Source of the DNA: Treponema brennaborense
GTDB taxonomy: Bacteria; Spirochaetota; Spirochaetia; Treponematales; Treponemataceae
Assembly (NCBI GenBank): GCA_023666275.1
Contig: JAMPCJ010000012.1
Span: 1 to 60,998, forward strand
Direction: 5' to 3'
Length of the DNA stretch: 60,998 nt
Position numbers and translations under genes: made by a program. The notes beneath the pieces are model-generated. The model was not told where the DNA came from, did no database searches, and saw only the letters and a list, made by a program, of their open reading frames with translations. This document shows positions 1-60,998 of this stretch, in pieces (position 1 is the stretch's first letter; each line of letters begins with the position of its first letter).

Positions 1-210
1 TTTCCGCACTTTCTTACAGCGCAGCTTAAAGACGGTATCGTTTTTTATTTTATCCCTCCCCTACACCACTTGTCAATACCCTATCCTACGCCGCCGCACT
101 CACTTCATATCGGGCTTAATTCCGCCGGATAATTTATTTGCAGAAAACTTTACTGAGAAACAATATTATTGAAGATTACGAAAAGCAAATAAAATACAAT
201 TTTAAACCGA

Positions 211-804
211 TTATTTTTTTTCACCACAGACAACCGGAATAAAATGCACTATATAATCTATAAACGAAGCATAAGAAGCTATTAAGGAAAGCACGAACAG
301 CACAGTGGCAGCAATCGGCAACGCAGAGCTGTTTACATCAATCGGAAGACTCAAGCGCTTTACCGTTTCTATTGCAATTGAAAATAATCCGGAAACAACA
401 TAAAGAACTGTTTTTGCTTTGCCGCCCATTCTTGCAGCAATGGCGATTCCTTTTTTTACGGCAATCATGCGTAAAAACATCATGGCAAATTCACGATACA
501 ATATAAGCGCAAGTATCCACACCGGCATATAACCGGCAGCAGCACAACAGCAAAATGTTGTGATATGCAATAAAATATCTGCAAACGGATCGTATAATTT
601 CCCGAAATCACTTACTTCTTTGTTTTTTCTGGCAAAAAATCCATCAAGATAATCAGTAAATTCAGCGAAAGAAAGCACCAAAAGCAGTATGCACATTAAA
701 ACAGCTTCTATGTATCCGCCGAAAATCGACGGTATAAAAAAAAGGGCAAGCACTATCGGAGCAGCCGCAATCCGTATCGTCGTAAACAAATTCGAAGTTT
801 TCAT
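211..804 (-). CDS. pgsA: CDP-diacylglycerol--glycerol-3-phosphate 3-phosphatidyltransferase
   Basis: A 197-residue membrane protein that should make phosphatidylglycerol phosphate from CDP-diacylglycerol and glycerol 3-phosphate. The whole CDP-alcohol phosphotransferase signature is present at residues 51-76 (D51, D54, G55, A58, R59, G68, D72, D76), and several hydrophobic spans follow. The N-terminus (SNLFTTIRI) is typical of PgsA, which favours it over cardiolipin or phosphatidylserine synthases of the same fold. The ATG at 804 is chosen because a purine-rich AGAAAGAGA lies just upstream; an ATG 14 codons earlier adds only a charged tail. It is the last gene before the left window edge; bases 1-210 show no gene. 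Confidence 0.85.
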   Translation of the reverse strand: MKTSNLFTTIRIAAAPIVLALFFIPSIFGGYIEAVLMCILLLVLSFAEFTDYLDGFFARKNKEVSDFGKLYDPFADILLHITTFCCCAAAGYMPVWILALILYREFAMMFLRMIAVKKGIAIAARMGGKAKTVLYVVSGLFSIAIETVKRLSLPIDVNSSALPIAATVLFVLSLIASYASFIDYIVHFIPVVCGEKK

Positions 805-1017
805 AAAATAAATCTCTTTCTTTCTCACTTTTTTGTCAAGCGACAAAAAAACGAATATTTCCCGGAATTTTCAAACAGCGAAAAAACCGCTGCTGCTCGA
901 ACACACAGCTTGTACAGACCGCAATACTCGCCCGGATTTAAATAAAATCAGGCACATTCTTTAACAGTGCATTTTAAAAACAGATTTTCATTCCTGAAAA
1001 TCAAAAAAGCAAATTCC

Positions 1018-1839
1018 TTACGGATAGGCTTTGAAATCCTGCACAACACTGATGCAGGATTCAATTTTTTTCCCCGGCATTTCCTGCCCCGCAAGCATTA
1101 CGGCTTTTTCCACAAGGGCGGCAGAATCGGCGACACCCTGCAAAATAAGTTTTTCATTGTGTATAACAGCATGAAGAAAATTGATATTCAATTTATATTC
1201 AAAAACCAATTTATTGACAAGTTTTTGAGCATCAAGCATCTGCGCGATTTGCCGGCGACCGGCAGCTTCTAAATCCGGCGTAATGATTTCTTTGCATACC
1301 GTAGAGATAACGGTAGCAGCAAGCGGCACATCGACCAAACCGGTATTCAACACAAGATGATAATGGGAAGGTTCTTCATTGTTGATATTAAAAAAGCTTT
1401 TGTGAAAACCCTGCCTGTTCATATCACTTTCGGCAATGCGGGAACGAGCCTGTTTTTCCGTCCAATTAAATTCGTCCATTAAACGATGAATTCTGACATC
1501 ATCAGCGGAAATGCATCGGATAGAAAAAAGACTTTTTACGTTTTCAAGAATAACAAATGCACCGCGGCCAATCAAAACGCAGTTGTCGGCAGCGGCAGCT
1601 TCAAGAACAGCTGTTTGAAGATAATCCAGATATTCATCACGATTCTTTGCAAGTGAGGCAAAAAAACCCGGTTTTTTTTCATCGTATTTTTTCAATTTTT
1701 CCGCAGAAAAACCTAATTCAACAATGCGTTTTTCAATTGTTTTCCGGTCTATAAATGTATAGCCGAGTTGCTGCGCCGCAGCTTCCGCAACTTCATCTCC
1801 CATTGCCGCCACTTGTCGTGATATAGTTACTACAGCCAT
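1018..1839 (-). CDS. Cytidylate kinase-like family protein with C-terminal BON-like region
   Basis: This 273-residue protein starts with the degenerate P-loop of the cytidylate-kinase-like family (ISRQVAAMGDEVA, residues 6-18) and has the family's GRGAF motif near residue 92. Residues from about 205 to the end resemble a BON-type alpha/beta domain. The family is related to nucleoside monophosphate kinases, but its substrate is not established. The ATG at 1839 has an AGGGAGG ribosome binding site; the longer reading frame upstream has none. It is divergent from the NUDIX gene at 1936, with 96 bases between them. Cytidylate kinase activity is an inference from fold only. Confidence 0.7.
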   Translation of the reverse strand: MAVVTISRQVAAMGDEVAEAAAQQLGYTFIDRKTIEKRIVELGFSAEKLKKYDEKKPGFFASLAKNRDEYLDYLQTAVLEAAAADNCVLIGRGAFVILENVKSLFSIRCISADDVRIHRLMDEFNWTEKQARSRIAESDMNRQGFHKSFFNINNEEPSHYHLVLNTGLVDVPLAATVISTVCKEIITPDLEAAGRRQIAQMLDAQKLVNKLVFEYKLNINFLHAVIHNEKLILQGVADSAALVEKAVMLAGQEMPGKKIESCISVVQDFKAYP

Positions 1840-1935
1840 ACAGCCTCCCTTAACATTGCGCATTTTCTGTGCTATTATGTGGTTTGTAATTATATCATAA
1901 AAAACATTTTTTTGCAGTAGGAAAATATCACATTC

Positions 1936-2502
1936 ATGGATGAAAAACATTTGACGCTGCAATGGCAGCAAAAATCACGAAAACCAATTTGCAAAACAAA
2001 AGTAATGACCGTTGTTGAACAACGCTGTATTGCACCGGACAACACCGAAGGCACCTATATTGTTATGGATGCCCCGGACTGGGTCGTTACTGTTCCCGTA
2101 ATAGAACAAAACGGCGAAAAATTTTTTGTTATTGTAGAACAATGGCGGCATGGAACAAACGCCGTAAGCTTGGAATTTCCCGGCGGAGTTGTTGATAAAG
2201 GCGAAGCTCCGGAAAAAACCGCAGCGCGCGAACTTCTGGAAGAAACCGGATATAAAGCGGGAAACATTGAATTTCTCGGAAGCGTAAGTCCTAATCCCGC
2301 TATTATGGCAAATCGTGTCCATTTTTATGCGGCGACGCAATTGGAAAACACTTACTGCCGGCATCTTGATGCGGATGAATTTATACGTTTCATGCTTGTG
2401 CCCGAAACAGAAATATATGCTAAAATGGGCAAAGAACCGTATACACATGCACTTATGTGCGCTGCTTACGACATGTACCGAAGATTCAGCAAAAGTTTAT
2501 AA
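1936..2502 (+). CDS. NUDIX hydrolase, ADP-ribose pyrophosphatase-like
   Basis: A 188-residue NUDIX enzyme with a complete Nudix box, G-x5-E-x7-REL-x-EE-x-GY, near residues 75-98. The overall layout (substrate-recognition strands, then the box, then a short helical C-terminus) fits ADP-sugar pyrophosphatases, which split ADP-ribose into AMP and ribose 5-phosphate. Substrate specificity cannot be read from the motif. An AGGA sequence lies about 12 bases before the ATG. The PC4-like gene follows 19 bases downstream, so the two are probably co-transcribed. Confidence 0.8.
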   Translation: MDEKHLTLQWQQKSRKPICKTKVMTVVEQRCIAPDNTEGTYIVMDAPDWVVTVPVIEQNGEKFFVIVEQWRHGTNAVSLEFPGGVVDKGEAPEKTAARELLEETGYKAGNIEFLGSVSPNPAIMANRVHFYAATQLENTYCRHLDADEFIRFMLVPETEIYAKMGKEPYTHALMCAAYDMYRRFSKSL

Positions 2503-2521
2503 AAAATTACAGGAGCGAATC

Positions 2522-2740
2522 ATGGCAGAGGATTTTTCATTCGAAATCACGCAAAAACTGGGAACACTCGGTGAAAGCAAAGGCGGCTGGACGCTGGAAT
2601 TAAATATGGTTTCCTGGAGCGGACGCGAACCAAAATATGATATACGCAGCTGGTCGCCCGATCATCAAAAAATGGGAAAAGGTGTTACCCTGACAAAAAA
2701 AGAATTGTCCGCTTTAAAAGCGATTCTTGAATCACTATAA
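2522..2740 (+). CDS. YdbC/PC4-like single-stranded nucleic-acid binding protein
   Basis: A 72-residue protein with the fold signature of the bacterial YdbC branch of PC4: strand-rich N-terminus, a KGGWTLELNMVSWSG segment, KYDIRSWSPD, then KGVTLTKKEL leading into a C-terminal helix. Members bind single-stranded DNA; a role in replication, repair or transcription is possible but unproven. The start at 2522 has AGGAG at 2511-2515. Its stop overlaps the end of convergent holA by six bases. Confidence 0.72.
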   Translation: MAEDFSFEITQKLGTLGESKGGWTLELNMVSWSGREPKYDIRSWSPDHQKMGKGVTLTKKELSALKAILESL

Positions 2741-3757
2741 CAGCTGCTCATAACGTGCCGGCGCATCGCCGTTTTTTACCACGATAGAATATATGAGCAT
2801 TTGCAGCAGAACCGTTTCCATATTCTGCGCACCGGATCTGAGCAATATATCAGTTTCTGCGAGCAGCATTAAAATGCAGGCGGTCTGCGCCGGATTCCAA
2901 ATTCGCGCAGCTTTTTTATACTGAAGCTGCATTTTTTTTGATGAAAATCCGTTTATTTTTAAATCAAATTCCGACGGCAAGCCTTTTTCCGAAAGACGAT
3001 GCCAAAATTGCAAATGGCGGAAACACCAGACAAGTCCTGCGATAAATTGCACGGCATTTGACTGCTTTGAACAACATATTTTTTGCAGAATAAGCAGGCT
3101 GTTCTCAAGCCGTTCCGCAGAAGATACATCCGCCGTCATAGCGGAAAAAAGCGAAAAAGGTGTTTCTTCTCTGTTATTCGCAAGAACATTTTCCACATCG
3201 TCTGCCGTAATTTCATGCCCTTTTTCAAACAGAACAAAAAAACGGGAACATTCCGCACGGAGCTCTTCTGTATTATTTTCAACAAAAGCGAGAATCAATT
3301 CTGCCGCATTGACTGTCAGCGAATAACCGTTCTTTTTGAAAAAATCACGAAGCCAAGATTCTTTGCGATTCTCGAACATTTCCCAGAATATTTTTTTGTT
3401 TTCTTTTGGTATGATGTTTTCAAGTTTTTTTTCAACAGATGTTTCTTCGGAAACAAGCACCAGCACCGAACCGTCCGCATAGGCACCGGATGCCTCCTGA
3501 GCCCAAGAAGCAATAGTTTCGATTTCGTCTTTTTTCTTTATCAGTTCCGCGTTCCGCAAAACAACAAATTTCGCAGCAGCAAACAAAGAACCGTTTCTCA
3601 GCAATGAAACAACTTCCTGCACGGAAATTTCCGAGGCATATAATACATAACTATCAAGCTGTCCGTATTTTTTTTCAGCGGCAGCTTTTATATTTGCCAC
3701 AGCCTCATTGCGATCGCCTGCTTCCGGACCGGTGAAAAGATATAACAGCGCCGCCAT
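2735..3757 (-). CDS. holA: DNA polymerase III subunit delta
   Basis: A 340-residue clamp-loader delta subunit, which opens the DnaN sliding clamp for loading on DNA. The N-terminus (LYLFTGPEAGDRNEAV) is the HolA start motif, and length and helical C-terminal collar region fit the family. Delta subunits have a degenerate P-loop, as seen here. The ATG at 3757 is preferred; an adjacent TTG at 3760 is in frame. An AGGG lies 7 bases before the ATG. Its target gene dnaN is also in this window, at 36135. Confidence 0.8.
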   Translation of the reverse strand: MAALLYLFTGPEAGDRNEAVANIKAAAEKKYGQLDSYVLYASEISVQEVVSLLRNGSLFAAAKFVVLRNAELIKKKDEIETIASWAQEASGAYADGSVLVLVSEETSVEKKLENIIPKENKKIFWEMFENRKESWLRDFFKKNGYSLTVNAAELILAFVENNTEELRAECSRFFVLFEKGHEITADDVENVLANNREETPFSLFSAMTADVSSAERLENSLLILQKICCSKQSNAVQFIAGLVWCFRHLQFWHRLSEKGLPSEFDLKINGFSSKKMQLQYKKAARIWNPAQTACILMLLAETDILLRSGAQNMETVLLQMLIYSIVVKNGDAPARYEQLL

Positions 3758-3860
3758 CAAGATGCCCTAATGATATTTAAAAAGGTACCGAAGATTTTTA
3801 CATTGCCGAAATACGGTTTGTATACGGAATTTTTCGATTGCGGCAGAATGCACGATGATT

Positions 3861-4127
3861 TCATTCTTCTTCAAATCTTTTTTCAAATAAATTGCATATA
3901 GCATCAACAGCGACTTGTTCGTCGGCGCCGCTAGCGCGCACAACCAAATTTGTATTATATCCCGCCGCCATAGTAATGACACCCATAATCGATTTTGCAT
4001 TTACAACAATTTCATCTTTTGAAATAAGAATTTCTGACTGAAATTTATTCGCAGTCTGAGCAATCAATGCTGCCGGACGGGCATGAATTCCTGCTCGATT
4101 TCGCACTGTCAGAATTTTTTCAACCAT
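3861..4127 (-). CDS. ptsH: Phosphocarrier protein HPr
   Basis: An 88-residue HPr. With the ATG at 4127 the PtsI-phosphorylated histidine falls exactly at residue 15 (AGIHARPA) and the regulatory serine exactly at residue 46 (AKSIMG), which fixes the start; a GTG 12 bases upstream is less likely. Ser46 is the target of HprK encoded immediately upstream, and His15 is the target of PtsI at 22230. AGGAG lies about 13 bases before the ATG. It is the last gene of the rpoN-hpf-hprK-ptsH block. No enzyme II gene is present in the window. Confidence 0.92.
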   Translation of the reverse strand: MVEKILTVRNRAGIHARPAALIAQTANKFQSEILISKDEIVVNAKSIMGVITMAAGYNTNLVVRASGADEQVAVDAICNLFEKRFEEE

Positions 4128-4150
4128 ACGCTTTCCCACTCTCCTTCCCG

Positions 4151-5143
4151 TTAATAATAGTCATCACTGCCGTAATAAACCGTTTGCATTTCATCTTTTT
4201 CAATCCATTTTAAAACATTTTGATTAAATTCTTTTGCGGAAAAATATCCCATGGATTTTAAACGTTCATTCATGGCTGCGGTTTCCACAATGATGGGCAT
4301 GTTTCGTCCTGGCTTTACCGGAATTTCAAGCATCGGAATTTTTACGCCGAGCAAATCAACCGTGCACTGTATGGTTCCAAGTCGATCGTATACTTTATTG
4401 GAATTCCATTCTTCCATTTTAACGACGAGCTGAACTTCTTTCTGCTCCCTAATCGATCCGACTCCGTACAACTGCGCGATATTGATAACTCCAAGACCGC
4501 GGATTTCCATGTGATGATTTACTATTTTGCTTGCGCCCTGCCCCATAATTGCATTTCCATGCACACAGCGTATGTCAACGACATCATCCGCAACAAGACG
4601 GTGCCCGCGCTCGATAAGTTCAAGCGCTGTTTCGCTTTTGCCGACACCAGATTCGCCCATCAGAATGATGCCGATTCCATAGACATCAACTAAAACACCG
4701 TGGATTACTCTGTGCGGCGCAAAGATGCTTGAAAACACCCGCAACAATCTGCTCGACAATTCACTTGATTCAAGATCTGTCTGCAAAACCGGACAGCCGG
4801 CTTCATCCGCTATAGAAGAAAACTGTTCCGCAACTGCTAATCCGTGTGTAAAAATACAGCATGGAATTTGATACGTAAATAACTGACGGATAAATTCAAG
4901 CTTGTTTTCGTATATCAGTTTGTTCAAATACGCGACTTCGCCCCGCCCGAACAGCTGAACGCGCTGATGCGCGAATGATTCATAGAACCCGGACAATGCA
5001 AGCCCCGGACGGTTTAAATCCGGAACAGTAATTTCTCTGATTAACCCTTTTCTGCCGCTCAAACACCGGAGATTTAATGCATTGTGCCCTTTCAGATCCA
5101 AATCAAGAAGATCGAGTACTGTGAATTTTTTTTCCGTCGTCAT
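4151..5143 (-). CDS. hprK: HPr kinase/phosphorylase
   Basis: A 330-residue bifunctional enzyme that phosphorylates and dephosphorylates Ser46 of HPr. The P-loop GESGVGKS is at 163-170, the catalytic-base region IHGV includes H148, and the family signature MEIRGLGVI is at 212-220. The ptsH gene starts 23 bases after its stop. There is no Shine-Dalgarno sequence at the ATG. Instead a good promoter ends six bases before it (5150-5179), and an in-frame TGA at 5156-5158 excludes a longer protein, so the message is probably leaderless. In other bacteria this pair controls carbon metabolism without needing sugar transport. Confidence 0.93.
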   Translation of the reverse strand: MTTEKKFTVLDLLDLDLKGHNALNLRCLSGRKGLIREITVPDLNRPGLALSGFYESFAHQRVQLFGRGEVAYLNKLIYENKLEFIRQLFTYQIPCCIFTHGLAVAEQFSSIADEAGCPVLQTDLESSELSSRLLRVFSSIFAPHRVIHGVLVDVYGIGIILMGESGVGKSETALELIERGHRLVADDVVDIRCVHGNAIMGQGASKIVNHHMEIRGLGVINIAQLYGVGSIREQKEVQLVVKMEEWNSNKVYDRLGTIQCTVDLLGVKIPMLEIPVKPGRNMPIIVETAAMNERLKSMGYFSAKEFNQNVLKWIEKDEMQTVYYGSDDYY

Positions 5144-5149
5144 AAAGCT

Positions 5150-5179
5150 ACTATATCATGCAATATCAAATTTTTTCAA
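5150..5179 (-). promoter_or_regulatory. hprK promoter placed at the start codon
   Basis: On the minus strand, TTGAAA at 5179-5174, an 18-base spacer, then TATAGT at 5155-5150 with an upstream TG (extended -10). Six bases separate the -10 from the hprK ATG, so the expected transcription start is at or next to the A of ATG. Confidence 0.55.
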
Positions 5180-5274
5180 TAAAAGCAGAAAACTCAGGCT
5201 GAATATTTCCGCAGAGAATACGCAAGCAATTGTTTTCTGCCAAATACTGCATACATCATTCAGAAATATATGCG

Positions 5275-5565
5275 TCAGTTTTTCTGCTGAATCTTATCTT
5301 TTTCCTTTTTGATTTTAAGATCAAGCATGTCCATCAATTTATTAAGCGCAGCTGCAAAATCATATTCATCTGCCGAAACATGGGCAGACGCTCCCCAACG
5401 AAAATTCACGGTTGCATCGAATATATATTTTTTATCCTCTTTTATTTTTAAAAGCAAATCAACGATTAAATCGTCCGCATATTTTATACGTTCCAGTTTT
5501 TTATCAACAAGACTTTGCTGATCTTTGTCAATTTCAAAACCGACTGCATTTGTTGTAATATTCAT
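5275..5565 (-). CDS. hpf: Ribosome hibernation promoting factor (short HPF/RaiA type)
   Basis: A 96-residue protein of the short HPF/RaiA class, which binds the decoding region of idle 30S subunits. The beta-alpha-beta-beta-beta-alpha pattern is visible: MNITTNAVGFEI, the first helix (LVDKKLERIKY), central strands, then a helix rich in D and K (YDFAAALNKLMDMLDLKIKKEK). It lacks the dimerisation tail of long HPF. The ATG at 5565 has a perfect AGGAGG; the longer reading frame is not supported. It sits between rpoN and hprK, the usual position next to rpoN. Confidence 0.88.
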   Translation of the reverse strand: MNITTNAVGFEIDKDQQSLVDKKLERIKYADDLIVDLLLKIKEDKKYIFDATVNFRWGASAHVSADEYDFAAALNKLMDMLDLKIKKEKDKIQQKN

Positions 5566-5723
5566 ATAAGCCTCCTGCAAAAAATAACGCACGATAAATT
5601 CCGTGAAGCCGCCTGAAACAGCCGGCGCGCGGATTTTATTTTTTCTGCGTCTGTTTTCTAACATTTACAGTATAACATCGGGACGGATAAAAAGCAAAAT
5701 TTATATGTAGAATCCAGAAGTTT

Positions 5724-7184
5724 TTACGATTTATTCCGGCGTCCGAAAGAAGAACTGATATTCAATTCAAGACGGTATTTTGCCACCGTTCTGCGTGCAA
5801 TTTTTATTCCGCGCGCGGCAAGAATTTTTGACAGTTTTTCGTCGGAAAGTTCGGAACCTTCCTGCTGAATGATTTGACGCAATTCTTCTTTTATACTTTC
5901 TTTGGAACGCGCAGTTGATTCCGACAGTGAATTTTCCGAAGCAGAGCCGGAGGCAAATAACGGAGACTGTAAATTTCGGGCAGCGACCGAATTTGAAAAA
6001 AAATACCGTATTTCAAAAATGCCCCATTCGCATTGTACATATTTGCCATTCGCAATCCTTGAAACAGTCGCTTCATGTACGCCTATTTTATCGGCAATGT
6101 CTTTCATGCGGAGCGGCGCAAGGAATCGGGGTCCATGCTCAAAAAAAGACGCCTGAACGGCAAGAATTGCCCTGCATACTTTCAGCAGCGTTAGTTTTCT
6201 TTGTTCGACAGACGAAATAAACCATCGTGCATCTTTTACTGCATTCCGGACATATTTTGAAACAGCCGCCTCATTATGTCCGGCATTTTTTGTATTTTTA
6301 TAGGCGGAAAAACTATCAGACAATTTAAGTTTCGGAATAATTCCTTGTATCAGTTCGGCAGTAAACAGAGCGCCGGTTTCTTCCGTTTCTTCTTTTGTGC
6401 ACTTACGAACACGTACATCCGGTATAATGTATGCGGTTTCGGAAGACACAGAAAACCGGCGCGCCGGAAACGGATCAAGCGAACGGATAAAATTCAGCGC
6501 TTCGGAAACTTTTTTTTCCGACAGATCATTCAAAACAGCTGAATTACGGGCATCATGAGCGGCGGCTCCAGCAAGTTTTTTTGCCACAAGCGATGTCCTC
6601 GGTTTTTCCAATAAATACATATAATCCGATAAAATCACGAGAGCAAGCGGCGGCGGATTCTCATACTGCCGGGCTTGAATCAAAAGGCTTTCCCTGAGAT
6701 CAACACAAGCAATGCCCGCAGGATCAAAAGAGTGTATCAGCCGCAGCATTCGATCAAGCTGCGCAGGAGTTTCTCCGGCGGCAAGCAGCATTTCCGGCGG
6801 CACGATATGAAAGCCGTATTTATCAAGATTCTGAATAATTTTTTTTCCGACACTGCGGTCTGCTTCCGGTATGCGGCTGACAGACAATTGAAACAATAAA
6901 TGTTCTTGGAGCGATTCCCGCCGTTCGGGAATACTTTCAAGAAACGCTTGATATGTGTCGCTGTCGGAAAAAGACTGATTCTTATTTTTTGCCTGTACAG
7001 ACGGAATTTCAAGGGAAAAATCTTTTTCGATTTCAAGCGCAGGATTTTTTTCGGCTTCTTCATAAATGCGTTCCCGCAGTTCGGCAATGGGCAATGCAAG
7101 CAAGTTGATTGACTGTATCATCTGCGGCGTCATTTTCATGCTCTGCTGCTGCTGCAATACCGGCATCAATCCTAAATCACTCAA
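5724..7184 (-). CDS. rpoN: RNA polymerase sigma-54 factor
   Basis: Sigma-54, which directs polymerase to -24/-12 promoters opened by AAA+ activators. The Q-rich activator-interacting region is at the N-terminus (LQQQQSMKMTPQMIQSINLL), the core-binding and helix-turn-helix regions follow, and the RpoN box (ARRTVAKYR) lies near the C-terminus. A GTG at 7190 also opens this frame, but AGGAG is only one base from it. The TTG at 7184 is seven bases from AGGAG, so I choose it (486 residues). No AAA+ sigma-54 activator is encoded in the window. Confidence 0.92.
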   Translation of the reverse strand: MSDLGLMPVLQQQQSMKMTPQMIQSINLLALPIAELRERIYEEAEKNPALEIEKDFSLEIPSVQAKNKNQSFSDSDTYQAFLESIPERRESLQEHLLFQLSVSRIPEADRSVGKKIIQNLDKYGFHIVPPEMLLAAGETPAQLDRMLRLIHSFDPAGIACVDLRESLLIQARQYENPPPLALVILSDYMYLLEKPRTSLVAKKLAGAAAHDARNSAVLNDLSEKKVSEALNFIRSLDPFPARRFSVSSETAYIIPDVRVRKCTKEETEETGALFTAELIQGIIPKLKLSDSFSAYKNTKNAGHNEAAVSKYVRNAVKDARWFISSVEQRKLTLLKVCRAILAVQASFFEHGPRFLAPLRMKDIADKIGVHEATVSRIANGKYVQCEWGIFEIRYFFSNSVAARNLQSPLFASGSASENSLSESTARSKESIKEELRQIIQQEGSELSDEKLSKILAARGIKIARRTVAKYRLELNISSSFGRRNKS

Positions 7185-7288
7185 AAACACACTCCTGTTT
7201 ATATAATAACAATTCTATAGCTTTTTTTGAATTTATCCGCATCTCTGTTATTTGTTTTAAAGTATAGCATAAAATGCAGCGACTGCTG

Positions 7289-7294
7289 TATACT
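7289..7294 (+). promoter_or_regulatory. -10 hexamer directly before the DUF1015 gene
   Basis: TATACT ends six bases before the ATG at 7301. The codon one removed from the ATG is an in-frame TAA (7295-7297), and no ribosome binding site exists, so translation must start at 7301. No good -35 element is visible. Confidence 0.4.
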
Positions 7295-7300
7295 TAATAT

Positions 7301-8695
7301 ATGAACGCATTTAATACATACGGCATTGCCGTTCCGGAAATACTTTTGCCGGCAAAAAATATCGACTTGCAGGCATGGTCCGTTATTGCCTGCGACCAAT
7401 ACACGCAAGACAAAGATTATTGGAAACGTGCGGCAGATGCCGCAGCGGGAAAACCGTCTGCACTGAACATCATTCTGCCGGAAGTATATCTTAACTCTTC
7501 CGATAAACAGGAACGCATCAGCCGTATACAAAAAACAATGCGACAATATATCGACGCCGATATATTTCGGGAACCTTTCAAGGGATTTATATATGTGGAA
7601 AGAACGACCGAATACGGACGAAAACGCCGCGGTTTGATTGCCGCCGTTGATCTTGAAACATACGAATGGAAGCCGTTTTCAAAATCGCTGATACGCGCTA
7701 CAGAAGCAACAATAACGGAACGCATTCCGCCGAGAATGGATATACGGCGGGGCGCAGCGCTGGAATCGCCGCATATCATGCTTTTGATAAATGATCCGGG
7801 GAAAACACTTATAGAAGCAACCGGCGAAGCAATCCATAAAGAAAACGCATTTCCCCTTTACGACACGGATTTGATGCTTGAATCCGGACATATTACCGGC
7901 TGGGCCGTGCAGACAAAAGAACAAATTGCTTTAATAGAAAATGCACTTGCCGATATTGCGCGCAGCAACACCGATAAAGACGGTTCCGCTTTTATGTTTG
8001 CCGTGGGAGACGGAAATCATTCTCTTGCAACCGCAAAAGCTGTCTGGGACGAATTTAAACAAAAAAACGGCGGAACTGAAAATGCGGCAGGACAAATAAG
8101 CATTCCCTGCGGACTTGAAAATCATAACGCGCGGTTTGCACTTGTGGAAATTGTAAATTTACACGACAGCGGTTTAACATTCGAACCTATTCATCGTGTT
8201 TTGTTTAACGTGAATCCTGCTGCGCTGATTGACAATCTATGTGAAAAACTTAACGGCACAGTTTCGTTATTCAGCAGCGCAGAAGAATTGAAAAAGGCAG
8301 TTCTTTCTTCAAAAGCTTCTTTTGGATTTGTTTATGCAGATTCTGATTCTTCTGACGATATAAAATTTGCCTGCCTTGAAACACAAAATACTGCTTTAGC
8401 AGTCAGCAGATTGCAGCCGGCGTTGGATGCATTTTTAGCTTCCGCACCGGCAGAGCATGTATGCAAAGACGGTGTATGCCGCATGGTAAATCCCGAACTC
8501 GACTACGTCCATGGAAGCGAAGAAGTTTTCCGGCTCGGCGGAAAAAACGGCGCAACAGGCATTTTGCTCCCGCCGATTGCAAAAGACTGTTTTTTCAGCA
8601 CTATATCAGAAAACGGACCTTTGCCGCGCAAAAGCTTTTCAATGGGAGAAGCCAGCGAAAAACGTTTTTATCTGGAATGCCGAAAGTTATTTTAA
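7301..8695 (+). CDS. DUF1015 family protein
   Basis: A 464-residue protein of the DUF1015 family. The N-terminal AVPEILLPAKNIDLQAWSVIACDQYT matches the family's opening, and GDGNHSLATAK in the middle is its most conserved motif. Some archaeal relatives are linked to phosphoserine and serine metabolism, but no activity can be assigned here. It stands alone and is divergent from rpoN. The start is fixed by the in-frame TAA just upstream. The gene lacks a Shine-Dalgarno sequence and appears to be read from a leaderless message. Confidence 0.8.
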   Translation: MNAFNTYGIAVPEILLPAKNIDLQAWSVIACDQYTQDKDYWKRAADAAAGKPSALNIILPEVYLNSSDKQERISRIQKTMRQYIDADIFREPFKGFIYVERTTEYGRKRRGLIAAVDLETYEWKPFSKSLIRATEATITERIPPRMDIRRGAALESPHIMLLINDPGKTLIEATGEAIHKENAFPLYDTDLMLESGHITGWAVQTKEQIALIENALADIARSNTDKDGSAFMFAVGDGNHSLATAKAVWDEFKQKNGGTENAAGQISIPCGLENHNARFALVEIVNLHDSGLTFEPIHRVLFNVNPAALIDNLCEKLNGTVSLFSSAEELKKAVLSSKASFGFVYADSDSSDDIKFACLETQNTALAVSRLQPALDAFLASAPAEHVCKDGVCRMVNPELDYVHGSEEVFRLGGKNGATGILLPPIAKDCFFSTISENGPLPRKSFSMGEASEKRFYLECRKLF

Positions 8696-8719
8696 TTGAT
8701 GCGATTGATATTTTCCGTC

Positions 8720-8746
8720 TTGATTCTTTCTGCTTTTTTTTATAAA
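8720..8746 (+). promoter_or_regulatory. Probable promoter of tRNA-Leu
   Basis: TTGATT at 8720-8725 and TATAAA at 8741-8746, with a short 15-base spacer, end about 11 bases before the tRNA. The spacer is shorter than ideal, so the -35 may lie a few bases off. Confidence 0.4.
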
Positions 8747-8757
8747 CTGGGAAATAT

Positions 8758-8840
8758 GCCGGCGTGGTGGAATGGTAGACACGACAGACTCAAAATCTGT
8801 TGCGCGCGAGCGTGTAAGAGTTCAAGTCTCTTCGCCGGTA
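8758..8840 (+). tRNA. tRNA-Leu (anticodon CAA)
   Basis: The acceptor arms are GCCGGCG (8758-8764) and CGCCGGT (8833-8839), pairing with one G-U at the first position; the discriminator is A8840. The anticodon stem is ACAGA/TCTGT with loop CTCAAAA, giving anticodon CAA for UUG codons. An extended variable arm (GCGCGCGAGCGT region) marks a class II leucine tRNA, and the T arm holds GTTCAAGTC. CCA is not encoded. Confidence 0.95.
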
Positions 8841-8874
8841 AAATAAAATCACATATTGCACATAGTTTTATTTT
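8840..8874 (+). terminator. AT-only stem-loop after tRNA-Leu
   Basis: AAAATAAAA (8840-8848) and TTTTATTTT (8866-8874) form a nine-pair stem with a 17-base loop. The stem lacks G-C pairs, so terminator strength is doubtful. Confidence 0.25.
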
Positions 8875-8976
8875 GCAGGCTCAGCTTTTTGACAGCAGCA
8901 TTTTGTTTTTATTCCCGTTTTAAGCCGCTCGGCATAGGCGCTTCCATACAGATAATCCGCATATAGCTTCGGTTTT

Positions 8977-10578
8977 CTAAAAGCAAATATCAACGCCTCC
9001 TTCATTCCGCCGGAAAAAAACAGCTTCCTCTAAATCAATCTTGCGGATAGTGCGATTTCCGGACATATCTGCTATTGTACGGGCAAGTTTTATGCAGCTA
9101 TGCACAGCCCGCGCCGAAAAATTATATTTTTGAATTTGCAAAGATAAATATTTTTGGCTTTCGCCGTCAATTTCGCAAAAACAAGAAATTTCTTCGGGCA
9201 AAAGACAACTGTTGCGTTTTCCTTGCCGTGCACGCTGAATTTCTACCGCACGGGCAATATCAATGCGTAATTGCCGGCTAGTTTTAACATCATGAGAATC
9301 GTTGTTTTTTTCATCGGGAAAATTTACCGGCACGCGTATGTCAATTCTATCCAGAAGCGGAGCCGAAAATTTTTTCCAATATTGCTCGACTGACCGCGCA
9401 CTGCATACACAAACCTTGTTCTTCGATCCAAAGTTGCCGCACGGACACGGATTTGCCGCTATAAGCAGCTGAAAGTGCGCCGGATATATTGTATGCCGGC
9501 CGGCACGGCTGAGTGCAATTTTTTCGTTTTCGAGAGGCACACGAAGCGCCTGCAAAACAGATGTTCGGAATTCGGCAGCTTCGTCAAGGAAAAGAACCCC
9601 GTTATGGGCAAGAGAAATTTCACCGGGAAGGCAATGATTCCCGCCGCCGGTCATACCCTGCAAAGTCGCAGATTGATGCGGAATTCTAAACGGCGGACTG
9701 AAAAGAAGTTTTTTTCCATGAGGCATATTTCCGGCAAGACTGTGTATGCGTGTTACCGACTGCGCTTCGTCTGCCGTTAAATACGGCAGCAAAGAACGAA
9801 ATCTTTGGAGCGCAAGAGTTTTTCCAGTGCCGGGCGCTCCGTAAGCAATAAGGTTATGACCTCCGGCAGCTGCAATTTGCAGACCTCGCACAAGTTCCGG
9901 CTGATTTTTCACATAGCAAAAATCTTCTTCCGGAGCAACAGGCGGGAAAAAAACAGTCCTTATATTTTCTTCTGCCAATTCCGCATTCTCCGGAAGCAAA
10001 AATGTTTTATGCATATCAGAAAGCACCGCAGCCCGACTGCATTGCCCTGCATCAGACAATGTTTCCGGAAGCGTGCTTAGCACGTGAAATGCTTCTTTAA
10101 GCGTATTTACCGGAAACACACAAATATCTCCGCCGGTACCTGCCGCTTCGCCGCCGTTTTCCGCAGGAACAATGCATACCGAAATATTATTTTCCACTGC
10201 TGTTGCCGCGGCAGCATGAACTCCGCGCACAGGACGAATTTTCCCGGAAAGTTCAAGTTCTCCCATGATTAAAACAGAAACAGCCGCATCGGGATTCGGG
10301 ATATTATATTTCGCAGCAAGAACAGCCAGCGCAATTGCAAGATCGAATCCGGCGCCTTCTTTTTTCACATCAGCGGGTGAAAGGCTGATAAGGACGCGTT
10401 CCTGCGGAAAATCAAATCCGGAATTCCGAACCGCAGCTCTCATACGTTCTCTGGATTCTTTAACGGCATTGTCTGCAAGTCCGACAAGATCTATCGCAGG
10501 AATTCCTCTGCGCAAATCCACTTCCACAGTTACCAGCTCGCCTTCATACCCAAACGGAGAAAAACTTATTATTGTCAT
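8977..10578 (-). CDS. comM: YifB/ComM-type Mg-chelatase-like AAA ATPase
   Basis: A 533-residue protein with the ComM/YifB arrangement: an N-terminal Lon-protease-like fold domain (residues 1-165), then a Mg-chelatase AAA core with Walker A GAPGTGKT at 247-254 and Walker B VLFLDEAAEF. The C-terminal half carries the family's NPCPCG cysteine motif. In naturally competent bacteria ComM is a helicase that extends branch migration during recombination. Competence is not implied by this gene alone, since it is nearly universal. GGGGA lies about seven bases before the ATG. Confidence 0.88.
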   Translation of the reverse strand: MTIISFSPFGYEGELVTVEVDLRRGIPAIDLVGLADNAVKESRERMRAAVRNSGFDFPQERVLISLSPADVKKEGAGFDLAIALAVLAAKYNIPNPDAAVSVLIMGELELSGKIRPVRGVHAAAATAVENNISVCIVPAENGGEAAGTGGDICVFPVNTLKEAFHVLSTLPETLSDAGQCSRAAVLSDMHKTFLLPENAELAEENIRTVFFPPVAPEEDFCYVKNQPELVRGLQIAAAGGHNLIAYGAPGTGKTLALQRFRSLLPYLTADEAQSVTRIHSLAGNMPHGKKLLFSPPFRIPHQSATLQGMTGGGNHCLPGEISLAHNGVLFLDEAAEFRTSVLQALRVPLENEKIALSRAGRHTIYPAHFQLLIAANPCPCGNFGSKNKVCVCSARSVEQYWKKFSAPLLDRIDIRVPVNFPDEKNNDSHDVKTSRQLRIDIARAVEIQRARQGKRNSCLLPEEISCFCEIDGESQKYLSLQIQKYNFSARAVHSCIKLARTIADMSGNRTIRKIDLEEAVFFRRNEGGVDICF

Positions 10579-10684
10579 TCAGTCCCCGTAATCATAATAG
10601 ACAGGACAGCAATAATTTTTTTGAATTTTTATGCAAATTCGACAGAAATATTTTTAATTAAAAAGCTATGAAAATTTTTCGATT

Positions 10685-11530
10685 TTAAACCGATACGAAC
10701 TGCTTGAGATTATCTGTCCAAAAACGATCTTCTATTTTTTTTCCGCCAGCAGTGTATCCGATTTTGCGATCCGAACGAATATGCTCTCCGTGAAAATCGC
10801 TTCCCGCAGTGATAAAAAGTCCAAGCTTTTGCCCCAGAGTTTCAAGCCGCATGCAGTCTCCGACGCGTGCACCGGGATGCCATGCTTCAATTCCGGAAAT
10901 TCCCGCTTCTTTCAGCGAAGAAAGAACACTTTCCATTTTTCCCCAAGAAACATATAATGAAAGCGGATGCGCAAGCACCGGCACTGCGCCGGAATTTCTG
11001 ACAGCACAGACAGCTTCGGAAAGCCGCACGTTTTTTCGTTCCGCGTAATAAGGACGTCCTTTGCCTAAAAATTTATCGAATGCCTGCTGACGGTTCCGCA
11101 CGATTTTTTTCTGCACAAGATATTCCGCAAAATGAGGGCGGCCGAGACATCCCGTTCCTGCCAGCGCAGAAACTTCTTCCCAGGAAACAGGCAAACCGTC
11201 TTTATTCATTTTTTCGATTATAAAACGATTCCGCGCATTTCTTCCTGCCTGAAGACATTGGATGCATTTTTCAAGTTCTTCCGAAACACGCCGAATTCCC
11301 AGCCCCAGCAAATGGAATTCTCCGGAAGTCCATTCGATACCGAGTTCTATTCCCGGAATAAATGTTGTTCCTGTCTGCGCGGCAGCGGCGGAAGCTTCCT
11401 GCAATCCGGCTACCGTGTCATGATCTGTCAGCGCCAGAACCGACACGCCGGATTTTGCCGCAAAATGCACAAGTTCGGAAGGAGAAAGTCCGCCGTCGGA
11501 AGCTTTGGAATGCGTATGCAAATCAACCAT
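10685..11530 (-). CDS. PHP-domain phosphoesterase (RNase AM/YciV-like)
   Basis: A 281-residue PHP-domain metal-dependent phosphoesterase. The metal-binding motifs are in order: DLHTHSKASDG near the N-terminus, LTDHDTV around residue 35, and HPL and GSDFHGEH toward the C-terminus. The insertion and length match the YciV group, which trims the 5' ends of rRNA (RNase AM) and hydrolyses 3',5'-nucleoside bisphosphates. No ribosome binding site is obvious. It is divergent from the double cNMP-binding regulator. Confidence 0.8.
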   Translation of the reverse strand: MVDLHTHSKASDGGLSPSELVHFAAKSGVSVLALTDHDTVAGLQEASAAAAQTGTTFIPGIELGIEWTSGEFHLLGLGIRRVSEELEKCIQCLQAGRNARNRFIIEKMNKDGLPVSWEEVSALAGTGCLGRPHFAEYLVQKKIVRNRQQAFDKFLGKGRPYYAERKNVRLSEAVCAVRNSGAVPVLAHPLSLYVSWGKMESVLSSLKEAGISGIEAWHPGARVGDCMRLETLGQKLGLFITAGSDFHGEHIRSDRKIGYTAGGKKIEDRFWTDNLKQFVSV

Positions 11531-11611
11531 ATTTAAAACAATAGCATAATTCTATTTTTTATGGTACTATTCATTTTGTATAAAAAGATCAGACTGCGTA
11601 ATGAGGACATA

Positions 11612-12853
11612 ATGCCTAAAATACTGCAATATACGAAAGGTTCGATTATTTATTTTTCCGGCGACAAAGATGAACGCATATATATTTTAAAAAAAGGCTC
11701 CGTTATTCTTTCCAGCGTTGATATTGAAACCAATGCTCCTGTTTCGGAACATATTAAGGAAGGAGAATTTTTCGGCGTAAAATCGGCAATGGGACATTTT
11801 CCGCGGGAAGAAACAGCAACCGTTATTACGGAATCCGTTGTTGTCGCAATGTCTGTTTCGGAATTCGAACATCTTTTCAGCACAAACAAACAGCTCATCA
11901 TGAAAATGCTGAAAGTTTTTTCCAAACAGCTGCGGACAATTCACAGAAAGACAGAATCTATTCTGAACAGCAAAAAAGAAATAAATCAAGAATCCGGAAT
12001 GTTTGCCGTAGCGCAAAGTTTCTTTGACGACGAACAATACGGTGCCTGCTGCGATGTATGCATAAAATGCATCACACGATTCCCGAAAGCGAAAAATAAA
12101 AATTCCGTGGAGAATTTATACAGAGAAGCAAAAAAACGATTCGATGCTTTAAGCGGCGAATCGCAAGCAGAAATGAATTTTAAAACGGATATTTCTTCTG
12201 CGGCGATTAAGCAATTTTCTCTTCCTGCATTCTCACGATTCGCAAAAAAATTTCAGGCAGGCTCCGTTATTATTTCCGAATATGAACCGGGAGATTGTTT
12301 TTATTTGATTCAGTCGGGACGGGTGCAGCTTGTCAAATGCGTAAACGGCACAAAGAAAAATCTTGATATTTTGAAACCGGGAGAATTTTTCGGCGAAATG
12401 GCAATCCTTGAAAATTCACCCAGATCGGCAACATGCATTGCAATCGATGCAGTGGAAGTTCTTGAATTCAGCAAGGAAAATTTCGAACTGCTTATCACCG
12501 GAAATCCGCAAATAGCGCTGATGCTTTTGAAACTGTTCTGCAAACGCATTTATGACCAAAAACGCAGATTCAGAATTCTCGGAATTCGCGACATACAAGC
12601 GCGCATCGCAGATGTTTTTCTTATGTTCGATGAATTGAATCCGGAGAATAATCCTAACGAAAGAAGCCGCCGCTTTGAATTAAATATTCAGGATATTTCC
12701 CACTGGGCAGGACTGCCAATCAATATCGTACAAGAAGAAATAAGCCGTTTTGAAGAAAAGCATAAAATCGAATTTTATAATAATCATATTATCATCGCAA
12801 ATATTGCCGACATGAAACGCATCGTCGATTCGAAAATTCAGCAGCGCTTATAA
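11612..12853 (+). CDS. Crp-like regulator with two cyclic-nucleotide-binding domains
   Basis: A 413-residue protein with two full cNMP-binding beta-barrels (about residues 10-115 and 205-320). Each has a GEFFG phosphate-binding-cassette-like turn, the second followed by EMAILENSPRSATCIA, close to the classic cassette. A helical TPR-like linker lies between them. The last 90 residues hold a Crp-type helix-turn-helix (IQDISHWAGLPINIVQEEISRF). The arginine that contacts cyclic nucleotide phosphate is plausible only in the second domain (NSPRSA). The ATG at 11612 has GAGGA upstream. Target genes and ligand are unknown. Confidence 0.78.
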   Translation: MPKILQYTKGSIIYFSGDKDERIYILKKGSVILSSVDIETNAPVSEHIKEGEFFGVKSAMGHFPREETATVITESVVVAMSVSEFEHLFSTNKQLIMKMLKVFSKQLRTIHRKTESILNSKKEINQESGMFAVAQSFFDDEQYGACCDVCIKCITRFPKAKNKNSVENLYREAKKRFDALSGESQAEMNFKTDISSAAIKQFSLPAFSRFAKKFQAGSVIISEYEPGDCFYLIQSGRVQLVKCVNGTKKNLDILKPGEFFGEMAILENSPRSATCIAIDAVEVLEFSKENFELLITGNPQIALMLLKLFCKRIYDQKRRFRILGIRDIQARIADVFLMFDELNPENNPNERSRRFELNIQDISHWAGLPINIVQEEISRFEEKHKIEFYNNHIIIANIADMKRIVDSKIQQRL

Positions 12854-12906
12854 AATCTAAACATCGGCAAATTGCCGCAAATGCCTGCCGACATAATGCT
12901 TTGTGC

Positions 12907-12935
12907 TTGAATCGCTTTTTTGATTGCTATAGAAT
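12907..12935 (+). promoter_or_regulatory. Promoter of the XPB helicase gene
   Basis: TTGAAT (12907-12912), 17-base spacer, TAGAAT (12930-12935), then eight bases to the ATG at 12944. There is no Shine-Dalgarno sequence, so the message is probably leaderless or nearly so. Confidence 0.45.
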
Positions 12936-12943
12936 ATGCCGTT

Positions 12944-14701
12944 ATGCAAAATCTCAATCCGCTGATTGTCCAAAGCGACAGAACATTGCTGCTCGATGTT
13001 CACGCGCCGCAAGCAGAAAATTGCCGCAGCGCGCTTATTCCGTTTGCGGAACTCGAACGTTCGCCGGAACATTTGCATACATATCGGATTTCCGCAATTT
13101 CTCTTTGGAACGCGGCAAGCGCCGGCTTTTCACCGGAACAAGTTATATCCGTTTTGGAAACATATTCCAGATACAATATCCCGCAGAATGTTGTCCGCTG
13201 GATTCAGGAAACCGCCGGACGATTCGGCAAACTCAGAATTGTTCCTGTTCCGGCGGAAATTCGCGCTTCGGCAGAAAGCGGACAAAATGCCAATCCGGCA
13301 GATTCAAATTCGACAGAAGAATATTTATTATTGATTGCAGAAACCGCAGCGGTGTTCCGTGAAATTTCCGCACATAAAATAATGAAAAAATATCTTATTC
13401 CTCTCGGCGGTGCACAATACGGCTCCGGCGCGTTTCTTTTCAAATTGACAGACCGCGGAACAATCAAGCAGGAATTGATAAGCATCGGCTGGCCGGTAAA
13501 AGACGAAGTTCCGCTGAAAGACGGGGAACCGCTTGATATTTCGTTCAGACAAAAAACAAAATCGGGCGCGGTTTTTTCCGTACGTTCATATCAGCTTGAA
13601 GCTGCAAAATCACTCGTCGGCAAGAAAGAAGCCGGTTCCGGATTCGGAACAATTGTTCTCCCGTGCGGTTCCGGAAAAACAATTGTCGGCATGGCAATAA
13701 TGGAACTGCTGAAAACGAATACGCTGATACTCACCGTTAATATTTCGGCAGTGCATCAGTGGATAAACGAATTGCTTGACAAAACAACGCTGAATCCGGA
13801 ACAAATCGGAGAATACAGCGGCGCAGAAAAAAATATCCGTCCGGTTACTGTGGCAACATATCAAATCTTAACCTGGCGGGCGGATAAAAACGGATCGTAT
13901 CCGCATTTTCAATTGTTCCGAGAACATCCGTGGGGGCTTATCATTTACGATGAAGTTCACTTGCTGCCCGCGCCGGTGTTCCGTGTTACCGCGGAACTGC
14001 AGGCAGTGCGGCGCGCAGGACTGACTGCAACTCTTGTACGGGAAGACGGCTGCGAAAAGTTTGTCTTCAGCCTTGTCGGTCCCAAACGCTACGATGTTCC
14101 ATGGAAAGAACTGGAAATGTCCGGCTGGATTGCCGAGGCGGAATGCACGGAAATCCGAGTTGATTTCGACGAAGAAACAGAACTTTTATACGCCGTTTCC
14201 GATCCGACCGCAAAATACAGAATTGCAAGTGAAAATCCTTTGAAAAATCCGGCAGTAAAAAAACTTGTTTCTTTATATCCCGACGACAAAATTTTGATTA
14301 TCGGACAATATCTGAAACAGCTTCAAAGCATTGCAAAACAGCTTGACATACCGCTTATCACCGGAAAAACGCAAAATTCGGAACGGGATATCATATACCA
14401 AAAATTTCGCGACGGAGAAATTCGAATACTCGCCGTTTCAAAAATTGCCAATTTTGCAATTGATCTTCCCGATGCGTCCATGGCAATTCAAATATCGGGA
14501 ACATTCGGCAGCAGACAAGAAGAAGCACAAAGACTCGGAAGAATTCTTCGTCCCAAAAAACGCGCGGCAAAATTTTTTACGCTGATAACACGCAATACTG
14601 CGGAAGAAGATTTCGCATCAAACCGGCAGAAATTTCTCGCAGAACAAGGCTATGCTTACCGCATAATCAGATCGATAGACGAACTGGATAATTTACTGTA
14701 A
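12944..14701 (+). CDS. Bacterial XPB-type DNA helicase
   Basis: A 585-residue superfamily 2 helicase of the XPB (ERCC3/RAD25) type. An N-terminal XPB-associated domain (about residues 1-190) precedes the motor core. Motif I is LPCGSGKT, motif II is the DEVH box (IYDEVHLLPAPVF), and the XPB-specific RED motif is present as REDG shortly after the TAT motif (GLTATLV). Motif VI reads QRLGRILRPK. In eukaryotes XPB opens DNA in repair and initiation; in bacteria the role is less clear. The partner gene begins two bases after the stop. A TTG at 12920 could extend the protein by eight residues, but nothing supports it. Confidence 0.88.
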   Translation: MQNLNPLIVQSDRTLLLDVHAPQAENCRSALIPFAELERSPEHLHTYRISAISLWNAASAGFSPEQVISVLETYSRYNIPQNVVRWIQETAGRFGKLRIVPVPAEIRASAESGQNANPADSNSTEEYLLLIAETAAVFREISAHKIMKKYLIPLGGAQYGSGAFLFKLTDRGTIKQELISIGWPVKDEVPLKDGEPLDISFRQKTKSGAVFSVRSYQLEAAKSLVGKKEAGSGFGTIVLPCGSGKTIVGMAIMELLKTNTLILTVNISAVHQWINELLDKTTLNPEQIGEYSGAEKNIRPVTVATYQILTWRADKNGSYPHFQLFREHPWGLIIYDEVHLLPAPVFRVTAELQAVRRAGLTATLVREDGCEKFVFSLVGPKRYDVPWKELEMSGWIAEAECTEIRVDFDEETELLYAVSDPTAKYRIASENPLKNPAVKKLVSLYPDDKILIIGQYLKQLQSIAKQLDIPLITGKTQNSERDIIYQKFRDGEIRILAVSKIANFAIDLPDASMAIQISGTFGSRQEEAQRLGRILRPKKRAAKFFTLITRNTAEEDFASNRQKFLAEQGYAYRIIRSIDELDNLL

Positions 14702-14703
14702 TT

Positions 14704-16956
14704 ATGAACGAAAAAAAAACCGACGACGTAACGGAAATTATCGAATGGAAAACAGCAATGGCGCTGCTGCCGGATCATCATTTTTTTGAATTGATCAGAA
14801 TTTATTTAGGAGAGATAAAAACTCCGTACAACAAACAAAAACTTATAGAAAAATTAAGCGCCTTTTTACGCAAAGCCGAAAACAAACAAGCTGTAACACG
14901 ATTGCTTTCGCGCACAGATGCGCTGATATTATCGGCAATCAAAAATCTTCCCGAACCAACGCAGGAAAAACTTTTGCAATTTTTTAAACCGGAATTTCAA
15001 TTCGCGGATTTGTACGAGCGGCTCGAAAATTTGGAAGAACGTCTGCTTATTTATCGAAAAACAGACAGCACACTCGGCAAGCAGTTTTTTGCGGTCAATC
15101 CTTTTTTCAAAGAAATTCTGGCGCCGTATCTTTCCATACAGCTGCTTTTGCCGCCGGCTGCATCGGCGCAGGAATCCGATGGAATTCAACAATCCGTTCT
15201 TTCATCTCAATATATTGCAGCGATGTTCGCGTTCATCAATGAAAATCCCGAAATATGCAAAATTGACGGAAGTTTAAAAAAGAAAACACTTTCCGTGATA
15301 TCAGCTTTTTTTCCGCAGGATAATGAAGCGGTATTATTTTTTAATTTGTTAAACTCTCTGAAAAATCTCGGACTTTTCCGGCAGACTGGAACAGAAACTC
15401 TTCCTGTTATCGGCAAGTGGCTGCAATTTGCACAGCTTTCGGAATACAATCAATATTTGTATATTGCCGCGGCGGAAGATTGTCATCAGCGGGAACAATT
15501 ATATCATCGCGCAAAATTGCTGGATCAAATAATTTCTTTAATTCCGCCGGAAGGTTTTTCTGAAACCGTGCTGTACCGCGCCGTGTTTTTATTGTTGGAA
15601 AAAAATCAGAAAGAAACGAATTCTTGTTCTATACATCGATCACGTTTCGCGGAAATTTTGCGGCAGGCAGCGGCACAGCATCGCAATATGCAAAAAAATA
15701 ATGCAGGTGATGCGCAAGAGCCAAACACATGCCAGGAAAAATCCGCGGAGCAAAACGAAAATATTTTTTCAGATATACAAAAACTTCTTTCAAGCGCAAA
15801 ATCTTTCGGGCTTATTACTGCATGCGGCACAGACAAAGAAGGACATTCCGTTTATAAAACAAGCTGCGTTTCGGAACCGCAGAAATTCGAGAAAACAACC
15901 TTTCGGAAATTCGCAACTATCAACGCAGGTTTTTCTGTTTCGATTTTGCCCGGCGCCCCGCTTGCATCATTGATTCCTTTAGTTTGTTTTATGGAACTTG
16001 TCCGCTGCGACACCGTAAGTTTATACGAAATAACACGGCATTCATGTCTGCGCGGATTCAATCAGGAAAAAACACCGGAAGATTTTTTCGCAGAATTGCG
16101 AAAAGCTGCCTTTCATGAAATTCCGCAGAATCTCATACTCTCCGTCGAAGAATGGTTTGAAAATTTCTCATCGACAACGTTATATTACGGATATATTCTT
16201 CAAACTTCGGCAGACAAACAAATTCTAATAGAAAAAAATTCGGAACTTGCCCCGCATATTTTAAAAAAGCTTGCGGAAGGCATATATTTTTTTGATTTCA
16301 AAACAGAGGAAGAAGCGCGCGCGGCAATAACAAAAAGTACATTGGATTTTATAAACAATACAAAAAATTTTTCTCAAAAAACGCCGGCGTCCGGTTTCAA
16401 TCCGATAGAAAAAACAAATTTTCCGCAAGACGTTGAAACAACGCAGCCGCTTATCATTTCCAATGAAAAAACAAGCAAAACAGAAACGGCAGAAAACAAC
16501 CGAAATATTCTGCAATTGATTGACAATGCAGAACAAGAGCGCAAAGAATTTATCAATCAATTGCTTCATAATTTATCCGAACACGCGTATTCGGCGGAGC
16601 AAACAGAAAATTTAAAAGAACGAATTCTCAGAAAGCTGATTCTGCATCCGGAGCAGCTGCGATCAAATTCCGTAAAGCCGCAAAAAACGGAAGCATTCGG
16701 CATGGACTTTCTCGGAAAAGTACATATCGCGGAATACGCAATAGCGACATCAACAATGATAGAACTGCGCTATGACAACAACTCCGCAGGGCGCGAAGAT
16801 ATTTATATCGGTCTGCCTATTTCATTTGAAAAACAGCACAACGATACATTGGTAAAAATCCAGATAGAACCGGATCGCCAGCCTGTGCTGAAATCACTGG
16901 GACAAGCTAAATCCGTAAAACGGATCCGCAGCACCATTTTTCATGAAAAATACTGA
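14704..16956 (+). CDS. Helicase-associated partner of XPB, hypothetical
   Basis: A 750-residue protein with no catalytic motif that I recognise. The N-terminal part is helical and repeat-like, similar in style to the helicase-associated proteins encoded beside XPB in actinobacteria. A low-complexity stretch rich in T, N and E lies around 555-605. The C-terminus (IELRYDNNSAGREDIYIGLPISF...) resembles a WYL-type beta domain. It is translated right behind the helicase gene with a two-base gap, so the products are probably made together and may form a complex. It is unlikely to be an enzyme. Confidence 0.6.
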   Translation: MNEKKTDDVTEIIEWKTAMALLPDHHFFELIRIYLGEIKTPYNKQKLIEKLSAFLRKAENKQAVTRLLSRTDALILSAIKNLPEPTQEKLLQFFKPEFQFADLYERLENLEERLLIYRKTDSTLGKQFFAVNPFFKEILAPYLSIQLLLPPAASAQESDGIQQSVLSSQYIAAMFAFINENPEICKIDGSLKKKTLSVISAFFPQDNEAVLFFNLLNSLKNLGLFRQTGTETLPVIGKWLQFAQLSEYNQYLYIAAAEDCHQREQLYHRAKLLDQIISLIPPEGFSETVLYRAVFLLLEKNQKETNSCSIHRSRFAEILRQAAAQHRNMQKNNAGDAQEPNTCQEKSAEQNENIFSDIQKLLSSAKSFGLITACGTDKEGHSVYKTSCVSEPQKFEKTTFRKFATINAGFSVSILPGAPLASLIPLVCFMELVRCDTVSLYEITRHSCLRGFNQEKTPEDFFAELRKAAFHEIPQNLILSVEEWFENFSSTTLYYGYILQTSADKQILIEKNSELAPHILKKLAEGIYFFDFKTEEEARAAITKSTLDFINNTKNFSQKTPASGFNPIEKTNFPQDVETTQPLIISNEKTSKTETAENNRNILQLIDNAEQERKEFINQLLHNLSEHAYSAEQTENLKERILRKLILHPEQLRSNSVKPQKTEAFGMDFLGKVHIAEYAIATSTMIELRYDNNSAGREDIYIGLPISFEKQHNDTLVKIQIEPDRQPVLKSLGQAKSVKRIRSTIFHEKY

Positions 16957-16963
16957 CCAACCC

Positions 16964-16998
16964 GCAACTTTGCCGCGGCAAAGTTGCATATTATTTTA
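16964..16998 (+). terminator. Terminator after the XPB operon
   Basis: A perfect 24-base palindrome (16964-16987; arms GCAACTTTGCCG and CGGCAAAGTTGC, no loop bases left over) is followed by ATATTATTTT. The G-C-rich stem and T-rich tail fit an intrinsic terminator for the rightward operon. Confidence 0.6.
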
Positions 16999-17033
16999 AT
17001 CAAAAAATTTATCTGCTATTTAAAATGCGGAAC

Positions 17034-17087
17034 ACATATTGCGGAATTTTTTGTGCACGCGGTTTGCAATAAAATCCCGCAATATGT
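17034..17087. repeat. 17-base inverted repeat between XPB partner and htpG
   Basis: Arms 17034-17050 and 17071-17087 pair at 16 of 17 positions around a 20-base loop (core ATATTGCGG / CCGCAATAT). It lies 17 bases past the htpG stop and may fold in the htpG 3' end, although no T-run follows on that strand. Confidence 0.5.
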
Positions 17088-17103
17088 TTTACCGAAAAAA
17101 GTT

Positions 17104-19092
17104 TTACGCCAACAGTTTGTTTATTTTTTTTACAAAATCAACAGGGTCTTTTAATTCCGCACCGCTTACGAGTAAAGCCTGATCAAGCAGCACTGCTGAA
17201 ACATCCGCAATAAAAACTTCATCATCGGAATCTTTTATCTTCGCAACAATAGGATGTTCTCCGTTGATTTCAAGAATCGGTTTTACTTCACTGAAGCCGG
17301 CGCCTTGTCCCATAGCTTTCATCATGCGTTCCATTTGCAGCGACGGATCATTTTCGTCAACAACAATACAAGAAGGCGAATCCGAAAGACGCTTTGACAA
17401 ACGCACGTCTTTTACCCGATCGCCGAGCGCCGTTTTTATTTTTTCAACAACCGGCTTGAATTCTTTCTCTTTCTTTTCAGCTTCTTTTTTATCTACTCCG
17501 AGTTCTTCATCACTTCCGGCACGATTTACAGCCTTGAGATCAAACTCTTTGTATTTCCCGATTGAAGGAATAACAATGTCGTCAATATCATCCGCCATGA
17601 TAAGAACTTCGAATCCTTTTGCGGTATATGCTTCCAAAAGCGGAGAATTGCGCAAATTATTTTCATCGGTGCCGGTAATATAATAAATGGCTTTTTGTTC
17701 CGGTTTCATGCGCTGTACATAATCAGCGAAACAAGTCCACTTGTCGGAGCCGGTGCCTTCCGGTGCGGTACTTTTGAAACGAACAATTTCGCAAAGTTCC
17801 TCGCGGTTGGCGTAATCGGAATACAAGCCTTCTTTCAGCGGACGGTTATACTGGGAAATGAATTTCGTCCATTTATCTATTGTCTGTTTATTTTCGGGAG
17901 ATGCTTCCGTTCCTTCCGGCGCGTCTTTTAACGCAGCTTCCGCTTTTGAGGCAGCGTCACCCATTTTTTTAAATTCGCTCAGTAATTTTTTTACCGACTG
18001 CGTTTTTATCGATGAAAGAATTCTGTTTTGCTGCAAGATTTCGCGGCTCACATTAAGCGGCAAATCTTCCGAGTCAATGATACCGCGGACAAAACGCAAA
18101 TATGCGGGCAGCAGTTCACGGTCATCATCCGTAATGAAAACGCGCTTTACATATAATTTAACGCCGCTTTTGTAATCCGCCTGATACATATCAAACGGCG
18201 CGGTTTCGGGAACATAAAACAATGTCGTATATTCCTGCGTTCCTTCTGCATTCGTATGCACATACATAAGCGGGTCATTTGTATCATGAGAAATTGTCTT
18301 GTAAAAATCCTTGTAATCTTCTTCTTTCAAAGAATTTTTCGGGCGTTTCCATAAGGCACTGGCACTGTTGATTTGATCCGTTTTGTTTTCGCTGCCGGTA
18401 ACCTTGCCTTTGTCATCATATTTTTTCTGGACGTAATGCAGATAAATCGGGAATGCAATATGATCGGAATATTTTTTTACCAATTCTTCAACTTTCCAGC
18501 GGCTGGCATATTCGGTGCTTTCATCATTCAAATACATAACGATTGCAGAGCCGTATTTTTTGCTGTCATCAAATCCGTATTTTTTCGCTTCTTCGCAGTC
18601 GGCAGGAAGTGCTTCCAGTTCATAAGAACTCGTACCGTCACTTGTCCAGCGATACAGCACATCAGACGCCGCTTTGCGCGAAAGAACATCTATTTTTTTT
18701 GCTGCCATAAATGCAGAATAAAATCCTACGCCGAATTGCCCGATAAGATCGGAATTTTTGCGCGCGTCATCCGCAAGTTTTTCCATGAACGCTTTGGTTC
18801 CGGAGCGGGCTATTGTTCCCAAATTGCCGGTCAGGTCTTCTTCGCTCATACCGATGCCGGTATCCTGCACAACAAGAACTTTTGTGTCTTCATCAAAAGA
18901 AATATCGATTCTCGGATTGAATTCCAAGCCCTTGTACGCATCGTCAGAGAGCGTCAGATATTTCAGCTTATCAAGTGCATCCGATGCATTTGATATAATT
19001 TCCCGCAGAAAAATATCTTTATTTGAATACATGGAATGAATAATAAGTTTCAGAAGCTGATTCACTTCCGTTTGAAATTGATATTTTGCCAT
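17104..19092 (-). CDS. htpG: Molecular chaperone HtpG (Hsp90)
   Basis: A 662-residue bacterial Hsp90. The N-terminal GHKL ATPase domain is complete: REIISNASDALDK, DTGIGMSEEDL, GQFGVGFYSAFM. The middle domain (SREILQQNRILSSIKTQSVKKL) and C-terminal dimerisation domain follow. Length fits the family. The start at 19092 has GAGGGAT at a good distance. No CIRCE element or other heat-shock operator is visible upstream. It is a single gene, convergent with the XPB operon. Confidence 0.97.
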   Translation of the reverse strand: MAKYQFQTEVNQLLKLIIHSMYSNKDIFLREIISNASDALDKLKYLTLSDDAYKGLEFNPRIDISFDEDTKVLVVQDTGIGMSEEDLTGNLGTIARSGTKAFMEKLADDARKNSDLIGQFGVGFYSAFMAAKKIDVLSRKAASDVLYRWTSDGTSSYELEALPADCEEAKKYGFDDSKKYGSAIVMYLNDESTEYASRWKVEELVKKYSDHIAFPIYLHYVQKKYDDKGKVTGSENKTDQINSASALWKRPKNSLKEEDYKDFYKTISHDTNDPLMYVHTNAEGTQEYTTLFYVPETAPFDMYQADYKSGVKLYVKRVFITDDDRELLPAYLRFVRGIIDSEDLPLNVSREILQQNRILSSIKTQSVKKLLSEFKKMGDAASKAEAALKDAPEGTEASPENKQTIDKWTKFISQYNRPLKEGLYSDYANREELCEIVRFKSTAPEGTGSDKWTCFADYVQRMKPEQKAIYYITGTDENNLRNSPLLEAYTAKGFEVLIMADDIDDIVIPSIGKYKEFDLKAVNRAGSDEELGVDKKEAEKKEKEFKPVVEKIKTALGDRVKDVRLSKRLSDSPSCIVVDENDPSLQMERMMKAMGQGAGFSEVKPILEINGEHPIVAKIKDSDDEVFIADVSAVLLDQALLVSGAELKDPVDFVKKINKLLA

Positions 19093-19169
19093 CTTATCCC
19101 TCTGTAAAATATATAATTTTATTTTAAAATACTGCTTTTTGCATTATACGGCAAATTTTTTTCAGCTAT

Positions 19170-19203
19170 ATTCGGTTTGTTTTCCGGCGGAAATAAACCG
19201 AAT
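19170..19203 (-). terminator. Stem-loop between the ABC operon and htpG
   Basis: ATTCGGTTT and TTTCCG at 19170-19186 pair with CGGAAA and AACCGAAT at 19188-19203, with a small bulge. It may stop transcription of the ABC operon before htpG. There is no clear T-run on the minus strand, so the assignment is tentative. Confidence 0.35.
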
Positions 19204-19222
19204 ACGGCATGTTTTTATAAAA

Positions 19223-20029
19223 TCAGCGATGAAGCAGCATTTCGTCGCTATTTATATTTTTATTTTTTACGGACTTAAAGCGCAGAATTATATCATCCAT
19301 TGTTAACTTCTCTTTTTCGCTCCGATCAATATCGAGCACGATTTCTCCCGAATCCATCATCAGCAGGCGGGAGCCGTATTCCAAAGCATGAGTCATATTA
19401 TGCGTAATCATCATCACGGTGAGATTATATTCTTGCGCAAACATGCGCGTCAGCTGCATTACGGCATCGGCATTCGCGGGATCCAAGGCAGCAGTATGCT
19501 CGTCAAGCAAAAGAAGCGCAGGCTTTGCGAGCACAGCCATCAAAAGCGTCAGCGCCTGTCTTTGTCCGCCGGAAAATTGTTCGACATTATCGCTCAGACG
19601 ATCTTCAAGCCCCATATTGAGAACAGAAAGCCGTTCTTTAAAATATGCGCGCATTTTTTTATTCAGACTGATTTTCAAGCCGCGGTATCCTTTTTTGCAG
19701 CAAATCATCATGTTGTCTTCCAGCGTCATTTTTCCGGCAGTTCCGGTCAGCGGATTCTGAAATATTCTGCCGATATATTTTGCGCGGACATATTCCTTGT
19801 CTTTTGTAATATCGCGCACTCCATTTTCCGTATCCAAAAAAATCGCGCCGGATGTTACCGGAACAGTACCTGCTATTACATTGTACAAAGTTGATTTTCC
19901 CGCGCCGTTTGAACCGATAACCGTAATAAAATCGCCTTTTTGTATATTAAGATTGATATTCTTCAATACGCGCTTTTCATCCGCAGTGCCTTCGGAAAAA
20001 ATTTTTGAAACACCGTCAAGAGAAATCAT
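19223..20029 (-). CDS. ABC transporter ATP-binding protein
   Basis: A 268-residue ATPase with Walker A GSNGAGKST, signature FSGGQRQ, Walker B LLLLDEHTA and the switch histidine in MITHNM. The aspartate-to-histidine change in LLDEHTAALD is shared by this importer subgroup. It overlaps the permease gene by four bases (ATGA), showing translational coupling. It powers the importer formed with the permease at 20026 and the lipoprotein at 20988. Confidence 0.9.
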   Translation of the reverse strand: MISLDGVSKIFSEGTADEKRVLKNINLNIQKGDFITVIGSNGAGKSTLYNVIAGTVPVTSGAIFLDTENGVRDITKDKEYVRAKYIGRIFQNPLTGTAGKMTLEDNMMICCKKGYRGLKISLNKKMRAYFKERLSVLNMGLEDRLSDNVEQFSGGQRQALTLLMAVLAKPALLLLDEHTAALDPANADAVMQLTRMFAQEYNLTVMMITHNMTHALEYGSRLLMMDSGEIVLDIDRSEKEKLTMDDIILRFKSVKNKNINSDEMLLHR

Positions 20030-20979
20030 ACATTGCTCCGATTTTTTTCAATCCGCGAATTTTGTTCCTGCAAATTTTTGTTTTTGAATATTATTTTTCG
20101 AACGCGGTTCACTGCGTCATTTTTTGAAACAATCAGGCACAAAATTATCAGCAGTCCGGTTATCAATTTCAAATCATTTACATTCATGCCGATAACATAG
20201 CCGTAGCTGCGGGCAAAATACATTAAACCTCGATATATAATCGAACCGAAAAGTGCACGCAGTGTCAGCAGCGCTATTTTATTGGATTTGATCAAAAATT
20301 CACCCAGCATGAGGGAAGCAAGCCCTGACACGATAATGCCGGAGCCGGAACCTACATCGGCAAATCCCTGAAACATCGCGGAAAAAGCGCCGGAAGCCGC
20401 GGCAAGCCCGTTGCCGAGACAAATGCCGGCAGTTTTTATCACAGCGGGATTCATTCCCTGGGAAACAATCATTTGTTCATTGCTTCCCAGGGCGCCCATT
20501 GTCAATCCGAAATCGGTATGAAAAAATACATCAAGCAAAATTTTGACAAAAAGAATTATCGCCAATAACAATATAAGAATTGCGGTTTCTGCCGACGCGA
20601 AACCTTCCAGACGTGTTATGAAACCGGTGAATAATGTCGGAACACGCAGCAGAGAAAGATTGGCTCTTCCGGACATAATGCGCAAATTCACGGAATACAG
20701 CATGGTCATCGTGAGAATTCCCGCGAGCAAATCCGGGAGACGGAATTTATTATGAATTAACGCTGTAACAAATCCGGCGGCACAGCCTCCGCAAAATGCC
20801 AGCAGCAGCGCGGCGGCCGGCGGAGCACCGCGAACAAGCAGCGTCGCCATTATCGCGCCGCCCATGGGAAACGAACCGTCAACCGTCATGTCGGCAAAAT
20901 TAAGCACGCGGAAAGTTACAAATACGCCTAAAACCATTAGACCATAAATCAATCCTTCTATCAGAATACTTTGCAGCAT
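20026..20979 (-). CDS. ABC transporter permease, branched-chain amino acid type fold
   Basis: A 317-residue membrane protein with about eight to nine hydrophobic spans, of the LivH/BPD_transp_2 superfamily. LNFADMTVDGSFPMGGA at the N-terminus is characteristic of the permeases that pair with PF04392-type binding proteins. It starts eight bases after the binding-protein gene and overlaps the ATPase gene. Homologous systems in Gram-positive bacteria import tryptophan or other aromatic compounds, but the substrate here is not established. Confidence 0.85.
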   Translation of the reverse strand: MLQSILIEGLIYGLMVLGVFVTFRVLNFADMTVDGSFPMGGAIMATLLVRGAPPAAALLLAFCGGCAAGFVTALIHNKFRLPDLLAGILTMTMLYSVNLRIMSGRANLSLLRVPTLFTGFITRLEGFASAETAILILLLAIILFVKILLDVFFHTDFGLTMGALGSNEQMIVSQGMNPAVIKTAGICLGNGLAAASGAFSAMFQGFADVGSGSGIIVSGLASLMLGEFLIKSNKIALLTLRALFGSIIYRGLMYFARSYGYVIGMNVNDLKLITGLLIILCLIVSKNDAVNRVRKIIFKNKNLQEQNSRIEKNRSNV

Positions 20980-20987
20980 ATTGTTTC

Positions 20988-22007
20988 TTATTTTCCGCGA
21001 AGCGTGCCGTTTTCAAAAATATATCCCGCAGCTGCGAGAAATTCTTCCGGCACAGTAATGCCGCAGTTTTTCGCAGCATCGAGATCGAACAATAAATCCG
21101 AATCGGACGGATCGGTCATGAAGCGAATCGGTATTTCGGAAGGTTTTGCGCCGTTCAAAATAGAAACAACTATCTCGCCTGTTGCGCGTCCCGCTTTGTA
21201 ATAATTGAATCCGGAAGCCATAAAAATTCCGCCGTTCATTGCGCCCGTTACATCTCCGGAAAACACAGGTTTTTTCGCTTTCTCAAAAACCTGAACCAAT
21301 GCCGGCAGCGCAGAAAATACCGTGTTGTCTGTCGTCAAATAAATTCCGTCAACGCGATCGACAATTGCTTCGGAAGCCTGTTTCACTTCCGATGAATTCG
21401 TAATTGCCTGCACGATAAGTTCAAGGTTATTTTCGCGGCATGCGTCCTCGACAAGTTTCAGAGCGGAAACGGAATTCGCTTCATTGCTTGTGTATATGTA
21501 GCCAAGCGTTTGTATTCCGGCAATGCGTTTAAACAGAGTGATATGTTCTTTTGTCGGAATTGCATCTGACATGCCCGTAACATTTTTTTCGCCGTGCTCC
21601 AATGTCTGCACAAGACCCGCTCCGACAGGATCCGTTACCGTTCCGAATACAACAGGAATTGTTTTTATTGCATTGGCAAGCGCAACAGCTACCGGAGTTG
21701 CTATGCCGACCGCAATATCCACTTTTTCTGCTTTGTATTTATTTGCAATTTGCGCCGCCGTATTGACATCGCCGTTTGCATTCTGCAAATCATAGTCTGC
21801 ATCGATTCCCGTTTCCGTAATTATATCGATAATGCCCTGTTCAATTTGATCAAGTGCGACATGCTGAACTATCTTGGCTATTCCTATTTTTACCTTTCGC
21901 TCCGAAAGATTGTTTTCACGTGCAGACGCGTCGTTTTTTTTGCTGCATCCCGCAAATAAAAAACAAACCGCCGATAAAACCGAACATATTTTTACCGAAT
22001 ATTTCAT
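20988..22007 (-). CDS. ABC transporter substrate-binding lipoprotein (PF04392 type)
   Basis: A 339-residue lipoprotein. The signal sequence ends in a lipobox with C21 (FAGC), followed by SKKND, so it is anchored in the membrane. The mature part has the two-lobed TrpX-like binding protein pattern: VKIGIAKIVQHVALDQ, PVVFGTVTDPVGAGLV, and KKPVFSGDVTGA. The ATG at 22007 has GGGAGGT upstream. It is the first gene of the importer operon, transcribed from 22045-22073. The ligand is unknown; tryptophan-like compounds are a possibility from family members. Confidence 0.88.
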   Translation of the reverse strand: MKYSVKICSVLSAVCFLFAGCSKKNDASARENNLSERKVKIGIAKIVQHVALDQIEQGIIDIITETGIDADYDLQNANGDVNTAAQIANKYKAEKVDIAVGIATPVAVALANAIKTIPVVFGTVTDPVGAGLVQTLEHGEKNVTGMSDAIPTKEHITLFKRIAGIQTLGYIYTSNEANSVSALKLVEDACRENNLELIVQAITNSSEVKQASEAIVDRVDGIYLTTDNTVFSALPALVQVFEKAKKPVFSGDVTGAMNGGIFMASGFNYYKAGRATGEIVVSILNGAKPSEIPIRFMTDPSDSDLLFDLDAAKNCGITVPEEFLAAAGYIFENGTLRGK

Positions 22008-22044
22008 AAAACCTCCCAAATGTTTTGTTTCTTTTAACAGAAAC

Positions 22045-22073
22045 ATTTTACTTTATTTCCTTTTTTTCGTCAA
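22045..22073 (-). promoter_or_regulatory. Promoter of the ABC importer operon
   Basis: On the minus strand TTGACG (22073-22068), 17-base spacer, TAAAAT (22050-22045). The leader of about 30 bases contains a small hairpin (GTTTC/GAAAC) before the GGGAGGT ribosome site. Unlike the leaderless cases, this gene has a normal leader. Confidence 0.6.
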
Positions 22074-22194
22074 CAGCCTGCTGCTTTGCTCTCCGAAACA
22101 CAACAGCGCAAAGAATCGGACTGCCGGAAATTCGCATTTCACGGCGGCAGAAAAAACACGATTATGTTCCTGCAAAGCCGAAAAGTCAAACTAT

Positions 22195-22223
22195 TTGACA
22201 GTGCCGATTTATGATTGTATATT
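22195..22223 (+). promoter_or_regulatory. Near-consensus ptsI promoter, leaderless
   Basis: TTGACA (22195-22200), a 17-base spacer and TATATT (22218-22223) match the housekeeping sigma consensus at 11 of 12 positions. Six bases separate it from the ATG at 22230, so the transcript should begin at the start codon. No Shine-Dalgarno sequence exists. Confidence 0.75.
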
Positions 22224-22230
22224 TATACAA
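22215..22230. promoter_or_regulatory. Palindrome over the ptsI -10 and start codon
   Basis: TTGTATA (22215-22221), TT, TATACAA (22224-22230): perfect seven-base arms covering the -10 element and ending on the A of ATG. A bound repressor would block the promoter. It may also be partly a by-product of the A+T-rich -10. Confidence 0.45.
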
Positions 22231-23873
22231 TGAAATCAATACGGGGAACTGCCGTTTCTCCCGGCATCGGAACAGGACTTGTAGTTTTCCATAAAAACTG
22301 CCGCAATTCGATTATTACCGCAAAACGAGTTTCAAAAGAACAGCATGAAGACGACTGGAAGCGGTTTATTTCTGCAATCAGCAAAACAAAGAAATATTTT
22401 CAATCTTTGCTGGATGCGGAAAACGACGAACAATCCGAAATTTTCAAAACGCATATTTTAATGCTTGAAGACACCGTATTTATTTCACAAGTTCAGCAAG
22501 CTTACAACTTGGATACATTCAATATCGAATATGTCATTCAGCAGCAGGCCGAAAGCATTGCAGGGAAACTGCGGGCGGCAAACGATACATATTTAAATGA
22601 TCGAGCCGCAGATATTCTCGATGTTTTCGGGAAAGTCATTCAGCTTATGCAGGGATATCCGCTGAATACGATTTCCGCTGTCACTTCCGGCACAATAATC
22701 GCGGCACAAACATTGCAAGTATCCGATGCTATCGGCTTGTTTCAAAAAAAAATTGCCGGACTTATTCTGGCAGAAGGCGGCATAAACAGCCATCTTGCAA
22801 TTCTTGCCCGTTCGTACAGCATTCCGACTGTTTTCGGCGTAACTGTTCCCAATCAAACAAAAGAAGCAATAATAGACGGAACAGAAGGCGTTGTTGTCTG
22901 TGATCCCGACAGTCAGACATCTATAAACTATCAGAAAAAAAAACAGCAAGGTATTCTGAAAAAAAAACAATTCCAGGAATCCGTCCGTCTGCCCGTAAAA
23001 ACAAAAGACGGCGTTTTGTTCCATTTATATGCAAATATCGGAACCGTGGAAGAAGCAATTATCGCATTAAAAGAAGGCGCCGAAGGAATAGGGCTTTTCC
23101 GCACGGAATTTTTGTTTATGCAGGCTGCGGAAAAACACGAAAAACTCGACGAAGACATGCAATTTAATGCTTATAAAGAAGTTCTGCAAATAATGAACGG
23201 ACGCTCCGTTATTATAAGAACGCTCGATGCCGGCGGAGATAAAATAATTTCGAAAAATCTTTCGGCGGCAGAAGAAAATCCTTTGCTTGGAAACCGCGGC
23301 ATTAGATTTTGTTTGTCGCACAAAGATATTTTCAAAACACAGCTGCGGGCGCTGATGCGGGCGGGATTACACGGAAACTTGAAAATTATGCTTCCGATGA
23401 TTTCCGATATAAATCAAATCGAAGAAACAAAAAATCTTATTGCCGAAATAACTGCCGAATTCGATGCCGAAAATATTTCATATAAAACCGATATTCCGAT
23501 CGGCATAATGGTAGAAACACCGGCAGCAGCTGTCCTTGCAGATTGTTTTGCGCAGAAATGCGATTTTTTTTCCATAGGGACAAACGATCTTACGCAATAC
23601 ACGCTTTCCGTTGACAGAGAAAATATTTTCGTTAACAATTTATTCAATGACTGCGACAAAGCTGTCATTCGTCTTATACAAAATGTCTATGATCATTCCG
23701 AAAAGGCGCATATTCCCATTTCGGTTTGCGGAGAAATAGCGGGTCGCCTCGACGGCATTCGGCATCTTGCGAAAATCGGCATCCGATCGCTCAGCATGAG
23801 TATTCATAATATTTCGGAAATAAGAGATTTAATCATATCTCACACGCTGGATGAATTATGCCGGCTCAATTAA
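22230..23873 (+). CDS. ptsI: Phosphoenolpyruvate--protein phosphotransferase (enzyme I)
   Basis: A 547-residue enzyme I that passes phosphate from phosphoenolpyruvate to His15 of HPr. The start MKSIRGTAVSPGIGTG is the family's N-terminus. The active-site histidine is H188 in GGINSHLAILAR. The C-terminal PEP-binding barrel has EGIGLFRTEFLFM, the GTNDLTQY motif and the catalytic cysteine in SVCGEIAG. It is separated from ptsH and hprK by 17 kb and leads an operon with der. The ATG is preceded by a promoter and no ribosome site, so the message is probably leaderless. Confidence 0.95.
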   Translation: MKSIRGTAVSPGIGTGLVVFHKNCRNSIITAKRVSKEQHEDDWKRFISAISKTKKYFQSLLDAENDEQSEIFKTHILMLEDTVFISQVQQAYNLDTFNIEYVIQQQAESIAGKLRAANDTYLNDRAADILDVFGKVIQLMQGYPLNTISAVTSGTIIAAQTLQVSDAIGLFQKKIAGLILAEGGINSHLAILARSYSIPTVFGVTVPNQTKEAIIDGTEGVVVCDPDSQTSINYQKKKQQGILKKKQFQESVRLPVKTKDGVLFHLYANIGTVEEAIIALKEGAEGIGLFRTEFLFMQAAEKHEKLDEDMQFNAYKEVLQIMNGRSVIIRTLDAGGDKIISKNLSAAEENPLLGNRGIRFCLSHKDIFKTQLRALMRAGLHGNLKIMLPMISDINQIEETKNLIAEITAEFDAENISYKTDIPIGIMVETPAAAVLADCFAQKCDFFSIGTNDLTQYTLSVDRENIFVNNLFNDCDKAVIRLIQNVYDHSEKAHIPISVCGEIAGRLDGIRHLAKIGIRSLSMSIHNISEIRDLIISHTLDELCRLN

Positions 23874-23888
23874 CAGGTCAAAAACAGC

Positions 23889-25340
23889 ATGAAAAATACG
23901 TCGAAAAAAAACAACGCCTTTACTGAAATGCAGGAAAATCAAATATCATCGCAATTCGATTCCGAAAAAAAATACACAAATCTGCCGCTGCTGGTAATTG
24001 CAGGCCGTCCGAATGTCGGCAAATCAACGTTATTCAACCGGCTTCTGCACAAACGGCGGACAATTACATCTCCGGAACCGGGTGTTACCCGCGATCCGAT
24101 AGAGGAAGACGCGTTTGTTAAAGGGTTCCCGCTGCGCATTATGGACACCGGCGGCTTTAAATTGGAGCGGAAGCAGGGAACGAAGGAAGCATTGCTGGAT
24201 GAACTTGTCGTAAATAAAACGCTGGAATCGCTGAAAAAAGCGGACTGCATTTTGTTATTGCTTGAGGCGGGAAATATTACCGGAGAAGACGAAGAATTCA
24301 TTTCGCTTGTCAGACCGTATTGGAATAATATTATCGCCGTCGTAAATAAAACCGAAGGCGGAAAAGACGAACACGCCGCCTGGGATTTTTATAAATTCGG
24401 ATTCAAAGAAATTATCTGCATATCGGCAGAACATGGAGATCATATTCAGGAACTGACTGATTTAATCATAAGCCGCATAGATTTTTCTTCGGTGCGGGAA
24501 GACAGTTCTTTTGTTTCGCCGATACGCATTGCCGTCGTCGGAAAACCGAATACCGGCAAGTCAACGCTTTCAAACAGACTGACACATACGCAAGCCTCGA
24601 TAGTAAGTGATTACGCCGGAACAACCCGCGACAGCGTTGAGGGTTCTTTTTCTTACAACGGCTATGCCTTTGAAATAATCGATACCGCAGGCATCAGGCG
24701 AAAAGCAAAAGTGTCGGAAAATATCGAATATTATTCCGTGAACCGCGCGATAAAATCGCTCGATAAAGCCGATATTGTTTTTCTGATGATTGATGCACAG
24801 GAAGGGCTTACGGAACAAGACAAAAAAATAGCCGCACTTGCAAACAATCGAGGTCGCGGCATTATTTTTGCAATCAATAAATGGGACACACAAAACCAGG
24901 ACCGCAAAACAATCAAACAAACGGAAGAACATATAAAAATCATGTTCGGACAAATGAGCTATGTCCCGATTGTTTGTATTTCGGCGCTTGAAGGCAGCGG
25001 CATAAAAATGCTTTTAAATACTGCCGTTGAAATTTACGGACAGCTTACCCGCAAAATAGAAACAGGCCCGCTTAATACAGCCCTGCAGGAATGGCTTAAA
25101 ACATATCCGCCGCCAATGGCGCGCACAGCGCATTTTAAAATCCGCTATATGGTACAAACCCAGACAAATCCTGTTTCATTTCTCTTATTTGCGACAAAAC
25201 CGGAAATTATACAGCCGTCTTATATTTCATATTTGAAAAATAAAATCCGAACAGACCTCGGTTATGATAAAATTCCCGTTTTAATTGATATAAAAGCAAG
25301 CCGCAAAAAATGGGAAGAAAGAAACAAATTCCAATACTGA
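23889..25340 (+). CDS. der: Ribosome biogenesis GTPase Der (EngA)
   Basis: A 483-residue tandem GTPase needed for 50S subunit maturation. Two G domains are clear: GRPNVGKST with DTGG in the first and GKPNTGKST with DTAG and NKWD in the second. The first domain's N-x-x-D motif is replaced by NKTE. A KH-like C-terminal domain follows (YPPPMARTAHFKIRYMVQ). An N-terminal extension of about 30 polar residues precedes the first domain. It begins 15 bases after ptsI. Confidence 0.95.
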   Translation: MKNTSKKNNAFTEMQENQISSQFDSEKKYTNLPLLVIAGRPNVGKSTLFNRLLHKRRTITSPEPGVTRDPIEEDAFVKGFPLRIMDTGGFKLERKQGTKEALLDELVVNKTLESLKKADCILLLLEAGNITGEDEEFISLVRPYWNNIIAVVNKTEGGKDEHAAWDFYKFGFKEIICISAEHGDHIQELTDLIISRIDFSSVREDSSFVSPIRIAVVGKPNTGKSTLSNRLTHTQASIVSDYAGTTRDSVEGSFSYNGYAFEIIDTAGIRRKAKVSENIEYYSVNRAIKSLDKADIVFLMIDAQEGLTEQDKKIAALANNRGRGIIFAINKWDTQNQDRKTIKQTEEHIKIMFGQMSYVPIVCISALEGSGIKMLLNTAVEIYGQLTRKIETGPLNTALQEWLKTYPPPMARTAHFKIRYMVQTQTNPVSFLLFATKPEIIQPSYISYLKNKIRTDLGYDKIPVLIDIKASRKKWEERNKFQY

Positions 25341-25347
25341 AAATTAT

Positions 25348-25686
25348 ATGGCGCAATTTACTATAGGCGAAGTTGAAAGCCTTACCGGCATAAAAACTCA
25401 TATCCTCCGTTATTGGGAAGAAATAATACCTTCTCTTTCACCCAAAAAAAATATCGGCGGACGGCGCGTATATTCCGTGCGCGATGTACAAATTATCATG
25501 CGGCTGAAATATCTTATTCAGGAAAAAAAATTTACTATTGAAGGCGCACGCAATTTTCTTATCGAAGAAGCAGGGATAGCATCGGATGCAGGCAGCATTT
25601 CCGGCAGTTTGATGCAGCAAATAAACGAACTTCGCGGGGAACTCATTGAATTATACCGCGGCATTCGGAAAAACAACGAGGCGTAA
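25348..25686 (+). CDS. MerR-family transcriptional regulator
   Basis: A 112-residue protein with a MerR winged helix-turn-helix at the N-terminus (FTIGEVESLTGIKTHILRYWEE, then GRRVYSVRDVQIIMRLKYL). The C-terminal part is only a short helical segment, without the cysteine ligand-binding region of metal-sensing MerR proteins. It begins seven bases after der and has no good ribosome site, so it may be translated by reinitiation. Target and signal unknown. Similar short MerR proteins are common in spirochaetes. Confidence 0.8.
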   Translation: MAQFTIGEVESLTGIKTHILRYWEEIIPSLSPKKNIGGRRVYSVRDVQIIMRLKYLIQEKKFTIEGARNFLIEEAGIASDAGSISGSLMQQINELRGELIELYRGIRKNNEA

Positions 25687-25743
25687 TAAAAACTTATCAA
25701 AGATGCCGTCGAAATTTTGTTTTAACTTTTACGGGAGATATCA

Positions 25744-26958
25744 TTGACTTTTATTTCATCTTTATCAAAAAAATTGCCTCAAGAATCAGCAAATATTATC
25801 AATTCTTTCGAATCTATTCTGAATAACATAAAACCGCTGAACGCACGCCAAACAGCTTTTTTGCCAAAAGACATACGGGAGCTTTCCCATCTTTTGACAG
25901 ATGAACGTCCGGCAAGACGTTTGGGATATATGAACGAAACACGTTTTCTTTCCGCGTATACACGTTATTTTCTTTGGTGGAATCTTTTGCGCGTTGCCCC
26001 GATATTTGCGGGACTTTCAGACAATTCATTTTCATTTCTCAAGGAAGAAGACTGTCTCCTTGATCTCGGTTCGGGGCCGCTCACAGTCCCCATCGCATTA
26101 TGGCTTGCCCGCCCGGAACTCAGGGAAAAAAAACTGACATGGTACTGCGTTGATTATTCTCACTCTGCGCTTTTATTCGGAGAAGAAATATTTCTTTCCG
26201 TCGCAGCAAAAACAAAACAGGAACCATGGAGAATTGTTCGCATAAAAGGACCTGCGGGCACACAAATACACAAAGCTGTTTCTTTTGTTTCCTGCGCCAA
26301 CATGTTCAATGAATTATATTGGAATTCGCCGCGCCCGCTGGAAGAAACCGCAAAAAAGTCGGCAGACATGCTTACGGCATACAGCGAAATGCCGTCCGGC
26401 ATAAAAAAAGATGCGGCGTTTTTTGTCTTGGAACCAGGCATTCCGCGTGCAGCCCGATTTGTTTCATTGCTGCGCGATTCTTTTATACGGCGCGGCGCAA
26501 ACATCGAAGCGCCCTGCCTGCACATGAAAGAATGCCCAATGGACGGGAAAAAAGGCAAAAAATGGTGCCATTTTATCTTTTCAACGGAAAATGCACCCCA
26601 AAAACTGCTTCAGCTCTCGCAGGCAGCAGGTCTGCCGAAAGAACGCGCGGCGTTTTCATTTGTACTCGCACGGTTTTATGCAAGCCCCGCAAATTCGCAA
26701 AACATGATTTCATCAATAGAAACGCCGCATAGCAATGCATCAATGCCTGTAAGAATTATTTCAGATGCAATACGCCTGCCGATATATAAAACTGCCCGTT
26801 ACGCATGTTCGGAAAAAGGTTTATGCCTCGTCCCCGAAAAACAGCCGCCGCTGTATGCTTCCGGCGACGCAATCGAATATAACTTGTTCCATGCGGACTC
26901 CGGAAAACAAAAGCATTTGCCGACAGACAAAAAATCAGGCGCACTTATTCTGCCGTAA
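25744..26958 (+). CDS. Rsm22-type methyltransferase-like ribosome assembly protein
   Basis: A 404-residue protein of the Rsm22 family. The S-adenosylmethionine motif LDLGSGPLTVP is at 106-116. The Fe-S-type cysteines of the family are present: C258, C264 and C275 (APCLH..CPM..WCHF), plus C355 and C361 near the end. In mitochondria the homologue is a small-subunit assembly factor with a [4Fe-4S] cluster. Its start is a TTG with GGGAG seven bases upstream; no ATG is nearby. Confidence 0.75.
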   Translation: MTFISSLSKKLPQESANIINSFESILNNIKPLNARQTAFLPKDIRELSHLLTDERPARRLGYMNETRFLSAYTRYFLWWNLLRVAPIFAGLSDNSFSFLKEEDCLLDLGSGPLTVPIALWLARPELREKKLTWYCVDYSHSALLFGEEIFLSVAAKTKQEPWRIVRIKGPAGTQIHKAVSFVSCANMFNELYWNSPRPLEETAKKSADMLTAYSEMPSGIKKDAAFFVLEPGIPRAARFVSLLRDSFIRRGANIEAPCLHMKECPMDGKKGKKWCHFIFSTENAPQKLLQLSQAAGLPKERAAFSFVLARFYASPANSQNMISSIETPHSNASMPVRIISDAIRLPIYKTARYACSEKGLCLVPEKQPPLYASGDAIEYNLFHADSGKQKHLPTDKKSGALILP

Positions 26959-26976
26959 TTATCACTGCTTTAATTG

Positions 26977-28893
26977 CTATCTGAATATTTCTTTTATTTC
27001 CTTTGCGTATAAATCATGCAGTTTAAAGCGCATAATTTCCTGTTTCGCGGAAAGCTCGCGGCCTACTTCAAAAGGCTTCGCAAGAAGCGAAAAATGTGCT
27101 ACACGCTCAAACAAACGGAACCCGTTTTTTGCATTTATCAGCGATTGAATTTCCGCATCGATGAGTTTTTTTATTTCCGGATTTTTCAAAAGGCTTTCGT
27201 ATGAATTATATGAAATTCCATTTTCTTTTGCGAAATTTTCTATTTCTTCCGCAGCAGGAACAATCAACGCGCCGATATACCGTTCATCCTGCCCTACAAC
27301 AACGGACTGAAGAATATATTGCGATTCATTTATTTTCATTTCAATCGGAAGCGGCTCTATGTTTTCTCCGCCGCGGAGTACAATAGTATCTTTTTTTCTG
27401 CCGCGCAATACAAGCTCATTATCAACCGTCAGCATGCCTATGTCGCCGGTATCAAACCAGCCGTCGGGACTGATAACTTTTTTCGTTAAATCAGGACGGT
27501 TATAATATCCTTTCATAACCGTATTTCCGCGAACTTGAACAGATCCCTTTTTTCCGGCAGAAAGTACATTCCCGTTATCATCCACAATCCTTATTTCGAC
27601 ACCGCGGATAGCGGATCCGACTGTACCGAATACCGGTTTTGCGAACGGCCTTACCGCGACAACCGGCGCGGTTTCAGTCAATCCGTATCCCTCCACAACA
27701 TTCACGCCGATTGCCCAAAAAAATTCATCTATTGCAGGAGGCAAAGCGCCGCCTCCGGACACGCCGCCGCGGAATGCGTTTCCTAATTTTGCCCTGATTT
27801 TTTTGTATACCAGCACAGAGCCGAGCTGTTTCAGCGGAAATAAAATAAACCAGGGAATGATAAATAATATCCACAGCAAAAGCAAATGACTTTTTCCGAA
27901 CCTGGCAGTTTTCAGAAATAATCGGCGGTCAATTCTGCTATGAAGAATTCCGACACCGACAAAAAACTTAAACAAAATGTACGAAATCCCGCCGGTTTTC
28001 CGCATTGTACGGAAAACTCCGTCATAGACCGCTTCAAAGATACGCGGTACAGCGGGCAGTAACTGCGGATTCAGCATTTTTATATCGGCAAGCAGGATGC
28101 TGCCGATCGGCTTTGAATAACATATTGCCGCACCCTGCACTATTATTACATATTCACATAAGCGCTGAAACACATGCCATACCGGCAGCACGCAAACCGC
28201 TTTATCACCGGGATATAAATAAATGCGCTCTTGAAGCTCATCAAGCTGCGTAATAAAATTTTTATGCTGCAGCATGACGCCTTTCGGTTCGCCGGTTGTG
28301 CCGGAAGTAAAAATAATACAGGCAATATCTTCTTTTGTTCCTTTTTCAACTTCCGTTTCTATAGCTTCCGGATAAGAAGCGCGGTATTTTTTTCCATCGG
28401 CGACAACGGCAGAAAACGAAAAAAATTTCACATCCCTGCTTTCCGCAGTATCTTCCGCCAAATCTTTTGCATCTGCAAATTCATCGAGAACAACTATCGT
28501 TTTTAATTCCGGCAAATCGTTTTTCAGCTTCAGTATTTTTTTTGTCTGCCGTGCATTTTCCGCAATGATTGTTGCGCATTCCGCAAATGAAAGGATATAT
28601 TTTAATTCCTGTTCCGTGGCATCGCAGCCGCGCGGAATATCTATCGCACCGACAGACATAATTCCCATATCCGCCTGAAACCATTCTTTCCTGTTATCGG
28701 AAATCAAGCCGATATGGTCGCCGCGCTTTACGCCGAGAGAAAGCAAACCGGCTCCGAAGTCGAGCGATATTTGCAGCAATTCCTTATAAGAAACAGAAGA
28801 AAACGAACCTTCCGCATTTTTATAATATTGAGCCGCATACGCAGGATATTTTCCGGCAACTTCTTTTAACAGCTTCGGAAGAGTTTGCTCCAT
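26977..28893 (-). CDS. Long-chain fatty acid--CoA ligase (AMP-forming)
   Basis: A 638-residue ANL-superfamily enzyme that activates fatty acids to acyl-CoA through an acyl-adenylate. The P-loop-like motif IIFTSGTTGEPKGV, the EGYGLTE motif and the GWFDTGDIG motif are all present, with a late hinge lysine region. A hydrophobic stretch of two segments around 310-350 (LLLLWILFIIPWFILF) suggests membrane attachment, as in the FadD15-type ligases of spirochaetes. The ATG at 28893 has GGAGA upstream. It is convergent with the Rsm22-type gene, 18 bases apart. Confidence 0.9.
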   Translation of the reverse strand: MEQTLPKLLKEVAGKYPAYAAQYYKNAEGSFSSVSYKELLQISLDFGAGLLSLGVKRGDHIGLISDNRKEWFQADMGIMSVGAIDIPRGCDATEQELKYILSFAECATIIAENARQTKKILKLKNDLPELKTIVVLDEFADAKDLAEDTAESRDVKFFSFSAVVADGKKYRASYPEAIETEVEKGTKEDIACIIFTSGTTGEPKGVMLQHKNFITQLDELQERIYLYPGDKAVCVLPVWHVFQRLCEYVIIVQGAAICYSKPIGSILLADIKMLNPQLLPAVPRIFEAVYDGVFRTMRKTGGISYILFKFFVGVGILHSRIDRRLFLKTARFGKSHLLLLWILFIIPWFILFPLKQLGSVLVYKKIRAKLGNAFRGGVSGGGALPPAIDEFFWAIGVNVVEGYGLTETAPVVAVRPFAKPVFGTVGSAIRGVEIRIVDDNGNVLSAGKKGSVQVRGNTVMKGYYNRPDLTKKVISPDGWFDTGDIGMLTVDNELVLRGRKKDTIVLRGGENIEPLPIEMKINESQYILQSVVVGQDERYIGALIVPAAEEIENFAKENGISYNSYESLLKNPEIKKLIDAEIQSLINAKNGFRLFERVAHFSLLAKPFEVGRELSAKQEIMRFKLHDLYAKEIKEIFR

Positions 28894-29015
28894 AAAATTC
28901 TCCAAGGAATAAATTCGACAATATATCAAATTATGTCATTTTGAGGCATTCAGCATTTAATTATATACGTAAACGCGGATAAACGCAACTTAAACATCGC
29001 GCATTATATTTTTAA

Positions 29016-29031
29016 CGTTTCATGTGAAACA
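29016..29031. other. Degenerate parS-like site
   Basis: CGTTTCATGTGAAACA matches the parS consensus at 14 of 16 positions, missing the first base and one central base. It lies about 660 bases from the perfect parS at 29680-29695. Confidence 0.4.
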
Positions 29032-29144
29032 AATTAAAAGTAAAGTGTAATTATTTTATCAAAAATTCTTTTCTAAACGATTTAAATAATTTTTTTTCTT
29101 TTTTTCCATAACACCACCTCTACTATTATTATAAGAATTTAAAA

Positions 29145-29321
29145 TTAAATAATTGCACCTTTAGGGACATTTTCCTCGTATGGCTTTTTATTTTCTATTG
29201 CATTTTTAAATATTTCCACTACTTCATCATGAGACATAAATATAGTTGTGAAAAGTTTGTTTCTTCCGAACATCTCGATGTATTTATTCTTCCAATATTC
29301 AAATTCCTCATAATTGATCAT
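29145..29321 (-). CDS. Small protein paired with the MuF-toxin-like gene
   Basis: A 58-residue protein (starts MINYEEFEYWKNKYIEMFGR, ends VPKGAII). GGAG lies about nine bases upstream of the ATG at 29321. It overlaps the end of the 113-residue gene by 14 bases, so the two are coupled. The pattern (Y..F.YW, MFG, then SHDEVVEIFKNAIENKKPY) resembles the small companion proteins often found right after phage-capsid-linked toxin domains. An immunity role is inference. The gene is AT-rich relative to its neighbours. Confidence 0.5.
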   Translation of the reverse strand: MINYEEFEYWKNKYIEMFGRNKLFTTIFMSHDEVVEIFKNAIENKKPYEENVPKGAII

Positions 29322-29649
29322 TCTCTTTACTCTCCAATATTTTTCTCATTTTTTTAATCATTTCAGAAAATATTTTTTCTGATTTTGGAAAATACCTCTT
29401 AATTATATTATAGGAACCTAAATTCGTAAACGAACTTGAAATCAAGTTTGCCATTGCTTCAGATGCCAAAAAATAGTCCTGTTCTAACTTCCAATAAGAA
29501 GTTCTGTGATAACCACCATCTTTCACTTTATTCAAAGTTGCTCCTGAGAAAAAGTCTGATGCATCATGCCCATTATTATGAAGTTGAAACAACTCATCCT
29601 GAATTGACTTGTACACCATTTTCATAGCAATTCTATTCTTTTGAGGCAT
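29308..29649 (-). CDS. MuF C-terminal toxin-like domain protein, detached
   Basis: A 113-residue protein. DASDFFSGATLNKVKDGGYHRTSYW, then EAMANLISSSF and IIKRYFPKSEKIFSEMIKKM, follow the layout of a domain usually found at the C-terminus of phage minor capsid (MuF-like) proteins: 'D-F-S-G-T-G-K', 'G-H-x-x-Y-W', 'E-A-x-A', 'YFPKS'. Here it stands alone, without a capsid domain, so it may be a remnant or a free module. An in-frame TAA 15 bases upstream closes the frame, and no strong ribosome site is visible. It lies directly beyond the gyrA terminator. AT-rich composition suggests transfer. Confidence 0.5.
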   Translation of the reverse strand: MPQKNRIAMKMVYKSIQDELFQLHNNGHDASDFFSGATLNKVKDGGYHRTSYWKLEQDYFLASEAMANLISSSFTNLGSYNIIKRYFPKSEKIFSEMIKKMRKILESKENDQL

Positions 29650-29670
29650 TTCAGTTTGTTTTATTTATAA

Positions 29671-29704
29671 AAAAAGGGATGTTTCACGTGAAACATCCCT
29701 TTTT
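29671..29704. terminator. gyrA terminator containing a perfect parS site
   Basis: A perfect inverted repeat with 17-base arms (29671-29687 and 29688-29704). Its centre at 29680-29695, TGTTTCACGTGAAACA, equals the parS consensus for ParB/Spo0J binding. On the minus strand, past the gyrA stop at 29730, the stem is followed by seven T, so it also has the form of an intrinsic terminator. One DNA element may therefore serve chromosome segregation and transcription termination. Confidence 0.85.
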
Positions 29705-29729
29705 GCTGCTTAAAAGCAAAATTCACTTT

Positions 29730-32303
29730 TTATACGTCGTCGGAATCAGCTTCTTCCATATCGTCGTCCGCAATATCTTCTTCAGCGGAAATCGCCGACT
29801 CATCATCGCTTTCAAAAACCGCCGGCGTGTCGTCTTTTGCCGTTTCCGTTTCATTGGCATCTTCATCTTTTACAACTTTATCAAGTCCGATTACAATATC
29901 AGGCGTACCTATATTAAACATCCTGATGCCGCCGGATGTTCGTGAACGCACAGGTATTTTTCCGGCTTTTAGACGCAGTGTTTTTCCCTGGCTGGTAATG
30001 CAGACAACTTCATCGGAATCCGCAATCGAAATAGCTCCGATAATTTCCCCGGATTTTTCACTGATTTTATAAACCCGCTGGCCGCCGGTTCCGCGTCCAT
30101 GCACCGAAAACTGATCAAAATCGACGCGCTTGCCGAAGCCGGATTCAGTAATCATAATCATGCGGGAATTTTTTTCAACTCGAAGCGCGGCGGCAAGTTC
30201 GTCTTCCTGCGCAAGGCGAATTCCTTTTGTTCCGGCGCCGGAGCGTCCCATAATCCGCACTTTTTCTTCCGAAAAACGCAAAGCCTGTCCGCGGCGCGTT
30301 ATCAGCACCATATCATCGGAACCGGAGCTTAATACGCACGAAACCAATTTATCGCCGTCTTTCAGCGTGATGGCGCGAATGCCTCTCGTTTTTGCATTTT
30401 TGAATTCACTTGTTTTTACTTTTTTCACAATTCCGCCGGCAGTTGCCATAAATAAAAATTGATTTTCGCTAAATTCTTTTAAAGAAACAACGGCTGTTAT
30501 TTCTTCATTCGGAGATAAAGACAGCAAACCTTTTATATGCGCACCGCGTGAATTTCGTGTTGCTTCCGGAATTTCATGAACTTTTATCCAATAAGCTTTT
30601 CCTTCGGTAGTGATGAGCATTATATAATCGTGCGTAGAAGCAATAAATATTTGATTGATAAAATCATCTTCCGCGAGTTTTGTTCCGGAAGAACCTTTGC
30701 CTCCCCTGCCCTGACTTTTATAAGTGCTTATGGGAATTCTTTTTATATAACCGAGATTTGATATAAGAATTACCATTTCCTCTTTTTTTATCAAATCTTC
30801 GATATTTATTTGTTCGACTTCATCGCTGATAATATCGGTACGGCGGTCATCGCCGTATTTTTGGGCGAGCTCGTTTGTTTCTTCTTTCACCAATGCAAGT
30901 ATTTTTTCCGGATACGCAAGCAACTCTTTGAGATGCGCTATAAGAATTTCCAATTCATGCAGCTCTGCTTCGAGCTTTTCAACCTCCAAATTCGTCAAGC
31001 GTTTCATCGGCATATCGAGAATTGACTGCGACTGAATATCGTCTAAAACAAAGCGTTCCTTTAACGTTTCTCTGGCAGCATCAGTATCTGCCGAACTGCG
31101 GATAATTTTTACCACTTCATCGATATTATCGATAGCAATTATCAAGCCGCGTAAAATGTGCGCGCGTTCTTCCGCTTTTTTTAAATCAAATTGTGTCCGC
31201 CGTGTAATGACTTCCGTCCGGTGGTTTACAAAATATTTAATCAAATCTTTCAGCGTCAGCGTAACGGGGCGTCCGTCAACAAGCGCAAGATTGATAACGC
31301 CGAATGAAGACTGAAGTGCTGTTTTTGAAAACAGCTGATTCAGCACAACTTTTGCAATGGCGCCGCGTTTCAGTTCAATGATAATGCGAAGCCCTGCTCT
31401 GTCGGATGTTTCATCATTAACGCTGGAAATTCCGTCTATAACTTTATTGCGGGCAAGTTCGCCGATGCGGGAAACCAGCATTGTCGTATTTACTTGATAC
31501 GGAACTTCCGTAAACACAATAGTTTCTCTTCCGCGTTTATCAACTTCAATTGTAAAGCGTCCGCGTATCAGCAGTTTTCCGCGGCCTGTTTTATACGCCT
31601 GACGAATGCCTTTTTTTCCGAAAATTACGCCGCCGGTAGGAAAATCAGGTCCGATGATATAATTGCATAATTCATCAATGCTTATATTCGGATTATCGAT
31701 ATATGCCGATACCGCGGCGGATATTTCGCGCAGATTATGCGGCGGCATATTTGTTGCCATACCGACTGCAATACCGCTCGAACCGTTTGCCAATAAAAAC
31801 GGAAATTTTGCCGGAAGCACGACCGGCTCTTTTGTTGTTTCATCGAAATTAGGCGCAAAATCAACAGTTTCTTTTTTAATGTCTTCAACCATTGCTTCTG
31901 CAAGCCGCGCCATTTTTGCTTCGGTATAACGGTATGCCGCCGGCGGATCTCCGGCAATGGTTCCGAAATTTCCCTGAGGAGTAATAACAGGATATCTGAG
32001 TGAAAAATCCTGCCCAAGACGAACAAGTGCGTCATAGACAGATGCATCACCGTGCGGATGATAACTTCCCAGCACATTACCGACTATTTTTGCGCATTTT
32101 CTTGTAGGTCCGTTGTTCCGCAAGCCGGTTTCTTCCATGGAATACAAAATACGCCGGTGCACCGGTTTGAGACCGTCGCGGACATCCGGCAAGGCGCGGC
32201 TGACAATAACGGACATAGAATAATCTATGTATGCTTTTTTTACTTCTGCATCTATTGGAATTGGAATTACCGTTCCGCCTTCCTGCGTAGTTATTTCTTC
32301 CAC
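29730..32303 (-). CDS. gyrA: DNA gyrase subunit A
   Basis: An 857-residue gyrase A subunit. The active-site tyrosine is Y126 (RYTE). The GyrA box needed for DNA wrapping is QGRGGKG, one residue off the usual form, so it is gyrase and not topoisomerase IV. An acidic tail of about 40 residues (DDESAISAEED..) ends the protein. Quinolone-contact position 83 of E. coli is A87 here (HPHGDASVYD), while D91 matches E. coli D87. The start is a GTG with AGGAG six bases upstream. Confidence 0.96.
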   Translation of the reverse strand: MEEITTQEGGTVIPIPIDAEVKKAYIDYSMSVIVSRALPDVRDGLKPVHRRILYSMEETGLRNNGPTRKCAKIVGNVLGSYHPHGDASVYDALVRLGQDFSLRYPVITPQGNFGTIAGDPPAAYRYTEAKMARLAEAMVEDIKKETVDFAPNFDETTKEPVVLPAKFPFLLANGSSGIAVGMATNMPPHNLREISAAVSAYIDNPNISIDELCNYIIGPDFPTGGVIFGKKGIRQAYKTGRGKLLIRGRFTIEVDKRGRETIVFTEVPYQVNTTMLVSRIGELARNKVIDGISSVNDETSDRAGLRIIIELKRGAIAKVVLNQLFSKTALQSSFGVINLALVDGRPVTLTLKDLIKYFVNHRTEVITRRTQFDLKKAEERAHILRGLIIAIDNIDEVVKIIRSSADTDAARETLKERFVLDDIQSQSILDMPMKRLTNLEVEKLEAELHELEILIAHLKELLAYPEKILALVKEETNELAQKYGDDRRTDIISDEVEQINIEDLIKKEEMVILISNLGYIKRIPISTYKSQGRGGKGSSGTKLAEDDFINQIFIASTHDYIMLITTEGKAYWIKVHEIPEATRNSRGAHIKGLLSLSPNEEITAVVSLKEFSENQFLFMATAGGIVKKVKTSEFKNAKTRGIRAITLKDGDKLVSCVLSSGSDDMVLITRRGQALRFSEEKVRIMGRSGAGTKGIRLAQEDELAAALRVEKNSRMIMITESGFGKRVDFDQFSVHGRGTGGQRVYKISEKSGEIIGAISIADSDEVVCITSQGKTLRLKAGKIPVRSRTSGGIRMFNIGTPDIVIGLDKVVKDEDANETETAKDDTPAVFESDDESAISAEEDIADDDMEEADSDDV

Positions 32304-32435
32304 AAAGTACTCCTGTGTAACGAATTTATTATGCGTTGTTTCATGACGAAGCCAAAATCATCAAAAGCAGCGTTCATTTTCATAAAACAGTTCGTTTTTT
32401 GACCCGAATGTCAATGAATACACTTTCTATGCGAA

Positions 32436-34352
32436 TCAAACATCAAGATTTGCATAAGTAGCATTTTCTTCAATAAATTTTCGGCGAGGTTCGACAGCTT
32501 CGCCCATTAAAGCACTAAAGATACGGTCTGCTTCTACTGCATCAGGGAGAGTAACTCTTCTCATTTTACGGCGGGAAGGATCCATTGTCGTTTCCCACAA
32601 TTGGGTACCGTCCATTTCGCCGAGACCTTTATATCTTTGCACAGATATTTTTTCGTTGTTTCTGCCTATTTCATTTAATATTCGATCCCGTTCATTATCA
32701 TCATATACATACCAATTTTTTTTATTAAAAGAAATTTTATACAGCGGCGGCATTGCCAAATACACGTATCCGTCCTCTATAATTTGAGGCATATATCTGA
32801 AAAAAAACGTCAAAAGCAGCGTACGAATATGAGAACCGTCAACATCGGCATCAGCCATGATGATGACTTTGTGATATCTGATTTTTTTTATATCAAAATC
32901 TTTCCCGATTCCTGTTCCCAGCGTTGCAATAACCGGCTGCAATTTATCATTTGAAATAACTTTGTCGGAGCGGACGCGTTCGACGTTCAGCATTTTTCCC
33001 CATAACGGCAAAATTGCCTGTGTTTTGCTGTCCCTCCCTTTTTTTGCGGATCCGCCGGCAGAATCTCCTTCCACTATATACACTTCGCATTGACTTGGAT
33101 CTTTTAAGGAACAATCGGATAATTTTCCGGGAAGTCCGAATGTATCAAGGCTGCTTTTCCGTCGCGCCGCTTCTTTTACTTTACGGGCAGCAATTCTGGC
33201 CGCTGCTTCCGACACCGCTTTTTCCAAAATAATATCAGCTGTTTGCGGATTCTGTTCAAAATACAACGTAAGCTGTTCGTTTACCAGCGAATCGACAATT
33301 CCGCGTATTTCCGAATTGCCGAGTTTTGTTTTTGTCTGTCCTTCAAACTGCGGTTCGGGAATTTTCATGGATAAAACAGCCGTCAAACCTGCACGGACAT
33401 CTTCTCCGGTAAGTTTTTCTTCTTTTTCCATTTTCTTCATGAGCTTTGCATTTTTTTTCAAAAACTCATTCATCACGCGGGTTAATGCGGTTTTTAAACC
33501 GTCTAAATGCGTTCCGCCTTCACGGGTATTGATATCATTGACAAACGAAAGCGTATTTTCCGTATATCCGTCATTATATTGAATCGACAGTTCCGTAATG
33601 ACATCGTCTTTTTCGCCTGAAATAAATACAGGCTCCGCGGGAATAACTTGTTTATTTTCATTAAGGTATTTTACAAAATGACATATTCCGCCTTCAAAAG
33701 AAAATACATTTTCTTTTGGATTCGAAAGACGTTCATCTCTCAAAACAATTGTTATTCCGCTGTTAAGAAACGCGAGTTCCCGCAGACGATTTGCGAGTAC
33801 ATCGTAATTATATGTCGTTGTTTCGGCAAATATCTCAGGATCGGCCTGCCAGCGTATCATTGTACCGCGTTTTTCGGTTTGCCCCGCTTCCTGAACTTTC
33901 GTAATCGGTTTTCCGCGTTCATATTTCTGCGTATACTGCTTTCCGTCGCGGCTGACAACAGCTTCAAGCCATGAAGACAATGCATTTACGCAGGAAACAC
34001 CGACTCCATGCAGTCCGCCTGACACTTTGTAAGAGCCCTTGTCGAATTTTCCGCCGGCGTGAAGTCTCGTCAATACAAGTTCGAGTGCGCTTACGCCTTC
34101 TTCGGGATGAATGTCAACAGGAATTCCCCGCCCGTTGTCTTCCACACGGACAATATCATTTTTTTCGAGCGTCACGCATATTTTATTGCAGAATCCTGCC
34201 ATTGCCTCATCGATGGAATTATCAACTACTTCATAAACAAGATGATGCAGCCCGTCTATGCCGGTTGACCCGATATACATGCCGGGTCTTTTTCTGACAG
34301 CTTCCAGACCTTTTAAAATCTGAATATTAGTTGCTGAATAAGAAGCATTCAT
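32436..34352 (-). CDS. gyrB: DNA gyrase subunit B
   Basis: A 638-residue gyrase B subunit. The GHKL ATPase motifs are present (EVVDNSIDEAMAG, VEDNGRGIPV, GLHGVG), as are the Toprim motifs EGDSAGGSAKKGRD and DADVDGSHIRTLLLTF. The gene precedes gyrA on the same strand, and 132 bases separate them. AAGGGA lies seven bases before the ATG. Gyrase introduces negative supercoils; its location beside dnaA is common. It is divergent from dnaA with 113 bases between starts. Confidence 0.96.
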   Translation of the reverse strand: MNASYSATNIQILKGLEAVRKRPGMYIGSTGIDGLHHLVYEVVDNSIDEAMAGFCNKICVTLEKNDIVRVEDNGRGIPVDIHPEEGVSALELVLTRLHAGGKFDKGSYKVSGGLHGVGVSCVNALSSWLEAVVSRDGKQYTQKYERGKPITKVQEAGQTEKRGTMIRWQADPEIFAETTTYNYDVLANRLRELAFLNSGITIVLRDERLSNPKENVFSFEGGICHFVKYLNENKQVIPAEPVFISGEKDDVITELSIQYNDGYTENTLSFVNDINTREGGTHLDGLKTALTRVMNEFLKKNAKLMKKMEKEEKLTGEDVRAGLTAVLSMKIPEPQFEGQTKTKLGNSEIRGIVDSLVNEQLTLYFEQNPQTADIILEKAVSEAAARIAARKVKEAARRKSSLDTFGLPGKLSDCSLKDPSQCEVYIVEGDSAGGSAKKGRDSKTQAILPLWGKMLNVERVRSDKVISNDKLQPVIATLGTGIGKDFDIKKIRYHKVIIMADADVDGSHIRTLLLTFFFRYMPQIIEDGYVYLAMPPLYKISFNKKNWYVYDDNERDRILNEIGRNNEKISVQRYKGLGEMDGTQLWETTMDPSRRKMRRVTLPDAVEADRIFSALMGEAVEPRRKFIEENATYANLDV

Positions 34353-34427
34353 TTTTTTCCCTTATTTTTTATGAAAATAAATGATATATAATAATGATAG
34401 AAACGCGTGAAAATCAATATACTTATA

Positions 34428-34457
34428 TTGCAAAAAAAAGTAAAGTCAGCTTATAAT
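34428..34457 (+). promoter_or_regulatory. dnaA promoter placed at the start codon
   Basis: TTGCAA (34428-34433), 18-base spacer, TATAAT (34452-34457), then eight bases to the ATG. An in-frame TAA overlaps the -10 (34454-34456) and there is no ribosome binding site, so the dnaA message should carry a leader of at most about two bases. Confidence 0.65.
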
Positions 34458-34465
34458 TCGTTGCT

Positions 34466-35911
34466 ATGGGTAATTGGGATTACAGTACATTTTGGACAGA
34501 AGCGATAAAACAAATACAATCCGACTTTTCAAAACAATCAAGAGATCAAGAATTTAAAATATGGTTCAGTTCAATAAAATATATAAATTCAGACGAACTT
34601 GCTGTAAATATTTCCGTTCCTTCTAATTTTTATCAAGCGCAAATAAAACAGCGCGGATATGACAGCATCATACAAAACAAACTCAAAGAAATTTCAGGTC
34701 AAGATATAGTTGTTCGATTCATCGTTTTGCCTCAAAGCGAGCAAAATACCGAAAATTCGTCTAAGTCTTCAGATGAAGCAAAAATACATAACACAAAAAC
34801 CGGCGCACCTGAAAATTCAGATGAAAATCATTCCGCAGCTGTTCAAACCGGAATCAAAAACGATGCCGGGCATCCGCAGCTTCGAGCCGATTACACATTC
34901 GATTCATTTGTAAGCGGCGAAAACGCGTTTGCATATAATGCGGCGCAGGCTGTTGCGAAAAATCCCGGCTACGCATACAATCCGCTGCTGATATACGGCG
35001 GCGTCGGATTGGGAAAAACACATCTTATGCAGGCCATTGGAAATTTAGCTTATGCTGAATCGCAGTCATCAAATACAAAAAAAAATATAATTTACATAAC
35101 CGCAGAAACATTTACCAATGAATTTATTCAATCTATTCACTCTTCAAGTCAGACAAAATTCAAAAACAAGTACAGATCGGCAGACATACTGCTTATTGAT
35201 GACATACATTTTTTCCAAAACAAAGACGGAACTCAGGAAGAATTATTTCATACATTTAATGCTTTATATGATTCTTTTAAACAAATAGTATTTACCTGCG
35301 ACAGACCTATTTCGGAACTTAAAAATCTTACGGAAAGACTCCGCTCACGATTTGAACGCGGACTGAATGTCGATCTCCAAGTACCTCAGTACGAAACACG
35401 CCGTGCAATTCTTGAAAAAAAAATGAGCAAAAAAAATGTTCATATAAGCCCTGAAATAATAGACATTATTGCACAAAATGTTTCGACAAATGTCCGCGAT
35501 CTTGAAGCTTCGCTGACAAAAATAATAGCGTACACCGAACTTACGGAAAAAGAAGTTTCCGTCGAAAAAGCGCAGCAATTGCTCAGAGATATTTTCAACT
35601 CGCCGAAAACAGGAAATATTACAATTGACGATATCCAAAAAACTGTTGCAAATTATTATAATATTTCGTTTTCCGACATAAAAAGCAAAAAACGGTCAAA
35701 AAACATACTTTTTCCGAGACAGCTTGCCATGTATATTGCAAGACAAATTACGGAATTTTCATTAACAGAACTCGGCGCGGAATTCGGCGGAAAAGATCAT
35801 ACAACAGTTATGCATTCAATCGAAAAAATAGAAGAAACACTTCAAACAGATATAACTCTTGAAAATACGCTGCAAACACTGATACGTTCAATCAAAGAAA
35901 TTAAAAAATAA
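34466..35911 (+). CDS. dnaA: Chromosomal replication initiator DnaA
   Basis: A 481-residue initiator. Domain I is at the N-terminus, a low-complexity linker rich in S, E and N spans about 90-140, and the AAA+ core has Walker A GGVGLGKT at 178-185 and Walker B LLIDDIHFF. The C-terminal DNA-binding domain ends with the DnaA signature GKDHTTVMHS. The start at 34466 is fixed by an in-frame TAA at 34454-34456. No ribosome site is present. It is followed by the oriC-like region and dnaN. Confidence 0.97.
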   Translation: MGNWDYSTFWTEAIKQIQSDFSKQSRDQEFKIWFSSIKYINSDELAVNISVPSNFYQAQIKQRGYDSIIQNKLKEISGQDIVVRFIVLPQSEQNTENSSKSSDEAKIHNTKTGAPENSDENHSAAVQTGIKNDAGHPQLRADYTFDSFVSGENAFAYNAAQAVAKNPGYAYNPLLIYGGVGLGKTHLMQAIGNLAYAESQSSNTKKNIIYITAETFTNEFIQSIHSSSQTKFKNKYRSADILLIDDIHFFQNKDGTQEELFHTFNALYDSFKQIVFTCDRPISELKNLTERLRSRFERGLNVDLQVPQYETRRAILEKKMSKKNVHISPEIIDIIAQNVSTNVRDLEASLTKIIAYTELTEKEVSVEKAQQLLRDIFNSPKTGNITIDDIQKTVANYYNISFSDIKSKKRSKNILFPRQLAMYIARQITEFSLTELGAEFGGKDHTTVMHSIEKIEETLQTDITLENTLQTLIRSIKEIKK

Positions 35912-36134
35912 TTTCGAAAACCTGTGCAAAACATGATAGAATAATGTGTGAAATTTGTGTACAATAAAATTACATGTGAAAATGTGCAAAAACCATATAA
36001 AAAAACTGCATGTTTTCAATATAGATTATTTTTTATACTGCAAATAAATAAACTGTATTTACATATTTCCACATGTATTACTGCTATTATTATTGTTATA
36101 TATAATATATTATAAAAACCATAAAGGAGAAATC
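35912..36134. other. Probable oriC between dnaA and dnaN
   Basis: This 223-base gap holds two exact matches to the DnaA-box form TGTGNAWAA (TGTGCAAAA at 35923-35931 and 35983-35991). Three more have one mismatch (35956-35964, 35975-35983, and ATTTCCACA at 36065-36073 on the other strand). An almost pure A+T stretch at about 36083-36120 could be the unwinding element. Genes diverge on both sides of this region. Assignment is by motif and context; start of replication has not been shown. Confidence 0.65.
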
Positions 36135-37238
36135 ATGAAATTCACTTTTGATAAAGACGCAATGACAAAAGAAATAGCAATTGCGCAGGAAATAATTTCC
36201 ACGAAAAATGCTCTTTCGATTCTTTCGAATGTACTTTTTATCGCAGAAGAAAATACATTGACAATTAAAGCAACAGACATAAAAGTGAATTTTGAAACAA
36301 AACTTCCCGTGGAAGTTCTTGAACCCGGAACCACAACTATATTCTGTGACAAATTTATGGGAATTCTGAATTCTTTGCCTTCCGGAGAAATAGAATTTTC
36401 CCAAAAAGATATAAAAGTAACTATTACGCCGACAGCAAAAAAAGTAAATTTCCAGCTGAAAAGCATGGCAAGCGATAAATTTCCCGAATTCTCATCCGCA
36501 GAAAATGTCCCGTATTTTGAAATTCCATCTTCCGAATTCAAAGAAATGATTACACAGACAATTTTTGCCGTATCCGATGACGAAACTCGGTTTTTCATGA
36601 ACGGCGTATATTTCGAAAAAAAAGACGAAAATCTCATACTTGTTTCCACAGACGGCCGCCGTCTTGCTTACATAGAAAAACCGCTTTGCCAGGGGATAAA
36701 CGATTTTTCTCCTGCGATTGTCCCGACGAAAATATTAAACATCATACTGAAAAGAGCTCCGTCTGAAGGAAATATAGCAATAGCTATCGTCGAAAAAATG
36801 ATTTTCTTTAAATTCGGAAATTACCAATTTACATCTGTTCTTATTGACGGACAATTTCCGAATTACCGCCGGGTAATCCCCGAAAAACAAGATTCGTTTT
36901 TCGAAGTTGAAAAGACAGATTTATTCGACGCTTTGAAGCGTGTAGGCTTGCTCGTCGAACAAAAATCTCACAGAGTATATTTTACGTTGACTCCGGGCAT
37001 ACTGACGATTACAGCGCAGGAATCGGATATAGGAACCGCAAAAGAAGAAATTCCCTGCAAATATGACGGCGAAGACACGGTTATAGCTTTCAATTATTTG
37101 TATATCGAAGAGCCGATGAAAGTTATAAAAACAGATAGGTTAAAATTCGAATTTTCGGGGCAAATGAAAGCTGTTACATTTAAACCGGAACCTGCTTCTG
37201 ATTTTTTTCATATCATAATGCCCATGCAAATGGAATAG
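36135..37238 (+). CDS. dnaN: DNA polymerase III sliding clamp (beta subunit)
   Basis: A 367-residue sliding clamp, with the three-domain beta pattern and the C-terminal region that ends in HIIMPMQ, matching the family's conserved MPMR/MPM end. It gives processivity to DNA polymerase III and is loaded by a complex including HolA. The start at 36135 has AAAGGAGA. RecF begins nine bases downstream. Confidence 0.96.
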   Translation: MKFTFDKDAMTKEIAIAQEIISTKNALSILSNVLFIAEENTLTIKATDIKVNFETKLPVEVLEPGTTTIFCDKFMGILNSLPSGEIEFSQKDIKVTITPTAKKVNFQLKSMASDKFPEFSSAENVPYFEIPSSEFKEMITQTIFAVSDDETRFFMNGVYFEKKDENLILVSTDGRRLAYIEKPLCQGINDFSPAIVPTKILNIILKRAPSEGNIAIAIVEKMIFFKFGNYQFTSVLIDGQFPNYRRVIPEKQDSFFEVEKTDLFDALKRVGLLVEQKSHRVYFTLTPGILTITAQESDIGTAKEEIPCKYDGEDTVIAFNYLYIEEPMKVIKTDRLKFEFSGQMKAVTFKPEPASDFFHIIMPMQME

Positions 37239-37247
37239 CAGATTGAA

Positions 37248-38324
37248 GTGCCGTTTCTTTCAATTTCGCTGCAAAATGTAAGAAATATTGAAGACTGTAC
37301 AATAGATCTTCTTGCAAAAGAAGTTTTTTTTGTCGGAAAAAACGGACAGGGAAAAACCAACTTGCTTGAAAGTTTGTACATATCCGCATACGGAACGTCC
37401 TTTAAAACGCATTCCGACAATGAAATTGTGAAAACAGGACAAAGTAGCTATAAAATACGCAATTTTTTCAGAAATAATTCGGAAAAATGCGACATTGTAA
37501 CAGTTTCGTATGAAAAAAACAAAAAGCGCATTGAAAAAAACGGAAAAAAAATAATCGACAGAAAAGAATTGATTTCCACGATTCCGTGTGTTTTGTTTTG
37601 CCATGAAGATATAGGATTTGCAAACGGAGAACCGGAAAAACGCCGTTTTTTTATAGATCAGTCATTATCCATGTATGATATTGTATATCTTGATACACTC
37701 AGAAAATATAAACGTGCGCTTAAAACAAGAAATCAGCTTTTAAAAGAAAAAAACTACGAAATGGTAGATATATACGATACGCCGCTTTTGGATACGGGAA
37801 TTGAAATAGTAAAAAAACGGCAATTGGCTGTTTTTCAATTTAATGCAATTTTCGGAAAATTATATGAAACCATAACAGGCATATCAAACGTAACTATATC
37901 GTACGAATCTTCATGGAAAGACAAAAATCGGGACGAAATAGCTGATATTCTTAATGAAAAACGCGAAGCTGATAAAATCATGGGTACTACAATGAGCGGT
38001 CCGCACAGGGATAAAATTATATTCACAAGAAATAAAAAATTATTTATACCGACTGCTTCAACCGGTCAGATCAGACTTGTTTCTATATTACTTCGTGTAT
38101 CTCAGGCAATGTACTATTCCCAATTAACGGGAAAGAAACCTGTTTTGCTTATGGATGATGTTCTTTTGGAACTTGATCCTGAAAAAAAAGAAAAAGTTAT
38201 TTCCGTTCTTCCCGAATATGATCAGCTTTTTTGTACTTTTTTGCCGGAAGAACCGTATTCAAGATATTGCCGCGCAAATACGCGTGTTTATTTTGTGGAA
38301 AAGGGAAAATTCGTATCGAAGTAA
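37248..38324 (+). CDS. recF: DNA replication and repair protein RecF
   Basis: A 358-residue SMC-like ATPase that helps load RecA at gaps. Walker A GKNGQGKTNLLES, the signature STGQIRLVSILLR and Walker B PVLLMDDVLLELD are present. The first codon is GTG at 37248, nine bases after the dnaN stop. The end overlaps no other gene; the DUF721 gene starts 10 bases later. Confidence 0.95.
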   Translation: MPFLSISLQNVRNIEDCTIDLLAKEVFFVGKNGQGKTNLLESLYISAYGTSFKTHSDNEIVKTGQSSYKIRNFFRNNSEKCDIVTVSYEKNKKRIEKNGKKIIDRKELISTIPCVLFCHEDIGFANGEPEKRRFFIDQSLSMYDIVYLDTLRKYKRALKTRNQLLKEKNYEMVDIYDTPLLDTGIEIVKKRQLAVFQFNAIFGKLYETITGISNVTISYESSWKDKNRDEIADILNEKREADKIMGTTMSGPHRDKIIFTRNKKLFIPTASTGQIRLVSILLRVSQAMYYSQLTGKKPVLLMDDVLLELDPEKKEKVISVLPEYDQLFCTFLPEEPYSRYCRANTRVYFVEKGKFVSK

Positions 38325-38334
38325 AGGCAGCAAA

Positions 38335-38844
38335 ATGAATAGTTTTAGGTCAACGAATGATTTACTTGACGTTTTATTTTCGCGGACTGACGGTCTGACT
38401 ATGGATAAATCGTTAAAAATAGTGTCTGCTTGGAAAGAAATTCTCGGTAAAATACAAGAAAATAAAAACAATAATAAAATCAACACGGGTGCTATGATGG
38501 CAGATCACAGCAAAATAGCCGATATAAAAAACGGAGTTCTTTTTATTGAAGCCGATCATCCCGGATGGATACAAAAACTTCAAATCAATGCGAATTTTAT
38601 TTTAAAAGAACTTCGCAGAAAATTTCCGGATTTAAATATACGTTCAATGTCTTTTCGGATGTCGAAAAATTCGGTTTCCTGTGATTCTTCTCCGAAAGAG
38701 TCGAAAAATGAAAAAACTGCCGAAATTTCCGCCGATACGAACAAAATCGAAGAAAATATTTCAAAACAAATAGATAAAAAACTGCCGAAAGAGCTTCAAA
38801 ATGTTCTTTGCGAATTAGGCAAAAGTATATTGACCAAGCAATAG
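38335..38844 (+). CDS. DUF721/DciA-like protein
   Basis: A 169-residue protein with the DUF721 core: WKEILGKI, then a beta region, GVLFIEADHPGWIQKLQINANFILKEL. In many bacteria DciA recruits the replicative helicase DnaB, and the gene sits next to recF as here. The C-terminal 50 residues are charged and probably disordered. The ATG at 38335 has AAAGG upstream. Confidence 0.75.
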   Translation: MNSFRSTNDLLDVLFSRTDGLTMDKSLKIVSAWKEILGKIQENKNNNKINTGAMMADHSKIADIKNGVLFIEADHPGWIQKLQINANFILKELRRKFPDLNIRSMSFRMSKNSVSCDSSPKESKNEKTAEISADTNKIEENISKQIDKKLPKELQNVLCELGKSILTKQ

Positions 38845-38932
38845 AAATTATGATAGGTTTATATTCTATCTGTTAATTATTGATAATAAAATTCTGGAAA
38901 TGAATATTTCCTAAAAATAAGGAGACGTGTCT

Positions 38933-39088
38933 ATGAAACGGACATATCAGCCAAGCAAAGTAAAACGCAACAGAAAATTTGGCTTTCGCGCAAGAATGAA
39001 AACACGCGGCGGCCGCATGATATTAAAACGGCGCAGAGCTAAAGGACGTTATAAACTTACTGTTTCTGATGAGAAAAAACCTTACTAA
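38933..39088 (+). CDS. rpmH: 50S ribosomal protein L34
   Basis: A 51-residue L34. The sequence begins [18 protein letters not shown] and continues [21 protein letters not shown], the conserved core. The tail ([12 protein letters not shown]) is slightly longer than the usual 44-47 residues. AAGGAG lies eight bases before the ATG. It heads rpmH-rnpA-yidD-yidC-jag. Confidence 0.97.
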
Positions 39089-39112
39089 CACGTAAATTGG
39101 GAAGGAAAAGAC

Positions 39113-39463
39113 TTGTTTAAAACCGGTCATTTTACCCGTTTGCAGCGGATAAAACATTCCGATGAAATCAATAAATTGTTTAAAACCGGAAACCGTGTGA
39201 ACGCTACCGGCGCAAAGCTGTTTTTTATGAAAAACGGAACAAACAGAAATAGGATAGCTTTTACACTTCCCCGTAATTATGGAACGGCCGTTCAAAGAAA
39301 TTTCTCAAAACGTATAAGTCGGGAATCATACAGACAAATACAGCAAAAATTGATAGAGGGATATGATATGTTATTGCTCATTTACCCAGGTAATGATAAT
39401 TTTTCATATCGTTGCTCTCAGATGAACCTTTTATATAAAAAGGCCGGTCTATTTAAAGTATGA
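39113..39463 (+). CDS. rnpA: Ribonuclease P protein component
   Basis: A 116-residue RNase P protein, needed to trim tRNA 5' ends with the RNA subunit. The RNR motif region reads [19 protein letters not shown]: the usual R-N-R is R-N-F here, while KR..RE is kept. The start is a TTG at 39113 with GGAAGGA upstream; no ATG is available nearby. It overlaps yidD by four bases. Confidence 0.9.
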
Positions 39464-39681
39464 ATCGTGCTTTGTCGCGCTGCTTTTGCAAATTGATTCG
39501 GTTTTATCAAATTTATATATCTCCTTTGTTTCCTTCTTGTTGTAGATTTTACCCTACTTGTTCAAATTATGCGCTGGAAGCCATACGCAAATACGGTGCT
39601 TTTAAGGGTTTTTTTCTTGCAATAAAACGTATTTTGAGATGCAATCCTTTTGTAAAAGGCGGTTTTGACCCGGTTCCTTAA
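39460..39681 (+). CDS. yidD: Membrane protein insertion efficiency factor YidD
   Basis: A 73-residue membrane-associated protein. The core pattern [30 protein letters not shown] with conserved cysteines and the C-terminal CNPF..GGFDPVP is the YidD signature. It helps insertion with YidC, encoded 29 bases downstream. Its ATG lies in the ATGA overlap with rnpA. Confidence 0.95.
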
Positions 39682-39710
39682 TCAGGTCGTATTTTCAAGG
39701 AGTTTCTTTT

Positions 39711-41426
39711 ATGGAAAAAAATACAGTTTTGGCTATAGTTCTTTCTTCGATAGTGCTCATTGTTTTTATGGTACTGCAGTCCGTTCTTTTTCCGCCTGTT
39801 CCTGTGCAAAATATATCTGAAACAGCTGCCGAAACTGTAAATATAACTGAAAATAAAGCCGCTGAAATGAATTCCGCGGAAAAATTCAGTGCCGAACCGG
39901 CTGAAAATGAAAGCGAAGAAAAATATACGATAAACACAGAAAAATTCAATGTTGTATTTACTAATCGCGGCGGCGATATTATCGGCTTGGAATTGCTCGA
40001 TCATAAAGACAAAACACGCGGTGTCGAAATGGCAGACAATATTTCCGAAAAAAACCGCGCGTTTTCATTATCGCTTGGAAATTATGAAAATGCTGTTATC
40101 GATGATATTTTTAACGTAAAAATTATCGACGACTATACTATAGGTTTTTTCAAACGTTTCCGCGTGAAAACTGCCGATAATTCATCGAAAGAATTTACGC
40201 TGATAAAGGAATATGCTTTTGCTCCGGATGATTACATGCTGAAACTTGATATACGCATTGAAAGCAATGAAAATTTGCATGATTTGAATTTTTCCGATGC
40301 GGCATATACATTGCGTTCCTCGCCTCAAATCGGACCTCATTACGATCGAAAAAAAGACAGATATGAAAACAGAACATTCATGACATATTCCGATGGAAAA
40401 CGTAAAAAACAAATTTTAAACGACGGGACGGTGAAGACATTTGACAAACCATATACTTGGACGGGAGTCGGAGGAAAATATTTCACAATGCTTATTGTTC
40501 CCGAAAATATTTCTTCCATGAAAAATGCCGTATATTCGACGCTTGTTGAAAACGGAACATACGCAAATGCCCAAGTCATGCTTACAAGAAAACCAATTGA
40601 TCAAAAATCAGTTCATGACGTTTATTACATTTATGCCGGACCGCGGACTGATAAAATGCTTTCTAAGTACAACAACGCGGCAGAAAACAGCTGGAAACTT
40701 TCGAGTCTGCGTTTAAATGATAGTTTGCAGTCGAGCGGCATGTTGTCCTGGCTTGAAATTTTTCTGAAATGGATAATGGAATTATTCTATAAGCTTATTC
40801 CGAATTGGGGAATTTCGATTATCATTATGACAGTGCTTTTAAAAGCGGCTTTTTTTCCGCTTACAAAAAAAAGTTCCGAAGCAACGCTGAAAATGCAGGC
40901 AATGCAGCCGAAAATGCAGGAGCTGCAAACAAAATATAAAGACAATCCCGAAAAATTGAATATAGAAATGGCTAAATTTTATAAAGAAGCGGGCTACAAT
41001 CCGTTATCCGGATGTTTGCCGTTGTTAATACAATTTCCGCTGATTATAGCTATGTTTAATTTGTTCAATAATTATTTTGAATTCCGCGGAGCCATGTTTA
41101 TTCCCGGATGGATACCTGATTTATCTGTCGGAGACAGTATTTGCACATTGTCTTTTTCCATACCTTTTATAGGCGACCAAATTCGGATTTTGCCGATTGT
41201 GTATGTTTTTTCGCAATTGTTATACGGAAAAATAACACAAACAGCAAATGCTGCTGCCGGCGGCGCTCAAATGAAATTTATGATGTATGGAATGCCGGTT
41301 ATGTTTTTCTTTCTTTTTTATAATGCTCCGGCAGGTTTGATTTTATACTGGACAGTAAGCAATCTTTTGCAGCTGATTCAGCAGGTAATCATCAATAAAT
41401 CAATGAAAGCAAAAAAAGCAATTTAA
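39711..41426 (+). CDS. yidC: Membrane protein insertase YidC
   Basis: A 571-residue insertase of the Gram-negative type. An N-terminal transmembrane anchor (about 5-25) is followed by a periplasmic domain rich in E and N. The C-terminal core has five membrane segments, including YKLIPNWGISIIIMTVLLKAAFFPLTKKS, where the family's hydrophilic groove is. The K-rich C-terminus (INKSMKAKKAI) is short. AAGGAG precedes the ATG. The jag gene follows. Confidence 0.96.
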   Translation: MEKNTVLAIVLSSIVLIVFMVLQSVLFPPVPVQNISETAAETVNITENKAAEMNSAEKFSAEPAENESEEKYTINTEKFNVVFTNRGGDIIGLELLDHKDKTRGVEMADNISEKNRAFSLSLGNYENAVIDDIFNVKIIDDYTIGFFKRFRVKTADNSSKEFTLIKEYAFAPDDYMLKLDIRIESNENLHDLNFSDAAYTLRSSPQIGPHYDRKKDRYENRTFMTYSDGKRKKQILNDGTVKTFDKPYTWTGVGGKYFTMLIVPENISSMKNAVYSTLVENGTYANAQVMLTRKPIDQKSVHDVYYIYAGPRTDKMLSKYNNAAENSWKLSSLRLNDSLQSSGMLSWLEIFLKWIMELFYKLIPNWGISIIIMTVLLKAAFFPLTKKSSEATLKMQAMQPKMQELQTKYKDNPEKLNIEMAKFYKEAGYNPLSGCLPLLIQFPLIIAMFNLFNNYFEFRGAMFIPGWIPDLSVGDSICTLSFSIPFIGDQIRILPIVYVFSQLLYGKITQTANAAAGGAQMKFMMYGMPVMFFFLFYNAPAGLILYWTVSNLLQLIQQVIINKSMKAKKAI

Positions 41427-41442
41427 CTGCGCGAGGTGCGTT

Positions 41443-42126
41443 ATGATATATGAGTATGAAGCAAAAAATGAAAAAGAAGCTATTGAATTAGCTGCTGCTG
41501 AACTTGGTTTGGAAAAGGATCAGTTTGATGTTGAAATCCTTGAAACTCAAAAAACGAGTTTATTTAAAAAAGGATACGTGAAAATACGCGTTCATGTTGA
41601 TGATTCAATGAAAAAAACCGAAGAAAGTCCTAAACAAGACAAAACGATAACAGATCGTCTTCCGCAGGATGACTTTGAAAAACAATTAGTTGATTTTATT
41701 TCGACTGTCATCAAAAAAATGGGTTACCAAGTATCGGTTGAGATTATGTTCCGCGAAGAATATAAAAAAGGTATTCGGCTTAATTCCAGTCATTCATCTA
41801 TCCTTATTGGAAAAAAAGGAAAAAATCTGGATGCGCTGCAATTATTGGCAAATGTCTTTGCCGGAAAATTAGGGCACGAAAATACAAGAATTATTCTTGA
41901 TACGCAGAATTACCGCATTCGCCGAGAAGAAGCGCTGGTTCGTCTTGCGTATGTTACGGCAGATAAAGTCCGAACAACTCGCAACTCTATTTTGCTTGAA
42001 CCGATGAATCCATTTGAGAGAAGGCTTATCCATACAACGCTGAATGATATAAGCGATATTGAAACAAAAAGCGAGGGGGACGGACTTTATAAGCAAGTAC
42101 GTGTTTTTTACAAAGGTGTTTTGTAA
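41443..42126 (+). CDS. jag: Jag/KhpB-type RNA-binding protein
   Basis: A 227-residue protein with three parts: an N-terminal Jag domain (YEYEAKNEKEAIELAAAELGL), a KH domain around 95-140 (GKKGKNLDALQLLANV), and a C-terminal R3H domain (FERRLIHTTLND). In Gram-positive bacteria KhpB binds many RNAs and influences cell elongation. Its last base is shared with the start of the next gene (TAATG), so translation is coupled. Confidence 0.92.
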   Translation: MIYEYEAKNEKEAIELAAAELGLEKDQFDVEILETQKTSLFKKGYVKIRVHVDDSMKKTEESPKQDKTITDRLPQDDFEKQLVDFISTVIKKMGYQVSVEIMFREEYKKGIRLNSSHSSILIGKKGKNLDALQLLANVFAGKLGHENTRIILDTQNYRIRREEALVRLAYVTADKVRTTRNSILLEPMNPFERRLIHTTLNDISDIETKSEGDGLYKQVRVFYKGVL

Positions 42127-42932
42127 TGGCACTTAAAAAAATATTAGGCGGATATTTTTATCTTTTTTGTTTTTTGCGAATTTGCTTTGGACAAGCAGAA
42201 CAAACTGAAAAACTTGACAGTATTTTTTCTTCCGAAATTACCGCACAGCTGCGGGCAGACAAGGAAATAATACGGTATCAATTTAAACAGGATACTGTAG
42301 ATTATTTGTTGTGCCCAAAAACCGCCGGCGGAGAAAAAATTATCAGCCAATGGACAAAAGAAGAGGCGCCTATATTGGCTGTTGAATCTTTGTATTTATA
42401 TAAAAAGGAAACTCCGACGGCTCCGGGCGCCGATAATGAAGAAATAGGCAGAATATTGAGGTCTGTTTCTAAAATGAAAGGAATGACTTACTATTCAAAT
42501 ACAAGAAAAAAAGAAGAAGTGTTATATTCCGATGCATACACTTTTAAAAGTCCCGAAGATAAGTCAAAAATACCGGATAATACAGAGGGCTTTGCGGACG
42601 GAAAAGTTCTCTATATGTATCAAGATGACGCCAGTTTCGGCAATAACTATTATGAAGTTTCTTATTCCGTAATAGATACGGAAACTTTATTTTTATCAAA
42701 AAATATCGATTATATGTACTTTTCGATTTTTAAGGTTATAAAACCGGATAATTTGCGGATAGGTGTTATAGTCAATGATCTCGGTAGCGAAATAACAGTG
42801 TATTTGCTGGTGCAGGGAAGTTTTAAATCATTTTCTTTGCTTGAAAAATATTTATACCGTTCTTTTACTGCCCGTACCGCAGCAATTTATAATTGGTTTT
42901 TAAAATTATATATAGAAGGTTCTTTAAAATGA
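42126..42932 (+). CDS. Secreted conserved hypothetical protein
   Basis: A 268-residue protein of unknown function. The N-terminus ([22 protein letters not shown]) looks like a signal peptide cut after G22. The rest is mixed alpha/beta with repeated D, K and Y, including [45 protein letters not shown] recognise no named domain. It overlaps jag by one base at its start and the next gene by four bases at its end, so it is coupled to RNA-binding and envelope folding genes. An envelope role is only inference. Confidence 0.7.
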
Positions 42933-43945
42933 AAAAGCGAATATTCAGCATACTGTTTTGCGTGTGTATATTATTATTGTGCGAGGCTAAATCTATGGAT
43001 TCTTTAAAAGGAAAAGAAGGTGTTTTTGCTGTTATGGAAACATCGAAAGGCGAAATAATACTTGAATTATATTATAAGCAAACGCCGCTTACTGTGACGA
43101 ATTTTGTCGGACTGTCGGAAGGAACTTTGGATGCTGCCGGCGGGAAACCTTTTTATAACGGATTGAAATTTCACAGAGTTATATCCGATTTTATGATTCA
43201 AGGCGGAGATCCGCGCGGGAACGGAACCGGCGGTCCCGGTTATACATTTCCGGATGAATTTGTGCCGGAATTGAAACATTCCGGTCCCGGAATACTTTCT
43301 ATGGCAAATGCCGGTCCGGGAACCAACGGCAGTCAGTTTTTTATAACACATGTGGCAACGCCGTGGCTTGACGGAAAACATACGGTTTTCGGACGCGTTC
43401 TTTCAGGGCAAAAAGTTGTTGATGCGATAAAACAAGGCGATGAAATAAAAAAAATCGAAATTGTCAGGCAGGGTTCCGAGGCGGAACAATTTACGGCGCA
43501 GCAAAAAGATTTTGATGAATTGAAAATGCGTTTAGTTGCTTTGGAAAAAGAAAAAGCCGCAGCGGCACAAGCTGAAATGCAGGAACTTATAAATAAAAAA
43601 TTTCCGTCGGCAAAAACAGATGAAAACGGAATCAAATATATTATAACAAAAAACGGAAACGGAACAAAATGCGGAAAAAATAAAAATGTTTCCGTTCACT
43701 ATAAGGGTTACTTTATTGACGGAACTGTTTTCGATAAATCAGAAGGAAGAGGTCCGCTTAATTTCAGAACAGGCATAGGTCAAATGATTCCGGGTTTTGA
43801 TATAATGGTGCAGGATATGGCAGTTGGAGAAAAAAGAACGGTAGTTCTTCCTCCGGAATTTGCCTACGGTTCGCAAGGTGCCGGCGGTGTTATTCCGCCT
43901 AATGCTTTTATTGCTTTTGATATTGAATTGCTTTCCGCAAAATAG
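42929..43945 (+). CDS. Dual peptidyl-prolyl isomerase: cyclophilin-FKBP fusion
   Basis: A 338-residue exported protein. A signal peptide ([20 protein letters not shown]) is followed by a cyclophilin domain ([34 protein letters not shown]), a charged helical linker rich in E, K and A (about 185-235), and a C-terminal FKBP domain ([54 protein letters not shown]). Two unrelated isomerase folds are therefore joined, as reported for treponemal CFBP proteins. Likely site is the periplasm. AGAAGG precedes the ATG, and the first four bases overlap the preceding gene. Confidence 0.92.
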
Positions 43946-43985
43946 CCGGATAAAATTTATCAATAGTATTTAACGAATTTTATTC

Positions 43986-44019
43986 AAACCGCCGCCGATA
44001 AAACCGCGGTGGTTTTTTA
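43986..44019. terminator. Terminator between the isomerase gene and trmH
   Basis: AAACCGCCGC (43986-43995) and GCGGTGGTTT (44006-44015) form a ten-pair stem with one G-T pair, followed by further T on the plus strand. It can end the rightward operon and lies at the trmH stop. Confidence 0.55.
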
Positions 44020-44811
44020 TTCGGATAAGCGGCTCAATTCGTATAAAATAACGGATGCTGCTTGTGCTACGTTCAAACTGTCGATATTTTGACACGGCGA
44101 CGGAATTTGAAAAAGATGATCGCATAAATGTTTTATCTCGTTTGAAATTCCGTTTTCTTCGTTGCCGAGAATTATAAAAACCGCTTTTTTGTTATCTGTT
44201 GTCTGTTGTTTTTTTTCCGATTTTTCCGAAAATATTTTTTTGAGTTCCGCAACAGGCACAGAAGAATGCGGATCGGTTCCGATTATAATCATTTTTTTCT
44301 GCATGTCGGAAAGAAAATGCGAAAGCGACGAAACAGAATAAATGGAAACGTATTCCATTCCTCCTTGAGCTACGCGGTATGCGCTGGTTGTTATCAATGA
44401 TTGACTTTCATCACGGGGAATAACAATATTGCGGATATTAAAGAACGCAGCACTGCGGACGATTGCGCCGAAATTATTTGCATTGCCGATACGATCCAAA
44501 ATAATGCCGGATTCGCCGTTTTGGATCCATTTTTCTGCGGCAGAAGAAGTGAGATGGGGGATTTCCGGATACGAAATCATTGCAACGACGCCTTGGTGAT
44601 GAGTGCTTCCGCATAATTTTTCGAGTTCAAAAGAATTTGTTTGGTTGTAGATCGCTTTCCGCATTGCCATTTTTTTGCATAAGCCGCCGAATAACGGAGC
44701 TTTTTCTGCGGTAAAATAAAGCCGCCGGATATTTTCGGCATGATGTTTTTCGAATTCTTTTACTGCGGCAAAACCGCATATTGCAAGTTCATTGCGCAAT
44801 TTATTTTTCAT
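44017..44811 (-). CDS. TrmH-family RNA 2'-O-methyltransferase
   Basis: A 264-residue SPOUT methyltransferase. The three motifs are clear: NANNFGAIVRSA, LGNEENGIS and SLNVAQAASVILYE. An N-terminal domain precedes them (residues 1-90). It modifies ribose 2'-OH groups of rRNA or tRNA; the exact target is unknown. The ATG at 44811 has no ribosome site, and TATACT ends six bases upstream, so the message is probably leaderless. It is divergent from queH. Confidence 0.82.
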   Translation of the reverse strand: MKNKLRNELAICGFAAVKEFEKHHAENIRRLYFTAEKAPLFGGLCKKMAMRKAIYNQTNSFELEKLCGSTHHQGVVAMISYPEIPHLTSSAAEKWIQNGESGIILDRIGNANNFGAIVRSAAFFNIRNIVIPRDESQSLITTSAYRVAQGGMEYVSIYSVSSLSHFLSDMQKKMIIIGTDPHSSVPVAELKKIFSEKSEKKQQTTDNKKAVFIILGNEENGISNEIKHLCDHLFQIPSPCQNIDSLNVAQAASVILYELSRLSE

Positions 44812-44817
44812 GCAAAA

Positions 44818-44823
44818 AGTATA
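44818..44823 (-). promoter_or_regulatory. -10 hexamer at the trmH-family start
   Basis: TATACT on the minus strand (44823-44818) with six bases (TTTTGC) to the ATG at 44811. The -35 is weak (TTTTAT with 17-base spacing). Confidence 0.4.
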
Positions 44824-44882
44824 TCGCAAAGAAAAAAAAAATAAAACGTGCTGCTGTTTTTATACAATCAATTATGCCGATA

Positions 44883-44891
44883 TGATATACT
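44883..44891 (+). promoter_or_regulatory. Extended -10 element before queH
   Basis: TGATATACT forms an extended -10 element. Nine bases separate it from the ATG at 44901 and no Shine-Dalgarno sequence exists, giving a leader of about three bases. Confidence 0.45.
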
Positions 44892-44900
44892 GACTGCATA

Positions 44901-45587
44901 ATGACAAAGCGAAATTACAACGCGCTTATGGAAAACGAAATAAGCAGGATTATCAGTTCAAAAAATTTTCAGGCGGGGATAAAACCGAAATTATTGCTGC
45001 ACGTGTGCTGTGCGCCATGCAGCTCATCCGTGCTTGAACGTCTTGTTCCCGTGTTTTCAATAGTTCTTTTTTATTACAATCCGAATATATATCCCGAAGC
45101 AGAATATTTGCGGCGGCTGAAAGAATTGAAAAAATATTGCGCGCAGGCAAATTTGTTTTTGCCGATTGCAGAAGAATTATATAATCCTGCGGAATATTAC
45201 GCTGCGGTAAAAACAGATGAAGAACCTGAACTGAAAGAAGAATGCGAATGCGGAGAACGCTGCCGCCGTTGTTATGAATTCCGAATAAAAAAGGCATATC
45301 AATATGCGGCAGAACACGAGTTTGATTATATAACAACGACGCTTTCCGTCAGTCCGTATAAAGACGCTTCAAAAATAAATGAAATAGGCAGAATCTTTTT
45401 TGAAAATGCTGCCGAACAAAAAAATGCGGAAAACGGCGGACATAAAAAAAATGTACGTTTTTTGTACGCCGATTTTAAGAAAAAAAATGGTTTTTTGAGA
45501 TCTCTGCAATTATCGGAACAATTCGGATTGTACCGCCAGGATTATTGCGGATGTGAATATTCAATCCGGAGAGAAAAAAATGTCTGA
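44901..45587 (+). CDS. queH: Epoxyqueuosine reductase QueH
   Basis: A 228-residue protein of the QueH (DUF208) type, which performs the last reduction to queuosine in tRNA. The iron-sulfur ligands are visible: HVCCAPCSS near residue 34, CECGERCRRC around 114-123, and DYCGCEYS near the end. It has the expected size. The ATG at 44901 lacks a ribosome site. It overlaps the argA start by eight bases. Confidence 0.92.
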   Translation: MTKRNYNALMENEISRIISSKNFQAGIKPKLLLHVCCAPCSSSVLERLVPVFSIVLFYYNPNIYPEAEYLRRLKELKKYCAQANLFLPIAEELYNPAEYYAAVKTDEEPELKEECECGERCRRCYEFRIKKAYQYAAEHEFDYITTTLSVSPYKDASKINEIGRIFFENAAEQKNAENGGHKKNVRFLYADFKKKNGFLRSLQLSEQFGLYRQDYCGCEYSIRREKNV

Positions 45588-47019
45588 GCAAAATATAAAA
45601 ATAAATAAAATCAATGAACCTAAAAACAACGAAGGCGGCAATGTATTATCACAGCTGCATCCGTTTGCGGTATATAATAACGCGGAAAGAATCAGGGATG
45701 TTATCAGATATGTGCAGCGTTTTAAAAATGCTCTGATTGTAGTGCATATAGACAGCGAAATTATTGGTTCCCCGTTTTTCGCCAGTCATATACGGGATAT
45801 TTGTTTAATTCATGAAGCAGGACTGCGTGTACTGATTGTTCCGGGAGCAAAGAAACGGATAGATGAGGTTCTTTCTTCCGCGAAAATTTCTTGGCAAATA
45901 AATAACGGCATTCGTATTACTGATGCCGATGCAATGCCGTATATAAAAACGGCAGCGTTCGATGTTGCGAATCAAGTAATGACGAGTTTTGCCGGAGAAA
46001 GACAAACTGCGGTTATCGGAAATTGGGTGCGCGCACGCGGTGTCGGAATTGTTGACGGAACGGATTTTGCTACCGCAGGAGAAATAGATAAAATCCAAAT
46101 AGATGCGGTTAAAACAGTTTTGAACGAAGGTTTTATTCCGATCTTTCCATGCATCGGATGGAGTGCAACAGGAAAGCCGTACAACATTTCTTCTATGCAG
46201 CTTGCGGCGGAAACAGCAGTTCACTTGAAAGCAGACAAACTGTTTTTTCTTACGTCATCTGTTTCAATTACTCCGGAAAATTTTATTATTCCCGTGGATA
46301 TAGGTTTGTCGCCGGAAGGCTGTGTTCCCGCAATGAACATGCAGGAACTTAATTTATTTATGAAAGCAAATATGCCCGCTGAAAATAAAAATGATTTTTC
46401 AAAACGCAGTGCCGCACTGAAAACTTTGGAATTGGCAGGCAAATCATGTGTGTCCGGAGTTTCGCGCGTTCATATATTGAACGGCTCTCTCGACGGCGCA
46501 ATTCCATGCGAGATTTTTTCCAATTTCGGTTCAGGGACAATGATTTACGAAAGTGATTACGGCGGAATTCGACAAATGACGCCGAACGATATTTCAGCCG
46601 TTTTAACACTCATCCGCCCATTTGTGGAAAAAGGCATTCTGCTGCCGCGAAGCGAACAAGTTCTTGCGGAAACATATAAAAATTATATTGTATATGAGCT
46701 TGACGGCGGAATACGGGCTTGTGCGGCGTTTATCGAATATGAAAATGATAACGAGGCGCAGTTTCGTCAGGCAGAAATTGCGGCAGTTGCAGTTGATACT
46801 GCTTGTGCTCATGCCGGCATCGGGCAAAAATTGATAAAATGTCTTTCCGATGCGGCGGCAAAAAAAGGATATGAATCGGTGTTTGTTTTAACAACACAAA
46901 CTGCGGATTGGTTTGAAAAAATGGGATTTACGGAAGATTCGCTTGATTCATTGCCGCCTGCGCGCAAACGTATTTGGTCTGCGGAACGCGGATCGAAAGT
47001 GTTTCGCTTGAAATTATAA
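45580..47019 (+). CDS. argA: N-acetylglutamate synthase (amino-acid kinase plus GNAT)
   Basis: A 479-residue fusion of an N-terminal amino-acid-kinase-like domain (GKPYNISSMQLAAETAVHLKADKLFFLT) and a C-terminal GNAT acetyltransferase domain (IAAVAVDTACAHAGIGQKLIKCLSDAA, with the acetyl-CoA loop). The layout is that of ArgA, first step in arginine synthesis. No other arg genes are in view, so the pathway is not established here. The ATG at 45580 has GGAGAG. It overlaps queH. Confidence 0.85.
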   Translation: MSEQNIKINKINEPKNNEGGNVLSQLHPFAVYNNAERIRDVIRYVQRFKNALIVVHIDSEIIGSPFFASHIRDICLIHEAGLRVLIVPGAKKRIDEVLSSAKISWQINNGIRITDADAMPYIKTAAFDVANQVMTSFAGERQTAVIGNWVRARGVGIVDGTDFATAGEIDKIQIDAVKTVLNEGFIPIFPCIGWSATGKPYNISSMQLAAETAVHLKADKLFFLTSSVSITPENFIIPVDIGLSPEGCVPAMNMQELNLFMKANMPAENKNDFSKRSAALKTLELAGKSCVSGVSRVHILNGSLDGAIPCEIFSNFGSGTMIYESDYGGIRQMTPNDISAVLTLIRPFVEKGILLPRSEQVLAETYKNYIVYELDGGIRACAAFIEYENDNEAQFRQAEIAAVAVDTACAHAGIGQKLIKCLSDAAAKKGYESVFVLTTQTADWFEKMGFTEDSLDSLPPARKRIWSAERGSKVFRLKL

Positions 47020-47073
47020 AAACCTGACAAATATGCGCACGGAATTAAAAATGGATTTTTGAAATTGCATATT

Positions 47074-49629
47074 TTATTCTGGTTTATCCGGATTCCAATT
47101 ATGTTTGGGATAACGGCCTTTCATTTCTTTGCATATTTGCGGCCAAGCCGTCTGCCAAAAAGCGGCAATGTCTTGTGTTGTTTGCAGCGGCCGGCGGGCA
47201 GGAGAGAGCAGGCGGAACAAGACGGGAATGCCCAAAATGCGCGGCGTTTCTTTGCAGCCGAAAATTTCCTGAATGATAATTTCCAAAACGGGAATTATTT
47301 CGGGATTTTGATGATCCGAAGATTTTTTGAATATTTCATACGCAAGCGGACGTTTTTTTCCGCTTGGAAGCTGAAAGTATCGCGGAACTTTTTTGTCAAC
47401 AGCGGCTCCGTCAAGTTTGAAAAAAAGCGCGTCGTATACGGTTTTTGCTGAAACAATTCCGTTTGCCGGAATAAACGGAAAAAACCATTCTTCAAGTGTG
47501 CTGCAAAGATTTTCCGGATTCGCCGGATTTTCCCGAAAGTCCGGCGCGGCGTTTGCGTTGTTGCTGTCATTATTTTTATGCTGATAATAAAATTGCGCAC
47601 GGAGCAAAAAATGTTCCGTTTCCGCAAAAGACGGAAGCGCAGAAAATCCTTTTTTCTTTACAGCGTCGTGCCATGCGCGGGCAATATCTGCGGAATCCGC
47701 TTCCATTTTAATTTCTTTTATCAGCAGTTTGCCGTAATAGAAGCGTTTTGTTTTCCGCACTTTTGCCGTTTCGTTTGTCTTGAACTCGGCGGATATTTCC
47801 GAGCGCAGACGGCTGGAAATCCATAGTTCTATTGTTTGTTCGTCCGGTATTTCGTATTGGAAAATTGTACCGGAGCGTTCGCCTGCATCGGCATTTGTTG
47901 CTATAATCCAGGGCGGAAAAAAATTTGCTCCGTTTTGTTTATTTCGGGGAAGCGCCGCAAATCTGCCCGACGGAAATTGATAACAGCCGTGTTCTGTATG
48001 GCGCGCAATTCTGTCCGGAAATCCGGCAAGCAATGCAGATGAAAAAATATGCGGCGGCGGATTGTGATTGTTCGAAAGTTTCGCTTGTTCATAATTTTTT
48101 TCGGTATTGTTATTTTTCGGAAATTGAATTTTTTTCAGCCGACGAGTTATCGCCGCAGTGAATTTTTCTTTTTCCGCGGGATTGTCCGCTGCTGCGGATA
48201 TTTGACCCGCGGCGTCGATTATTTTCTGCGGGATGTGCCGAAAAGTTACGGCTGTTTCAATCAGCATCAATGCTGCGCGCGGATGAATTCCCAGCTGAAG
48301 AACGGCTTTGCCGCGTTCCGTTACGGCGCCTGTTTTTTCGATGCAGTTCATATATTCAAGCAAGGTGCGCGCGGATTCCCATGCCGTATTTTTGGGCGGA
48401 TCGAGCCATTGCAAATCCGCCGCGCGCCGCGCGCCCCATAAAGCGCATTCAAGCACAATCGGAAGCAAATCTGTCCGCGTTATTTCAGGCGGAAAATCCC
48501 GTATTCGCGGTTCGCTTTTTTGCCACAGTCTGATGCATTTTCCCGGCTGAGTTCTGCCTGCTCTGCCTGAGCGCTGCGCAGCGGAAAATTCGCTTTCTGT
48601 TTCCGTTACGAGTTTCTGCATCCCGGTTCGTGCATCAAAACGGCTGATACGGGAAAGTCCGCTGTCAATGACGCAGACAATATCGGGAATGGTTATCGAT
48701 GTTTCCGCAATGGAAGAAGATAAAATAACGCGCCGCCGTGAATTTTTTTTCGGAGGCGAAAGAATTTTTTGCTGCTCGGAAAAAGAAACGGAGCTGTGCA
48801 GAATAAAAACATCTGCATCGGCGGGCGGAAGCATGGCTTCTCCGGCGAGAATGCGCGCGGTTTCCCGTATATCTGCAATTCCCGGCAAAAATACCAAAAT
48901 GCTGCCGTCGGTGCGGGAATTATTTTTTGCGCCGCCGGATTCTTCGCTTGTTTCCGCGAGTTCCTGCAAAACAGCCCGCGCGGCTGTTTCCGAAATTTTG
49001 GTGTGAGAATCGGCATTTTCTTGCGGTTTATAAATAATCGTTACAGGAAAAGTTCGTCCCGGAACGGCATATATCGGTGCGCCCAAAAATTCGGAAATGC
49101 GTTCGGTGTGTATCGTTGCCGACATAATCAGCACGAAAAGATTATCCCGCATCGGCAAAATTTCTTTTAAAAACGCAAGTGCCATATCTGCATATACGGA
49201 ACGTTCATGAAATTCGTCAATGACGATAACGGAGATTTCATCCAGAAACGGATTTTCCTGCATCATTTTTACGAGGACAGCTTCTGTAACTGTTTCAAGG
49301 CGCGTCTGCGCGGATATTTTTGATTCGAAACGAATCCGATAGCCGGCAGTCATTCCGGTTTCTTCTTTCAGCAAAGCCGCTGTCCGTGCCGATGCCGCCA
49401 ATGCGGCGATTTTCCGAGGTTCCAGCATGATGATTTTGCCGGAAAAATGCTTTAACAAAGCAATCGGAACTGCCGTCGATTTTCCGGCGGCGGTTTCGGC
49501 TGTCAGTATAAGCGTTCGGTTCGGAGAATGCGCCAATTTTGTGCAGATTGTATCAAGATGCGGAAAAATCGGCAGACTGCGCAGTTCGTCCGGATATGTT
49601 TTTTCCGCCGCATGAAGCGTGTCATTCAT
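47074..49629 (-). CDS. hrpB: ATP-dependent helicase HrpB
   Basis: An 851-residue DEAH-type helicase of the HrpB branch. Motif II reads DEFHERS, the HrpB form, and motif VI is QRSGRAGRTQPG. Motif I is unusual: AETAAGKST, with A where most have the G of the TGSGK motif. An HA2/OB-type helicase-associated region and the HrpB C-terminal domain follow. The function of HrpB in bacteria is poorly known; a link to RNA metabolism is inferred. Its start overlaps the stop of the NudC-like gene by eight bases. Confidence 0.9.
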   Translation of the reverse strand: MNDTLHAAEKTYPDELRSLPIFPHLDTICTKLAHSPNRTLILTAETAAGKSTAVPIALLKHFSGKIIMLEPRKIAALAASARTAALLKEETGMTAGYRIRFESKISAQTRLETVTEAVLVKMMQENPFLDEISVIVIDEFHERSVYADMALAFLKEILPMRDNLFVLIMSATIHTERISEFLGAPIYAVPGRTFPVTIIYKPQENADSHTKISETAARAVLQELAETSEESGGAKNNSRTDGSILVFLPGIADIRETARILAGEAMLPPADADVFILHSSVSFSEQQKILSPPKKNSRRRVILSSSIAETSITIPDIVCVIDSGLSRISRFDARTGMQKLVTETESEFSAAQRSGRAGRTQPGKCIRLWQKSEPRIRDFPPEITRTDLLPIVLECALWGARRAADLQWLDPPKNTAWESARTLLEYMNCIEKTGAVTERGKAVLQLGIHPRAALMLIETAVTFRHIPQKIIDAAGQISAAADNPAEKEKFTAAITRRLKKIQFPKNNNTEKNYEQAKLSNNHNPPPHIFSSALLAGFPDRIARHTEHGCYQFPSGRFAALPRNKQNGANFFPPWIIATNADAGERSGTIFQYEIPDEQTIELWISSRLRSEISAEFKTNETAKVRKTKRFYYGKLLIKEIKMEADSADIARAWHDAVKKKGFSALPSFAETEHFLLRAQFYYQHKNNDSNNANAAPDFRENPANPENLCSTLEEWFFPFIPANGIVSAKTVYDALFFKLDGAAVDKKVPRYFQLPSGKKRPLAYEIFKKSSDHQNPEIIPVLEIIIQEIFGCKETPRILGIPVLFRLLSPARRPLQTTQDIAAFWQTAWPQICKEMKGRYPKHNWNPDKPE

Positions 49630-50194
49630 TTGAGGAATTTTCCGGATTTTTTGCCGCAAGCCATTTCGAAAGCGCCGTGCGTGCGGAATCGAAAGCGAGA
49701 GGAAGCGCGTTTATGTCGTCCTGCGAGCGAACGGGCACGAAGCAGACATCTGCAATCTCGCTTTCCTGCGTGCGGATTTTTTTCAGCAAAGATTCCGCGG
49801 TTTCGTTCGGAAAAGATGCCGAGAAAAAAACATCGCAGGTGTGATATATAATATTTTTGTACGGATATATATTTGCCGCGCTGCATATATATGATATATG
49901 TTCCGGAATCAAACCGATTTCTTCCGTGCATTCCCGGATACAGCCCTGCTCAAGCGTTTCTCCTTGATCGACGAATCCTCCGGGAAGCGCAAGTTTTCCT
50001 TTTTGCGGTTCTTTTTTTCGCACAATCATGAGGATTTTTTCGTCTGATTCGATTATCAATCCGGTTGCCGCCGCGGTATTTTTATACAAATTAAAACCGC
50101 ATGACGGACATGTCCAATGTTTTTCTTTTGGAAAAAGGAGCGTTTTTTTGCCGCAATGCGGACAATACGGCATGGAAATATCGGAAAGCATCAT
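49622..50194 (-). CDS. NUDIX hydrolase with zinc ribbon, NudC-like
   Basis: A 190-residue protein. An N-terminal zinc ribbon (CPHC..CPSC, residues about 11-32) is followed by a NUDIX domain with a complete box (GFVDQGE..RECTEEIGL). NudC-type enzymes split NADH and remove NAD caps from RNA; the SQPWPFPxS motif of true NudC is absent, so the substrate is uncertain. ATG at 50194 is chosen: an upstream ATG at 50230 lies inside the apparent -35 (ATGACA). An adjacent ATG follows at 50191. Confidence 0.75.
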   Translation of the reverse strand: MMLSDISMPYCPHCGKKTLLFPKEKHWTCPSCGFNLYKNTAAATGLIIESDEKILMIVRKKEPQKGKLALPGGFVDQGETLEQGCIRECTEEIGLIPEHISYICSAANIYPYKNIIYHTCDVFFSASFPNETAESLLKKIRTQESEIADVCFVPVRSQDDINALPLAFDSARTALSKWLAAKNPENSSNE

Positions 50195-50200
50195 AATACA

Positions 50201-50230
50201 AGTATAACAAAAGCAGCGTACTTGTGTCAT
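50201..50230 (-). promoter_or_regulatory. Promoter of the NudC-like gene, leaderless
   Basis: ATGACA (50230-50225), 18-base spacer, TATACT (50206-50201) with an upstream TG (extended -10), then six bases to the ATG at 50194. This shows that the long reading frame beginning at 50230 is not the true gene start. Confidence 0.6.
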
Positions 50231-50266
50231 CCGAAAAGTGCCGCTGCGGATTTTTGGGCACGGCTG

Positions 50267-51301
50267 TTACGGAAAGCGTATAGTGATTTCGCCGGAATTC
50301 AGTTCAATGCGTTTGCCTGCGGTTCCTTCAGGCAGATTCACCGGTTCGACAATCAGCCGCGCGTTGTTTGTAATGTCAACCGCGCGTGCCGAATATGATT
50401 CTGTTTGTGTCGAAACTGTGATGAGTTTTCCCAAAACAACGGAGCGTTGTTTGTATTCGTCCATAAAATGTGCGGAATCGTTTTGCAGAACAGCAAAAAG
50501 ATGTTTTAAAACCGCCGCCGCGAGAATGTTCCGCCCGATAATCAATTCGGAATTATTTTTGTCTTTTTTTATTTGACTGAAAATACTTCCGGCTTTGTCC
50601 GCAATGTCGGCAGGAAAAGACGAATTGGTTTCGGAAATATTTATTCCGATGCCGATAATAACTGTTCCCACGGATTTTGTCTGCGCGGAAATGATGCCTT
50701 CGACAAGGATTCCGCATATTTTTTTTCCGTGACAATAAATATCATTTACCCATTTTATTTTGAACGGAGATGCTGCCGGAATATTTTTTGCGCCGCCCGT
50801 GTTTTTTTCATCTTGCGCAGGATATATGTCCGGCAGGCAAATTTCATCGAGTGCGCGGCAGACAGCGACTGCTGTTCCCGCAGTAATAAATGCCGGATCC
50901 GTAAGCGTCTGCGGCAGCTGATAAAGAACGCTCATGTACAAACCGTGTTCTGCCGGGGAATAGAATGTGCGTCCGAAACGGCCTGTTCCGGCTGTCTGCG
51001 CATCGGCAATGATAACCGTTCCGTGCAGCTGTTCCGTACCGCTGCGGGAACTCTTTGCGCCTTGTGCGTCATTCTGCGCGGCAGCTATCCGCCGGCATTC
51101 CGCATTTGTGGAATCCAGTGTTTTATGTATGTGAATTTTTCCGCCGACTGCTTTCAGGCATAACGCTGCACATTGCTGTTTTAATGCGCGTTCTATATCA
51201 GCGGAAGATAATTCCTGCACAGCGCGGCTTAGTGCAGGATTTGCTGTTGATGTATGATTCGAAGATGTACCGATTTCGTCAAGACTGCTGCGGTTTGTCA
51301 T
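50267..51301 (-). CDS. birA: Biotin--[acetyl-CoA-carboxylase] ligase
   Basis: A 344-residue biotin ligase with the catalytic AGTGRFGR motif and KWVNDIYCHGKKICGILVE. It has no N-terminal helix-turn-helix, so it cannot act as a biotin repressor. The C-terminal SH3-like domain is present. Several internal low-complexity insertions (NPALSRAVQ, DAQGAKSSRSG, PAQDEKNTGGAKN) make it longer than the usual 240-320. The ATG at 51301 overlaps the P-II gene by 23 bases; the frame reaching 51502 is an unsupported extension. Confidence 0.85.
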   Translation of the reverse strand: MTNRSSLDEIGTSSNHTSTANPALSRAVQELSSADIERALKQQCAALCLKAVGGKIHIHKTLDSTNAECRRIAAAQNDAQGAKSSRSGTEQLHGTVIIADAQTAGTGRFGRTFYSPAEHGLYMSVLYQLPQTLTDPAFITAGTAVAVCRALDEICLPDIYPAQDEKNTGGAKNIPAASPFKIKWVNDIYCHGKKICGILVEGIISAQTKSVGTVIIGIGINISETNSSFPADIADKAGSIFSQIKKDKNNSELIIGRNILAAAVLKHLFAVLQNDSAHFMDEYKQRSVVLGKLITVSTQTESYSARAVDITNNARLIVEPVNLPEGTAGKRIELNSGEITIRFP

Positions 51302-51953
51302 TTTTTTGTCCGAGCGGCGTAAAATTATGCACGCCGCAGCTGTATGCGATGCCGCTTCCGGGCTGCGAAAGGCAGGAAAGATTTCTGATGGTTTGCAGTA
51401 TTTGTTCCGATTTGCCTTTTTCCACAAGAATAAGCAGCAGCTCTTTTTCGGGAACAATGGTAATGCCGAAGAAGCTTGTATCTTCCGGTTTTCCCGTTCC
51501 ATGACCTTTTATTATAGTTCCGCCGCCCGCGCCGGCTTTTCTTGCGGCTGCCATTATGTCATCGGCATAGCCGGAATTGACGATAACTGTTATCAGTTCA
51601 TGTGTTGTTTCTTCTTTCATAGGTATTTCTCCGTTTTGTTTGCCGAAAGAACAGTTTTTTCCGTTTTTCAGAACTTCATCGAGTTTTATCGAAAACGCGA
51701 TGCCGAAATGTTTTTTTTCCGGCGGAACAGCTTGTACAATAGCATTGTATAAATTATCGCAATTGTTTTCGGCGTCCGCTATGAATACAATATCTTTTTC
51801 AGAATCCCCAAGACCGAGCATTTGCAGTATGTTGTTTTTTGCTGTTCCGCGTCCCAGAAGAATCGTTGCTCCGGCTGCTCCGGCTTTTCTCGCAGCTCCG
51901 GCAATAAAATCGCCCTGATTTTTCGGAACGATAACGGTTATAAGATGATTCAC
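51279..51953 (-). CDS. Tandem P-II-like signalling protein
   Basis: A 224-residue protein made of two P-II-like domains in one chain (about 1-110 and 115-210). Each has the P-II pattern: HLITVIVPKN..IAGAARKAGAAGATILLGRGT and HELITVIVNSGYADDIMAAARKAGAGGGTIIKGHGT. The T-loop region is short and the canonical uridylylated tyrosine is not evident. It overlaps the DUF1538 gene by four bases (GTGA). The start is GTG with AAGGAG upstream. It probably senses a metabolite and controls the transporter, as P-II does for AmtB; this is inference. Confidence 0.82.
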   Translation of the reverse strand: MNHLITVIVPKNQGDFIAGAARKAGAAGATILLGRGTAKNNILQMLGLGDSEKDIVFIADAENNCDNLYNAIVQAVPPEKKHFGIAFSIKLDEVLKNGKNCSFGKQNGEIPMKEETTHELITVIVNSGYADDIMAAARKAGAGGGTIIKGHGTGKPEDTSFFGITIVPEKELLLILVEKGKSEQILQTIRNLSCLSQPGSGIAYSCGVHNFTPLGQKNDKPQQS

Positions 51954-53413
51954 CGGTAATTCTCCTTTTTCTTTTTGTACGCAAATAAAATTCCCAAAAT
52001 TTGAATGGTGATGAGCGGCGTCATGGCAACAAGTGCGATAACACCGAATGCGTCGGTTACAGGATTTCCGCCCGATACGGCAGAAGCGCCGAGTGTAAAG
52101 GATAAAATAAACGTAGACGTCATGGGACCTGACGCCACGCCGCCGGAATCAAACGCGATAGCGGTAAATAATGAGGGACAGAAAAACATCAATAAAAGTG
52201 CAAGCGCATAACCGGGTAGCATAAAATACCATAAACTGAATCCGTTCATGACACGCCACATGGAAAGTCCTATAGAAACGGCAACTCCTGCGGAAAGGGA
52301 AAAAAGCAAAAGTTTTCGTTTTATTGTTCCGCCGGAAATATGTTCCACTTGATCCGTTAAAACCCACACCGCCGGTTCTGCACAGACAACTATTGCGCCG
52401 AATAAAATGCCGATTGGAATCAGCAGCCATGAATTATCCAGAGAAGCAAGCATTGTTCCGAGCTGTTCTCCCGCGGGAATAAATCCGTATTTTACGCCTA
52501 AAAGAAAAAGCGTCAAGCCCGCAAAACTCCACAAAAGACCGACTGCCATTCTTATTACTTGCCGCGGCGGCATTTTTATCAGAAAAATTTGAAACACCGC
52601 AAAAAGTATTATAAGCGGAAGCATTGCCATAATTACTTCGTGAAAAATTTCCGGAAGCAAATCGGCGAATATCGAATTTCCCGCAGATGCGGCGGCTGTC
52701 TGCAACCCTGCATCCGCGGAAGAAGAATCCGTAAATATGCCGAACAGCAAAACTGCCAGAATCGGTCCGATAGACGCGATTCCGGTCAGTCCGAAACTGT
52801 CGTTTTCGGATTTGTTTTTTCCGCCCCGCACTGCCGCAACGCCGACGCCGAGAGCCATGATAAAAGGAACGGTCATAGGTCCTGTCGTTGCTCCGCCGGA
52901 ATCAAATGCTACCGCAAGAAATTCGGGCGGCGTTTTGTACGCGCAGATAAAAACGAGAACATAAACTGCAAGAAGAATCCATTTCAGCGGAATTTGCAAA
53001 ATGGTTCGCGTCAATCCCAGCGATACAAAAAGACCGACGCCTGCCGCAATCATAAAAATAAGCTTGCTTGGATTGATTGACGGATTTACGCCGGCTATTT
53101 GCTGCGCGAGTACTTGGACATCCGGTTCTGCGATAGTGATTAGAACGCCGATAAAAAACGCGGCTGTCAGCAGCAGCGGAAGATTTTTTTTCGCCGTGAG
53201 CGCGGCGCCGGCTTTTTCTCCGACCGGAAGAATTCCCGCATCAGCTCCAAGCAGAAATAAAGAGAGTCCGATGATAACTAAAATTCCGCCGATAACAAAA
53301 CGTCCTGTCATGGCAGCACCGAGCGGCGCAGCCGTGAAATCGAGAATCAAAACGACAGCCATAACAGGCAGCACGGAAACAGAATTTTCTTTTAGTTTTG
53401 AAAGTAGGTTCAT
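51950..53413 (-). CDS. DUF1538 family membrane protein
   Basis: A 487-residue protein with about 12 membrane spans and an internal repeat. The two halves share a pattern: GLSLFLLGADAGILPVGEKAG / GLTLFLLGVKYGFIPAGEQLG, IAEPDVQVLAQQI / CAEPAVWVLTDQV, and AFDSGGATTGPMTVPFI / AFDSGGVASGPMTSTFI. Such DUF1538 proteins commonly sit next to P-II genes, suggesting a regulated transporter. Substrate unknown. The ATG at 53413 has GGAAG upstream. Confidence 0.83.
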   Translation of the reverse strand: MNLLSKLKENSVSVLPVMAVVLILDFTAAPLGAAMTGRFVIGGILVIIGLSLFLLGADAGILPVGEKAGAALTAKKNLPLLLTAAFFIGVLITIAEPDVQVLAQQIAGVNPSINPSKLIFMIAAGVGLFVSLGLTRTILQIPLKWILLAVYVLVFICAYKTPPEFLAVAFDSGGATTGPMTVPFIMALGVGVAAVRGGKNKSENDSFGLTGIASIGPILAVLLFGIFTDSSSADAGLQTAAASAGNSIFADLLPEIFHEVIMAMLPLIILFAVFQIFLIKMPPRQVIRMAVGLLWSFAGLTLFLLGVKYGFIPAGEQLGTMLASLDNSWLLIPIGILFGAIVVCAEPAVWVLTDQVEHISGGTIKRKLLLFSLSAGVAVSIGLSMWRVMNGFSLWYFMLPGYALALLLMFFCPSLFTAIAFDSGGVASGPMTSTFILSFTLGASAVSGGNPVTDAFGVIALVAMTPLITIQILGILFAYKKKKENYR

Positions 53414-53560
53414 ATAACTTCCGAGGCAAAAATTGTACTGACCATAGAATAGCAGAAATAACTGCATTTGTGAATTCTATGATCCGAATATAAAGTGCTT
53501 TGTTTTATTTACGGCTCGGAAACTGTTTGTGTGCGGATAATCAGTGCGCGCCTTTTTTGT

Positions 53561-54268
53561 TTAAATAACGGATAATTCTTGTATTATGCTGCGGACAAAA
53601 TCCGCGCATAATTCCGCCGCCGTAGTTTCGTTGAAATCGTATTCCGCTTTTTCAAAAATGTCCGCCGTATCCGACATACATCGAATAATAACGAACGGCA
53701 CCTTGTGTACATAACAGGTTTGGGCAATGGCGCAGCCTTCCATTTCTACGCAGGTAGGAGCGCAGGCGTTTTTAATTGCCTGTTTTTTTTCCGCCGAATG
53801 AATAAAGCAGTCTCCCGAAGCAATTCTGCCCGTATGCAGCTGAAAGTTTTTGTTCTGTTTTTTGAACGCTGTCTGCGCGGCTTGTACAAGCGCTGCATCA
53901 GCCGGAAAAACCCGCGGCATTCCGGGCAGCGTGCAAGATTCATATCCGAAAAAAACAGCGTCGGCATCATGATAAATCGTATCCGAGGAAACGACGAAAT
54001 CAAAAACATGAAGCTTTTCGTCAATTGCGCCGGCAATACCGGTATTGATAATGGTATCGGCACCGAATTTGAGAATCATTATTTGCGTACATAATGCGGC
54101 ATTTACTTTTCCCACTCCGCTTTTTGCGATAATGACATTTATTCCGCCGAGAGTTCCTTCATAAAAAGCAATGCCGGCAATTTCCGATACGGCGGCGCTG
54201 TCCTGAATATATTGTTTAAGCAATGCGATTTCCGCGTCCATTGCTCCGATAATTCCCAGTTTTTTCAT
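53561..54268 (-). CDS. mtnN: 5'-methylthioadenosine/S-adenosylhomocysteine nucleosidase
   Basis: A 235-residue MTA/SAH nucleosidase that removes adenine from methylthioadenosine and S-adenosylhomocysteine and so serves methionine salvage and the activated methyl cycle. The N-terminus is KLGIIGAMDAEI; the substrate-binding CVEMEGCAIAQTC and catalytic RCMSDTAD (with the conserved Asp) are present. The start at 54268 lies ten bases from a perfect AGGAGG. An ATG three codons upstream is only one base from it and is rejected. Confidence 0.95.
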   Translation of the reverse strand: MKKLGIIGAMDAEIALLKQYIQDSAAVSEIAGIAFYEGTLGGINVIIAKSGVGKVNAALCTQIMILKFGADTIINTGIAGAIDEKLHVFDFVVSSDTIYHDADAVFFGYESCTLPGMPRVFPADAALVQAAQTAFKKQNKNFQLHTGRIASGDCFIHSAEKKQAIKNACAPTCVEMEGCAIAQTCYVHKVPFVIIRCMSDTADIFEKAEYDFNETTAAELCADFVRSIIQELSVI

Positions 54269-54516
54269 GCTGTGCATTCCTCCTGCAAATTTCGATTTTA
54301 AATATATACCGCAATTTGCGGGCAGTAAAGAGGTTTGTTTGATATTGATGAACGCGGCCGGCGGCTGCCGAAAAAACGCCGCGGAAAATGTGCATACGGG
54401 ATTTCCCGCGCAAGTGTTTTATATGAACTTGTCATGCGTTAAAACTTCCGCTACAATTTTTCGAAAGTTTTATTTTATTGTGCAGGAGCGCCTGAACCCC
54501 AAGACGGAAAACTATC

Positions 54517-55959
54517 ATGAAAACAATAATTGTCGGAGCGGGCTTTACCGGTGTACAACTTGCCCGCCGCCTTATTGCGGATAAAAATGATGTTGTACTC
54601 ATAGACAGCGATGAAGAAACCGTGCGCCATGTGTCGAATCGCCTTGACTGCATGGTAATGCAGGCTAACGGAAACAGCCTCCGTGTTCTTGAAGACGCCG
54701 GCATAGAAAAAGCGGATTCCCTTGTTGCGGTAACGAATTCCGATGAAGTGAATATGATAACTTGTTCGCTTGTCGATTCCGTGTATCCGAAAGTAAAGAA
54801 AATCGCAAGAGTGCGCAATTATGATTATTACGCAAATTCTGCCGACTCCGCGGAAAAAGAAAAATCCGATGCATCGGCAAAAAACAGTCATCACTTATAC
54901 GGCATAGACAACATGGTGCATCCCGATGTCGAAGCTGCGGAAGCGATTGTAAATGCCGTAGAGCACGGCGCCGTCACGGAAGTAGTCGATTTTGAAAATT
55001 CCGAATACGAACTGACAAGAATTACCGTGGAAAAAGGAAGCCGCCTTGACGGAGTATGCGTTCAGGATATCCGCCGGATGACAGACGACGTTTTTTTGCT
55101 TGCTTTTGTCGAAAAAGGAAATGAAACATACATGCCCGACGGTTCCGCTGTGCTGCATGCCGAAGACCGCATCGGCATTCTTACCACAAAGGAAGCCCTG
55201 CCGCGTTTTTTGGAGTTATGCGGTTCCGAAATTCACGAACTGAAAAAAATAATCCTTGTCGGCGCCGGCAGAATCGGTACGCTCATTGCCGACCAAATTG
55301 TCCGCAAAAACAAGCTTTCTTTTTTGTCGCGTTTTCTCGGTTTTTATAAAAAAGCAAATCAGGAATTCGTTATCATTGACAATGACAGCGCCCGCGCGAA
55401 AGCCGCTTCCGAACGATATCCGGAAGCAGCTGTTTTCTGCGCCGACATTACCGACGAAAGTTTTATTGCGGAAGAAGGACTTGATAAATTCGATTTGCTG
55501 ATTACCGCGACGCATAATTACGAATTGAATATGGTTACCGCCGCGTATTTCAAATCACTGGGAATGGAACGAACCGTATGCCTTGTTGCAAGCAGCAGCT
55601 TCGCGGGAATTTCGCGCAATATCGGAATCGATGTTGCGGTTCCGATAAAAGACGCCGTCGTGGATACGATAATCAGTCATCTGCGCGGGAAAAATGTTTC
55701 CGATATACACACTGTTTCCGACGCAGGTCTGGAAATTGCCGAAATAGAATTGCCGGAAACAACAAAAGTTGCCGGAAAAACGCTGAAAGACATTGCCGTT
55801 GCGGGATCGTTTCTTGTTTTGCTGATATGCAAAGCAGAAACAAATACCTATGTGCTTGCCGACGGCAATACCTCTCTCAGTCCGTTTGATAAACTTGTCG
55901 TAATTGACCGCATCGCCGAAAACAGAAAACTGCTCGATATTCTCGGAGTCCTTGAGTGA
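54517..55959 (+). CDS. trkA: Trk potassium uptake regulatory subunit TrkA
   Basis: A 480-residue cytoplasmic protein with two tandem RCK units, each an NAD-binding Rossmann domain (KTIIVGAGFTGVQLARRL and KIILVGAGRIGTLIADQI) plus a TrkA-C domain. It gates the TrkH channel by nucleotide binding. The gene overlaps trkH by four bases. The upstream region (54269-54516) holds no riboswitch that I can recognise. The start ATG has a weak ribosome site. Confidence 0.95.
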   Translation: MKTIIVGAGFTGVQLARRLIADKNDVVLIDSDEETVRHVSNRLDCMVMQANGNSLRVLEDAGIEKADSLVAVTNSDEVNMITCSLVDSVYPKVKKIARVRNYDYYANSADSAEKEKSDASAKNSHHLYGIDNMVHPDVEAAEAIVNAVEHGAVTEVVDFENSEYELTRITVEKGSRLDGVCVQDIRRMTDDVFLLAFVEKGNETYMPDGSAVLHAEDRIGILTTKEALPRFLELCGSEIHELKKIILVGAGRIGTLIADQIVRKNKLSFLSRFLGFYKKANQEFVIIDNDSARAKAASERYPEAAVFCADITDESFIAEEGLDKFDLLITATHNYELNMVTAAYFKSLGMERTVCLVASSSFAGISRNIGIDVAVPIKDAVVDTIISHLRGKNVSDIHTVSDAGLEIAEIELPETTKVAGKTLKDIAVAGSFLVLLICKAETNTYVLADGNTSLSPFDKLVVIDRIAENRKLLDILGVLE

Positions 55960-57404
55960 AAATTCTGCCGTTTATTCGTTTGCATATCATGCTGCTTGCA
56001 ATTATTTCGGTTTCAATGATAATTCCGCTTGTGTGCGCAATTGCATGCAATGAATCCGCCGCGGCAAAAGCGTTTGCGCTTCCGTTTTGCGTTTGTTTTA
56101 TTGCCGGAATAATTTTTTTAATCGCGGGACGAAAACAAAAAATAACGCTTTCCGCGCGTTCCGGTTTTGCCGTTGTTGCGCTTTGCTGGATAACGGCAAG
56201 TTTTTTAGGCGCAGTTCCGTTCGTTTTATCCGGCACAATTCCGTCTGCAACGGATGCTTTTTTCGAAAGCGTTTCCGGATTTACGACAACCGGCGCAACG
56301 GTTCTTTCGGATGTGGAAAATCTGCCGCGTTCAATCAATGTTTGGCGCACCGAGATGCATTGGCTCGGCGGCATGGGAATAGTGGCACTGACCGTTGCGT
56401 TGTTTCCCGTGCTCGGCGTGGGCGGATTTCAGCTTATCAAGGCGGAAACAACCGGGCCGGAAAAAGGCAAAATTACGTCGAAAATTACCGACACGGCAAA
56501 AATTTTATGGTTTATTTATTTGGGATTTACCGCTGTGCAGACCGTTTTTTTAATGATTGCCGGCATGGATTTTATCGATGCACTGAGTTATTCGTTTTCT
56601 ACTTTGGGAACCGGCGGCTTTGCCACAAAAAATGCGAGCATAGGTGCGTACAATTCCGCCGCCGTTGACTGGATCTGCACGGTGTTCATGCTGCTTGCCG
56701 GTGTCAACTTCAGTTTGTATTACCGGCTTATTTTGGGAAAAGGCAAAGAACTTCTGCATAATACGGAATTAAAAGCGTATATAGGCATCGTTGTAACCGC
56801 GGTCTGTATTGCAGCCGCCGCTGTTCTGCCGCAGTATAAAACGCTCGCGCAGTCTTTGCGCTATGCATCGTTTCAGGTTGCATCGTTTATAACGACAACC
56901 GGCTTTTCGACAGCCGATTATGCGCAATGGGCGCCTGCCGCGCAAATGGCGCTGTTTTTGCTGATGTTTGTGGGCGGCTGTTCCGGTTCGACAAGCGGCA
57001 ATATAAAAGTTGTGCGCTGGGTTGTGCTTGCAAAGCAGATGACAAACGAAACCAACAGAATGCTGCATCCGCACGGAGTATTCAGCATTCGCCTGAACGG
57101 ACGCGCCGGACGGAAAGATATAGTATACAGTGTGTCCGCTTTTATTTTTTTGTATTTAATGCTGGTTCTTGTTACGGGAATTGTTGCGGCATTTGACGGC
57201 GCGGATTTGTTGACGTCATTTTCCACGGCGCTTACGCTTGTCGGAAATATCGGCGTCGGCTTCGGAAAAACAGGTTCGGGCGGAAACTTTCAGGTTTTTT
57301 CGGCAGCCGTAAAATGGTGGTTTTGTTTTGCCATGATTGCTGGAAGATTGGAACTGTACACAATGTTTGTTTTCTTTTTTCCGTCGTTCTGGAAAAAACG
57401 ATAA
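55956..57404 (+). CDS. trkH: Potassium uptake protein TrkH
   Basis: A 482-residue K+ channel-like protein with four M1-P-M2 repeats. Pore loops with the family's selectivity residues are visible: SGFTTTGATV, TLGTGGFATKN, TTTGFSTADY, and GNIGVGFGKTG. Between repeats lies GCSGSTSGNIK, found in TrkH. Start is GTG, overlapping the trkA stop (GTGA), with GGAG upstream. TrkA-TrkH together import potassium, driven by the membrane potential. Confidence 0.95.
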   Translation: MKILPFIRLHIMLLAIISVSMIIPLVCAIACNESAAAKAFALPFCVCFIAGIIFLIAGRKQKITLSARSGFAVVALCWITASFLGAVPFVLSGTIPSATDAFFESVSGFTTTGATVLSDVENLPRSINVWRTEMHWLGGMGIVALTVALFPVLGVGGFQLIKAETTGPEKGKITSKITDTAKILWFIYLGFTAVQTVFLMIAGMDFIDALSYSFSTLGTGGFATKNASIGAYNSAAVDWICTVFMLLAGVNFSLYYRLILGKGKELLHNTELKAYIGIVVTAVCIAAAAVLPQYKTLAQSLRYASFQVASFITTTGFSTADYAQWAPAAQMALFLLMFVGGCSGSTSGNIKVVRWVVLAKQMTNETNRMLHPHGVFSIRLNGRAGRKDIVYSVSAFIFLYLMLVLVTGIVAAFDGADLLTSFSTALTLVGNIGVGFGKTGSGGNFQVFSAAVKWWFCFAMIAGRLELYTMFVFFFPSFWKKR

Positions 57405-57405
57405 A

Positions 57406-57438
57406 TGCCCCGCCGCGCTTTTTCGGCGAGGCAGATTA
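57406..57438. terminator. Bidirectional terminator after trkH
   Basis: TGCCCCGCCG (57406-57415) and CGGCGAGGCA (57424-57433) form a ten-base stem with one mismatch. T-rich sequence follows on the plus strand. It lies between convergent trkH and the secreted-protein gene at 57443. Confidence 0.65.
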
Positions 57439-57442
57439 TTCT

Positions 57443-57832
57443 TTATTTTTTTAAATCGTTTTTCTCGTACAGAATAAAAAATCGTTTATAGCGTGCCGAG
57501 CGTCCGTTGTCGAAAAGTTCCAGAGAATCTTCTTCGGTGTATAATCGGGATTTGAAATATCCGTGCTCGCGTGCAAATACGGCTACGGCATCGCGAATTG
57601 CGGTGTTGGCATCTCCGCGGTCAAAACTCGATCCGCCGTTTTTAAGCGTGTACGTAACGCGCAGAACGCCGGTTAAATCATTAAATGAAAAATCAATGTG
57701 CGCTCTGCCTGCTTCGGTAGAATACGATTTAAAACTGTACGGATCATCCGCCGCCGCATTTTGTGCGAAAACCGCCGTTCCGCAGAAAAAAAGGCATAAA
57801 GCAATAACCGAAAATAATGTTAGTTTCTTCAT
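57443..57832 (-). CDS. Small secreted hypothetical protein
   Basis: A 129-residue protein with a clear signal peptide cut after A23 (AVFA-QNA). The mature part has two beta-rich stretches (AHIDFSFNDLTGVLRVTYTL) and a C-terminal basic region (RSARYKRFFILYEK). No family is recognised. AGGAG precedes the ATG. It is probably periplasmic. Confidence 0.72.
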   Translation of the reverse strand: MKKLTLFSVIALCLFFCGTAVFAQNAAADDPYSFKSYSTEAGRAHIDFSFNDLTGVLRVTYTLKNGGSSFDRGDANTAIRDAVAVFAREHGYFKSRLYTEEDSLELFDNGRSARYKRFFILYEKNDLKK

Positions 57833-57993
57833 AATAAAACTCCTGTTTCAAATGTACTGAATTGTACTGAAATCCATTTTATATTTACTATACCGAAAAT
57901 TTTTCCGAACGTGAAGACAAAGATGCGCCGAACCGAAAATTTTTTTGCCGAACAATGTACGGCGGAAATCCGGCACCGCAGTCTGTCAATTGG

Positions 57994-58022
57994 TTGACGA
58001 AATATACAAAAGACCGTATCCT
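57994..58022 (+). promoter_or_regulatory. Promoter of the TPR gene, leaderless
   Basis: TTGACG (57994-57999), 17-base spacer, TATCCT (58017-58022), then seven bases to the ATG at 58030. No ribosome site is present. Confidence 0.55.
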
Positions 58023-58029
58023 TTGCTTC

Positions 58030-58701
58030 ATGAATGTTGAAACAAAATCCGGAAAATTTTTATCTGCCTGCGCCGCCGCGCTTCTTTCGTGCGCCGTGTG
58101 TTTTTCCGCAGAAGACAACAGCAAGGCTGCTCCTGTATATACGCAGGCGCGTCAGCTCGAACTTTCCGGAAAGACAGCCGAAGCGGCAAAAGTATATCAG
58201 CAGTCGGCGGATATTGCCCGCGGAGAAATCGCGGCGGATTCCAAAAATGCCGACGCATATTCCGTGCTGGGCTGGGCGCTGCTCCGTCTTCAGCGATATG
58301 CGGAAGCCGAACGCATATCAAGGGAAGGGCTGAAATCCGCGCCGAATGATGTGCGGATTATAGAAACGCTCGGCGAGGCATGTTTTTATACCGACAAATA
58401 TACCGATTCTTTGGCGTTTTTCGAGCGCTATTTTGTGCTTGCCCCGAACGGCAACCGAGTTTCGACCGCGTATTTTTTTGTGGGAGAAATATACCGTCTT
58501 ACCGGAAAAACCGAACACGCGGATATAGCGTACTGCACGGCACTGAAAAAATCTCCGTATGTGTCTTTGTGGTGGTACAGGCTCGGCGTACTGCGCGCGG
58601 GCGCCGGAAAAGACAAAGACGCAAAATACGCATTCGAACAAGCCCTGAAACTGCGGCCGGATTATCCGGAAGCCGCCGCTGCACTGAAAAAACTTTCATA
58701 A
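58030..58701 (+). CDS. Exported TPR-repeat protein
   Basis: A 223-residue protein with a signal sequence, cut near residue 27 (CFSA-EDN) or possibly a lipoprotein at C21. At least four TPR units follow: AYSVLGWALLRLQRYAEAERISREGL, RIIETLGEACFYTDKYTDSLAFFERYF, AYFFVGEIYRLTGKTEHADIAYCTAL, WWYRLGVLRAGAGKDKDAKYAFEQALKL. It should act as a protein-binding scaffold in the periplasm; the partner is unknown. The start is fixed by a promoter that ends seven bases upstream and by the signal peptide. Confidence 0.83.
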   Translation: MNVETKSGKFLSACAAALLSCAVCFSAEDNSKAAPVYTQARQLELSGKTAEAAKVYQQSADIARGEIAADSKNADAYSVLGWALLRLQRYAEAERISREGLKSAPNDVRIIETLGEACFYTDKYTDSLAFFERYFVLAPNGNRVSTAYFFVGEIYRLTGKTEHADIAYCTALKKSPYVSLWWYRLGVLRAGAGKDKDAKYAFEQALKLRPDYPEAAAALKKLS

Positions 58702-58732
58702 TACGTGTTCCTTTGCGGCGATCCGGTGTGTC

Positions 58733-59863
58733 GTGAAACCGATAGATGCAGATAAATCTTATAATAATAATCTCATTCCGTTTTTGGCGGCGATGTGTTT
58801 TTTTCTGTCTGCCGTCGAATATGCCGTTCCGAAACCGCTTCCGTTTATGCGCATCGGTTTTGCCAATTTGCCGATTATATTTGCACTGTTCAAACTGCCT
58901 GCGCGCGATGCCGCACTTTTGGTGCTGCTGAAAGTTGCGGGGCAGGGAATTATCTCCGGAACGCTTTTTTCTTATGTATTTGTTTTTTCCGCGGCGGGTT
59001 CGATTTCATCGGCTTTGTGCATGTTTGCCGCGAAACGTTTAGGCGGAAAGCGAATAACAGCGGTCGGCATCGGACTTGCCGGCGCACTCGGCAATAATTG
59101 CGCGCAGATAGCCGTTGCGCGCATTTTGCTGTTCGGAGAAAGCACGCGCTATATTGCGCCGCTTTTGCTGGCATCGGGACTTGCAAGCGGACTTGCACTC
59201 GGCATATTCGCGCGGATTTTCATGCAAAAATCGGCATGGTTTTCCGAACTTGATGTTTTTGCCGCGGCTGATGAAAATCATTCCGTACAAATCCGCACGG
59301 AAAAACCCGAAGACACTGCCGACCGGCAAAAAAATTCAAAAGACAAATCCTCAAAAACCGCGGTATTGTGGTTTGTATGCGCGCTTGTTTTGATGCTGTT
59401 TTTTTTGTTCCAAAAAAAAGTGCAGGTGCAGGCTGTCTGTCTTGCGTTTTTTGCGCTGCTTGTTCGGATACGCAAAGGAAAAGTAAAAATCGTTTCGGCG
59501 TTTTTTTTGATCGGCGGAGTTGCATTTTTTGCGCTGCTCTCCCCGTTCGGCAAAGTGCTGTTTTATGCCGGAAAATTTCCGGTAACGGCAGGCGCGCTTG
59601 AAAGCGGTTTGCGCCGCGGCATTGTTCTTGTCGGCATGCTGTTTTTATCCCGTCTGGCAGTCGGTTCCGATCTGTATATACCCGGACGCGCCGGAAAATT
59701 TCTGCGGAAAGTATTTGCCTGCTTTAAGCTGCTGACGGCGGAACACATTCCGTTAAAACACGGAGCGATTATTTCCGCGCTCGACCGCCGTCTTGCGGAT
59801 GTTTGGCGCGCTGTCTGTCTGGATTTTTCGGATACGGATACAGACATAAAACCCGAATCGTGA
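58733..59863 (+). CDS. Gx transporter family protein with extra C-terminal membrane domain
   Basis: A 376-residue membrane protein. The first 165 residues match the Gx transporter (heptaprenyl diphosphate synthase component I-like) family, related to ECF-type S components: PFMRIGFANLPIIFALF, ALLVLLKVAGQGIISGTLFS, GALGNNCAQIAVA. A polar linker (about 175-205) is followed by further membrane spans and a cytoplasmic end (ALESGLRRGIVLVGMLFLSRLAVG) resembling a T component. Start is GTG. Substrate is not known. Confidence 0.72.
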   Translation: MKPIDADKSYNNNLIPFLAAMCFFLSAVEYAVPKPLPFMRIGFANLPIIFALFKLPARDAALLVLLKVAGQGIISGTLFSYVFVFSAAGSISSALCMFAAKRLGGKRITAVGIGLAGALGNNCAQIAVARILLFGESTRYIAPLLLASGLASGLALGIFARIFMQKSAWFSELDVFAAADENHSVQIRTEKPEDTADRQKNSKDKSSKTAVLWFVCALVLMLFFLFQKKVQVQAVCLAFFALLVRIRKGKVKIVSAFFLIGGVAFFALLSPFGKVLFYAGKFPVTAGALESGLRRGIVLVGMLFLSRLAVGSDLYIPGRAGKFLRKVFACFKLLTAEHIPLKHGAIISALDRRLADVWRAVCLDFSDTDTDIKPES

Positions 59864-59937
59864 ACAGCGGATTATAAAGCGAATTTTTCAACGGCGCAGA
59901 ATGCGGAACATGCCTTGTTTCGGCGGCAGTTTTCCGA

Positions 59938-60486
59938 TTAACATCCGCCGCAGCCGCAGCACCCGCGGGAACAGCCGCCTGCCGCTTCGGAACTGTCCGA
60001 ACATCCGCCGCAGGAACCGCCGCAGCCGCGCGATAAACCGAACTGCAATTCGTTTTCCGTTGCGTCGCGGATCCCCGAAATTTTTATATCAAAAGTCAGC
60101 GTTTTTCCCGCAAGCGGATGATTTGCGTCGACAATGACCGTTGCGTCTTTCACTTCCGCAATTGTTACCAATTGCGAACCGGCATCGTTTTCGGCTTCAA
60201 ACTGCATTCCGGCTTCTATTTCAGCATCCGCCGGAAAATGACTTTTCGGCACTTCCGCGATAAGTTCCTGACTGCGTTCGCCGTATGCGTCCTTCGGCGT
60301 GAGCGTAACGGAAAAACTCTCGCCGTCTTGTTTTCCGTCCAATTCTTTTTCAAGCGCGGGAATCAAACTGTTTTGTCCGTGAATATAATCGATTGGTCCG
60401 GAAATTTCCGTCGAATCGAGGATTTCTCCGCCGCTGTCTTTCAGCGTGTATTCAAGCGACACGACTTTGTTGTCTGCGATTTTCAT
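59938..60486 (-). CDS. slyD: SlyD-type FKBP peptidyl-prolyl isomerase with cysteine-rich tail
   Basis: A 182-residue FKBP of the SlyD type: FKBP core (VVSLEYTLKD..GEILDSTEISGPIDYIHG) with the inserted IF domain (TPKDAYGERSQELIAEVPKSHF). SlyD usually ends in histidines that bind nickel. Here the last 30 residues instead hold eleven cysteines among G and S. ATG at 60486 is preferred over the frame to 60630, since a promoter ends six bases before it. There is no ribosome site. Confidence 0.85.
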   Translation of the reverse strand: MKIADNKVVSLEYTLKDSGGEILDSTEISGPIDYIHGQNSLIPALEKELDGKQDGESFSVTLTPKDAYGERSQELIAEVPKSHFPADAEIEAGMQFEAENDAGSQLVTIAEVKDATVIVDANHPLAGKTLTFDIKISGIRDATENELQFGLSRGCGGSCGGCSDSSEAAGGCSRGCCGCGGC

Positions 60487-60492
60487 TACAGG

Positions 60493-60521
60493 AATATACA
60501 CTTTTGCGCAAAATACGGCAA
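60493..60521 (-). promoter_or_regulatory. slyD promoter, leaderless
   Basis: TTGCCG (60521-60516), 17-base spacer, TATATT (60498-60493), then six bases to the ATG at 60486. No ribosome site is present. Confidence 0.5.
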
Positions 60522-60613
60522 GCCGCTGCGCCCGCATTCCTGCCGAAAATCTCGCGTGCCACCGAAGATGTGCCGCCAGCAGCAAAAACGCATTTTTGCA
60601 CTCTACAAGCCTC

Positions 60614-60745
60614 TTGTTACTTACTAACAAGAGGCTTGTTAGTTACTAATTAACGACTTGTTAGTAACTGACAAGTCATTTGTTAGTTACTAATGAATGG
60701 TTTGTTAGTAACTAATGAACTTCTTGTCAGCTGCTGACGTGCCCC
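60614..60745. repeat. Six tandem 22-bp palindromic repeats
   Basis: Units begin at 60614, 60636, 60658, 60680, 60702 and 60724, exactly 22 bases apart. The core is TTGTTAGTWACTAAT and contains a dyad (TTAGT/ACTAA). The central base alternates T, A, T, A in units two to five. Unit six is diverged but keeps a perfect dyad (GTCAGC/GCTGAC). The outer part of unit one forms a ten-base hairpin (arms at 60611-60620 and 60626-60635). Confidence 0.9.
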
Positions 60746-60827
60746 TGTTCACGATACAATTCTGCGGATTTTAGATGCTCTCCCGTTGTCTAAAAAAAAT
60801 CACGGATTTTTCAAAAAAAAGGAACAC

Positions 60828-60962
60828 TTAAAAGCTGCGTCTGAAATATCGCCGCAGCTTTTAACTCGAGTTTCTGTAAGAAACTCGCTCATTTATTGCA
60901 GTTTCCGTCGGAAACTGCGTTTTCAATAACTCAAAAATCGAAATTTTTTTCGTTATTGAAAA
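60828..60962. repeat. Cluster of four stem-loops at the window end
   Basis: Four inverted repeats in a row: arms 60828-60839/60853-60864 (12 bases), 60867-60875/60879-60887 (CGAGTTTCT/AGAAACTCG), 60898-60906/60910-60918 (GCAGTTTCC/GGAAACTGC), and 60920-60930/60952-60962 (11 bases). An A-run followed by GGAAC and then TTAAA flanks the cluster on both sides. No gene is present at 60487-60998. Confidence 0.8.
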
Positions 60963-60998
60963 AAAAAGGAACGTTTAAATCACGAAACGGCACGCGCG

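Follow-up and report, generated by a model that had tools for sequence, protein, structure and literature searches.

Ten genes of Treponema brennaborense have a -10-like hexamer within a few bases of their ATG, which raises the question of whether their mRNAs carry any leader at all. The genes lie in the window, by which we mean the whole stretch of 60,998 nucleotides analysed (contig JAMPCJ010000012.1, assembly GCA_023666275.1). A sequence-only reading had proposed that all ten are leaderless, next to neighbours with Shine-Dalgarno (SD) sites. All ten hexamers were found where that reading had placed them, 6-9 bases before the ATG, spacing being counted from the end of the hexamer to the ATG:

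hprK, 5143-5179, minus strand: candidate leaderless promoter; -35 TTGAAA at 5174-5179, gap 18, -10 TATAGT at 5150-5155, spacing 6, start codon at 5143
DUF1015 gene, 7289-7303, plus strand: candidate leaderless promoter; -10 TATACT at 7289-7294, spacing 6, ATG at 7301, in-frame TAA at 7295-7297
XPB-like helicase gene, 12907-12946, plus strand: candidate leaderless promoter; -35 TTGAAT at 12907-12912, gap 17, -10 TAGAAT at 12930-12935, spacing 8, ATG at 12944
ptsI, 22195-22232, plus strand: candidate leaderless promoter; -35 TTGACA at 22195-22200, gap 17, -10 TATATT at 22218-22223, spacing 6, ATG at 22230
dnaA, 34428-34468, plus strand: candidate leaderless promoter; -35 TTGCAA at 34428-34433, gap 18, -10 TATAAT at 34452-34457, spacing 8, ATG at 34466, in-frame TAA at 34454-34456
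trmH-family gene, 44811-44823, minus strand: -10 TATACT at 44818-44823, spacing 6, ATG at 44811, mixture-model posterior 0.99
queH, 44886-44903, plus strand: weak candidate; TATACT at 44886-44891, spacing 9, ATG at 44901, mixture-model posterior 0.39
NUDIX (NudC-like) gene, 50194-50206, minus strand: -10 TATACT at 50201-50206, spacing 6, ATG at 50194
TPR gene, 57994-58032, plus strand: -35 TTGACG at 57994-57999, gap 17, -10 TATCCT at 58017-58022, spacing 7, ATG at 58030
slyD, 60486-60521, minus strand: -35 TTGCCG at 60516-60521, gap 17, -10 TATATT at 60493-60498, spacing 6, ATG at 60486

None of the ten starts (0/10) is preceded at 3-15 bases by any of AGGAG, GGAGG, GAGGT, AGGA, GGAG, GAGG or AAGG. 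SD sites are present at the neighbours, as AAGGAG at rpmH (38933) and as GCAGGAGG upstream of hpf (start 5565) and mtnN (start 54268). The in-frame stops described at 7295-7297, 34454-34456 and 5156-5158 are all real; for queH and ptsI such a stop lies 6 codons upstream of the start. No close upstream in-frame stop was found for XPB (12 codons), trmH (17), nudC (25), slyD (53) or TPR (54).

The comparison with shuffled upstream sequence that the sequence-only reading had suggested was carried out on a genome sample of 714,711 bases, using a fixed list of 10 hexamers, the first ATG of each gene and 500 shuffles. Of 496 first ATGs, 50 had a hexamer ending 6-9 bases ahead of them, whereas the shuffles gave 10.4 (maximum 20); outside the window the count was 41 of 451 against 8.5. 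Within the window nine of 45 genes matched, where about 1.9 would be expected (the difference of the two shuffle means). Seven of these nine are among the ten genes above, and two (51502- and 53467-) had not been listed before. The slyD, nudC and TPR genes fall outside the nine because an in-frame ATG lies upstream of the start assigned to them, and for TPR also because TATCCT is not in the hexamer list. The excess peaks at exactly 6 bases, which places +1 on the A of the ATG: 25 of 496 first ATGs had this spacing, compared with 3.85 per spacing at 20-59, as did 34 of the 951 ATGs lying in frame within the first 150 nt, compared with 6.83. The peak was absent at internal ATGs (4/3090, background 8.62), out-of-frame ATGs (3/637, background 4.85), GTG (2/412) and TTG (5/625). 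Judged by the strict hexamer excess, leaderless genes would form a minority of at least about 8%.

The -35 match, TGn and the SD core played no part in selecting the 50 genes, and they agree with the hexamers. TTG was found at a gap of 16-18, the -35 distance, in 24 of the 50 (mean 1.03 per other gap), but in only 2 of 32 hexamers before internal ATGs. TGn preceded the -10 in 20 of the 50 genes, and the SD core occurred in none, compared with 103 of 495 genes overall.

A mixture model of start modes gave a leaderless fraction of 25%, a value that was rejected after a shuffle control. On shuffled upstreams the model still called 67-120 of 514 genes leaderless, without a TATAAT consensus or a spacing-6 peak. 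Because shuffled upstreams also yield such calls, the model is not decisive by itself and its counts do not amount to a fraction; the evidence that counts is the consensus, the spacing peak and the agreement with the -35. A divergent upstream neighbour was present for 58% of 74 model-called leaderless genes versus 25% of 319 SD genes. With this excess, and with a peak at ATG and none at GTG or TTG, an AUG start and a first position in the transcription unit were both observed as tendencies.

Relatives were scored for a -10 hexamer at spacing 5-9. Five genes keep the arrangement almost throughout, with shuffle means of 1.1-1.4: dnaA in 27 of 28 relatives at spacing 6-8 (loci from the best 30 of 139 matching genomes, with more distant family members not represented and row L073 counted as a miss owing to a wrongly set start), hprK in 26 of 30, ptsI in 26 of 29 (including two poor matches, L144 and L145, and perhaps paralogues among the remainder), DUF1015 in 25 of 27 and XPB in 28 of 29, 27 of these 28 at spacing 8. 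Among these relatives the linkers vary while the arrangement stays. Seven ptsI orthologues start with GTG, an exception to the AUG start. For the other genes scored the arrangement was not kept in the relatives: the hexamer was found in 3 of 30 for slyD, 4 of 19 for nudC, 2 of 13 for TPR and 2 of 29 for queH, and SD-like sequences in 20/30, 9/19 and 5/13 for the first three. Rows scored were 15 of 30 fetched loci for TPR and 19 of 30 for nudC, leaving out weaker or paralogous matches, and 29 of 30 for queH, leaving out a second copy in one genome; rows without an N-terminal match or with fewer than 40 upstream bases were also left out (dnaA 1/29, ptsI 1/30, XPB 1/30, TPR 2/15). The trmH gene was not found adjoining queH in 30 queH loci, and its evidence comes from the source genome alone. 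In four sampled relatives the strict-hexamer excess was clear in two (13/144 vs 3.3; 15/136 vs 4.1), weak in a third (12/160 vs 8.8) and absent in the sampled 1.14 Mb relative (2/130 vs 1.4). Orthologues of model-called leaderless genes, few pairs from stretches overlapping by chance, were leaderless in 5 of 12 cases, SD-led in 3 and neither in 4. Of the ten proposed genes, dnaA, hprK, ptsI, DUF1015 and XPB are thus robust candidates; slyD, nudC, TPR and trmH are plausible in the source genome, and queH is doubtful given its spacing, its posterior and its rarity in relatives.

Read from the sequence, the promoter elements with their ATG-specific spacing peak and -35 match, the avoidance of SD sites and the conservation give good support to leaderless transcription and to the proposed coexistence of two start modes. 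The source genome very probably uses SD initiation for most genes and leaderless initiation for a minority, with dnaA, hprK, ptsI, DUF1015 and the XPB-like helicase as a leaderless core. In this minority the -10 box of a sigma-70-type promoter ends 6 bases, and at most 9, ahead of the start codon, and from a -10 this near we infer that the transcript starts on the AUG itself or no more than about 3 bases away. The 5'-terminal AUG would then be bound directly by 70S ribosomes with initiator tRNA, a mechanism described for leaderless mRNAs in a review (PMC9031893). The core keeps this arrangement in nearly all relatives examined, and the start mode of genes such as slyD differs among relatives.

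Real -10 elements could instead yield short leaders of about 2-10 nt, initiation being SD-independent at the 30S subunit rather than by the leaderless 70S route. Transcription usually starts 6-9 bases after the -10, which is consistent with short leaders, as are the prevailing spacing of 8 in XPB and that of 6-8 in dnaA; where the spacing is 7-9, a leader of 1-3 nt and the lack of any leader are equally likely. Leptospira dRNA-seq also fits, with about 440 mRNAs having leaders below 10 nt, half of them below 2 nt (PMC5243855). However, the commonest spacing sets +1 on the A of the ATG and a pyrimidine is frequent at -1 (75% of 53 spacing-6 genes vs 57% of 342 SD genes), and we regard the short-leader reading as unlikely.

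It is very improbable that chance accounts for the pattern, the best -10 look-alikes near starts in AT-rich upstream DNA having simply been picked. The hexamers had indeed been chosen by eye, the consensus is short, and few relatives show a match for TPR or queH. For the class as a whole and for the five core genes chance is nevertheless refuted by the shuffle tests, by a spacing-6 peak that is sharp and confined to ATG, by the TTG at the -35 distance and by the conservation in 25-28 of 27-30 relatives; for queH it is possible. It is likewise very improbable that the promoters are leadered and translation starts at other codons, either upstream or internal, although an in-frame alternative start codon does lie upstream in slyD, TPR, nudC, trmH, XPB and ptsI, and the mixture model picked another start, 57955, for TPR. 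Against such starts, an in-frame stop overlaps or adjoins the -10 in hprK, DUF1015, dnaA and queH, and in ptsI one precedes it by 3 bases; for XPB, an in-frame stop stands no more than 4 codons from the start in 24 of 30 rows; and in almost every row the alignment of the core-gene orthologues begins at residues 1-9.

A bias of the leaderless class towards basic regulators, which the sequence-only reading had also suggested, was set aside as unproven. Outside the window there were 36 strict candidates, of which 30 were scanned (two crossed stretch ends without a reference and four were left out). These 30 are mostly enzymes of ordinary metabolism and of RNA and DNA upkeep; among them are Tex, aspS, asnS, an RNase II-type protein, an NFACT-domain (RqcH-like) protein, ThiI, a release factor, murE and a Dus enzyme, together with two LysR-type regulators and one CarD-type protein. 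A random draw of thirty SD genes contained five ribosomal proteins.

In Mycobacterium tuberculosis, an actinobacterium, leaderless and SD modes reportedly coexist in one genome, as here, and leaderless use is more extensive there. The spirochaete Leptospira interrogans belongs to another order than Treponema. Leaderless genes have already been reported in bacteria, Spirochaetes included (PMC3160421, PMC5243855); added here is a core of genes that appear leaderless in almost every relative examined. Zheng et al. (2011, PMC3160421) describe promoter-proximal 'TA-led' genes with a -10-like TANNNT some 12 bp ahead of the start codon and no SD, which resemble the present ones, also without SD, in that spacing 6 puts the first T of the hexamer at -12. 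Their table gives 6 of 18 Spirochaetes genomes with a mean of 3.9% (range 1.8-6.9), whereas the present estimate is at least about 8%; the methods differ, so that the values are not strictly comparable. The same paper reports a higher leaderless share in information storage and processing and a lower one in translation genes; its available portion does not contain gene-by-gene conservation within one family or switching between SD and leaderless modes. In L. interrogans, also a spirochaete, hundreds of mRNAs start at or no more than 10 nt from the start codon, but those start sites are experimental, whereas the present ones are predicted, and no promoter motif other than sigma-54 elements was found there, whereas here sigma-70-type -35 and -10 boxes are plain (PMC5243855). 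A further table has rows for six Spirochaetes (PMC5397173). Among the matches listed, with most subscription papers outside coverage, no Treponema start-site map or report of leaderless genes in Treponema was identified.

Start-codon callers based on SD sites can misplace leaderless starts, and leaderless promoters will escape any prediction that presupposes a leader. The five constant genes and the variable slyD, nudC and TPR form natural pairs for asking what keeps one gene leaderless while another changes mode. Since dnaA appears leaderless here but has an SD site in several spirochaetes that are more distant, a possible link between the mode of translation and the control of replication is testable. 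One unlikely and speculative possibility is that the leaderless state is itself a selected trait in a core of control genes, namely dnaA for replication and hprK and ptsI for sugar-phosphotransfer control. Their translation would then depend on conditions that favour leaderless mRNAs, whether 70S monosomes, the levels of initiation factors or stress, so that replication and carbon control would be coupled to the state of the ribosome, and dnaA might also answer to a putative DNA-binding regulator recognising an element of its promoter:

AAAAAAGTAAAG element, 34434-34445, plus strand: 12 bp within the dnaA promoter spacer, identical in 28/28 scored loci (the source genome's own included)

At L073, a locus outside the scored set, the element has a different last base.

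Ten genes in the window (hprK, DUF1015, XPB, ptsI, dnaA, a trmH-family gene, queH, a NudC-like gene, a TPR gene and slyD) had been proposed from a sequence-only reading to be leaderless. A sequence check confirmed all ten -10 hexamers and their spacings (bases from hexamer end to start codon), as well as the in-frame stops quoted with them. Likewise, the claimed absence of Shine-Dalgarno (SD) sites held, none of seven SD words being found 3-15 bases upstream of these starts. Pfam assigned the products to HPr kinase, DUF1015, ERCC3/XPB helicase, PEP-utilising enzyme (PtsI-like), DnaA, SpoU methylase, QueH, NUDIX, TPR and FKBP-type (SlyD-like). Unlisted candidates on the reverse strand are located at 51502 (TATAAT, spacing 8) and 53467 (TAGAAT, spacing 6), where a mixture model favoured a different start, and at 11530 (TATTGT, spacing 7, a PHP-domain gene).

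The source genome comprises 2.35 Mb in 18 contigs (97.7% complete), the window being one contig (C3). By dnaA, the closest named relatives were metagenome bins of spirochaetes (57-58% identity in the best segment), one of which is a Treponema. A sample of 714,711 bases including the window was analyzed, in which 514 genes were called. Strict hexamers (a predefined set of ten TATAAT-like sequences) were observed at spacing exactly 6 before 25 of 496 first ATGs, versus 3.85 on average for each spacing from 20 to 59. No spacing-6 peak was seen at internal in-frame ATGs (4/3090), out-of-frame ATGs (3/637), GTG (2/412) or TTG (5/625). The proposed comparison with shuffled upstream sequence revealed the enrichment sought: 50 of the 496 genes carry a strict hexamer at spacing 6-9, versus 10.4 in 500 dinucleotide shuffles (maximum 20). 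Outside the window, the corresponding figures were 41/451 and 8.5. As the excess amounts to about 40 genes of 496, the predicted leaderless share of the sample is roughly 8% as a floor.

The -35 TTG, TGn and SD core are independent of how these 50 genes were picked. TTG lay at a gap (bases between -35 and -10) of 16-18 in 24/50, in 16 at exactly 17, other gaps averaging 1.03 each; for control hexamers equally far from internal ATGs, it lay at 16-18 in 2/32. TGn directly preceded the -10 in 20/50, and the SD core was found in 0/50 versus 103/495 overall. The mixture model recovered a class defined by TATAAT at spacing 6, in which 93% of starts are ATG; its genes with spacing 6-9 (n = 81) had TTG at gaps 16-18 35 times, versus 5.5 expected. 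No TTG peak at these gaps was observed in SD genes (n = 342). With shuffled upstreams the model still labelled 67-120 genes, without TATAAT consensus or spacing-6 peak, and its counts were therefore not taken as the leaderless fraction. A divergent upstream neighbour was present for 58% of 74 model-called leaderless genes versus 25% of 319 SD genes, as expected of first genes.

Conservation was compared at family level, beyond the genus, in up to 30 genomes, scoring a -10 hexamer 5-9 bases before the start against 200 mononucleotide shuffles. The hexamer was found for dnaA in 27/28 loci, hprK 26/30, ptsI 26/29, DUF1015 25/27 and XPB 28/29 (1.1-1.4 each expected by chance); SD-like words in the same rows numbered 0, 2, 1, 1 and 0. 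The -10-to-start linker keeps its length and varies in sequence. XPB spacing is 8 in 27 of its 28 matching loci, and an in-frame stop lies within 4 codons of the XPB start in 24/30 rows. Among relatives, slyD showed the hexamer in 3/30 (SD-like in 20), nudC in 4/19 (9), TPR in 2/13 (5) and queH in 2/29 (9). Leaderless translation is generally described as preferring AUG; hence it is unusual that seven ptsI orthologues (L130-L132, L134-L137) display a leaderless-type promoter ahead of GTG. In DUF1015 orthologues (e.g. L183, L187, L193), a TATAGCATAAA-like stretch recurs upstream of the -10, near the expected -35, replacing TTGACA.

The dnaA promoter contains a further conserved element:

34434-34445, + strand: AAAAAAGTAAAG element, twelve bases, between the dnaA -35 and -10

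Together with ATTG of the -35, AAAAAAGTAAAG is identical in all 28 scored loci (L057-L072, L074-L083, L085 and the window's own); the unscored L073 shows AAAAAAGTAAAC, with a change at the final base. In the own-genome sample, the 11-mer AAAAAGTAAAG has a single occurrence, at this spacer, and AAAAAAGTAAAG was not seen in the 50 bases upstream of dnaA in L005-L016 and L019. Lying upstream of the predicted transcription start, the element would act as DNA; our guess is a regulator site. The replication origin probably lies within 34000-38000, as the cumulative GC skew changes direction at gyrB/dnaA.

Judged by these upstream motifs, almost all dnaA loci compared within the family are leaderless, and several spirochaetes further away have an SD-led dnaA. 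GGAG lies six bases ahead of the dnaA ATG in L005-L008, which we take from bin names to be termite-gut-type spirochaetes, and AGGAG three bases ahead in L009, L010 and L012; in L011 and L014, two Treponema of greater distance, GATAAT lies six bases ahead. XPB from the genomes of L005-L008 (L327-L329, L331/L338) keeps TTGACT with a weak -10 at spacing 7-8. Elsewhere, XPB has TATAAT at 7 (L337), SD-like sites (L330, L332), TATAAT 11 bases off (L324, L335) or none (L326). The dnaA and XPB patterns thus point to a start-mode history that differs gene by gene. In overlapping stretches, orthologues of leaderless-called genes (n = 12) were 5 leaderless, 3 SD and 4 neither; those of SD-called genes (n = 38) were 3, 20 and 15. 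In 200-kb samples of four relatives, strict hexamers at 6-9 numbered 13/144 (expected 3.3), 15/136 (4.1), 12/160 (8.8) and 2/130 (1.4). The last genome has 1.14 Mb, the size of the T. pallidum genome; its XPB orthologue (L232) still has TATAAT at spacing 8, before GTG.

While the promoter geometry of the leaderless genes is evident from the sequence, we infer the 5' end and ribosome route. In the most likely mechanism, the main sigma factor would direct RNA polymerase to start at the A of ATG or within about 3 bases, and 70S ribosomes would bind the 5'-terminal AUG, a binding covered in a review (PMC9031893). Leaderless genes are an already known phenomenon: Zheng et al. 2011 use the same sign to define such genes and list them for 6 of 18 Spirochaetes genomes, with a mean share of 3.9% (PMC3160421); a Leptospira dRNA-seq report describes about 440 near-leaderless mRNAs (PMC5243855), and another paper (PMC9581028) quotes in its introduction a predicted use by 21.6% of bacterial species. 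The detail added here is the conserved gene core, the kept spacing and the mode switching.

The sequence-only reading also placed basic regulators in the leaderless class, a functional bias that the gene lists do not establish. Among thirty further leaderless candidates are Tex, an RNase II-type protein, aspS, asnS, a DinG/YoaA-like helicase, an NFACT-domain protein, murE, aspartate kinase, ThiI, a release factor, a KaiC-family ATPase, a CarD-type protein and two LysR regulators. The comparison set of 30 random SD genes included five ribosomal proteins.

Follow-up and report, generated by a model that had tools for sequence, protein, structure and literature searches.

The minus strand of the window, by which we mean the whole 60,998-nt stretch of DNA that was analysed, carries at 51279–53413 a gene for a DUF1538 membrane protein and, overlapping it, a gene for a P-II-like partner (Table 1), in agreement with the coordinates and motifs given by the initial annotation. 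The DUF1538 reading frame starts with ATG at 53413, and the GTG start codon of the P-II gene overlaps its stop codon by 4 nt (GTGA, 51950–51953). This arrangement is conserved in relatives and therefore lies far beyond chance, and the tight coupling noted by the initial annotation is borne out. The P-II-like chain would be made by translational coupling.

Table 1. Features of the DUF1538/P-II locus (positions in the window).
Feature	Position	Strand	Basis
Two-domain P-II-like chain, 224 aa, GTG start	51279..51953	-	PF00543; model and fold search
P-II domain 2, residues 116-218, AGAxGGT...RGTG...PEKE signature	51300..51608	-	Fold match, Z about 10; conserved columns
P-II domain 1, residues 2-102, more divergent	51648..51950	-	Fold match, Z about 10
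Fused DUF1538 (UmpAB-like) membrane protein, 487 aa	51950..53413	-	Two PF07556 domains over cut-off; model
AGGAG ribosome-binding site of the P-II gene, within the DUF1538 3' end	51962..51966	-	Sequence, 8 nt upstream of GTG
Second DUF1538 half, predicted N-out/C-in, 7 TM	51986..52612	-	PF07556, 241.9 bits; KR bias
AFDSGGVASGPM motif, second half	52121..52156	-	A420, F421, D422 and G424 invariant
AEP motif, second half	52373..52381	-	E346 and P347 invariant
First DUF1538 half, predicted N-in/C-out, 7 TM	52733..53365	-	PF07556, 229 bits; KR bias
AFDSGGATTGPM, TM6 break, first half; candidate ion site	52874..52909	-	F170, D171 and G174 invariant; helix break in model
AEPD motif, TM3 break, first half; candidate ion site	53120..53131	-	E96 and P97 invariant; helix break in model

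The internal duplication of the membrane protein that had been proposed is borne out by two PF07556 domains, each scoring about ten times the curated cut-off of 22.6 bits in a Pfam profile search, and by the presence of AFDSGG..GPM in both halves (AFDSGGATTGPM in the first, AFDSGGVASGPM in the second). In the structural model (pLDDT 93.7, pTM 0.92), each half consists of seven membrane segments, two of which are broken, at AEP and at FDSGG; in the first half these breaks divide TM3 into residues 78–94 and 97–109 and TM6 into residues 163–175 and 181–195. The invariant acidic motifs are common to the whole fused DUF1538 class. A PDB sequence search with the protein and its profile returned no relative, and Foldseek returned no PDB match to the model at E ≤ 0.001. 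As the best VIA fold match, NCX_Mj, is also weak (Z 5.3, 6.0 Å over 164 residues), we claim no fold kinship for DUF1538, either with SbtA (BASS-like fold) or with other proteins.

The partner chain scores 43.5 bits against PF00543 (cut-off 25), and its model (mean pLDDT 90.5, pTM 0.86) folds into two P-II domains of the ferredoxin-like type that share 33% identity, as the initial annotation had read from the sequence. Residues 118–218 match solved P-II chains at Z about 10 (e.g., 5l9n, 1.7 Å over 88 residues), and residues 2–105 match solved P-II proteins at a similar Z of about 10. The AGAxGGT...RGTG...PEKE signature is kept in domain 2 and in lone P-II proteins and takes a weaker form in domain 1. 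The T-loop, Q39, K58, the TGxxGDGK B-loop, and the C-terminal R101 and R103 are the elements with established roles in canonical P-II proteins. Q39, K58, the B-loop, and the two arginines are absent from both domains of the present chain, and its T-loop is short; domain 2 reads GTGKPED..PEKE..LSQPGSGI and lacks the C-terminal arginines.

To place the locus among its relatives, loci were collected by DUF1538 alone and the downstream gene was then inspected. The survey drew on the window's relatives, Spirochaetota, Clostridia, Desulfobacterota, Planctomycetota, and plasmids, and comprises about 200 readable loci; contig-end, broken, and single odd cases were left out of the counts, as was one duplicate record (L132 repeats L125), and P-II domain numbers were taken from ORF length and profile matches. 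A P-II gene follows DUF1538 in all but two of these loci, the exceptions being two fused copies, L118 and the second copy of the tandem pair in L063. Among the plasmids, searches from DUF1538 and from the P-II protein found an identical set of nine records.

Fused DUF1538 proteins occur with two P-II domains at 132 loci, in one chain at 121 and as two single-domain genes at 11, and long fused proteins occur with a three-domain P-II chain at 21. Unfused DUF1538 pairs divide into 15 loci with one P-II and 15 with two P-II domains (11 as a two-domain chain, 4 as two genes), and lone DUF1538 genes have one P-II (14 loci). The association of DUF1538 with P-II is therefore nearly universal, yet P-II domains and membrane halves do not vary in step. 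A strict rule that duplicated DUF1538 always goes with duplicated P-II, which the initial annotation had put forward for a survey, is contradicted by the 15 unfused pairs with one P-II. What survives is a weaker remnant of its symmetry idea: doubled P-II is confined to loci in which the membrane part is either fused or a pair of non-identical genes, and occurs with none of the 14 lone genes, although these belong to few clades.

In the long fusions (L114–L117, L157, L158, L261–L277), the membrane gene is followed by a chain of roughly 370 aa with three P-II-like domains, which could be a covalent pseudo-trimer; a Pfam scan of one such chain, that of L271, gave no match at E 0.01. In one genome (G017), an unfused DUF1538 set accompanied by one P-II coexists with a fused set that has two (L112:6776-8545 and L113:8220-10323), and the reading frames for DUF1538 are broken in each set, through decay or sequencing error.

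The counts of K and R residues alternate along successive DUF1538 loops, and the pattern is opposite between the two halves. When counted in the columns present in the window's first half, a restriction made because inserted columns blur the long second halves (+1.2), the KR bias across the survey is +7.4 for fused first halves (positive in 146 of 146) and −6.5 for fused second halves (negative in 145 of 146). Unfused pairs give +5.2 for first genes and −5.8 for second genes (28 of 28 each), and long fusions +6.4 and −3.9 for first and second halves, respectively. Lone genes are close to neutral at +0.8, with 8 positive and 6 negative; in six genomes of one order, the lone DUF1538 gene is the only DUF1538 match genome-wide. 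These values resemble those tabulated for Escherichia coli, in which dual-topology proteins have a KR bias of −2 to +1 and antiparallel pairs of about ±6 to 7 (PMC3962082). Together with the odd number of membrane segments per half, seven by both the model helices and the alternating loop charge, the charge bias suggests that the two halves probably lie inverted to each other in the membrane.

The tree of DUF1538 halves groups the first halves of the fused class with the first genes of the main pairs and the second halves with the second genes (support 99 each). The hypothesis that all DUF1538 pairs share one duplication was rejected (AU p 0.0003), and the UmpAB-like pairs derive from a separate duplication (AU p 0.0002). 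The pairs closest to UmpAB (L153–L155) and the long fusions stem from duplications other than that of the main class; L154 scores 355 and 316 bits against the UmpA and UmpB models. For P-II, one duplication and several fit alike (AU p 0.77; 103 columns, short tree).

A substrate class is suggested by UmpAB of Halomonas zhaodongensis, a DUF1538 heterodimer that catalyzes Na+(Li+,K+)/H+ antiport and whose subunits have seven predicted TM segments each (PMC5484666). The window protein is like UmpAB in its Pfam family, in its two homologous units, and in the seven predicted TM segments of each; it differs in being fused in one chain, in its distance, in its separate duplication, and in its coupling to a two-domain P-II chain. 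The UmpA and UmpB models (NF041627, NF041628) match both halves below threshold, at about 95–110 bits versus cut-offs of 490 and 500, so that the substrate assignment is transferred from remote homologs. DUF1538 also ranks within the top 20 Pfam features for the prediction of growth pH (PMC13255231). The initial annotation had held that neither ligand nor substrate is known; this still applies to the P-II ligand but no longer to the substrate class of the family, given the antiport activity of UmpAB with Na+, Li+, or K+ (PMC5484666).

We favor, with a probability of roughly 0.6, the reading that the unit pairs a cation/H+ antiporter of the DUF1538 (UmpAB) family, built as a fused inverted repeat, with a P-II-like regulatory subunit dedicated to it. 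In this reading, the membrane chain would consist of two homologous seven-TM units inserted in opposite orientation, a task that relatives would perform with two genes, or with one gene whose product probably forms an antiparallel homodimer. Ion exchange would proceed via the invariant acids of AEP and FDSGG, at the two broken helices of each half. The P-II-like chain would bind at the cytosolic side of the membrane chain and restrain transport in response to a small ligand, much as GlnK acts on AmtB and SbtB on SbtA.

DUF1538 proteins of this branch might instead transport a different ion or some small solute, antiport being confined to the UmpAB branch. The separate duplication of the UmpAB-like pairs, the low scores to the Ump models, and the lack of a convincing PDB fold match are compatible with such a divergence; we nevertheless consider it somewhat unlikely, as the same invariant acidic motifs run through the fused class and K+ transport genes lie nearby.

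With regard to the partner, the P-II-like chain is probably a dedicated regulator of the DUF1538 protein, as judged by analogy. UmpAB is active in E. coli from constructs with only umpA and umpB (PMC5484666), which indicates that P-II is not needed there and that any P-II partner would have a modulating role. Since the canonical residues for ATP/2-oxoglutarate are missing, sensing of these ligands in the usual P-II manner is improbable, and nitrogen sensing is served elsewhere, as the same genome encodes a canonical P-II fused to an ammonium transporter (L289:1462-3279, minus strand, contig C14). c-di-AMP was considered as a ligand; the cyclase domain is present in 55 of 59 relatives, whether or not they carry DUF1538, and thus does not discriminate.

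The absence of the canonical ATP/2-oxoglutarate residues from both domains, the short T-loop, and the divergence of domain 1 would also be expected if, within the same antiporter, the P-II-like chain were a structural or assembly subunit, or an activator, and not a ligand-sensing throttle. This alternative is unlikely in our view. The activity of UmpAB from umpA and umpB alone argues against it, AGAxGGT and PEKE are strongly kept in domain 2 and in lone P-II proteins, which suggests a preserved site, and SbtB senses adenine nucleotides while on its transporter (PMC8352866).

The initial annotation had proposed a matching pseudo-symmetric complex of the two membrane halves with the two P-II domains, which would put one domain on each half; this is very improbable, for although the window's locus and the 132 fused loci are two-and-two and doubled P-II is not seen with lone DUF1538 genes, two halves also occur with one P-II domain (15 unfused pairs) or three (21 long fusions), a lone gene has one, DUF1538 was duplicated more than once with some pairs having a lone P-II, and the loop charges put the halves in opposite orientation. 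Such an orientation would place the pseudo-twofold axis in the membrane plane and the cytosolic loops at non-homologous positions, leaving no equivalent cytosolic surfaces for the P-II chain, which speaks against a symmetric fit of one P-II domain per half.

The proposed antiporter with a docked P-II-like regulator is reminiscent of two characterized systems. In AmtB-GlnK, a membrane transporter has a P-II encoded beside it, as in the DUF1538 unit, but the P-II is canonical, with a full T-loop and ATP/2-oxoglutarate residues, and the substrate is ammonium. SbtA-SbtB likewise combines an inverted-repeat secondary transporter with an adjacent P-II-like gene, and both SbtB and GlnK use the T-loop to bind the cytosolic side of the respective transporter (PMC8352866). 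Unlike the DUF1538/P-II unit, SbtA is a trimeric 5+5 TM protein and SbtB a single-domain protein with a structured T-loop, and no sequence similarity between SbtA and the DUF1538 protein was found. Given the short T-loop, the contact between the P-II-like chain and its transporter must differ in detail from those of SbtB and GlnK.

The lone, paired, and fused forms of DUF1538 look like a classic dual-topology series with seven TM segments per unit. The DUF606, Fluc, and SMR families are alike in that their members occur singly, in pairs, or fused, with a charge bias that is neutral or opposite (PMC3962082); their units are smaller, with 3 to about 5 TM segments versus seven. As all three forms of DUF1538 are found in nature, the steps from homodimer to inverted repeat become directly comparable. 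We know of no P-II partner in the DUF606, Fluc, or SMR families.

A broader proposal, on which we see the odds as even, is that DUF1538 is a dual-topology antiporter family with seven TM segments per unit, larger than the described dual-topology proteins, whose members are lone homodimers, antiparallel pairs, and fused inverted repeats stemming from several independent duplications. Under this proposal, nearly every form is accompanied by a P-II-like regulator of its own, whose domains increase to two or three only once the membrane part is asymmetric. Literature searches found neither a link between DUF1538 and P-II, nor any mention of inverted DUF1538 topology or of a P-II partner of UmpAB; the dual-topology series and the near-universal P-II partner thus appear undescribed in the searchable literature. 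The unit is a widespread transporter-regulator pair and locally ordinary, and the survey makes an obscure family testable with respect to two questions: whether a P-II-like protein gates cation/H+ exchange, and whether a seven-TM protein inserts both ways.

Ion-channel families are the most frequent among the 133 flanking proteins. Near the unit in the window lies a divergent TrkA-TrkH potassium uptake operon (54517–57404, plus strand, 4-nt overlap); as a conserved partner it was discarded, TrkH being found at only one other surveyed locus (L221). A gene for a cyclic-nucleotide-gated channel stands beside six of the long units with three-domain P-II chains (L114, L271, L274, L275, L276, and L277). 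These K+ transport and channel neighbors fit a cation role of DUF1538 and prove nothing.

Upstream of DUF1538, a gene for MTA/SAH nucleosidase (pfs) is found in the window (53561–54277, minus strand) and at 18 other loci, often followed by luxS; the window seems to have no luxS next to pfs and DUF1538. Downstream of the unit, birA is present at 12 loci, and many Treponema loci have the order pfs, luxS, DUF1538, P-II, birA (e.g., L032:8706-9945).
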